Origin: Asterias amurensis
Taxonomy: Eukaryota > Echinodermata > Asteroidea > Forcipulatida > Asteriidae
Length of the DNA stretch: 64,000 nucleotides
Assembly (NCBI RefSeq): GCF_032118995.1
Contig: NC_092667.1
Location: 1,728,931 to 1,792,930, forward strand
Direction of reading: 5' to 3'
Below are positions 1-64,000 of this stretch, piece by piece (positions within the stretch are counted from its first letter, which is position 1; each line of letters opens with the position of its first letter). The notes beneath the pieces were generated by a model that saw nothing but the letters and a program-made list of their open reading frames with translations, was not told the origin of the DNA and searched no databases. The translations under genes and the position numbers were made by a program.

Positions 1-150
1 GGGCGAAATAAAGATCCTAGCGTTAAAAAAGTTGGCCTCGTCGGGGAGCATAGTCGGGTTCTAAAAGCTCCGGCTACATGATGTAGTAACCCAGGCGTCT
101 TTCCGTATGAGTTGGATTATGCATGGAGATGGGAATGTCACGCAATAATT
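1..150 (+). promoter_or_regulatory. 5' flank or 5' UTR of RMC1
   Basis: Unique sequence before the chosen start codon. It holds several short upstream ATGs, including ATG-ATG-TAG at 78-86. No TATA or initiator element can be called. The transcription start may lie left of the window. Confidence 0.3.
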
Positions 151-21958
<21,808 letters not shown>

Positions 21959-22061
21959 CAATCCATATACAGATACTAGTGTACCTGGGAGTATTTGCGT
22001 CCGTCGCCAGACTAATCTGTGCAGGGGTTGTGTATCTGCAGCTTGAACAAGAAGGATAACA

Positions 22062-22304
22062 GGGCCCAATTTCATAGAGCTGCTAAGCACACAAATTTGC
22101 TTAACATGAAATTTCTTCCTTGATAAAAACAGGATTTCCAACCAAATTTCCACCTGATTTTTCAGGATAAACAAACAACAGCTGAATACCAGTAACGGGC
22201 AATATGTAACATATGGAAATTTGGTTGGTAATCTTGTTTTTATCAAGGAAGAAATTTTATGCTAAGCAAATTTTTGTGCTTAGCAGCTCTATGAAATTGG
22301 GCCC
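22062..22304. mobile_element. Palindromic MITE with GGGCCCAATTTCATAGAGC ends
   Basis: The inverted ends are GGGCCCAATTTCATAGAGC and GCTCTATGAAATTGGGCCC. The inner arms TTCTTCCTTGATAAAAAC and TTTTTATCAAGGAAGAA also pair. Relatives lie at 55065 and 56110. It is about 100 bp past the RMC1 stop, possibly within the 3' UTR. Confidence 0.85.
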
Positions 22305-23650
22305 AGATTTTTCGAATCACTTTAGGCTCTTACTATAACATTTATTTATATGAAAGTCTTGTGATATCTTTATGGAAGATCATGACATCTTATCTAAGCT
22401 AAGTATGACTGCAACCTAGGCAACTTGTAAATGATGCCGGCTCTATCTGACAGAAAAAAACACAATCGTGTAACACTATTGTAAATTTCTACTGTTAGCA
22501 ATTTGAGGGCACTAAGGCAATGACCGGGGGCATGGAGGCAAATGCCTTTGATGCCTTTTGTGAATTATCAGGCATAGGTGTATATTATGTATTATATAAT
22601 CATACTAATTTGAATTGGTAGACAAATTTGTTAAAATATTGACCGTCTGTTATTTGGTTTTATTTGTGTATTGAATCTATATATTGGGGTATTTAACAGA
22701 ACCCTTTTCTTTTTACTTTGGTCATGGAGCTTTTGCACTTGAAGTTATTTGAGAAGGGTGCTCTTATCAGCTGGAGTTCAAATGAATGTTTCTGATTGGC
22801 CCATCCTGTGTACATAGATGTGCATTTTTTTATACTATTGCATCATTAAGGCCTAAGATGGCACGTGATGTCATCAAGGTAAACACTCAAGTGGCATGCA
22901 GGTGGATAACAAAATTTAAAAAACAGAAACACAATGTTATGATATTCAGTTGAAGAAAAACATGGTGGGGGGGGGGATAAACAATGGAAAAGTGCACCCG
23001 CTGTGCACAAGCCAATGTTGGCCGTTCAGGCATGCAAGTTTCATCAAAGATGGTAGGCAATGACATCATGTGCAATCCATCTATAATATGTTGCTTTAAG
23101 TATGGGTACATTTGTCTCAACATCAACACGTTCCGAATTTAATTTCTTTTTTGATCAATTTCATTTATCCCACAAAACAGCTGACCATAGTTCAAGAAGG
23201 TAAAAGGAAAACCATACAATTTCAAGAAATATTTGTGTGAATCATTGTGTTTTACTCTTATTTTTAAAACACCTTCCAATCTTATTTACTCCATAAAATC
23301 TTTTTATAGCTAAGCCCACAGTCAAATGGCAACATTTGTCCCTTTCAATTATCTTATTTGTTGGTTTTTCCAAACTTGATTTCATGATTTTAGAGATTTC
23401 TGAGCCAAGTGTCGTCTTATTGTAGATTTCAATAAAGGTTTTACAAAATAACTCGTTCAAATTTTCATTTGATTGCTTTCATTGATCCCGTAGTTAAATG
23501 CGACCCCATTCACTCTGTCCCAATGGGCAATACTTTCCTTCAGTGTGTCCAATTCTAGGGAAGGTTCAATGCCGCTTTTTTCAAAGAAGGAAGGGTTTAA
23601 AAGAACTGATTGTACAAAGTGTGTACCAAAGTAATTGGCATAATTGAAAC
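22305..23650. other. RMC1 3' flank, no gene seen
   Basis: It holds the repeat fragment at 22495-22575, a G9 run near 22970 and a decayed family 2 MITE piece near 23198-23300. A lone AATAAA lies at about 23430. No confident RMC1 polyadenylation signal can be chosen. Confidence 0.4.
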
Positions 23651-23975
23651 TTAAAGCCAGTGGACACTATTGGTAATTAATCAAAATAATTATTAGCATA
23701 AAACCTTCCTTGGTAACGAGTAATGGGGAGAGGTTGATAGTATAAAACATTGTGAGAAACGGCTCCCTCTGAAGTAACATAGTTTTCACGACCTCGGAAT
23801 TAGATTTTGAAAGCACCCAACTTCGTGTGACAAGGGTGTTTTTTCTTTCGTTATTAATCTCGCAACTTCGACGACCAATTGAGCTTAAATTTTCACAGGT
23901 TTGTTATTTTATGCATATGTTGAGATACACCAAGTGAGAAGACTGGTCTTTGACAATAGTGTCCAGTGTCTTTAA
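23651..23975 (-). mobile_element. TTAA palindromic MITE, family 1
   Basis: It runs from TTAAAGCCAGTGGACACTATT to GTGTCCAGTGTC and TTAA, with part of the right terminal repeat missing. Confidence 0.8.
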
Positions 23976-24460
23976 AGCTGTATCTCAACCTATGCATAAA
24001 ATAAGCTAAGAAAAAATCAGCATCTGAGAAAAGAGGAAACAACTGAGCCCACAAAAATGTACAAATTATTTGTGTAGCTGACAGAGGGTGCCAACCGCAT
24101 CTCTGGTCACTCCATTCGCGAATGAACACCAGATTCGAATTGTTTCTGTGAACAAAATATCCAAGCCATATTTTTAAGGGGAATCCTTTCTATAAAAAAA
24201 ACCCTTTGTTTAGGGGCCTATCAACAGCTGCAGTTCTTCTCACCAAATAAGGTTTTTATGTTAATTAAATTAACGAAGATTTACCAAGCCTACCTAAACT
24301 ATTTAATCAGGCAGTCGGATATTGTGATATTGTGAAACTTTGATAATGTGATGCAAGCTAGCAAGAAAGGCTGTTGAACGCCCCCAAGCGGTCAAAAATA
24401 CGGTCAGTTGAAACCATGCAATGCGCATGAGCAGTATATTGCGGCGGGCCAATTTACAAA

Positions 24461-24593
24461 ATGGACCCCGTCACATTTACACGCGGCCGGACACAATACC
24501 ACGGTACAAACGACACCAAACTACACGAACTTCGGAAACAACAACACAAATGCTTTACAGGATTCGGTCGACGTTGTAGAAAAGTTGGTTGGG
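24461..24593 (+). CDS. Weak candidate first exon of an unknown gene
   Basis: ATG at 24461 in a good context (ACAAAATGG) opens 44 codons (MDPVTFTRGRTQYHG onwards) and ends at a strong donor GGG|GTAAGT. A CCAAT word and CpG-rich sequence lie just upstream. However, the two other plus frames are also open across most of the stretch, no downstream exon with a fitting acceptor was found, and I do not recognise the peptide. It could be chance or a non-coding first exon. Confidence 0.2.
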
Positions 24594-24599
24594 GTAAGT

Positions 24600-26270
24600 C
24601 GTTCTCTTATAAACTTATACAACGTTTTCTTGGTAAATTAATTAGCGAGACGGGTGTCAAAGCTGGCTAAAATCGACTACTTGTGTCACGTGTGTGGAGG
24701 TGTGTCTTGCATCCTTGTAACGAAATTACCATTGTTGAGTAGGCTCATTGCAACGCTTTCTCTAGTGTTAAATTTGTTCGATGGTGAAGAATGGAATAAC
24801 ACCATTGAGGACTGAGGCAGAGTATAACGCACTCGACGATTATTTATCTAGTTACTAAATCACAAGCATATCCCACGGTCAAGGTTTGTCACGTGTCAGT
24901 CACATGTCCAAGTCCCGTGTTTACAGTCCGTGTAGTTCATGTCGGAGACCAACAAGTCAGTGCCTTGCGGTTGTAGTTGGTGTCCATCCAGCGGGCCATA
25001 GGCCTACTGCCCCCATCATTGTGTATTGCTTTGTAATCCCGTTACAGTATCACAAAAACGAGCTTGATTTGCGGGGATGACTGACTCGAAAAAAATATTG
25101 GAAAAGTTTCCGTATGGCGCCACCACTTTTTCTTCGATATGAAATAATACAGTATCTAGTTTACCTCAATGAGATATCCCTTTTTGTAAAAATGAGTGAA
25201 AAGGTGGTGGCGCCATACGGAAAGTTATCCAAAATATTGAAAGATTTGTGGCAAATTTTGTGGCAATATACGAGGCTTACAACAACCAATAACCCAAAGT
25301 GCAACTTTTGAACAAACTGGTTTGATCAACAAACAAAAAAGTATATCAAGGTTATATGAATGTTAATATAATTCTTTATTGTGTTCGCATAAAAAAAAAA
25401 AATTGAGCTCATAATGGCAAATAATTTGAAATATGAAGTCACAAAACAGATGACATGTGCATATTAGTTTGCGACAATTTGTTCACTAAAATGTAAAATG
25501 ACATTTATAACCGCATTTATTGTGTGAAATCACCCAAAACCGCAAAACCATACTTACTAAAAACTGCAATATTTTTGTATATATATATATACGTGAGGTT
25601 TAAATCTGCTAAAAATAAATTTGACATAGTTTTCCCAGGTAAACAATACGATTAGACCGTTTTACGAATTATTCATTATATCATGCATCCAAGCTGTATT
25701 CCATCAATATATCTATGGTGGTAGCAAATGCATCCCTTATTCAAAGTAAAGTATTGCTTGTGTATAATTTGTATCAACGTTTATTTTGTATATAGGTTAC
25801 CAAATTGTCAGAGTGACAGTCCATACGGTGTGCGGGAACAAATTTTGTAACTTGGTCATAATTTACATCGAAACTCCATCAAATTCATGTAGACCTCTGT
25901 TTTTGAATATTGTTTTTCTTCTGGCGAAGGAGTTTAGTACATTATTAATCGCATAGTCAAATAAACAGTATTGCACTCGCCTGTTAGAGTGTCATGCAGT
26001 TTATGTACTCGACGTTAGTCCGAATCCCACCCGAGTAAAACGTGGACAAAAATTTCCATCTGGAAAGCACTGGTCAAACAGTGCTATATTTTTTATTTTT
26101 TTTCATAGTGTTGGGGTTACTTCACAAATAAATATTTTGTCGTAAACGGTAAAACAGCATTGATTGAATAATAATGATAATACAGTGAACACCCGTGTGA
26201 GATTTTGTGTTATGAAAAATCTCCTACAGCTGTTGTCAGCAATGAGTATAACTGCTTTGAAACCATTCCA
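24600..26270. other. Intergenic, convergent ends of RMC1 and the SLC16-like gene
   Basis: It is AT-rich and unique apart from the hairpin at 25098-25245 and a SINE scrap (GTCCGAATCCCACCCGAG) near 26010. On the minus strand an AATAAA (26092-26097 on plus) lies about 180 bp past the SLC16-like stop and could be its polyadenylation signal. Confidence 0.4.
25098..25245. repeat. Hairpin element, TCCGTATGGCGCCACCAC arms
   Basis: Arms GGAAAAGTTTCCGTATGGCG and CGCCATACGGAAAGTTATCC enclose about 60 bp. One arm, diverged, occurs alone near 2317-2365 (GTGGTGGCACCATACAGAAAC). Confidence 0.75.
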
Positions 26271-26277
26271 ATATTAT

Positions 26278-29200
26278 TTATACTTTATTGATGTCCTCTT
26301 TCTTGACAATGCCCGGTTCAATCCTTTTCAAAATTGGCGCCAAAAACAACGCCCCAAATCCAAGGAAATAGAACCCTGCAAATATGTAGAACAGAATAGA
26401 GTAGCTCTCGGTTGTATCGTAGAGGGCTCCTGTGTAAAAAGAAATAATAATGTAGCAATGAATATACACATGCCAGAAATCCTTTTGCTATAAACCAAAC
26501 AATTTAAGCTAAACTTTCCACTTAGGTCTTCTACTAAAACTCTTAGAGAACGTTAACAATTTTGTGAAACAGTTTGGAGTGTAATTTGTTTTTAAGCTTT
26601 TCCCACACCTTGGGATGGACATTGAATTTAGGATTTGTCCTTCAATTCGAAGCCACATGTCGATAGTAGACATTTATAGCTTGGAACTTGAATTCAAGCC
26701 GTATAGCCGAAACACAAATCCGATCAGAAAGATGATTAATTTGTTTGTCTTCCAAAGTTGATGTAAAAAATTGAATGAGCTAGCCTATTGCTTGTGGAAC
26801 TTAGATATAGTAATAAGAATCACCTTGCATTCATGTTTGAAATTTATTATAAATTGATACAAGGGAACGGTACCTGATAAGATGGGCACTGTGACTGTAA
26901 AGAGAATCCCAATGCTTGAGTAGATTCCAATGGCAGACCCCATGTTATCCACTCCAACTAATTCCAGCATCATCACCCGCCAGATTGTGTACTGTATTCC
27001 GTATGTTATTCCAACCATGGATGCAGAAATGTAAATCCAGGTCGTACCAAGTTGCACCAGCAAGACAGCACATCCACTCACGAACAGTGAAACCTGGTAG
27101 ATGACGTAAGATGAGACTTTTTTAGTTAGGACTCCACAAATAAGACGTCCAACAATCCCGCCAATTCCACAGACACTTATAAGAAAAGATGCATCCTGCT
27201 CTGAAATACCAGATGATGTGGCAAATGGGACTAAGAACATAATAAAAGAAGTATAAGCAACGAGATAAGCTAAGACTTGGGCGAAGATAATCAAAGAGAG
27301 GCGATAAGATTCACGGAGAAGATGTAGCCGAAGTGAATTGGCGGCTGCGGAGAATAGATTCCTCTGGCGTTGCGACTTCAAAGTGATGTTCGTTGCATCG
27401 GTACTTTGTAATTGGTTCAGGGTCTTCACTTCGTTGATGCCATGATCTTCACTCTGCGTTGATCTGTGATTCTCATTATTATCCTTCAGCATTTCTTTGT
27501 CTTCCCCTTGTTCAACATGTTCTTCTGTGCTCTTCTTGTCTCCTGTCTTGGAAGACGACCGTACTGGGCGATAAAGTGCCCCAGCTGCAAAGACATTACC
27601 CACAAATGCTCCAGTTACGAGCATTGCTCCCCTCCATCCATAAGTATCCAGTAATAACTGCATCAATGGAGCAAACACCAACATTCCAATGTCAAGTCCA
27701 GATGTTGAAATTCCACACGCTAAGGGGTAATATCTCTTGAAGTACTTAGCGACCATTACAACTGCCGGTATTACAGTAATTCCGCCACCTAGTCCTACAG
27801 TAAGGAAAGAAAGGAAACTTACATCATTTTGTGATTTTCGTGTCTTCAGCGTATACATTAATAGTAAGATATTTACTGAAAATGTGCGCAGAGGGTGCCC
27901 CCCCCCCCCCCCATCGCCGACAGCAACAACCATAGAAATGTACATTTTTATATCACAGTCAGACAAGGTTATTATAAAACTTTGATTATTGTTTATTATA
28001 TCTTTTAATGAAACCAAGCGACAAGCACCGGACCTCTTACACGAGAACGGGACTTGAATCAAGTCTTAGCTGGCAACCAACGACCCATGGAAAAAATAGA
28101 TTGTACCCCACATGTTGAAGTGGCTCTTCATGCCTTGTGTGTCTGGCGACTTGCATACAAAAAGCTATTAATGGTATAATAATAATAATTTATTTAACTT
28201 ATTATTGCGCTCTCTCCAGGACCAGCCTGTTCGAAAGCGCATAACAATTTAACACAATTCCAGTAAAAAAAAATTAAATTATGAAAATTAATTAATCCAA
28301 ACGAAAACAATCAAAAGCGTTATAACATCAAAAATTACAACAAAAAATTACAAAACAGACTTAAAAACATACAGAAGCAAATTGCACAAAGATCAAAGAA
28401 ACTGTCACCCACACAATATATACAAGTACTACAATGCTTATGCCTTTACCTAGACTTGTGGACAAGTCGTTAAATGTCTGTCCCGGTGATAGCGTTCCGA
28501 ATCTCCCCGCGATTCCCGCGGTAGACTGCTGGCCCGCGAGACTCTCACACGACTATACGGCCGGGGAGTAGAATTCGGCAACCAGTTCGCGCGGGAGCAG
28601 TGATCTCGCGAGAGCACCACAACAACTCGACTATCTCACCGCGGCAGACCATTATCGACTTGTCTATAAGTCTATGATCTTACCTGCCAGAGCACTCGTA
28701 CAGTACATCTGATAAATATTTGTTGTAAAGCTGCAGCTTATTGTCCCTGCAGTGTAAAGTATACTTCCAAGTATCGCCGTAAAACGACAGCTCAGGTGAT
28801 TCCCTAACACACCACCTATCGTATCTGAATAAATAAAAAATAAACCATAAATAAATATCAGTGACTTTTGCCCACCGATTGAGAGGAGGTCCTGACGATA
28901 CATCAATGATCTTGTGTACCAGAAGTAAGTGAACTATATATATAAGAGCCCTGTGTATTGGTTGGATGGACAAGATCTTAAACGAAAGCTTGTAATGTTT
29001 TCGAGTCTTTGAAAGAGGTATTCAATCTGAATTTTGGGGTCAAATCGGCTCGAAATCGGACCTAGATATTGAAATGATTTGTAGTCAAAGTAAAATAAAA
29101 ACAGTAGCCTATTAATTGCCATTCTGTTAATACGGAGATGATCTTTTCCTCTGGTTCTGTTGGATCATCTGCCGAGTTCGAGATATTTCTTTTAACAAGA

Positions 29201-29469
29201 AAAACTGTTAGCACTTTGGGTCATGTTTCCGTTGTCACTTTGTTGTTAGTGGCTAAAGATAAGTAATTCTTACTTCCTATGTATGATGAGGATGACATGA
29301 TACTAAAGATGGCGCCTGTCTGTGCAGTTGAACTCTGGAACTCATTTTGAAAGCTTAGAAACAATACTCCAGCACAGCGTGTTACCACCTTAACCAGAAG
29401 ATGGACAGTGAATGAGGCGGTTACGACAGCCAGACCCCAATGGCCACATTCCTCCACAAGAGGGCCCAT
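26278..29469 (-). CDS. SLC16/monocarboxylate-transporter-like MFS protein, 4 exons, complete
   Basis: Minus-strand exons in gene order: 29469-29274, 28824-28684, 27794-26874, 26429-26278; GT-AG introns, phases join, 469 aa. The predicted product is a 12-helix plasma-membrane transporter of the MFS fold. The MCT signature in helix 5 is clear: YFKRYYPLACGISTSGLDIG (about residues 130-149). A long charged loop follows helix 6 (about 190-270, Lys/Glu/Asp/Gln-rich), usual for the family. The helix-8 segment GIGGIVGRLICG keeps the Arg but has Gly four residues before it, where proton-coupled MCT1-4 have Asp; this suggests an orphan-type MCT with an unknown substrate. The N-terminal family motif is degenerate (ECGHWGLAVV). 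The exact SLC16 subtype cannot be assigned by eye. Confidence 0.88.
28452..28675. mobile_element. TAGACTTGTGGACAAGTCG MITE beside an SLC16-like exon
   Basis: Its ends match 10204-10453. Its right end is about 9 bp from the donor of the second coding exon (28683), so it sits at the very start of intron 2. Confidence 0.75.
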
Positions 29470-31200
29470 CGCATCGCTGTATAATTGTCACGACGAGCAG
29501 ACCAAATCTTTGGTTGAACGGCAACTGAAAATATTTCAGAAAGTTGTGTTATATGTCCATGCATGAGAAATGCTCCCTATATAGCAATATGCAATATGAG
29601 AAACGTTACCGAAGTACGCTTCTCAGATTCAAATTTGGCATAAAATTGATATTTGTAACCACATTACATCAAAGTGAAATGTTCCTCATAATGCTTTACG
29701 TTATCGAAAGCTGCTGTTCGCTTCTAACATAATATGATATTAGTGCAATCGATTTTAAGAGTACGCATGTGTACATTCCCTTTAAATTGTCAAAATAATG
29801 CTGTTATCATAAGTTGTACTCTCTTGTTAATTTGACCTTAAAGGCCATGCCACTCGAGGCAATGTTCACAAAATATTCTTTGGGAACGTATTAAGACCCT
29901 CATGGTAAGACATTGCCTTAAAATTTACTCATTTGCTACCAAAGTGGTCCTGTAGCATGCACTGTAGTTGGTTACTTACAAGTTGTCTGCAAAAGTTGCT
30001 TCTGTGTGACAAGGCCCTAAAGTTAATTTTAAAACACACATAGACAAATTAAGAGAAAATGTTAAAACAACAAGTAAATTCAACAGTAGTTGTGTGACGA
30101 GCGGCTGGAACGAGGGACTAGCTAGTCAGCGCTTATATGTTTTCCCATCCACAGTTTGTTTTCTGCCTAGGAGGCCGGGGATTTTACATCCTATACGAGG
30201 CCAGATATCCGGCACATGGAGTTATCAGTGTAAACATAAGAAAAGCAATGTCGATGTGGCAATTTACCAACACATACAGGCATGCATACTGCATGTAGTA
30301 CAACGCTATAGCGCTACTGTTGACATAGTCCTATTACATAATATAGGAGTATCCGCATAGTACAAACAAATCGCGAGGCTCAAGGTAATTTTAAATTTTA
30401 TGATCCAGTTTGTTTGAGCTGAAAGTTAAGCAAATTATTTTATCACAGAGACTTAACTATGGGTTTTGAAACCATTTCAATAAAGCACAATGTAACACAC
30501 TCATACTGAAAATAAAACTATACCTCAGTAGAATTAAAGGTTTAAAACCTCCCTAAATCTAAGAACAACTTACCGCATACAGGTACCTATTGTTTGGATC
30601 TTGTGCCTATGTTACATGCATATTCCAACACAAACGAGCGAAGTCCTTCACAGTATACAGTAATGAACATCCATGAATGATGTATTATGTAAACGTGTAT
30701 GAATGTGAGATCAAAGGTACATCTTTTGGCTCAAACCTCAAAACCTCAAACGAGCCTCGAAGTCATAGCGGCAATGTAGTCTTCAGTCAAGGCGTTCGCG
30801 ACCTCCCGGGTGGTCAATACACAATGCATGACAACTCTATACACCAAAAAATGCTAGAGCGAGCGGCCATAGTAAGGTAGCGGAAACAAACTTGAAGTGT
30901 CGACAGTGTGCAAGCAAGAAAGGTCTATCAGCAGCAAATTTAGATTGAGGGCGCTTGCGTTCAAGCAGCATACAGATCTGTTTATTTATTTCCCGTCGTT
31001 TTTGTTCAATGATTTAAACAAAAAATACTCTCTGGTAAAAGTGTTTTTTTCTTGTCTTCAAAATGTCTTTGAATGAAACAGGGATTGTAAGTCGAAATTA
31101 TAACAACTTTTCAACATGTACCTTGTTCTTGGTGCTTCGTAGCTAGTACAGACTAGTAATTTATTGAAGGCGAGATTTTCTGACAACGAAAACAGGCGTA
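29470..31200. other. Intergenic, no gene recognised
   Basis: It should hold the SLC16-like promoter and 5' UTR near 29470-29550, but no motif can be called. The rest is AT-rich and mostly unique. No open frame shows family resemblance. Confidence 0.4.
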
Positions 31201-31460
31201 AAAGGGTGTGTTTATACTTTGCAACGTTGGCAGGTTTGGTTGGTGGGTGGTTAGGGACTGGGGGTTGGCGTAGAAGGGTGGGTAGTTGTGGCCGGGGGGT
31301 GTGGCTTGATAGTAGGGAGGGTAGGTTTATGAGTACATGTACTTGACTACTTGGGGAGGATGGGTGGTTAGGGAGGTAGGGTTGGTTGATAGGTGGTTGC
31401 AGAGGGAGGTTGGGTTGGGGGTGTTCGGGGAGCGAGGGTTAGTGGTAATTGGTTAGGAGT
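31200..31460 (+). repeat. Degenerate G-rich tract (GGTTGG/GGGTGG words)
   Basis: It is almost free of C, with many GGG runs such as GGTGGGTGGTTAGGGACTGG. Similar tracts occur at 33600-33760, 42635-42780, 52410-52580 and 53340-53460, mostly near lectin copies. It may form G-quadruplexes. Confidence 0.5.
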
Positions 31461-31480
31461 TAGGGTAGAGGGCATCGTTA

Positions 31481-32170
31481 CTAAGACGCAAGCACTTGTA
31501 GCATCTTGTAGCATGTGTCTCGCCACTGGCTCCAAGTAGGAGGGCACCCCAAAGTGGGTGTCCCTCCGGTAGGTGTTCCACCGGTAGGTGTCCCTCCGGT
31601 AGGTGTCCCTCCGGTAGGTGTCCCTCCGGTAGGTGTCCCTCCGGTAGGTGTCCCTCCGGTAGGTGTCCCTCCGGTAGGTGTCCCTCCGGTAGGTGTCCCT
31701 CCGGTAGGTGTCCCTCCGATAGGCGTCCCACTGGTAGGCGTCCCTCGGGTAGGGGTCCCTCCGGTAGGTGTCCCTCCGGTAGGGGTCCCTCCGGTAGGTG
31801 TCCCTCCGGTAGGTGTCCCTCCGATAGGCGTCCCACTGGTAGGCGTCCCTCCGGTAGGTGTCCCTCCGGTAGGTGTCCCTCCGGTAGGGGTCCCTCCGGT
31901 AGGTGTCCCTCTGGTAGGGGTCCCTCCGGTAGGTGTCCCTCCGGTAGGTGTCCCTCCGATAGGCGTCCCACTGGTAGGCGTCCCTCGGGTAGGGGTCCTA
32001 CTGGTAGGCGTCCCTCCGGTAGGGGTCCCTCCGGTAGGCGTCCCTCCGGTAGGGGTCCCTCCGGTAGGGGTCCCTCCGGTAGGTGTCCCTCCGGTAACGT
32101 CAGTGTAGTTTGCCATCATAACTATACCAAAAACACCCAGCAATTTGCTCGCCAACATAGTGCAGACCAT
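31481..32170 (-). pseudogene. C-type lectin copy with about 36 stalk repeats, lectin domain lost
   Basis: ATG at 32170 opens the family leader (MVCTMLASKLLGVFGIVMM). The RCWKK segment is missing, and about 36 TPTGG-type units run straight on. The sequence re-enters the lectin start (CPPTWSQWRDTCYKM) and then ends after LQVLAS at a stop; the rest of exon 1 and all of exon 2 are absent. Blocks with TPTRG-TPTSG-TPIGG recur inside the array 7 and 9 units apart, so the array grew by multi-unit copying. It could still yield a secreted repeat peptide, but it cannot be a lectin. Confidence 0.75.
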
Positions 32171-33051
32171 CTCTTGACAAATTGAAATTGCTGTCAAATT
32201 GCGCCGAGATCCTTAACTGCCAGTAAAAACACAACTCGTCGAGTCACACAAAAGACACGGTGCAACGCGAATTGATTATGAATTTGGGTCATGCATAATG
32301 GCGCAGTATTAAAAACCTTGCAATCAAACAGCCCTACGCTATAAGACAAATGGACCGTGAAATCTTTTGTTATGCCTAGCGTGGCTTCCTGTTGGAAGGC
32401 TTGGTTTTTAACAAAATCTCTTAATTGTTTGTCCAACTAGAGCAACTAATAAGATATGGTTCAGAAAGTCACGTTCACAAAGAGTATAATGGGAGACTTT
32501 TTGAAAGCTCTGCCACTAGAGGGCAGCAGACCTACCAGGTAAGGTACACAACTCCTATTAGCAAACAATGGTAAATGCTAAAAATTAAAAAGTACTCAAA
32601 AAATATTTAGAAGTCTCTCAGCCTCTTGAAAATTAAATCAGATACATTGTCATACAACTAAACTTCAGATTTCTTCTCAATTTTTGGTAGGTCAGCATTT
32701 TGGAATTTTTGCTAATTACTCTAGAAGAAACACTCCCAGAAACTCATGCACACCGCTTGTTATCCATGGAGAACTCGTGTCCAGTACGTCCTGTTCCAGA
32801 ACAGTTCGGTTTATGCTGGCAATGTGTTATGAAAAACAAAATACAGTTTGGCTAAATCTAAATACAAAATAAAAAACACGCAAAACACAAGGTATTTGCT
32901 GTCAGTGACCGTCACTCATGCTTCTCCTATTCCTAAGTTGTTGACATTACCTGGTGAAGAGCGCCCTCTCTTGGTGATTGGCAGATAGTCTAAAGTTCCC
33001 CATTGGCTTACTTTCTCACTGACACTGTTCATTTACACTATCACAGTGTTA
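32171..33051. other. Upstream flank of the 31.5-kb lectin copy
   Basis: 32175-32300 repeats the leader-upstream block seen at other lectin copies (CGCCGAGATCCTTAA, CACAACTCGTCGAGTCAC, CATGCATAAT). The remainder is AT-rich and unremarkable. Confidence 0.5.
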
Positions 33052-33756
33052 CTCGTTTAGATTTTGCCAACCAAATAGCTTTTTTATGGTGTCGTAGTAT
33101 AGACAAACATTCAAATTTACATAATGCTGTGTTCAAACAGGTGTGTTCGGTGTAGACATTATCCAACTTATCTGAGCTGATGAAGGAAAGTAAAAAATAT
33201 AAGTTGGTTAGTATGCCTTTCGGTAGGAAATATTATTTGATGTATGTGAAGTCAATTTTTTTCTAAAGAGTTGCATTTGTTGAGAAAAAGGTTCAATTAA
33301 ACCTTATTTGAAAACAGCATGACCTCATAGCTCATTTGTTATCAGCAAAATAATGTCATAAAACTTGAGGGGGCGCTGTTGTAGACAATTACGTCATTTC
33401 AATTCTTTTTTCAATTTCAATAAGTTCCAATTCCAAACCCCTTTTGTTAAAATCATTATGTGCCAACTTCTGGAAGTAAAGGTTATGGTCACGCACATCA
33501 GATTTGCAAAATATTTCGTGACGTCATCTTACACAAAGATGGAGTAAGCTTTGTTAAATTTATTTTGAGCGCTTACTTCAAAGTAAATTACCGAATTTTG
33601 GAAGGGTCGGGATGGGTTGTTAGGGTTACTTGTAATGGGGACAGGTTGTTTAATTAAAGGATTGATTTGTGAAGGTCGGGGATGGTTAGATTCGGTCGTG
33701 AAGGGTCATGGTTGGCTAGAAATACTATTGAAGGACCATGCAGAATTGGGGTGAGT

Positions 33757-34143
33757 TTAAAGGCAGTGGACACTATTGGTAATTACTCAAAACAATTATT
33801 AGCATAAAACCCAACTTGGTAACGAGTAATGGGGAGATGTTGAAAGTATAAAACATTGTGAGACACGGCTCCCTCTGAAGTGAAGTAGTTTTCGAGAAAG
33901 AAGTAATTTTCAACGAATTTGATTTCGAGACCCCAGATTTAGAATTTGAGGTCCCGAAATCAAGCATCTGAAAGCACACAACTTCGTGTGACAATGGTGT
34001 TTTTTTCATTCATTATTATCTCGCAACTTCGACGACCAATTGAGCTCAAATTTACTCAGGTTTGTTATTTTGTGCATATGTGGAGATACACCAAGTGAGA
34101 AGACTGGTCTTTGACAATTACCAATAGTGTCCACTGTCTTTAA
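33757..34143 (-). mobile_element. TTAA palindromic MITE, family 1, with an empty allele in the paralogue
   Basis: The filled site is GTGAG-TTTAA-element-TTTAA-CATGAG; copy B has the empty GTGAGTTTAACATGAG (ttaa 42782-42785). This proves the element limits and a TTAA target duplication. Confidence 0.95.
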
Positions 34144-35543
34144 CATGAGTCTATTAAGAACTGTTGAGTAAAACATGGTTTTGTGCGTAATGTATTTTAT
34201 TCTTACTTTGCTGTGCAGTGAAAGAACTTTTAAACACGAACATCATGAACCCTATCAGGACTGGGCGTCACTTTTTGGCCCGTATTTTTTAACGCTGCAT
34301 TCGATCGCACAATTTCTTTGTCGTCTCCCAAATATTAATATTGGATCATTATTTGTAAACAAAAGTCTTGCTTTCGGTGTCAGTTGTTACCATACGAACC
34401 GTTTGTTCGATCTTGGGTCATCAAACGATTTAAAAAAAAAATTAGTTGTTGTTTTTCCGCTTGTTTTTTTATTTATTTTTTTATTTTTTACACATTTTTC
34501 CTGTAAAAATGGTTTTGCTGTGCCACGTAAAAGTGTTAAATGCAGTTTTCGTTTTAAAAATGGAGTATCAAAATCGGCTATTATCTTGTATTTTTTTCAG
34601 CCCGTATTTGGAGGTTCAAACTACATACCACAGTTTTTATCACCGATTTGTTCAAGGTCAATGTTTCAAGTTATAATGTAAAGCGTGGTTTAAAAAAAGG
34701 CATGATATTAAAGCCACCCCCCCCCCCTCCCACGTGAGTCCCCAAAAGCATTTTCCTGATAGGGTTAATGTTAGATCGACACATATTATTACATCAATTA
34801 AAGATATACACTTTTTAATTAAATAATGTTAGTTTGACGGATACACAAGTTAAAGTTGTCTTTTCATGAAAACTTGTGAGAGCCGGTTGGTTTATCCAAT
34901 GTAGTGTGCTCTAAAGTAGTCGTTATAGGAGACAGTGACATCGACGAGAGTACAGTTGTCGAAATGTTTAGACTAAACCAACTGGCTTTTCCAGGGCCAT
35001 CATAATTTTGTTTAAATCGTGTAACCATAGGTAAAACAAAAATTCATGTGTTAAGATTCAAATTTCACATATTCAACGAAGTTCACATAATTATTTGAAA
35101 AACATCTAGAATATCTGAACTTACAATTTAAGTGTTTTTAGTTCATAATGAATCAAAGAAGCAATTTAGTTACAATGCAAAATCGTTCGACAAACTTCGT
35201 TTATGAGCAATTACCAAAATTTGAGGAGTTCCTGACCCAGGGTTTTATTCTCTACAACAAAGAAATAATCTTTGATTTAGTGATTTGTTTTCTTATGTTG
35301 GGTATCTGCCTGATCATTCTACATGAATATATGTTATTAGTTCTGTTTTGGGACCAAACAGGGGATTTTCTAAGACTTACCTCTAAGACTTACCCTATTG
35401 TTAGCGTGAAGTAGTGTTTTGCCTAATAAGTTTTAAAAGTTAATAATGCTTCAGTTTTCCAACTTAGTGAATGTTAATAATTAAATTAAACAGTAAACCG
35501 GTTAATACTACATATACTGATACAAGAACAATGCCAAAAGCAA

Positions 35544-35770
35544 TATTCATAAATACCCCAGACAGTTTCGCTATTGCTATTGGTGGAGAGCGCGTCACTC
35601 GGGGTGTTTAAACCTTTGATAATGACCAGTGTTTATAACCGGTTGTGATCGGATACTCCGCGCTAGTCTTGGTGCGAGACGTTTCTTGTTACGGGCGATG
35701 CGGGTGCTGTCGGTGAACTGTTGTAAATGCAAAACCTGCAAATCTTATCGAAGGAGGTCTGTTTCAGTAA
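35544..35770. mobile_element. ATTCATAAATACC foldback element, left part
   Basis: It matches the first 200 bp or so of 46493-47209 (GACAGTTTCGCTATT, GCGCTAGTCTTGGTG, GACGTTTCTTGTTACGGGCG). It replaces different sequence in copy B (44190-44300). Confidence 0.75.
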
Positions 35771-36913
35771 ACGGCGTACAGGGAATCCAAGGACTTTTTT
35801 TTTTTTGCAATACAGGGTTTTTAAAGATGGCAGCCTCAAAAAAGGGTTTCCTTAAAAGATTTGTAGAACAGTTTGCAAAACCTTTACATAGACAGAATTT
35901 TAAGGTTCCAAAAACGACTTTAATATCTTTAAACAAATATATATTGCTGCTCTGTTTCAGGAAAAAGGAAAATAGGGTCATGTTTTATACTGAAAACTTG
36001 ATTATAAGAGGGCTGACATTAACGGTGACGTCACTAATGGTGGCAGTGCTGAACATGGAGTGCGTTTGGCGATCCCAACCAAAAACTGTTTCGGTTGTTG
36101 GTCGTTGGTTCTGCTGTTCAGACTGAAGGACAACCGAGTTGTGAGCTCGGTTACCGTTTTGGTTGTGACGTCAGAAACAGTTTTTGGTTGGGGTCGCCAA
36201 AACGCACTCCTATACTAACATAAATGCATTCTTGGTGAACCATTTTCGAAACATTGACGTTATATTAGTTGTTTCACACAATCATGAAACTATAATACTA
36301 TGACAAAAATAATGAACTTTATTATTGCGTGTTAGTTGTTACGGGCCTTGTGAACAAGCATGTAAATTAAGAGGTATTATGACCAGAAATAATTTTTATA
36401 GTAAACGATTTCCATGCAAGTATTTTTCCATTCTCAGTTGAGATAAAGACAGAGAGAGGCTGGGACAGATAAATTGAATTTAATTTAGTTCGATTAAAAT
36501 ATCAAGATGGATGACTCCATGCATGCAACATTTGTCTTTTTACTAATGAGCCCAATATTCAAAGTAAATAGTGACTTGGTGGTAAAAAAAGATTATCACA
36601 AAGCGAATGCGCAGTTAATCACCTACCCCTTTAATCCTTATAAGAAGTAGTTAGCTTAGAATATTGAGCAACCTTTGTTGCTTTTTATTAGCAATGTGTT
36701 CAAGAGCCCAGTTGTTTTTTTTTTTTTTTTTTTTTTCAAAAGTTCTTATTATGCCTCTATTTCAGTATTTGTTACTTGGACTTGAAAGAAAAAAGTGTCC
36801 TGGGAGGGCACATCGCTTTGATGACAGTTTTTAAAACTTTTGCCTTACCCTGGACGGCCCCTGCCAACAAAGAATTATAATGTCCGAAGATTTAAAATAA
36901 ATATTGTGTTGGT

Positions 36914-39168
36914 TTACGCAGGGCGCTGACAGATGAATTTAAAGTAACCATCACATCCAAAATCGAGCCAGCCTGAACCAACACCTAAAGCGCAATCTTC
37001 ATTGCCGTTACTATTTGGCTCACCAGCAGCCCATCTCTCGTCCTGTTTGTCAATAGTACCTCCACCAAAACACACCCAGGTACCTGAACAAAGTCAATCA
37101 GAAACAAATATTCTCTTATAAACTGCTCACAAAAAGTAAGGAAACCTTTTTCAATCCAGTATATTTGTTGTTATTTAATACTCTCTTTGTATATGGTATA
37201 TATCAATGCAAAGCTGAACCGTTCCTCTTTAAAATGATACCACATTTGCAATGATTACATGTTGCTGGACTTGGCAACACGAATAACAATTAGGCAAAGT
37301 CACAAATCAAATGTGCCAAAATTACCGTTGTCTGTGAATGGTCAATAGGTAATGCTCAATAATCAAACCGATCAAGCTTTTCAGAACCATTAGTGGTTTA
37401 CATCATGATTTGCACCAGTGAGCTCATCGGACACAATTAACCCTCATCTCATGAAAAACACCTTGTTTGATGGGTATTTGCAAAACGATATTCTACAGCC
37501 GAATGCAGTCCCATACTTGCAGACTCTTGAACCAAATGCCATCTTTCAAGATGACAACGCTCGCCCCCATCGAGCCCGACTGGTGACTGACTACCTGAAA
37601 AATGTTGGGGTGGACCGGATGGATTGGCCTGCTACAGTCCATCCAGACCTGAATACCCCATGGAACATCTGTGGGACCAGCTTGGCCTCACTGTCCGCGC
37701 CAGAACCACCAACACATCAACTGTGGCTGACCTAACCAGGTTCCTTAATGAAGAATGGAATGCCATCCCTCATCATCAGTGCATCACAAGACTTACAAGT
37801 GTGCAGCATGAGAAGAAGGTGCCAGGCTGTCATCAAGGCCTTCGGATCATCCACTTGTTACTGAACTTTTTGTATCAATAAAGTATATTATGATCAGTAA
37901 GTTGTCTTGCTCTATACCAAACTTCTTGTCTCAATAAAGTGGATTAAGATCAGTAAGTTGTCTTGCTTGCTTGAATTACAGTGTCAATTTGATTGTTCAC
38001 ACAGTAACACAAAATTGCTAATTTTTGATTTGTGACTTTGTCGCATTCTCATTAACGTGGTCAAGTCCAGCAACATGTTATCATTGCAACTGTGGTATCA
38101 TCTTAAAGAGGAACAGTTCAGCTTTGCATTGATATTATTCCATATACAAAGAGAGTATTAAATAATAACATTAATATTGGATTGAAAAAAGTTTCCTTAC
38201 TTTTTGTGAGCAGTTTACATACAATCTTTTGAGCGGGATTGTACCTTAGTCACCTAGAAATATAATTTTTTTTTTTTTCAAACATAAGAGTATATGTTTA
38301 ATAACAATAAAACAATTGTTTTTTATAGTAGTTGTTTGTAACGATTTATAATGTTTAAAGAATAGATAAAGTTGTTTGGGGTTGATTCCGCCTACCCCTT
38401 TTGTGACGTCAATCGAGGCAGACTTTGCCTTGATGCGTAATGTAAACACACGTGCAAAGTACATGCAAATCACAGTCGTGAGATTGTACGTTTTAAAAAA
38501 AGTTTGTTTATTGCATGAAGCATGATGTTGCATAATGTGGGGCGCACCCGACTATAAATTGAAAGTAAAGCGAATGTCTCATGATATCAGCTCTCAAAAA
38601 ATTCTGTATACTACGCAGATTTGAGAGCCGAAAAAGGGGTGAAGTCAAAATAAAATTCAGAATGTTGTTGACTTCCAACTTCAAAAGGCATAAAATAAAA
38701 CTATTGATGGGCTATATTGAAAGCAATTTCTGTGCACAAACCTTCAGTGACGATGTCGGTGCACCCAATCCAGAACGATTGACCATTGAACATGTTGAGG
38801 ATGTGTTGTAACTCTTCTTTGGATTGAGGGACAACCATCACCCCACCCATCTCTACACAAATCTGCTTGCCCTCCTCCCATGCAACAGCGTTATCATGCA
38901 TCTTGTAGCATTGGTCTTGCCACTGGCTCCAAGTAGGGGGGCATGGCGGTGTCCCTCCGGTAGGTGTCCCTCCGGTAGGTGCCCCTCCGGTAGGTGTCCC
39001 GCCGGTAGGTGTCCCTCCGGTAGGTGTCCCTCCGGTAGGTGTCCCTCCGGTAGGTGCCCCTCCAATAGGGGCCTTCTTCCAACACCGCCCATTTACAGCA
39101 GCGTAGTCTGCCATCAAAAAAATACCAACAACACCCAGCAGTTTGCTCGCCAACATTTTGCAGACCAT
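36914..39168 (-). CDS. Secreted C-type lectin with TPTGG stalk, EPN type, 2 exons, complete
   Basis: Exon 1 39168-38742, exon 2 37083-36914; phase-1 intron; 198 aa. Residues 1-27 are a signal peptide (MVCKMLASKLLGVVGIFLM), then RCWKK and about 8 pentapeptide units (34-74). A C-type lectin domain starts at C76 (CPPTWSQWQDQCYKM) and holds FWIGCTD, TWVC, E164-P165-N166, NEDC, WLDFGC and ICQR. EPN is the tripeptide that favours mannose-type sugars in calcium-dependent lectins; the WND motif is WLD here. The Thr/Pro stalk would suit O-glycosylation. The 1.66-kb intron contains a whole Tc1-like element. Predicted role: secreted recognition protein, possibly immune; this is inference. Confidence 0.85.
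37121..38215 (+). mobile_element. Tc1/mariner-like DNA transposon, decayed, in a lectin intron
   Basis: It is flanked by TA (37119-37120 and 38216-38217), with inverted ends AACTGCTCACAAAAAGTAAG and about 150-bp terminal repeats. The transposase C-terminal part is visible: NAIFQDDNARPHRARLVTDY (second catalytic Asp) and, after a frame change at the DLN-P-MEHLWDQLG segment, the Glu-containing motif. The N-terminal DNA-binding part and first Asp are absent. It is not autonomous. Confidence 0.92.
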
Positions 39169-39240
39169 CTCTTGACAAATAAAAATTGCTGATAGATATA
39201 ATATCAAAGAACGAATTTATCAAACGATCTTAAAAACGCA
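39169..39240 (-). promoter_or_regulatory. Conserved leader upstream of the lectin start
   Basis: On the minus strand, CAG|CAATTT...TTTGTCAAGAG precedes the ATG. The same block precedes the starts at 32170, 40031, 45850 and 60712. The CAG follows a T-rich, TATA-like stretch (ATTATATCTATCAG). It is either a core promoter with a very short leader or the acceptor of a 5' UTR intron; the sequence alone cannot decide. Confidence 0.45.
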
Positions 39241-39476
39241 CAAAAGAAACTGCCACACGAGCTCTCCCATCTTAACAATACAATCGATACAAAATCAAGA
39301 AAAATATGAATATGCAAATGAAGAAGTGACGTGAAGATTAGTAGTTTCCTGTGATCTTTTCTCGCTGTATAGTATTTTAAAGGTCGGGAATTAAATGTGG
39401 TTTTGAATAACGGTGAGGGGAATACAAGTTTCGTTTGTTATTTTACTGGCAAATGATTTAGATTCACCCTTGGTAC

Positions 39477-39845
39477 TTAAAGGGAAGGTACACGTTTGGT
39501 AATTACTCAAAACTTTAGAAACTGACTTGGTAACGAGCATTGGAGAGCTGTTGAAAGTATAAAACATTGTGAAAAACGTCTCCCTCTGAAATAGCATAGA
39601 TTTTGAGAAAGAGGTAATTTCTCACTAAAATAATAAAAGACTTCTAGCTGGAAGTATTTTATTCCTATCTGAAGGCACACAAATTCTTCCAACAAGGGTG
39701 TTTTTTTTATTTCATCATTTTCTCCCAACTCCGATGACCAATTGAGCTCAAATTTTCACAGGTTTGTTATTTTATGCATATATTGAGATACCACAAGTGA
39801 GAACATTGGTTTTTGACAATTACCAATAGTGTACCTTCCCTTTAA
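39477..39845 (-). mobile_element. TTAA palindromic MITE, family 1 variant (AGGGAAGGTACACG ends)
   Basis: TTAA at both ends; termini AGGGAAGGTACACGTTTGG and GTGTACCTTCCC. The body matches family 1. A left-end piece of the same variant lies at 44683-44745. Confidence 0.85.
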
Positions 39846-39879
39846 AGGTCGCTTGAAACGTAAAATGTTAATTAGTTTG

Positions 39880-40031
39880 CTAGATCGAGGTGTCCCTCCG
39901 GTAGGTGTCCCTCCGGCAGGTGTCCCTCCGGTGGGGGCCTTCAAACACCGCCCGTTTACGGCAGTGTAGTTTGCCATCATAACTATACCAAAAACACCCA
40001 GCAGTTTGCTCGCCAACATTTTGCAGACCAT
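39880..40031 (-). pseudogene. C-type lectin copy, leader plus three repeats only
   Basis: ATG at 40031 opens MVCKMLASKLLGVFGIVMM...NGRCLKAP and about three TPTGG-type units, then unrelated sequence. The upstream flank (40032-40200) is the conserved lectin block, including CAACCTTCACAGAACGG. Confidence 0.8.
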
Positions 40032-40199
40032 CTAGTGACAAATTGAAATTGCTGTCAGATTTAAAGAAGGTGGTGCAACCTTCACAGAACGGAACTGCGC
40101 CGAGATCCTTAAGTGCCAGCAAAAACACGACCCATCGAGTCACACAAATTAAAGACACAGCGCAACGCGGATTTATTATGATTTGGGGTCATGCATAAT

Positions 40200-41014
40200 A
40201 AACTGTGGCACAGTTAGAAATTTAGATGAGATGAGAACTAAAATTTTCAGGGAAATTTCTGTTAGACTCAGAGATTTGAAAGATACGTAATCGACGGAAG
40301 CTGTGCCCTAATCTGATAGTGCAAACAACAGTTTTTTGCCACTATTTTGTTTGCAATAATCTCTCAATATTAATTAAAAAAATTAAGTTATTACATGTAG
40401 ATGGTTATTTTTCGTTTTTAAGTTGAATTTCTTCAATTGTCAGATTATGAATATTTATTAAATTAAATTATTCAATAATTAAACCACGTACCGAATATTG
40501 CTTATTTATCTATTTTCAAAACTCATAATTGTAAATTATTGTTTATGTATTCTTTTTGAAGAGGCCAGACCTTGTACAAGCCTACAGGCTTCCTGTCTGC
40601 GACCTCCTCGTTATTAAGTTCTATAATTATATTTGCCCCTTACATTGTACATGAACAAATGGTATGGAAATAAACCTGAACCCGAACCTGGAATTTAAAT
40701 GATGCCAGATATTGTATACAATAACCAAGAAGGTGCAACCTTCACAGAAACTCAGAACTCTCACGGAACTGTGCCAAGAAACACGAATCATGGAGTTACC
40801 AACAAAAATGGCGCATTACGGAATTATCTATTGAACTGTAAGTCTCGCGACGGTCATTTAAACTGTGCGATCCTGCCTCGAGAGAGTACAAGCTTTCGCG
40901 AGAGTCTGGACATCCGTGCACTTCGAATAGCAGTTACAGTGATTGTTGGCATTGTATTGCAATGTTTTATAAACTTTACCCGTTATTTTACCCGTAATTA
41001 AAACAAAAAAATAC
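40200..41014. other. Flank with a possible LINE/SINE 3' tail
   Basis: 40555-40692 (GCCTACAGGCTTCCTGTCTG, then AAATAAACCTGAACCCGAAC) resembles a retroposon 3' end. 40725-40760 repeats the lectin-upstream words GGTGCAACCTTCACAGAA. No gene is seen. Confidence 0.4.
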
Positions 41015-41594
41015 GCGTTTAGATTTTGGCAGCCAAATAGCTTTTGAATGGTGTCGTAGACAAACATTCAGATTTACATATTATGTTTTGTTCAAACAAG
41101 AGTGTTCGGTAGAGACATTATCCAACTATAATCTGAGCTGAAGGAAAGTAAAAGTATAAGTTCGGTAAACATGTCTTTCGGTAGGAAATATTATTTGATT
41201 TACGTGAAGTTATTTTTTTTTCTAAAGAGTTGCATTTGTTGAGAAAAAGGTTCAATTAAACCTTATTTGAAAACAGCATAACCTCATAGCTCATTTGTTA
41301 TCAGCAAAATAATGTCATAAAACTTGAGAGGGCGCTGTTGTAGACAATTACGTCATTTCAATTCTAATTTGAAGGCAGAGAGACCATGTCCAAATCCAGA
41401 TCACAATATAAATTCCAATTCCAAACCCCTTTTGTTAAAATCATTATGTGCCAACTTCCGGAAGTAAAGGTTACGGTCAGTCACATAAGATTTGCAAAAT
41501 ATTTCGTGACGACATCTTACATAAATAATAAGAGGGTCTATACACAAAGATGGAGTAAGCTTTGTTAAATTTATTTTGAGAGGCTTACTTCAAA

Positions 41595-42505
41595 TTAACC
41601 CACACCTGTGACGTCATGCTATTGTTAAATCGCTCCATTATTTTGCACGAATGGCGCGATGGGTACATCTATTCACCCATTGTGCATAAAAGAGTTAGGG
41701 AACAAAGTAAATCAAGTCAATGACGCCATGGACCATATATTATTTTGTTTTTAATGGTTTTTAACACAGGTTAATAGAGCTACACATGTATTGCAAAATG
41801 ATCGTTGACACACAAGTGAACAGCTACATTATTAAATTATTATTTAGCTGAGATGTTAAAAAATAATTATAGAACTACAACAGTAACTTAAGCAGGTCTT
41901 AAAGTCAGATAAATCAATTTCATTTTAACCAGTATTTTTGTTTTGTTTTTATTAATTAAAAATGTTTAATTTATCATACACAAACATGGTAAGTGAGTAA
42001 AGTCCCTAAAACTTAAGATTGCAAAGATACTTTTTTCAATATCATCATAAAATAACAGGAATTCAACTGAAATTGTTGATCATAAAGGTAGCTTAAATTT
42101 GTTTAGTAAAAACAAATCTGAAACTACAGGCTTGTACGCGGGTAGGTCACTTCTTTTATCTTTACCTTTTGGGTTATTTGTAGACCGAGAAAGTCGGCTA
42201 CAACATCATCTGATAGTCTGTTTCTATCACTAACTTGTATAAATTTACTTAAAGTCAAGAAACAAAATCACTTATCTGCTGCCACTTTCGCTCCCGATCT
42301 ATGATGCCACTATCGAAGGAACGAGCATATTTCCTAAATGTTGGTCTTCGTCCATTGTTCACACACCACCAGTGGTGTTCACTGGAGTGAACAAGCTTAC
42401 GTAATACATACAAACAATTGACTTAAAAATTAAACAATATCGCGCCATTCGTGCGAAATAATGGAGCGATTTTAACAATAGCATGACGTCACAGGTGTGG
42501 GTTAA
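41595..42505. mobile_element. TTAA-flanked TIR element, 903 bp
   Basis: TTAA at 41595-41598 and 42502-42505. About 65-bp inverted repeats start CCCACACCTGTGACGTCATG and run through AATCGCTCCATTATTT. There is no recognisable transposase. It is absent from copy A. Confidence 0.85.
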
Positions 42506-42507
42506 GT

Positions 42508-42617
42508 CGCATAATGCCCTCGGTGAACGCGCCATTCGTGGGTACGAATGGCCCTCGGGCTTCGCCCTCGGGCCATTCTTACCCACGAATGGCGCGCACC
42601 TCGGGCATTATCCTATA
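42508..42617. repeat. Compact hairpin, ATAATGCCCTCGG arms
   Basis: CATAATGCCC...ACGCGCCATTCGTGGGTA and its inverse enclose a GGCCCTCGGGCTTCGCCC core. It follows the 903-bp element directly and is also missing from copy A. Confidence 0.8.
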
Positions 42618-45043
42618 CGTAAATTACCGGATTTTGGAAGGGTCGGGATGGGTTGTTAGGGTGATCGGACAGGCTGTTTTTAAAGATTAATTTGTGAGGG
42701 TCGGCGATGGTTAGATTTGGTCGTAAAAGGCCACGGTTGGCTAGAAATAATATTGAAGGACCAAGCAGAATTGGGGTGAGTTTAACATGAGTCGTTTAAG
42801 AACTGTTGAGTAAAACATGGTTTTGTGCATAATGTATTTTATTATTACTTTGCTGTGCAGTGAAAGAACTTTTAAACAAGATCATCATTAACCATATCAG
42901 GACTGGGCGTCATTTTTTGGCCCGTATCTTTTAACGCTGCATTCGATCGCACAATTTCTTTGTCGTCTCCCAAATATTAATATTGGATCATAATTTGTAA
43001 ACAAAAGTCTTGCTTTCGGTGTCAGTTGTTACCATACGAACCGTTTGTTCGATCTTGGGTCATCAAACGATTTAAAAAAAAAATGTAGTTGTTGTTTTTC
43101 CGCTTGTTTTATTTTTTTTAATTTCTTTTCTACACATTTTTCCTGTAAAAATGGTTTTGCTGTGCCACGTAAAAGTGTTAAATGCAGTTTGCGTTTTAAA
43201 AATGGAGTATCAAAATCGGTTATTATCTTGTATTTTTTTCAGCCTGATTTAGAGGTTCAAGCTATATACCACAGTTTTTATCACCGACTAGTTCAAGGTA
43301 AATGTTTGAAGTCATAATGTAAAAAAAGGAGCATCATATTAAAGCCACGCCCCCGCCCACTTGAGTCGCCAAAAGCATTTTCCTGATAGGGTTAATGTTA
43401 GATCGACACATATTATTACATCAATTAAAGATATACACTTTTAATAAAGTAATGTTAGTTTGACGGATACCCAATTAAAGTTGTCTCTTCGTGAACACTA
43501 ATTGAGGTGATGTCTCTGTGAGAGTCGGTTGGTTTATTCAATGTAGTGTGCTCTGAAGTAGTCGTTATAAGAGACGTGACAACGACGAGAGTACAGTTGT
43601 CGAAATGTTGAGACTAAACCAACTGGCTTTTCCAGGGCCATCATAATTTTGTTTAAATCGTGTAACCATAGGTAAAACAAAAATTCATGTGTTAAGATTC
43701 AAATTTTACATATTCAACGAAGTTCACATAATTATTTGAAAAACATCTAGAATATCTGAACTTACAATTTAAGTGTTTTTAGTTCATAATGAATCAAAGA
43801 AGCAATTTAGTTACAATGCGAAATCGTTCGTCAAAACTTCGTTTATGAGCAATTACCAAAATTTGAGGAGTTCCTGACCCAGGGTTTTATTCTCTACAAC
43901 AAAGAAATAATCTTTGATTTTAGTGATTTGTTTTCTTCTTATGTTGGGTATCTGCCTGATCATTCTACATGAATATATGTTATTAGTTCTGTTTTGGGAC
44001 CAAACAGGGGATTTTCTAAGACTTACCTTTAAGACTTACCCTATTGTTAGCGTGAAGTAGTGTTTTGCCTAATAAGTTTTTAAAGTTAATAATGCTTCAG
44101 TTTTCCAACTTAGTGAATGTTAATAATTAAATTAAACAGTAAACCGGTTAATACTACATATACTGATACAATAACAATGCCAAAACAATATTTAAAATTT
44201 CACTTTGCGAATAACTCTCAAACAATAAAATGAATATTATTTATCCTGAAGCTAATTTACAATTTTTTAAAGCTATGAAAACTTGTTTGCAACAATCAGT
44301 TTTTAAAGATGACAGCCTCAGAAAAGAGTTTCCTTAAAAGATTTGTAGAATTTTTTGCAAATTCTTCACATAGAAAGAATTGTAAGGTTCAAAAAACGAC
44401 TTTAATATCTTTAAAAAAAAATATGTTGCTACTCTGTTTCAGGAAAAAGGAAAACAGGGTCATGTTCCATACTGAAAACTTGATCATAAGAGGGATCACT
44501 AAAGGGATCACTAATGGTGTCAGTGCTGAGCATGTACTAACACAAATGCATTCTTTGTGAACCATTTTCGAAACATTGACGTTATATTAATTGTATGAAA
44601 CTATATTATGACCAAAATAATGAGAATGAACTTCATTTCTGCGTGTTAGTTGTTGCGGGCACTGTGTGAACAATAATATTAATTAAAGGACAGGTACACG
44701 TTTGGTAATTACTCAAAACAAATGTTTACTAAAAAATTGACTTTACATTGTATAATATTTTGAAAAAACCTTCACATAGAAAGACTTGAGAGGTTCCCAA
44801 AACGACTTTATTACCATTTTTTTTTATCGGAGAGAGAGAGACAAAGAAAATGAACTTCAAATAGTCTGGTTAGAATATCAAGATAGGTATACCGTGCAGC
44901 AAGTTGTCTCTTTACCAATTAGCACATATAGTGGCTTAGTGTTTTACAAAAGATTATCATAAAGCAAATTAGCAGTTCAACACCTACCCCTTTAATCTTT
45001 ATAAGAAGTATATGATAGTTAGCTCAGAACATTGAGCAACTTT

Positions 45044-45850
45044 TCACATGAGCTGCTGTGCTGGTGATGCGTGGCGCTGACAGATTGACTTGCTGGTACG
45101 ATCACACTGCCAATCGAACCAGCCTGAACCAACACCGACAGCGCAATCTTCGTTGTTGGAATTATTTGGCTCACTATCAGACCACATTTCGTCCTGCACG
45201 TCAAAAATTTCACCGTCCAAACACACCCAGGTACCTGAACAAGGAAACCCCAAGTAAAAAGTCTTATTGCATCAAATGTTAGGAGTGGGATCGTACTTAA
45301 ACAGCCAATAAAGGATGATCTCAATATTTCAACAATTTTGTCACTAAATAAAAGGAATTATTTGGACTACGTTAAACACAATTTATAGAATAATTTTGTA
45401 CAAACCTTCAGTTTGAATGTCGTTGCAACCAATCCAGAACCATGGCCACGCTTGGCAGCTGCACATGTTGATGATGTGTTGTAACTCTTCTTCGGATTGG
45501 GGGACAACCATCATCCCACCCAACTCAACACAAATCTGCTTGCCCTCTTCCCATGTAACGACGACATCATGCATCTTGTAGCATTTGTCTTGCCACTGGC
45601 TCCAAGAAGGAGGGCATTCCCAATTAGGTGTCCCTCCGGTAGGTGTCCCTCCGGTAGGTGTCCCTCCGGTAGGTGTCCCTCCGGTAGGTGTCCCGTCGGT
45701 AGGTGTCCCTCCGGTAGGTGTCCCCCCGGTAGGTGTCCCGTCGGTAGGTGTCCCTCCGGCGGGGGCCTTCTTCCAACACCGCCCATTTACAGCAGCGTAG
45801 TCTGCCATCAAAAAAATACCAACAACACCCAGCAGTTTGCTCGCCAACAT
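45044..45850 (-). CDS. Secreted C-type lectin with TPTGG stalk, EPN type, 2 exons, complete
   Basis: Exon 1 45850-45406, exon 2 45234-45044; 171-bp phase-1 intron; 211 aa. The usual first Met is changed (MVCKMLAS reads IVCKMLAS), so the start is the second Met, which leaves a good signal peptide. Stalk residues 29-75 hold about 9 units, two with Asp (TPTDG). The lectin domain runs 79-202: C79, C90, C107, C142, C153, C179, C192 and C200 give the long-form disulphide pattern. Two extra Cys at 130 and 132 (MCSCQ) are not in the sister copies. E170-P171-N172 predicts mannose-type binding; WFDWQC replaces WND. It is the paralogue of 36914-39168 by segmental duplication. Confidence 0.87.
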
Positions 45851-45959
45851 TTTGCAGACAATCTCTTGACAAATTAAAATTCTGCCAGGTATAAAACCAA
45901 TAAGGTGGGGTGAAAAAAAGAACAGCGCAACGGGGAGTTCTCCAGGAACAGCGATAAAT

Positions 45960-46490
45960 CAATCAAAACTACATAAAATGTAAGAACAAAAAAAACTGTT
46001 GTATTGCAGCAAAAGCAACAATGTCTGCTGTGAAGTCACGTAGCCTACGCCTCACCAACCTAAAAATACAGACCTAAAAAAAACCCGAAACATACGAGCT
46101 AACACAACATAACCAAGAAAATGCAACCTTCACAGAACGGAAATGCGTCAAGATCATTGTGCTAGTAAAAACACGGCTCATTGAGTCACAAAAAGCAGCG
46201 TAACAGGGAGTTCTCCAAAAACAGCGATAATTCAACCCAAATATAGTATAGTATATGAATTTAAAGGACAAAAACTACACTAATGTTGAGCTGTACATAA
46301 TAGCTGCTGGCATGGTACGAAATTAAGACGAGAAGAAAATTCAAATTTCCATGGAAATTTTCTTGCAAAACGTTTTGTCAAAGACTTGAAATTTATTTCA
46401 ATGACTGAAGATATTGGCACTAAATCTGAGTGCACACTTAGTATATATTTGCCACTTAAAAATCATGTATTACTATTTCTGTTTTGTAGT
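45960..46490. other. Repeated lectin-upstream block
   Basis: 46110-46240 repeats the block already present at 45895-45965 (AACAGCGCAACGGGGAGTTCTCC and CAACCTTCACAGAACGGAA words). A lectin copy or its flank was once duplicated here and the gene body lost. Confidence 0.5.
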
Positions 46491-46492
46491 TT

Positions 46493-47209
46493 ATTCATAA
46501 ATACCTCAGACAGTTTCGCTATTCCTATTGGTGGAGAGCGCGTCACGTGGGGGTGTTTAAACCGTTGATAATGACCAGTGTTTATAACCGGTTGTCCGCG
46601 CTAGTCTTGATGCAAGACGTTTCTTGTTACAGGCGATGCAGGCGCTGTTCGTGTGAGTTGGCCGCGCTGTGTGTGAAAGGAAAACCAGCGAATATGCACC
46701 AAGACTATACGCGCATGCGCACGAACGGAACCGGAAACACACGCGTACGGACATCGTACATGTACATACTGAACATACCATGGAGGTGGAAACAGAGCTC
46801 AAGCACTCGGAAACGGATAAGTTTTACAGAGTTTCTTACTTACTCTGTAAAACTTGTCCGTTTCCGACGTGGTTGAGCTCTGTATGATGTACGACGTCCG
46901 TGTGTTGCATTGTTATGACTGAGACGCCTCTATTTTCGACAGTTTCCGGCTCCGTTCGTGCGCATGCGCGTGTAGTCTTGGGTGCGACACGTTCTCGCAC
47001 ACAGCGCACAGCTTTCACACACGGCGCGGCCAACTCTTACATACAGTGCCCGCATCGCCCGTAACAAGAAACGTCTTGCACCAAGACTAGCGCGGAGTAT
47101 CCGCTCACAACCGGTTACAAACACTGGTCATTATCAAAGGTTTAAACACCCCCATGTGCCGCGCTCTCCACCAATAGGAATAGCGAAACTGTCTGAGGTA
47201 TTTATGAAT
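46493..47209. mobile_element. Foldback element, 717 bp, almost fully palindromic
   Basis: ATTCATAAATACCTCAGACAG pairs with CTGTCTGAGGTATTTATGAAT and the complementarity continues inward to the centre (TTTTACAGAGTTTCTTACTT). It is the complete member of the family seen at 6605, 35544 and 51251. Confidence 0.9.
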
Positions 47210-47321
47210 GTGAATTTAAAAAAAATTGTGACAATTTTAAATGTTGAGTTTACATACATGAGTATTACACACTAAAGCACTTTGCCCATAGGCGGACTTC
47301 TTATACTGACACACATTATGC

Positions 47322-47515
47322 TTCCAAAGGAATCTAAAAATTGTACACTAGTGCCTGCAGTTCCAATGGAATCTAAAATTGTACACTAGTGCCTGCAGTT
47401 CCAATGGAATCTAAAATTGTACACTAGTGCCTGCAGTTCCAATGGAATCTAAAATTGTACACTAGTGCCTGCAGTTCCAATGGAATCTAAATATGTACAG
47501 TGCCTGCAGTTCCCC
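47322..47515. repeat. 38-bp tandem repeat, about 5 copies
   Basis: Unit words are TTCCAATGGAATCTAAAATT and GTACACTAGTGCCTGCAG, starting at 47361, 47399, 47437 and 47475. A single diverged unit at 53602 lies in a block homologous to 47320-48120. Confidence 0.9.
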
Positions 47516-47557
47516 CTAATGCTGTATTATACAAATATTGTCTGCTTCGAGTGCTAT

Positions 47558-47677
47558 GGTTAAAACTATGACTCCCAAGGTGATCCCCGGAGCGTTTTAT
47601 TTTCCCGAGGCGAAGCCGAGGGAAAATAGAATGCTCCGGGGATCACCGAGGGAGTCATAGTTTAAACCATTGCACGA
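47558..47677. repeat. Hairpin, AACTATGACTCCC arms
   Basis: ACTATGACTCCCAAGGTGAT pairs with ATCACCGAGGGAGTCATAGT around a TTTCCCGAGGCGAAGCC core. Confidence 0.8.
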
Positions 47678-47679
47678 GT

Positions 47680-48430
47680 AAAAGCAGCCAATATTTGTTT
47701 AATAACACCCCAAACATTTCTAAATACTGTACAGACTTTACAGACCTGAATGCTACAATCCACGGACGACGCGAATACAGATTGCAAAAACTTTTACTGT
47801 GCTCTGCATGTAGTGTCATGTAATCCGAAATGGTTACAGACTATTAATTTATCATCCTCGTGCACGCAAAGGACGTCTGGGTACTGCACGCCGTGTGCTA
47901 GTCTTTCGGACTAGCGCACGGCAAACCGATGCACTATCACACGGCCGTCGTCTAGCAAAACTAAGACATATCATGTGACGCGCTCTAAACCAATGAAAAG
48001 GCAGAATACTGGTAAGGGGTGTTATAATTCTTTTTACAACATGTAAAAACAGAAGATTACCATTTTGCCTGACAGGTCATGAAACGCAAACCACAAAGTC
48101 AATTGTTGTTGAAATTTTGTCTGTTTGAGGTGTTTGTTAAAATGGGTCATTGTGGATGAAATTATGTCATTGGTAACCATTAAGTTCCTCATTGCCAGTT
48201 TCCCGTTGGTTTTAGTGTTTGTCTTTGTAAAAGAATGACGATTATTGACTATCGTTAATGAATTAATGCAAGCTGTATTCTCCTGATTTTATTGACGTCA
48301 CTAACTGGTCATCTTTATGTGGCACAACGCACATGATGTCAACGAGTAACCTTCTTTTGACCTTTTCAAATGACGTCATGTGCATGAGGTCTTTTAAATC
48401 ATCATGAAATTTATGTTACATTTCCTTAAT
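47680..48430. other. No gene seen
   Basis: 48045-48130 (ACAGAAGATTACC, GTCATGAAACGCAAA) is homologous to 53655-53760. The rest is unique. Confidence 0.35.
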
Positions 48431-48449
48431 AGGGGGGGGGGGGGGGGCC

Positions 48450-48552
48450 TCCGGTACATGTAGGTGTCCCACCGGTAGGTGTCCCTCCGGTAGGTGTCCC
48501 TCCGGTAGGTGTCCCTCCGGTAGGTGTCCCTCCGGTAGGTGTCCCTCCTATA
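48450..48552 (-). repeat. Orphan lectin-stalk minisatellite, about 7 units
   Basis: TCCCTCCGGTAGGTG units match the lectin stalk arrays but no leader or lectin domain flanks them. A G-run (48433-48447) lies on the left. Confidence 0.85.
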
Positions 48553-48649
48553 GTGATACATACTGAAAGAACTGTCATTTGACCTAAAAATAATGTCACT
48601 TATAAACATTGAACAATCACATTTAAACCTACCACAGAGTCTAAAGCAT

Positions 48650-49330
48650 GTACGTAGCGTTTATTTAACTCAGATTATTACCCTATACGCCTCTCTTAAT
48701 ATTTATGCATGAGGTACGTCACAATGCTATTTCAAAACGAGGCGATGGGCGCAGCCACTGCAAGTGATGGGTAAGAATTATGACGTCATGCATAAATACT
48801 AAGAGAGACGTATTAATGCGTTAAATCGATTTTGGCGGGGAAAATGGCCGCCATCTTGAATTTCTTTGTAAACTCATTATGTTTAGAAACAACGCAGTGA
48901 CCATTCCCATGAAAACAAATTATGTGAACAAAATAAAATTTATATTTTTGTATAGGGTGTGCATACGTATTTTAGGGGGAAAACAGTATTTTTTAATTTA
49001 TGCAAATTATGCATATTTCCCCTGCTTACTTTTTTCTACCTTTTGAATATGTTGTTTTAGAGGGTTTCAAGAGACACTTGCAAAAAAAAACATTTCTGTT
49101 GCAATTTTGTCTACAATCCCGGCCAAAATGCTTGGGCCACCCTTGCCTAACGTTATACACCTCCCTGTGCACTTCCCATTCCCATTAAAAAAATGTCCCT
49201 CGCCCCCGCCCCCCGCTCAATGTTGACTGTAACTCAGAACACAATCGGCAATTGGAACCAACATTGAAAGGGTGCAGGGGGGCCCAACGAGATATGACCG
49301 GGATTGTAGGATGAGATGTTCTTTATAAGA
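48650..49330. other. Small inverted-repeat block, otherwise no gene
   Basis: 48680-48830 has weak inverted ends (ACGCCTCTCTTAATATTTATGC and ATAAATACTAAGAGAGACG). The rest is AT-rich. Confidence 0.4.
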
Positions 49331-49356
49331 AGTGGTTAGCTCAGAAAAGAATTTGA

Positions 49357-50554
49357 TCACATGAGCTGCTGTGCTGGTGATGCGTGGCGCTGACAGATTG
49401 ACTTGCTGGTACGATCACAATACCAATCGAACCAGCCTGAACCAACACCGATAGCGCAATCTTCGTTGATGTAATTATTTGGCTCACTATCACACCACAT
49501 CTCGTCCTGCACGTCAAAACCTTCACCATCCAAGCACACCCAGGTACCTGAACAAGGAAATCCAAAGTATTATAGGCTACATCAAATTTTAGGTGTGGGA
49601 TCGTACTAAAAGACACTGGACACTATTGGTAATTGTCAAAGACTAGTCTTCTCAATTGGTGTATCTCTACACTACGCATAAAATAATAAACCTGTGAAAA
49701 TTTGAGCTCAATTGGTCGTCGAAGTAAGTAATATTTTCAGGGAAGCATTCTATCATCATAATCTTCAAACTGTGTAAGTTTAAAGTAAATCTGTGGACAA
49801 TGTGTTTTTTGTCCGACAAAAAGTACCCAGACACTTTAAACATAATTTCTCAACCATCACCCCACCCAACTCAACGCAAATCTGCTTGCCCTCTTCCCAT
49901 GCAACGTCGGCATCATGCACCTTGTAGCATTTTTCTTGCCACTGGCTCCAAGAAGGAGGGCACTCCCAAGTAGGTGTCCCTCCGGTGGGTGTCCCTCCGG
50001 TAGGTGTGCCTCCGGTAGGTGTCCCTCCGGTAGCTGTCCCTCCGGTAGGTGTCCCTCCGGTAGGTGTCCCTCCGGTAGCTGTCCCTCCGGTAGGTGTCCC
50101 TCCGGTAGCTGTCCCTCCGGTAGGTGCCCCTCCGGTAGGTGTCCCTCCGGTAGCTGTCCCTCCGGTAGCTGTCCCTCCGGTAGGTGTCCCTCCGGTAGGT
50201 GTCCCTCCAGTAGCTGTCCCTCCGGTAGCTGTCCCTCCGGTAGGTGTCCCTCCGGTAGGTGTCCCTCTGGTAGGTGCCCCTCCGGTAGGTGTCCCTCCGG
50301 TAGGTGTCCCTCCGGTAGGCGTCCCTCCGGTAGGTGTCCCTCCGGTAGGTGTCCCTCCGGTAGGTGTCCTTCCGGTAGGTGCCCCTCCGGTAGGTGTCCC
50401 TCCGGTAGGTGTCCCTCCGGTAGGTGTCCCTCCGGTAGGTGTCCCTCCAGTAGGGGCCTTCTTCCAACACCGCCCGTTTACAGCAGCGTAGTTTGCCATA
50501 AAAAAAAATACCAACAACACCCAGCAGTTTGCTCGCAAACATTTTGCTGACCAT
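49357..50554 (-). pseudogene. C-type lectin copy with about 33 stalk units, broken
   Basis: Exon 2 (49547-49357) is intact and encodes TWVCLDGEGFDVQDEMWCDS, EPN, and ICQRHASPAQQLM. Exon 1 (from ATG 50554) has one extra base in the T-run of the signal peptide, so reading on from the ATG gives RRDTY repeats rather than TPTGG. Exon 1 also stops matching after GGVMV near 49850: the VPQS...WIGCND...TEG segment and donor are gone, replaced by repeat sequence at 49608-49850. Many units are TATGG instead of TPTGG. The T-run should be rechecked as a possible sequencing error, but the missing segment stands on its own. Confidence 0.85.
49608..49840 (+). mobile_element. Family 1 MITE fragment inside the broken lectin
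   Basis: AGACACTGGACACTATTGG runs through TTTGAGCTCAATTGGTCGTCG, then different sequence ending CCAGACACTTTAA. It begins where the paralogue at 45298 reads GTACTTAAAC, so a TTAA site was available. Confidence 0.65.
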
Positions 50555-51069
50555 CTCTCGGCAAATTAAAAATTTTGCTCGATTTACAAACAACAAGGAA
50601 GGTACAACCTTCACAGAACAGAATTTAAAAAATATTAAAACGAACACAACAGAAATTGCGAGCTTTCCAATCTTATAAATACAACAATCGATAAAAACTC
50701 AAGAAAAAGATGATTATGCAAATTAAGCAATGACGTGGTAAGGATTTCTGGTTTCCTTGAATTTAATTTGATCCTTTCTCGCAGTTCAATATTCTAAAAG
50801 TCATGGTCTAAATCTAGTTTTGAATGATGGTTATGGGAAATAATATTGTTGTTGTGTTTTATATTTTTTGTATTTAGTTATTTTGCTGACTCGAGCTAAC
50901 GTGTTGTCCTCATATAGCCACACTAAATTGTAAACATGAATTAAAAAAACAAGACCAAAACAGTTTCTTCAAAACGTCACAGTTGTCAAGAGAAAGAAAC
51001 CATTGTAGTCTTTAGCCTAAAATAAATGCTAGGCCTGTATATATCTCATTTTCAAAAAACGTATTTCCC

Positions 51070-51200
51070 GTTTTCAGAGGGACCCAAGTGTGTTTCCAAC
51101 AGAGCATTACTTCGTCTTGCCTCTGGCTCTGAGTTGGAGGGCAAGGCTGCTTCCCTCTGATGACGGCCTCCATACACTGCCCACTATCGGCCGCGACCCT
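51070..51200 (-). pseudogene. Heavily decayed lectin exon 1 scrap
   Basis: On the minus strand CAGCCTTGCCCTCCAACTCA reads QPCPPTQSQRQDE, aligning with the lectin-domain start CPPTWSQWQDK. The preceding CACTGCCC region recalls NGRCWK. There are no repeats. Confidence 0.5.
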
Positions 51201-51250
51201 GCAAGGTTTTAAACGGTAGTTTAAGAAAGAGTCACTACTCTTTCATTCCC

Positions 51251-51520
51251 ATTCATAAATGCCCTTTTGCTTATAAGGCGTTATAAAGTGTGAAACTCTG
51301 TAAAACTGATCCGTTTTCCGGCGTCCTTGAGCTCTGTACGTGGGTTGCATTTTTTATGACTGAGACAGGTTTCGGATATGCTTTCGTGCGCGTACTATGC
51401 ATCAAAACGTATCCGAAAACTACCGGTTATAAACAACTCCAGCTAGTCATTATCAACCGTTTAACGCACTCTCCACCAATATAAACAGCGAAACTGTCTG
51501 AGGTATTAAATTATGAATAA
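51251..51520. mobile_element. ATTCATAAATACC foldback element, diverged
   Basis: Starts ATTCATAAATGCCC and ends GCGAAACTGTCTGAGGTATT near ATGAAT. Shares TTGAGCTCTGTACG and CCGGTTATAAACAAC with 46493-47209. Confidence 0.7.
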
Positions 51521-52575
51521 TTATTAACATCACCCAGCATGCAGTTAACGTACAATCGTCATTACAGATAAACCCTGAAGTCACTACACGTGCAAGGTAT
51601 ATCAGTTATGGACACATGCAAAGTATAACCTTCACTGAACGGAATTATAAAACACCAAAACGAACACAAAAGAACAGGCCACACGAGCTCTCTCATCTTA
51701 ACAATACAATCGATAAAAACTCAAGAAAAATATGAATATGCAAAATAGGCAATGACGTGATATGGATTTGTGGTTTCCTTGGATTTAGCATTGTCTTAAG
51801 TTAATTTTCTCCATTCAGTAACGACATACATTGTCTTCCTTTCAGATTTGTTTGTGACTGGTTATTATTTAATGTGGTGGCTTCAAGAGGTTTTCAAAGA
51901 TATTATATTTACACAAATATTTACATATATTCAAGATTCGTTCCCCTATGGCAAATATTACTTATTTTTTTAACGATTTTGACCGTGTTATGAGTATTCC
52001 CTTTATATTATATTCATTTGAGTTTTCACGTTTTCGCAAAATTTCGTAAAACTCACGAATAATGCCCCAAATGGCAAAAGTTCATTGATTAATTTACTTA
52101 ATGATAAGATTTCGCCGTGTTGTAAATATTCCTTTTTTTACCACAATTAATTGTATTAGGGATGGAGGCCCTGAAGCTGTTGAATTTTGGCATGTCTGAA
52201 GGGCCATACAAAGCTCTCATTGTTATAAATAATAATAGGAATAATAACAATAGTGTATTTTGTGGCGCATTTTCATATACATGTTCAATACTATTTACAT
52301 AACATTAGAATACTTGGTCCGGAGACACTAAACAGAAAGAATGAGAGACACTTTTGAAAGCCCAACATATATTATATGGTATCCAGTCTTACATCCAAAC
52401 CAGTGAAGGGTGGCTGGGTGAGAAGTTTGATAGGGTTTGGTCGGTGGGTTGTTTGAGGAGGGAGGGCGGGTTGGTGGTGCTTCGGGATGGCTGGTAGGTT
52501 GGTGTGTGGTCGGGTGTTATTCAGGGCGTCGTTCTTAAAGGTCGGTGTTTGTTTTGAGTAGATTTTGAGAGGTTG
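51521..52575. other. Lectin-upstream remnant, AT-rich and G-rich stretches
   Basis: 51620-51780 repeats the lectin-upstream block (AACCTTCACTGAACGGAATT, CGAGCTCTCTCATCTTAACA). 52410-52575 is a G-rich tract of GGTTGG words. No gene is seen. Confidence 0.45.
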
Positions 52576-52579
52576 GTTT

Positions 52580-52957
52580 TTAAAGACACTGGGCACCTTT
52601 GGGAATAGTCAAAGACCAATCTTCTCACTTGGTGTATCTCACTATTATGCATAAAATAACAAACCTGTGAAAATTTGAGCTCAACATTGGTCGTCGAAGT
52701 TGCGAGATAATAATGAAAGATAAAATACTCAACGAAAATGTGTGCTTTCAAATGCTTGATTTCGAGACCCCAAAATCTAGTTCTGAGGTGTCGATATCAA
52801 ATTCGTGGAAACTTACTTCTTTCTCTAAAACTATGCGTTAATTCAGAGGGAGCCGTTTCTCAAAATGTTTTATACTATCAACCGCTCCCCATTACTCGTT
52901 ACCAAGTAAGGTTTTATGCTAATAATTATTCTGAGTGATAGTGTCCACTGCCTTTAA
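52580..52957 (+). mobile_element. TTAA palindromic MITE, family 1
   Basis: It runs from TTAAAGACACTGGGCACCTT to GTGTCCACTGCC and TTAA. It shares the TTAA at 52954-52957 with the next copy. Confidence 0.85.
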
Positions 52958-53337
52958 AGGCAGTGGACACTATTGGTAATTACTTCAAATAATTTTTGGC
53001 ATAAAACCTTTCTTGGTGACAAGTAATGGGGAGTAAAGGTTGGTGGTATAAAACATTGTGAGATACAGCTCCCTCTGAAGTGCCATAGTTTTGGAGAAAG
53101 AAGTAATTTCCACGAATTTGATTTCGAGACCTCAAGTTTAGAACTTGAGGTCTCGAAATCAACCATCTAAACGCACACAACTTCGTGTGACAAAGGTGTT
53201 TTTTCTTTTATTATTATCTCGCTTGATGAGCGATTGAGCTCAAATGTTCACAGGTTTGTTATTTTATGCATATGTTGAGATACACCAACTGTGAAGGCTA
53301 GCCTTTGACAATTACCAATAGTGTCCACTGCCTTTAA
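52954..53337 (-). mobile_element. TTAA palindromic MITE, family 1, full length
   Basis: It runs from TTAAAGGCAGTGGACACTATT to GTGTCCACTGCC and TTAA at 53334-53337, with a clean GAGACCTCAAG hairpin at the centre. Confidence 0.9.
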
Positions 53338-54216
53338 GGTTGATTGTTAAGGGTTTAGGTTGGTAGGGTTACTATGAAGGATCAGAATGGTTAGGATTAA
53401 ATTTGAAGTGTTTGGATTGATTTTTGGTTCATTTTGAGGTGTCGGTTTGGTTGGGGGCAAGTTTCATTTTAAAGTATTTTTGGAGAAAATACAAGGCTTT
53501 TTGTGCATATACCGTTGTTTACTCTAAGCTTGCAGTGCTGGGAAGGCGTTTTAAACAAGGACGTCATAAATATTATAATGTAGAAATAATGAACACCTCC
53601 CCCTAATGCTTACAATGGAATCTAAAATTGTACCGTGGCTGAATTTCCCCCTAAGGTTGTTTTTCATGTAAATACAGAAGATTACCATGCCCGACACAGT
53701 GTCATGAAACGCAAAACACAAAGTCATATGTTGTTGAAATGTTGTCTCTTTGGGAGTTTGTTTGTGCTTTGTAAACTTATAAGAACCGAGTAATGATTCG
53801 AAACAGAAATTCATTTTCTGCTAATATTGGCCATTATATAACGACCTTATGAATAATGTTGGCTTATATTGTAACTGATCAATACAACGGTTTTGACATT
53901 CTAGGTAGGGATATGTTTAAGTTTTTGATGGACACTCCCGACGAAGCTATAATTAATTGCGTTGCCAAGTATGTCTTTTTATTTATTGTTTTAAAAGAGA
54001 ATCAAACTGCGTGATTCGGCTTATCAAATGTATATGTTTTTGTTCTATAAGTTACAATTCCTTTCTGTATGACTGTAATGCATGTATTCTTATAATAATA
54101 ACATTGTTACCCTCCCCAGGGTTATGGGGGTGTGTTCCAGTTTGAAATAAAAACCCAGTAGCTAATACAATACAATAATTATTATTATTCATAACGGATG
54201 TTCATTCAGTAATTTT
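53338..54216. other. No gene seen; block shared with 47.3-48.1 kb
   Basis: 53590-53760 is homologous to parts of 47320-48130. 54080-54160 ends TTTGAAATAAAAACCCAG and resembles a retroposon 3' tail. Confidence 0.4.
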
Positions 54217-56310
54217 ATGCATGTACATAAACACGGAAGATTCATATTTTGCCTTACGGTGCCTCAAGCGATGGCCCAGATAATTTTGCCAATCCTGCTA
54301 CCTGTACATGTTTACATCATCCAAGATGGCGGCAGGATTGACGTCAGTGCTTTGCGTCTATATTTTAAATTACAAGGCCTTGAAGACCAGGAAGTCGGTC
54401 AGTTTATGCTTTAAAAGCAACTATGGTGTCTCATTTAATTCATTATCCTCGATACCTCGCTCGAGACCTCGACACATGTAGGCATCGCAGCTCTAAAGCA
54501 AAAATTTTGCTATGAAGTCAGCGTACAACCCCAATCTAAAAATACATCTAAAGAAACCTCTATAACATACGAACTAACAAAAATAACCAAGGTGTAACCT
54601 TCACAGAACTGCATGTGCCAAGCTCCTTCCGTCGCCAATAAAAAAAACGCGCTGTGGAGTCAAACAAAGAACAGCGCAACAGGGAGTTCTCCAAAACAGC
54701 GATAAATCAATCAATAAAACCCATAAAAAAAAATGAAGAAAATATAATAAAACATAGAACTTGAAGACAAATGTTTTACATAATAGGCATAGGCTACGTG
54801 TTATGGTGTTGAGTTTGCATAATAAGCTGTGGCGTACACAATTGAGATGAGATGTAAATAAAGAATTCGGGGAAAATTATTACTAGCAACGACATTTCGC
54901 AAAGACTTGAACAAAACTCAGTGACAGAAAATAGGTAAAAAACTGAGTTCATCACACTGAAATTACTTTGTTTGTGTGTGATTAGTTTGTAAAGTTGTGT
55001 TATTCTTCCTCAAGAACCTGTACAAGTACATGTACACGGATGATACCGAATTGAACGAGACACCGGGGCCCAATTTCATAGAGCTGCTAAGCACATAAAT
55101 TTGCTTAGCATGAAATTTATTCATTGATAAAACTCAATTTACCAACCAAATTTCCATTTGTTGCCTGTTGCTTGTTGCTTGAATTCAGCTGTTGTTTGCT
55201 TATCATGAAAGTCACGTCATGTGGAAATAAATCTTGTATTTTATCAAGGAAGCAAAATGCATGTACATAAACACGGAAGATTCATATTTTGCCTTACGGT
55301 ACCTCAAGCGATGGCCCAGATAATTTTACCAATCCTGCTACCTGTACATGTTTACATCATCCAAGATGGCGGCAGGGTTGACGTCAGTGCTTTTTGCGTC
55401 TATATTTTTAATAACAAGGCCTTGAAGACCAGGAAGTCGGTCAGTTTATGCTTTGAAAGCAACTGTGGTGTCTCATTTAATTCATTATCCTCGAGACCTC
55501 GTTCGAGACCACGACACCATGTATAGGCATCGCAGCAAAACAGCAATATTTGCTATGAAGTCAGCGTACAACCCCAATCTAAAAATACAGCTAAAGAAAC
55601 CTCTATAACAATCCATACGAACTAACAAAAATAACCAAGGTGTAACCTTCACAGAACGGACTGTGCCAAGCTCCTTCCATCGCCAATAAAAACACGGGCT
55701 GTGGAGTCAAACAAAGAACAGCGCAACGGGGAGTTCTCCAAAACAGCGATAAATCAATCAATAAAACCCATAAAAAAAATGAAGAAAATATAATAAAAAA
55801 TAGAACTTGAAGACAAATTTGTACATAATAGGCATAGGCTACGTGTTATGGTGTTGAGTTTGCATAATAAGATGTGGCGTACACAATTGAGATGAGATGT
55901 AAATATAGAATTCGGGGAAAATTATTACTAGCAACGACATTTCGCAAAGACTTGAACAAAACTCAGTGACAGAAAATAGGTAAAAAACTGAGTTCATCAC
56001 ACTGATATTACTTTGTTTGTGTGTGATTAGTTTGTAAAGTTGTGTTATTCTTCCTCAAGAACCTGTACAAGTACATGTACACGGATGATACCGAATTGAA
56101 CGAGACACTGGGGCCCAATTGTATAGAGCTGCTAAGCACATAAATTTGCTTAGCATGAAATTTATTCCCTGATAAAACCCAATTTATCAACCAAATTTCC
56201 ATTTGTTGCCTGTTGCTTGTTGCTTGTATTCAGCTGTTGTTTTCTTATCCTGAAAGTCACGTCGCGTGGAAATTAATCTTGTGTTTTATCAAGGAAGCAA
56301 AATTTTATGC
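54217..56310. repeat. Tandem segmental duplication, two units of about 1.04 kb
   Basis: Unit 1 54217-55257 and unit 2 55258-56310 both start ATGCATGTACATAAACACGG. Each holds a lectin-upstream block (GTGTAACCTTCACAGAAC, AACAGCGCAAC) but no lectin gene, and ends in the GGGCCCAATTTCATAGAGC MITE. The junctions lie inside the MITE. Confidence 0.9.
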
Positions 56311-56340
56311 TTAGATTAGCAGCTCTATGAAATTGGGCCC
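56110..56340. mobile_element. Palindromic MITE with GGGCCCAATT ends
   Basis: Ends GGGGCCCAATTGTATAGAGC and GCTCTATGAAATTGGGCCC. The sister copy at 55065-55257 has lost its right end at the duplication junction. Confidence 0.8.
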
Positions 56341-57290
56341 AGCTGCTTTCAAAGCATGAATGAACCGACCGACTTCCTACATTAAAATGTTTCTGTGTTA
56401 CAAAACTACTAAAGTATTACAAGAACAATGCACTATTTAAAAAAGAAAGTAATTAGGTTCTAGATATTATGCAAAATCACATAGTATTTATTGTGGTTGA
56501 AGAAAACAAAATCAGGTGGCCTAAAAAATGAGGTGCGCCCTCTTTCGACTGCTGTGCTTTCTTTTCGCTGATTGGCGAAGAGTTTTCCGAAGAAATTACT
56601 AGCGAACAACGTCGCCGAAAGGCTAGACGCTAGAATTCTTTGTTTTCTGAACTTGTTTTGTGTCTATGAATGCCTGAAAATGAACTTGTTGAAAAGGTCA
56701 AATTCTCCACTCCAAAAGAGGTAAGAAAGGAACAAAAATTGAAACTAATTGTCTGGAAAAGATGCCAAATTTGATCGCCTTTCCGTCAGTCTCGTCACAC
56801 AGTTTGACATGAGTGGTACGTACGTGTGAGACAACTCGTCCGTCGAAAAACTGTGCACACTGTTTGGACAAGTTGTCCAAACCGTGTGTACAGTTTTTCG
56901 ACGGACGAGTTGTTGACAGATGGGACAACTCGAAGGTGAGACAACTCGACGATGGATTGTCAAGACAAGTCGACGCTTGAATGGCTGGTCTTCATGATGA
57001 TGATTAATACTCACACTAACAGGGACAGCACAGTCACACGAACTTGCTTCAAATCCTGGATTTTTTCACTTTCAAGTTTCAGTAATCCTTAATCTTATTT
57101 TTACTTAGGTGGGGGGGGGGGGGTGGTGGAAGGACAGAAATTATCATTTTGTAGAATTAGTTCTAGTTCGATACTGGTGTTGTATTTGGTAAATGGTAAA
57201 CAGTATTGTATGATTTACTGCCCGAGGATCTTATTGTTATTATTATATAGGATTTGAGGCATTGCATGGTGAGGTATCAATGTATATTTG
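56341..57290. other. Intergenic with a short inverted block
   Basis: 56815-56945 holds inverted words (GACAACTCGTCCGTCGAAAA and TTTTTCGACGGACGAGTTGT), a hairpin of unknown origin. A G13 run lies near 57112. No gene is seen. Confidence 0.45.
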
Positions 57291-57294
57291 GTTT

Positions 57295-57784
57295 GCGGTA
57301 ACACCATGTGTGTAACTACTTGCCAGGTAGAGTTTGTTCTTAGAGAACTGTCTTGCTATATTCTACTGCCGCGGAGTAGATAATCGGAGGTTCGGGAGAC
57401 TTATAAGTTCTGAAAAGAACTGTCCTGCTTTTTAACTATTACCCAGGGCGGATTGTATAGAAAATAGACTGGACTACTACTCAACGTTTCGACTAGCTTG
57501 CTCTAGTCATCGTCTCTAGAGCAAGCTAGTCGAAACGTTGAGAACAATTCAGAACTGACTCCGCGGCAGTACAGTTAATTACGATCCTATAAGCTATTTA
57601 AAGTAGTAGTCCAGTCTATTTTCTATACCATCGGCCCTGGTAATAGTTAAAAAGCAGGACAGTTCTTTTCAGAACTGAGAAGTCTCCGAACCTCCGATTT
57701 TCTACTCCGTGGCAGTAGAATATAGCAAGAGTTCTCTAAGAACAAACTCTACCTGGCAAGTAGATACACACATGGTGTTACCGC
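57295..57784. mobile_element. Foldback element, 490 bp, complete
   Basis: Ends GCGGTAACACCATGTGTGTA and TACACACATGGTGTTACCGC. The arms meet at GACTAGCTTGCTCTAG/CTAGAGCAAGCTAGTC. Half copies lie at 14220-14490, and short matches occur near 34950 and 43590. Confidence 0.88.
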
Positions 57785-58620
57785 GTTCTTATTATTAATA
57801 TTCTGGGTGCTCTCAAAGTCATGAATGCGCATGATGAAAGTTTTTATGACCGTATGCCATATCAATATCAATAGCTCAAATTTCCTTTGCACTATAGCTA
57901 CACTATTATACACAACCAAAACTTATCCCAGACTCTCAATATACATTCATGACGCTTGTATTGTATTGCCTTTTTGTTAAGTTAACAAAAATTAAAAAAC
58001 ATCTTTAAAAAATGCAATTTTCTGCTTATCAAGCATATCGAGAGGTCAAAAAACGTGTGATGTGCCAGAAAAACAACATTTTTTTTACTTCTCGTTATGC
58101 TCGATATTAGCAGAAAATTCCATTTTCTGAAGATGTTTTTTAGTTTAACTCAACAAAAAGGCAATACAAGCTTCATAAATGCATATTAAGTGTGTTGTGT
58201 AAGTTTTGGTTTTTCGAGTTTTGTGATGTCAATATTCGCTACGCATTCGCATTCGCAGGAAGTATGAACTAGGCTTTATGCTGACTTACCTGGTAATAGA
58301 CCTTTGCATAGAAGATGTCACAAGCCCAAAACAGCGCACTCATTGGCTCAGAGTTGTGTGCAGCACGCAAACAGGTGCCAGTTTCCATTTTTTGGACTCG
58401 GTGATGGAGGCAAATGCAAGGATAGGCAAATGCAAGGATAGGCAAAGTTATTAAGAAAGAGAAAATTCAAATCAATCTTGAAAAATTCAGTTCAAATTCA
58501 GTGTTTACTTTTTAAGAAAAAATTGTCACTGTGTTTTCTTTAAGAAAGCCGAATCCATCCATGTTGAGCAAGGTGACAGAATGACTACCTACCACATCTC
58601 TACTTTTTATTTTTCTCTAG
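57785..58620. other. No gene seen
   Basis: 57960-58160 has a weak inverted repeat (GTTAACAAAAATTAAAAAAC and ATTTTCTGAAGATG words). Two GGATAGGCAAA words at 58420-58445 form a short direct repeat. Confidence 0.35.
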
Positions 58621-58764
58621 ATATCGTAATACAACTTTGAGAATGAGAAGTCTAATCAGTCTCCATTCTGAGCTAGAAGGACTCATCAAAATTAACCTAG
58701 CTGAGCAGCTTCAGAAAGCTCTTAAAGATAGATCATCAAGACGTCAAAGAAGTATCAGGCAAAG
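58621..58764 (+). CDS. Orphan internal coding exon of an unrecognised gene
   Basis: It lies between a good acceptor (TTTTTATTTTTCTCTAG) and donor (CAAAG|GTAAGA), 144 nt, open in one frame: YRNTTLRMRSLISLHSELEG, then LIKINLAEQLQKALKDRSSR. The first base completes a codon and the last two begin one. The peptide looks like a basic amphipathic helix region with an Arg/Ser-rich end. I do not recognise it, and no partner exon was found, so its gene would have to span the lectin cluster or extend right. It is the only plus-strand exon candidate in the lectin region. Confidence 0.4.
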
Positions 58765-58968
58765 GTAAGAAAATAATATGAGTTGACATGCCAAAAGCAT
58801 GAGTGGAATACAGAAACACAGTCTGCTTTTTTGAAGAACCACTTGTTTGACTGCACAGAAATGTATATGCAAACTATTGTTACATTATACATCATAGGTG
58901 TTTTTGTGGGTGAACCACTCTTCAAAATGGATTAGGAGCAGATTCCAAACAGCAACATTTTGAGAGAT

Positions 58969-59364
58969 TTAAAGGCAGTGGACACTATTGGTAATTACTC
59001 AAAATAACTATAGCATAAAACCTTACTTGGTGACGAGTAATGGGGAGAGGTTGGAAGTATAAATTGTTGTGAAAAACAGCTCCCTCTGATGAAGTGACAT
59101 ACATGTAGTTTTTGGGAAAGAATTAATTTTCCACGAATTTGATTTCGAGACCTCGGTTTTAGAATTTGAGGTCTCGAAAGCAAGCATGTGTGAAAGCACA
59201 CAACTTCGTGTGACAAGGGTGTTTTTTATTTCATTAATATCTCGTAACTTCAACGACCATTAGAGCTCAAAATTTCACAGGTTTGTTATTTTATGCATAT
59301 GTGTAGATATGCCAAGTGAGAAGACTGGTCTTTGACAATTACCAATAGTGTCCAGTGTCTTTAA
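58969..59364 (-). mobile_element. TTAA palindromic MITE, family 1, in a duplicated lectin 3' flank
   Basis: It runs from TTAAAGGCAGTGGACACTATT to GTGTCCAGTGTC and TTAA. The 70 bp left of it (GGGTGAACCACTCTTCAAAA to GAGAGATTTAAAGGCA) recur at 59500-59570. Confidence 0.88.
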
Positions 59365-59621
59365 AATGAGAGTCTATGATTCGCATTAAAAGTCCTTGAA
59401 CTGTGTGTTTGTGTAATGTCATGAAAGAACACAGTCCACTTTTTGTAAGTTTCCAGAGGCAAACTTATGTTACATTTATAATACATCATTGATGTGGGTG
59501 AACCACTCTTCAAAATGGATTAGGAGCAAATTCCAAACAGCAACATTTTGAGAGATTTAAAGGCAAAGTGTCGCTTTTATTTTCATAAAAAGTAGTTTGG
59601 CCAGAATTTTGAGCAACCTTT

Positions 59622-60712
59622 TCACAGAGGCAACAGTGCTGGTAATACGGGACGCTGACAGATTAACTTGCGTGTGGTTCCACAAACGTCATCGTTCCAG
59701 CCTGTAGCCCAGCCTTCGGCGCAATCTTCGTTGCTGTTATTATCTGGCTGACCACCCACCCATCTCTTGTCCTGCGTGTCAATAGTGCCTTCACCATCCA
59801 GACAAACCCAAGTACCTGAACAAAGACAAGCAGGAATACAAACTTCGTCTCATTACAACAAATAATGGTGTTTCTGATCAGCAGAGTGTGGGTTCAAATC
59901 CCCAGCCGTGACACTTGTGTCCTTAAGCAAGACACTTAACCATTGCTTGGTCGTTCGGATGGGACGTAAAGCCATTGGTCCCATGTATATGTGTAACGCA
60001 TGTAAAAGAACCCAGTGCACTTGTTGAAAAGAGAAGGGGTTCGCCCCGGTGTTCCTGGCTGTGGCTGCTAAATGCGCCGTAGCACCTTGTAAAAAACCCT
60101 TATAAGGTGCTACAAAATTGGGTCTCAAAACTCATAACTTTCAATTACCTCTCTTTCTGTATAAATGATACATTAAGCGCCTTTAGTACCTTGTTGGTAG
60201 ATACGTACGCTATATAAAACTTCGATATTATTATTATTATTATTCTAATGAGAGCGGGATCGTTCGTATGAAAAGTACCTCAACAGATATTTCTTCTTTT
60301 TGAGACTTGTTCTTATTTTCCTTGTAGCTCTCACCCTTGGTGGCAATTTGTCATAAAACAAAACAAATTATCAGGACTATATCTTGAACATCATTTCTAG
60401 AATTGTTTACGAACCTTCAGTTTGAATGTCATTGCAACCAATCCAGAACCATTGGCCACTGGTCATGTTGACGAGGTGTTGAAACTCTTCTTTGGATTGA
60501 GGTACAACCATCACCCCATCCAACTCAACACAAATCTGCTTGCCCTCTTCCCATGTAACGACGGCATCACGCATCTTGTAGCATTTGTCTTGCCACTGGC
60601 TCCAAGTAGGAGGGCATGGCTTCCAACACCGCCCCTTTACAGCAGCGTAGTTTGCCATCAAAAATATACCAACAACGCCCAGCAGTTTGTTCGCCAACAT
60701 TTTGCAGACCAT
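59622..60712 (-). CDS. Secreted C-type lectin without stalk, QPD type, 2 exons, complete
   Basis: Exon 1 60712-60415, exon 2 59815-59622; phase-1 intron; 163 aa. Signal peptide 1-27 (MVCKMLANKLLGVVGIFLM), then RCWKPCPPTW: the pentapeptide stalk is entirely absent. The lectin domain (33-154) has W36, WIGCND, TWVC, Q122-P123-D124 and W139-N140-D141, ending ICQRPVLPALLPL. QPD is the galactose-favouring tripeptide and WND a calcium ligand motif, so this copy has the most canonical calcium site in the cluster. The intron carries a 5'-truncated tRNA SINE. Function is predicted from family knowledge only. Confidence 0.88.
59866..60245 (+). mobile_element. tRNA-Leu-derived SINE, 5'-truncated, in a lectin intron
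   Basis: It begins inside the head (TGGTGTTTCTGATCAGCAGA), keeps the B box (GGTTCAAATCCCC) and ends in (ATT)n at 60228-60243. Confidence 0.85.
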
Positions 60713-60765
60713 CTCTTGACAAAATGAAATTGCTGCCAGATATAAGCAAGGAGGTGCACACTTCA
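60713..60765 (-). promoter_or_regulatory. Conserved leader upstream of the QPD lectin
   Basis: Minus strand: CTTATATCTGGCAG|CAATTTCATTTTGTCAAGAG then ATGG. Same block as at the other lectin starts; TATA-like core or 5' UTR-intron acceptor. Confidence 0.45.
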
Positions 60766-62340
60766 CTGAACACAGAACCGTGCCAAGATCCTTAATAATC
60801 AAGAAGATCACCCTTCACAGAATTGAGCTTCAACCAGATTAATTTCAGATTGCCAATTTGCCTTTATTGCCAATAAAAACACAACTCATCCAGTCACAAA
60901 AAAGCTCAGAGTTGTCCAATAACTATCTTCAATCAATCAATCGATAAAAAAACTATAATAACATGTAAAAAAATATAATCAGAACTCGAAGGAAAACAAA
61001 CTAGACCTAATGAAATTTTGAGTTGTGCATAATGAGCAGTGGCATGGTAAGAAATGTTGATGAGCAAAAAATAAAAAAAATAAAAGAGATTTTTACTTGC
61101 AAAATGTTTCACAAAGACTTTCACAATACCATTCCACCCTACACACTCCCTACTACCCTTAAACCAGAGATTGATTTAACCAAATGTTACAAATATCTTT
61201 TGAAAAGTGTTTCTATCTATAAAGTCATGAAATTCCTTTTCAATAATTCTTTTTTAAGATGGCGGCCAGTAAATAGTCTTTCCCAAAAAGATAATTACAA
61301 ATATTTGCAAAACCTTCACATAATCAGTGCGCATTCAAAGTAGACTTTTGCATAATATAGACGATGTGACCTGTGACATCACATGTTTACAAAAGAGCCA
61401 CAGAGCCTGGACTTCCCGCAGGCAGGATTTGTACCCAGCCTAATGGAAGAAATCATAAAATTATATATTTTATGGAGATTGCACTGTCTAATTCTCGTCA
61501 ACTTTTGATATGATGAAAGGGGGAACATCTCAAAACTCGCACAGCATTTACTTTCACAATTCTTGAATTTATGTGGAAATTATGACACAAAATGTCAACT
61601 TTCCCATATGACCTGTGCAGTGTTGTGCCTGCCAGAATACTCAAAGAATATACATGGTCACACAATTGTAAACACAAGTTCACATGGTCTATATTTTTTT
61701 TCATTTAAAAGCTAAAGTTATTTTTTCAGACAATATGAAACTATTATAGAGCCAGAATTTCAAAAATGTTAATAATGATAAGTTAACTTGCCAACTGCTC
61801 TGCTATTTAATAATTAGCAACTTTTCAAAGTATAATATACATACGTTGCTTGGTGTTTTAGAAAAGATTACCATAAAGGAAATGAGCATTTAACCACTTA
61901 AATTTGCAATTGCCTTCGGATTGGCCGCTTTGGGCTATAGAAAGTGTGCACTAAACAAAAAAGTGTGGGCTTTAAAAACGTTATGTTATGAAAAGAATAT
62001 TGTAGGTAAGATATTTCACAAGATGAATTACTGATTCACATAAAAAAATCCCCTGAAATTGTGTTTCTGGGTGTAATTTTATGACAAAACACAGTCCGCC
62101 ATTTTATAGAACCAAATTTTGGACTCCTTAAAAAACACCTATGTGACTCTGCTGGTTTACATATTTATAAAATAACATTTTAATTTAGTCAAATAACACA
62201 TTATTACGTGTTTAAAGTGCATGAACAAAAATCTTTAAAAAGGATAAGAAGCAATTCTAAATGGCAAGATTTCAAGAGATCTTAAGGCAATGTACCCGAA
62301 TAATCTTCATTAAAGGTAGTTTGGCCAGATATTGAGCAAT
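60766..62340. other. Lectin intergenic region, no gene seen
   Basis: 60766-61080 is the lectin-upstream block (AAAACACAACTCATCCAGTC, GTTGTGCATAATGAGCAGTG). 62260-62340 is a lectin 3' flank homologous to 59520-59620 (GGTAGTTTGGCCAGA, TTGAGCAA). The middle is AT-rich. Confidence 0.45.
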
Positions 62341-62352
62341 CTTTCACAGGAG

Positions 62353-62534
62353 CTACAGTGCTCGTACTGGACGCTGACAGATTAACTTGCGTGTGCTTCC
62401 ACAAACCCCATCGTGCCAACCTGAATCATTGCTTGCAGCGCAGTCTTGGTCCCCTTTGTAATCATATGGCTGACCATCCTGCCATCTCTTGTCCTGCACG
62501 TCAATAGTACCTTCACCCAAACACACCCAGGTAC
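62353..62534 (-). CDS. C-type lectin exon 2 (QPY type); exon 1 not seen
   Basis: An acceptor (TTGTTTCAG) is followed by 60 codons in phase with the family: TWVCLGEGTIDVQDKRWQDG, Q-P-Y where sisters have QPD or EPN, then DCAASNDSGWHDGVC and ICQRPVRAL plus stop. The Y in the sugar-selecting tripeptide and WHD for WND suggest altered or lost calcium-dependent sugar binding. Exon 1 should lie further right on the minus strand; none is visible up to 64000, so it is probably beyond the window. Confidence 0.8.
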
Positions 62535-62588
62535 CTGAAACAAGTCAATAAAAAATAAAAAGTCTCATTATACAATGTCCACAAAGAG

Positions 62589-64000
62589 TTAAAGGCAGTG
62601 GACACTATTGGTAATTACTCAAAATAATTATTCGCATAAAACTTTTCTTGGTGACGAGTATAATGGGGAGAGGTTGATGGTATAAAACATTATGAGAAAC
62701 GGCTCCCTCTGAAGTGCCATAGTTTTCGTGAAAGAAGTAAATTTCCACATTGATTTCGAGACCTTAGATTTAGAACTTGAGGTCTCGAAGTCAACCATCT
62801 AAACGCACACCATTTCGTATTCAGACAGGGGTGTTTTTTAGGTGTTCGGGCCAACAGCCCGGAACACCTCTTATTTTTGTTCGTTTTTTTTATTTTATTG
62901 ATACTTCTTCTTCTTCTTCTTCTTCTCTTCTGTACGTCCCTTGGCCCCTAACAGAAACATCTTTTCAAACATCGTATGAACTTGAAACTTCACACATAGT
63001 TAGATATTCATTAGGAGAAGAAACCGTGTGAGTTACGTCATGATGACGTCATCAATTCTTGAGTTATGAATATTCAAAGTTTATTAATTCAAAAAATCAT
63101 AACTTTTGATCTACATGAGGGATTCTTACAATCGAAATCGTCATTGAAAACTCCGTAAACGCCCCACAGACACGACCCCATTTTGATGTTGTCTTCCGGC
63201 TGAAAAAAGAGGTTGAAAATTTCAAAATTCACGTCTAAAGAACGACGTAAATCCCCATTGGTACATGTATGTGCATAAACATTGCACGTAGGCATGATAC
63301 ACACAATGTGTAGTGTATTAGCGATGCAGCAGAGTCACGCTCCAGTGATCATCCATAGAGCGCGAAAAAGCTTCATGAAGAATAGTCTTCGTTCAAGGCG
63401 GTTAAAACATACATGCCACTTACAGTCTTTTCTACAGTCGTCAATATTTCCTAACTTCATATTTCCTAAACTACATAAGCTATTTTGACAATCTGTACAT
63501 CATATAAAAGGGCTTTACGTACTTTACAGAAATGGATATGTTGGTGAACTTTCGTTGACCTTTTGACCTGTTTAAACCGGAATTGACTGTGAAATGATTT
63601 GAAAGGGCGTTGTTTATTGCCTTTTAGGTTGAAATATATACATCCTTTGATGCTTTACCATCACAGCATACAAGTCTGGCAAAGGTCTGGTTTAAAACAA
63701 ATATTACTGATGACGCCACCAAACATACACTTTTACTAGAGTAATCATGTTGTTTTGACAGTTTCTGCAATTTGAATCATTTATTACAAATCTTGAGAAC
63801 AAAGCAAGGTAGTATTTGTAGTATTTTTTTTTTAATCCAGGCTTTTACTCCCGGAAACCGAACACCTTGAGTTTGTTCACAAACTCTCAATCTCTAGTTT
63901 CTTTCATTATTGTCTCGCAAGTTCGATGACCGATTGAGCTAAAATTTTCACAGGTTTGTTATTTTATGCATATGTTGAGATACGACAAATTGACCAATAT
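62589..64000 (-). mobile_element. Family 1 MITE split by a 1-kb insertion, runs off the window
   Basis: It starts TTAAAGGCAGTGGACACTATT and is recognisable to GGGGTGTTTTTT at about 62837. It resumes near 63895 (TTTCTTTCATTATTGTCTCGC through CATATGTTGAGATAC). Confidence 0.8.
62838..63870. mobile_element. Insertion with AGGTGTTCGGGC ends inside the MITE
   Basis: It begins with a hairpin (AGGTGTTCGGGC...GCCCGGAACACCT) followed by a (CTT)n tract and ends near AACCGAACACCTT. There is no coding family. Its limits are inferred from where the host MITE breaks off and resumes. Confidence 0.5.

Follow-up and report, generated by a model that had tools for sequence, protein, structure and literature searches.

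C-type lectin genes of the starfish Asterias amurensis with a TPTGG stalk written in 15-bp units of widely varying number

Introduction

How far can the spacer of a lectin vary in length within a single genome, and is that length tuned or merely tolerated? This question is raised by a window of 64,000 nucleotides (the whole stretch of A. amurensis DNA that was analysed), in which related C-type lectin genes carry stalks of very unequal length. The best-known case of a lectin with a variable neck is a length polymorphism at a single human locus. The titles and opening lines of abstracts of the open-access papers listed disclosed none on a TPTGG-stalk lectin family, and the string TPTGG does not occur among the open-access matches listed; the word "lectin" is likewise absent from the main text of the A. 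amurensis genome papers and of the A. rubens coelomocyte proteome paper. An initial annotation of the window proposed at least eight minus-strand copies sharing a leader, a stalk of 0 to 36 units and a split lectin domain.

Anatomy of the gene and its copies in the window

The gene consists of two exons. Exon 1 codes for a hydrophobic leader, then a GRCW segment containing a single cysteine, then the TPTGG stalk and the front half of the C-type lectin domain; the sugar and calcium motifs lie in the other half, which exon 2 encodes. As initially annotated, a phase-1 intron separates the two between TE and G in all three copies with both exons inside the window (B, D, G); its donor is GT and its acceptor CAG, exon 1 leaves a remainder of 1 when its length is divided by three, and the intron measures 1658 bp in B, 171 bp in D and 599 bp in G. 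A methionine is found at positions 4-6 in all 43 leaders counted; copy D, whose first codon is not ATG, possesses its next in-frame methionine at position 5. Judged by eye, the hydrophobic run of the leader is short, lies near the first methionine and is followed by a plausible cleavage site.

Eight loci in the window hold at least one of these parts (Table 1), but all parts are present only in B, D and G, which are thus the only complete copies, with 8, 9 and 0 units, respectively. The leader proposed as common to all is recognizable, with slight differences, in six copies rather than at all eight loci. Loci A, C, E and F are broken genes or bare arrays. In copy A, no exon 2 was found and the GRCWK segment behind the leader is absent; a dispersed repeat begins about 30-40 bp behind copy C; and the stretch that breaks the domain in exon 1 of copy F after GGVMV is partly dispersed repeat. 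Neither a leader nor a lectin domain was found beside the array of locus E. Exon 1 of copy H (L047, C20:1794317-1794616) has 0 units and lies about 1.4 kb past the window's right edge. The two longest arrays of the window, in A and F, are not followed by a whole lectin head, so that the initial picture of long stalks carrying lectin heads fails for these two copies. A tandem duplication contains the 5' flank of copy D twice, without a recognizable exon 1.

Table 1. Lectin gene parts in the window, with open stalked genes found outside it
Feature	Position	Strand	Description
Copy A	31481..32170	-	leader, ~36-unit array (31557-32096), domain cut after CYKM, then stop; headless
Copy B exon 2	36914..37083	-	EPN, WLD motifs; stop
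Copy B exon 1	38742..39168	-	open; leader, then 8 units and N-terminal half of lectin domain
Copy C	39888..40031	-	leader, 3 units; without lectin domain; broken
Copy D exon 2	45044..45234	-	EPN, WFD motifs; stop
Copy D exon 1	45406..45862	-	9 units; open; first codon ATT
Copy E	48460..48548	-	orphan array, 5-6 units (5.9 copies, Tandem Repeats Finder)
Copy F exon 2	49357..49547	-	EPN, WFD; open
Copy F exon 1	49852..50554	-	leader with +1 frameshift in T run, 32 units, domain broken after GGVMV
Tandem duplication	54217..56303		1.05 kb, 94.6%; holds two copies of copy D 5' flank
Copy G exon 2	59622..59815	-	QPD, WND motifs; stop
Copy G exon 1	60415..60712	-	leader directly abuts lectin domain, 0 units; open
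Copy H exon 2	62353..62534	-	QPY, WHD motifs
L032	outside window		both exons open; 9 units
L033	outside window		both exons open; 38 units
L034	outside window		both exons open; 32 units
L035	outside window		both exons open; 72 units
L036	outside window		both exons open; 12 units

The array unit is a 15-bp sequence (ACACCTACCGGAGGG, encoding TPTGG) placed on the minus strand in the window, and one unit consensus is common to the stalks across the family. Tandem Repeats Finder recovered the initially noted minus-strand arrays with 36.0, 7.7, 3.0, 9.0 and 32.3 copies and 0% indels, and these were checked unit by unit; a sixth array, that of locus E, had initially been missed. Across the family, indels within arrays are likewise at 0%, except for two rows of L037 (3% and 26%). 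The remark that unit number can change without loss of frame is consistent with this, but it is true of any 15-bp unit. In array A, a block of five identical units recurs, yet a lag test for such higher-order structure fell short of significance, with 308 of 5000 shuffles as high, and the same test gave 1049 of 5000 for array F.

The lectin head

When translated as spliced proteins, B, D and G match the Pfam family Lectin_C (PF00059) over profile positions 3-107 of 107 with 56.8, 42.2 and 55.6 bits (cut-off 22.6; E-values 4.2e-15 to 1.5e-10), which bears out their assignment to the C-type lectins. Their best solved relatives are the heads of DC-SIGNR and DC-SIGN (E-values of 1.4e-23 for G and 7.8e-21 for D).

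The EPN and QPD motifs denote mannose- and galactose-type heads, respectively, and the asparagine of the WND motif is a calcium ligand in classical heads. Among 35 exon 2 sequences of the genome (the duplicates L040, of window G, and L056, of L031a, and a stop-bearing exon 2 at the L031 edge being set aside), seven different triplets occupy the first of these positions: EPN (11) and QPD (10) together account for 21, and the other 14 are QPN (8), EPD (3), EPS, QPR and QPY. By eye, the second position reads WDD in 11, WHD in nine, WND in eight and WFD in four, with WLD, WKD and LHD once each. Because the WND asparagine is kept in only eight of the 35, sugar binding may be weak or altered in many heads. 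Glu-type (EPx) heads are found in 8 of 11 stalked but in 7 of 24 unstalked exon 2 sequences (Fisher p = 0.027); we do not claim a link between head type and stalk, since only one independent pair lies on supported branches.

The family across the genome

The window is one slice of a family with at least 57 head exons in the genome, 35 of which fall within 1.2 Mb on one chromosome; the relatives elsewhere that the initial annotation expected were thus found, within this same genome. A search for two exact consecutive units retrieved 13 arrays, 12 of them in copies that have the lectin leader or domain, and the reversed control pattern had no match genome-wide. The exact double unit is absent from the prokaryote genome collection, and no relatives were confirmed in viral contigs.

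Judged by the window alone, long arrays would seem confined to decayed copies, a suggestion overturned by the open genes L033, L034 and L035. Stalks in open genes range from 0 to 72 units, and 24 of the 43 exon 1 rows have no unit at all. Between paralogues, head motifs and unit number both vary, in agreement with the rapid evolution initially proposed. Extra exon-2-like pieces lie in introns at seven loci (L048-L051, L060-L062) and were considered as alternative heads; they run into stops after 29 or 32 residues and are therefore taken as relics.

Is the stalk constrained?

Distinct unit changes at third versus first and second codon positions number 34:51 in intact copies and 28:40 in the others (Fisher p = 1; units with fewer than 10 of 15 bases matching the consensus are left aside), so that unit changes are no more constrained in intact copies and the stalk may largely represent tolerated drift. 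This raises a serious contender, to which we give somewhat less than an even chance: that the stalk is a passenger minisatellite of little function, which has grown within the first exon of lectin genes as these duplicated and is tolerated there. The pooled changes (62:91) are not clearly off the expected 15:29 (p 0.09-0.10). The unit itself is open in five of six frames and acquires a stop through only one of 45 single changes in the TPTGG frame, which would make it an easily tolerated guest, as would the many exon 1 sequences without any unit. Against little function stand the 32-72 in-frame units retained in three genes with an open head, the absence of stops from all 329 counted units (although few are expected), and the lean toward third-position changes in the window arrays alone (12:11, p 0.07).

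Trees bear on how long stalks last; the duplicates L040 and L056 are set aside from them, as from the leader count, and the stop-bearing exon 2 at the L031 edge from the exon 2 tree. On the exon 2 tree, stalk presence requires four changes against a shuffled mean of 9.5, with none of 500 shuffles as low; this clustering indicates that stalks persist for some time, which also speaks against a mere passenger. On the exon 1 tree (43 rows, window A set aside; a stalk being at least two units, and L037 and L070, whose stalks are irregular, scored as stalked), the label takes 11 changes against a shuffled mean of 12.0, with 160 of 500 shuffles as low, and a joint tree gives five against 8.7. Only six of 39 branches of the exon 1 tree are well supported; we do not claim repeated stalk gain, as a single origin remains compatible. 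It should be noted that the passenger reading overlaps with the explanation that we prefer, which leans likewise on length, and the two are not mutually exclusive.

Two rates of change within one gene

Exon 1 is far more homogeneous than exon 2. Over 33 copies (F and L061, whose exon rows are identical to L060, being set aside), mean pS is 0.163 for exon 1 and 0.326 for exon 2; the latter exceeds the former in 489 of 528 pairs, with a bootstrap difference of 0.130-0.196. The introns and 5' flanks of 25 copies differ by 0.42-0.50, and their exon 1 sequences by 0.13-0.14. Taken alone, the B-D pair reveals no difference in divergence between the exons (p 0.42). Over the family, two rates of change coexist within one small gene. 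The low synonymous divergence of exon 1 fits gene conversion of this exon; alternatively, it could reflect constraint on synonymous sites.

Comparison with known systems and interpretation

We suggest, with a probability of about 0.6, that the cluster belongs to a family of small C-type lectins, each with two exons, that has undergone repeated duplication and whose products would be secreted, or anchored as type II proteins. The GRCW cysteine may link subunits, and the stalk would be a flexible spacer that keeps the head off its base and, given its Thr-Pro content, is probably O-glycosylated. The varied heads might differ in the glycans, microbial or self, that they bind in coelomic fluid or mucus, and they may form the recognition system initially proposed. 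Array length would shift via unequal exchange or slippage within the array, exon 1 would be homogenized through gene conversion among copies, and stalk length would for the most part be tolerated, not tuned. Against this explanation weigh the several broken copies among those with a stalk and the small number of heads that keep the WND asparagine.

Among known systems, the closest analogue is the neck VNTR of human CLEC4M (DC-SIGNR, L-SIGN), where a tandem repeat likewise lies in the coding sequence of a C-type lectin, beside the head, and varies in number in frame; in the starfish, a variable in-frame repeat lies between the N-terminal segment and the head and varies across paralogues. The CLEC4M neck is helical and makes tetramers, and the TPTGG stalk is not of this kind. 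As its unit measures 15 bp and not 69 bp, the starfish family is an analogue of CLEC4M rather than a member. The 69-bp neck units of CLEC4M number 4-9 at one human locus and are polymorphic between people, as described in PMC3261175, whereas the starfish stalks have 0-72 repeats across the paralogues of one assembly.

Could the starfish proteins then be type II membrane receptors throughout, with an uncleaved N-terminal anchor, a stalk and a head? Anchor, stalk and C-terminal head is indeed the topology of DC-SIGNR, which also possesses the closest solved head, and the order of anchor-like leader, stalk and head matches it. With a plausible cleavage site behind the short hydrophobic run of the leader, we nevertheless consider this reading decidedly unlikely.

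SpTransformer (Sp185/333) proteins are a different family and are not known to contain a lectin domain. Their genes share with those of the starfish that they are small, clustered, two-exon, repeat-bearing echinoderm genes, as outlined in PMC5103432 and PMC5491942. A further echinoderm parallel, the expanded C-type lectins of sea urchin spicules, in which the domain is joined to repetitive stretches, would suggest matrix proteins of mineral or adhesive. We deem this very improbable, as the repeats named in passages of PMC7351957 are acidic, TPTGG is uncharged, and such lectins are reported there as absent from sea star skeletons. Errors of assembly are hardly credible as the source of the long arrays or of the frameshifts: the frameshift of copy F does sit in a T run, and a C run ahead of the domain is one base shorter in L031b and L038, but the published assembly was built from HiFi reads of ~15-kb fragments (PMC10625585), which are long enough to span every array read (the longest being ~1.1 kb), and no homopolymer change accounts for what A, C and F have lost.

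Returning to the duplicated lectin family that we favor, a bolder and rather unlikely extension is modular diversification, in which a conversion-prone exon 1 would spread the leader together with a stalk of any length, and exon 2 would keep its diverging half, so that reach and specificity are reshuffled independently. If this were true, reach and specificity would be combined differently in each starfish, over more than 50 secreted lectins. Within one genome, related heads sit on 0, 1, 8, 9, 12, 32, 38 and 72 copies of a shared unit, with known exon boundaries. The family is thus a natural experiment in which spacer length is varied apart from the binding site, and it makes available natural parts for testing how stalk length affects reach, valency and evolution.

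Architecture of the lectin cluster

The initial annotation described clustered C-type lectin copies carrying a 15-bp repeat on the minus strand of the window, and such a cluster is indeed present. Tandem Repeats Finder detected six arrays of the unit in the window (36.0, 7.7, 3.0, 9.0, 5.9 and 32.3 copies; 0% indels), and a codon-by-codon reading of the unit consensus, ACACCTACCGGAGGG, yields TPTGG. The leader was detected in six window copies, but the shared organization proposed for the copies (leader, TPTGG stalk and split lectin domain) holds only for B (8 units), D (9) and G (0); these three possess both exon 1 (leader, stalk and first domain half) and exon 2 (second domain half), while the remaining window copies are incomplete. 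B, D and G have a phase-1 intron after the E of TE/G with GT and CAG borders, and all three match the whole Lectin_C profile.

Copy A carries about 36 units, followed by a stop just past CYKM; copy C has three units without a lectin domain; copy E is a bare array without a gene; and in copy F (32 units) the leader is frameshifted and part of exon 1 has been replaced. Exon 2 of copy H stands alone in the window, its exon 1 lying about 1.4 kb past the right edge. A dispersed repeat supplies part of the interruption of F and also occurs closely behind C and at several further window sites. The ATT first codon of copy D is probably harmless, since all 43 leaders have a Met at positions 4-6, whereas 35 have the first Met.

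Coordinates of the lectin cluster and of features observed in the window and at other lectin loci
Feature	Position	Observation
Lectin cluster	window 31481-62534, minus strand	C-type lectin copies with 15-bp repeat
Dispersed repeat family	window 33756-34143, 39477-39846, 49609-49725, 52580-53337, 58968-59377, 62589-62839	copies at or near broken ends of C and F
Duplicated 1.4-kb segments	window 34139-35547 and 42781-44192	93% identity; downstream of B and D
Copy B intron	window 37119-38217	inverted repeats (194 bp, 88.7%); sequence between them looks like a Tc1-type transposase relic; no Pfam match for two open frames
MFS transporter open frame	window 26785-28065, minus strand	adjoins cluster; Pfam MFS_1, 4.4e-31
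79-bp tandem repeat with 9 copies; larger repeat containing several GTT runs of 26-44 copies	window 1054-1766, 15644-16433	
L060 and L061 (lectin loci)	C20:1634688-1634987, C20:1673543-1673842	identical exon-1 and exon-2 tree rows; either recent duplication or assembly duplicate
L031 4401-5084 (lectin locus)	C1:9776500-9777183	array of about 29 units in other frame (TYRRD)

Genomic distribution of the family and its repeat

The genome search covered 491,506,623 bases on 23 contigs, in which the window occupies C20:1728931-1792930. With the exon-2 query, 150 of 218 candidates were scored; at least 76 passed E <= 1e-5, and at least 57, counted by eye and including broken copies such as F, passed E <= 1e-9, a stricter cut of our own choice. 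A stop is seen in some of these 57 rows, perhaps as the regular terminus. Among the matches listed, the 57 are distributed over contigs C20 (37), C1 (9), C11 (8) and C2, C4 and C13 (one each); 35 of the 37 on C20 fall within 0.89-2.08 Mb, where they form two blocks (0.89-1.23 and 1.63-2.07 Mb) separated by about 0.4 Mb without an exon-2 match among those listed. At least 155 matches at E <= 1e-5 were obtained with the exon-1 query (150 of 490 candidates scored), many of them more distant lectins elsewhere. Seven loci (L048, L049, L050, L051, L060, L061, L062) carry a second exon-2-like piece in the intron ahead of the full exon 2; this piece is truncated and contains stops.

Two exact units in succession occur at 88 genome positions, grouped as 13 arrays (12 on C20, one on C1), and the reversed control pattern was found nowhere in the genome. 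Of these 13 arrays, 12 accompany a lectin leader or domain, E being the exception, so that, for arrays with two exact units, the repeat is not a general dispersed satellite. The search misses arrays lacking two such units, as happened for C and for L069, a locus found by protein in which 17 of 18 units are identical. Thirteen arrays have five or more units, and 12 of them share the consensus unit; they therefore have a recent source or exchange units with each other.

Lectin head

The heads of DC-SIGNR and DC-SIGN are the best solved relatives, and the starfish proteins differ from them by Cys in place of the Leu of WxGL and of the second Trp of TWxW. Of 36 exon 2s, 35 have TWxC, and the WIG motif ends in Cys in 42 of 43 exon-1 rows as judged by eye, the exception being F, which lacks that stretch; one might guess at an extra disulphide spanning the exon junction. 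Among 35 exon 2s, the sugar triplet is EPN in 11, QPD in 10, QPN in 8, EPD in three and a singleton in three, and WND is retained in eight (by eye).

Divergence of the two exons

A comparison of 33 two-exon copies gives a mean pS of 0.163 for exon 1 versus 0.326 for exon 2, and a mean pN of 0.134 versus 0.234; of 528 pairs, 489 have the higher pS in exon 2, and bootstrapping puts the difference at 0.130-0.196. Within the window, the excess of synonymous divergence in exon 2 is found for B-G (Fisher p 0.007) and D-G (p 0.009), and B-D shows no exon difference at synonymous sites (p 0.42). Across 25 copies the difference is 0.42-0.50 in introns and flanks, which are nearly unalignable, against 0.13-0.14 in leader and exon 1, and 0.25 in exon 2. 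The low divergence of exon 1 would most simply be read as gene conversion, although constraint on its synonymous sites may act instead. The pN/pS values, as ratios of means, are 0.82 (exon 1) and 0.72 (exon 2), and therefore point to weak constraint without overall positive selection.

Length and sequence of the stalk

The TPTGG unit is missing from 24 of the 43 exon-1 rows (five of them, L052, L058, L059, L065 and L066, with a different short spacer); five rows have one unit and 14 two or more, with L037 and L070 and their irregular stalks counted among the 14. An open exon 1, splice borders and an open exon 2 occur together at zero units (G and others), one (L045), 8 (B), 9 (D, L032) and 12 (L036), and likewise in the long stalks of L034 (32), L033 (38) and L035 (72). 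The frame kept in these three long genes hints weakly that the stalk is tolerated or useful. L070 and the first copy of L037 combine both exons with long irregular Thr/Ser/Pro/Gly stalks. Exon 1 is open in L039 and L041 (one unit), L042 (three) and L069 (18) without an exon 2 in the stretch read; candidate exon 2s lie downstream of L039, L042 and L069 among the exon-2 matches listed. Outside the window, stalk and domain of L038 are out of frame with each other, no domain was found behind the stalk of the second L037 copy, and in L031b the leader is shortened and no exon 2 could be found. In the L031 array that reads TYRRD, a shift at each junction keeps the frame open between the shortened leader and the first domain half, and the search for an exon 2 behind it found none.

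Distinct changes from the unit consensus were compared at third versus other codon positions. Intact copies give 34:51 and the others 28:40 (p = 1); the overall ratio is 62:91 against an expectation of about one third at third positions (p 0.09-0.10), and the window arrays alone give 12:11 (p 0.07). The 329 units examined contain no stop, an observation of limited weight as just one of 45 single changes creates one. Clear evidence of selection on the stalk sequence was not found.

A lectin family with a minisatellite-encoded stalk

The system most similar in its working is the CLEC4M neck VNTR, (PMC3261175), to which the starfish family does not belong, as the repeat unit differs; the repeat numbers of the starfish copies were compared within one assembly. 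The lectin family is expanded in the starfish, and its stalk is encoded by a coding minisatellite. Judged from sequence, secretion, glycosylation and an immune role of these lectins are at most plausible.
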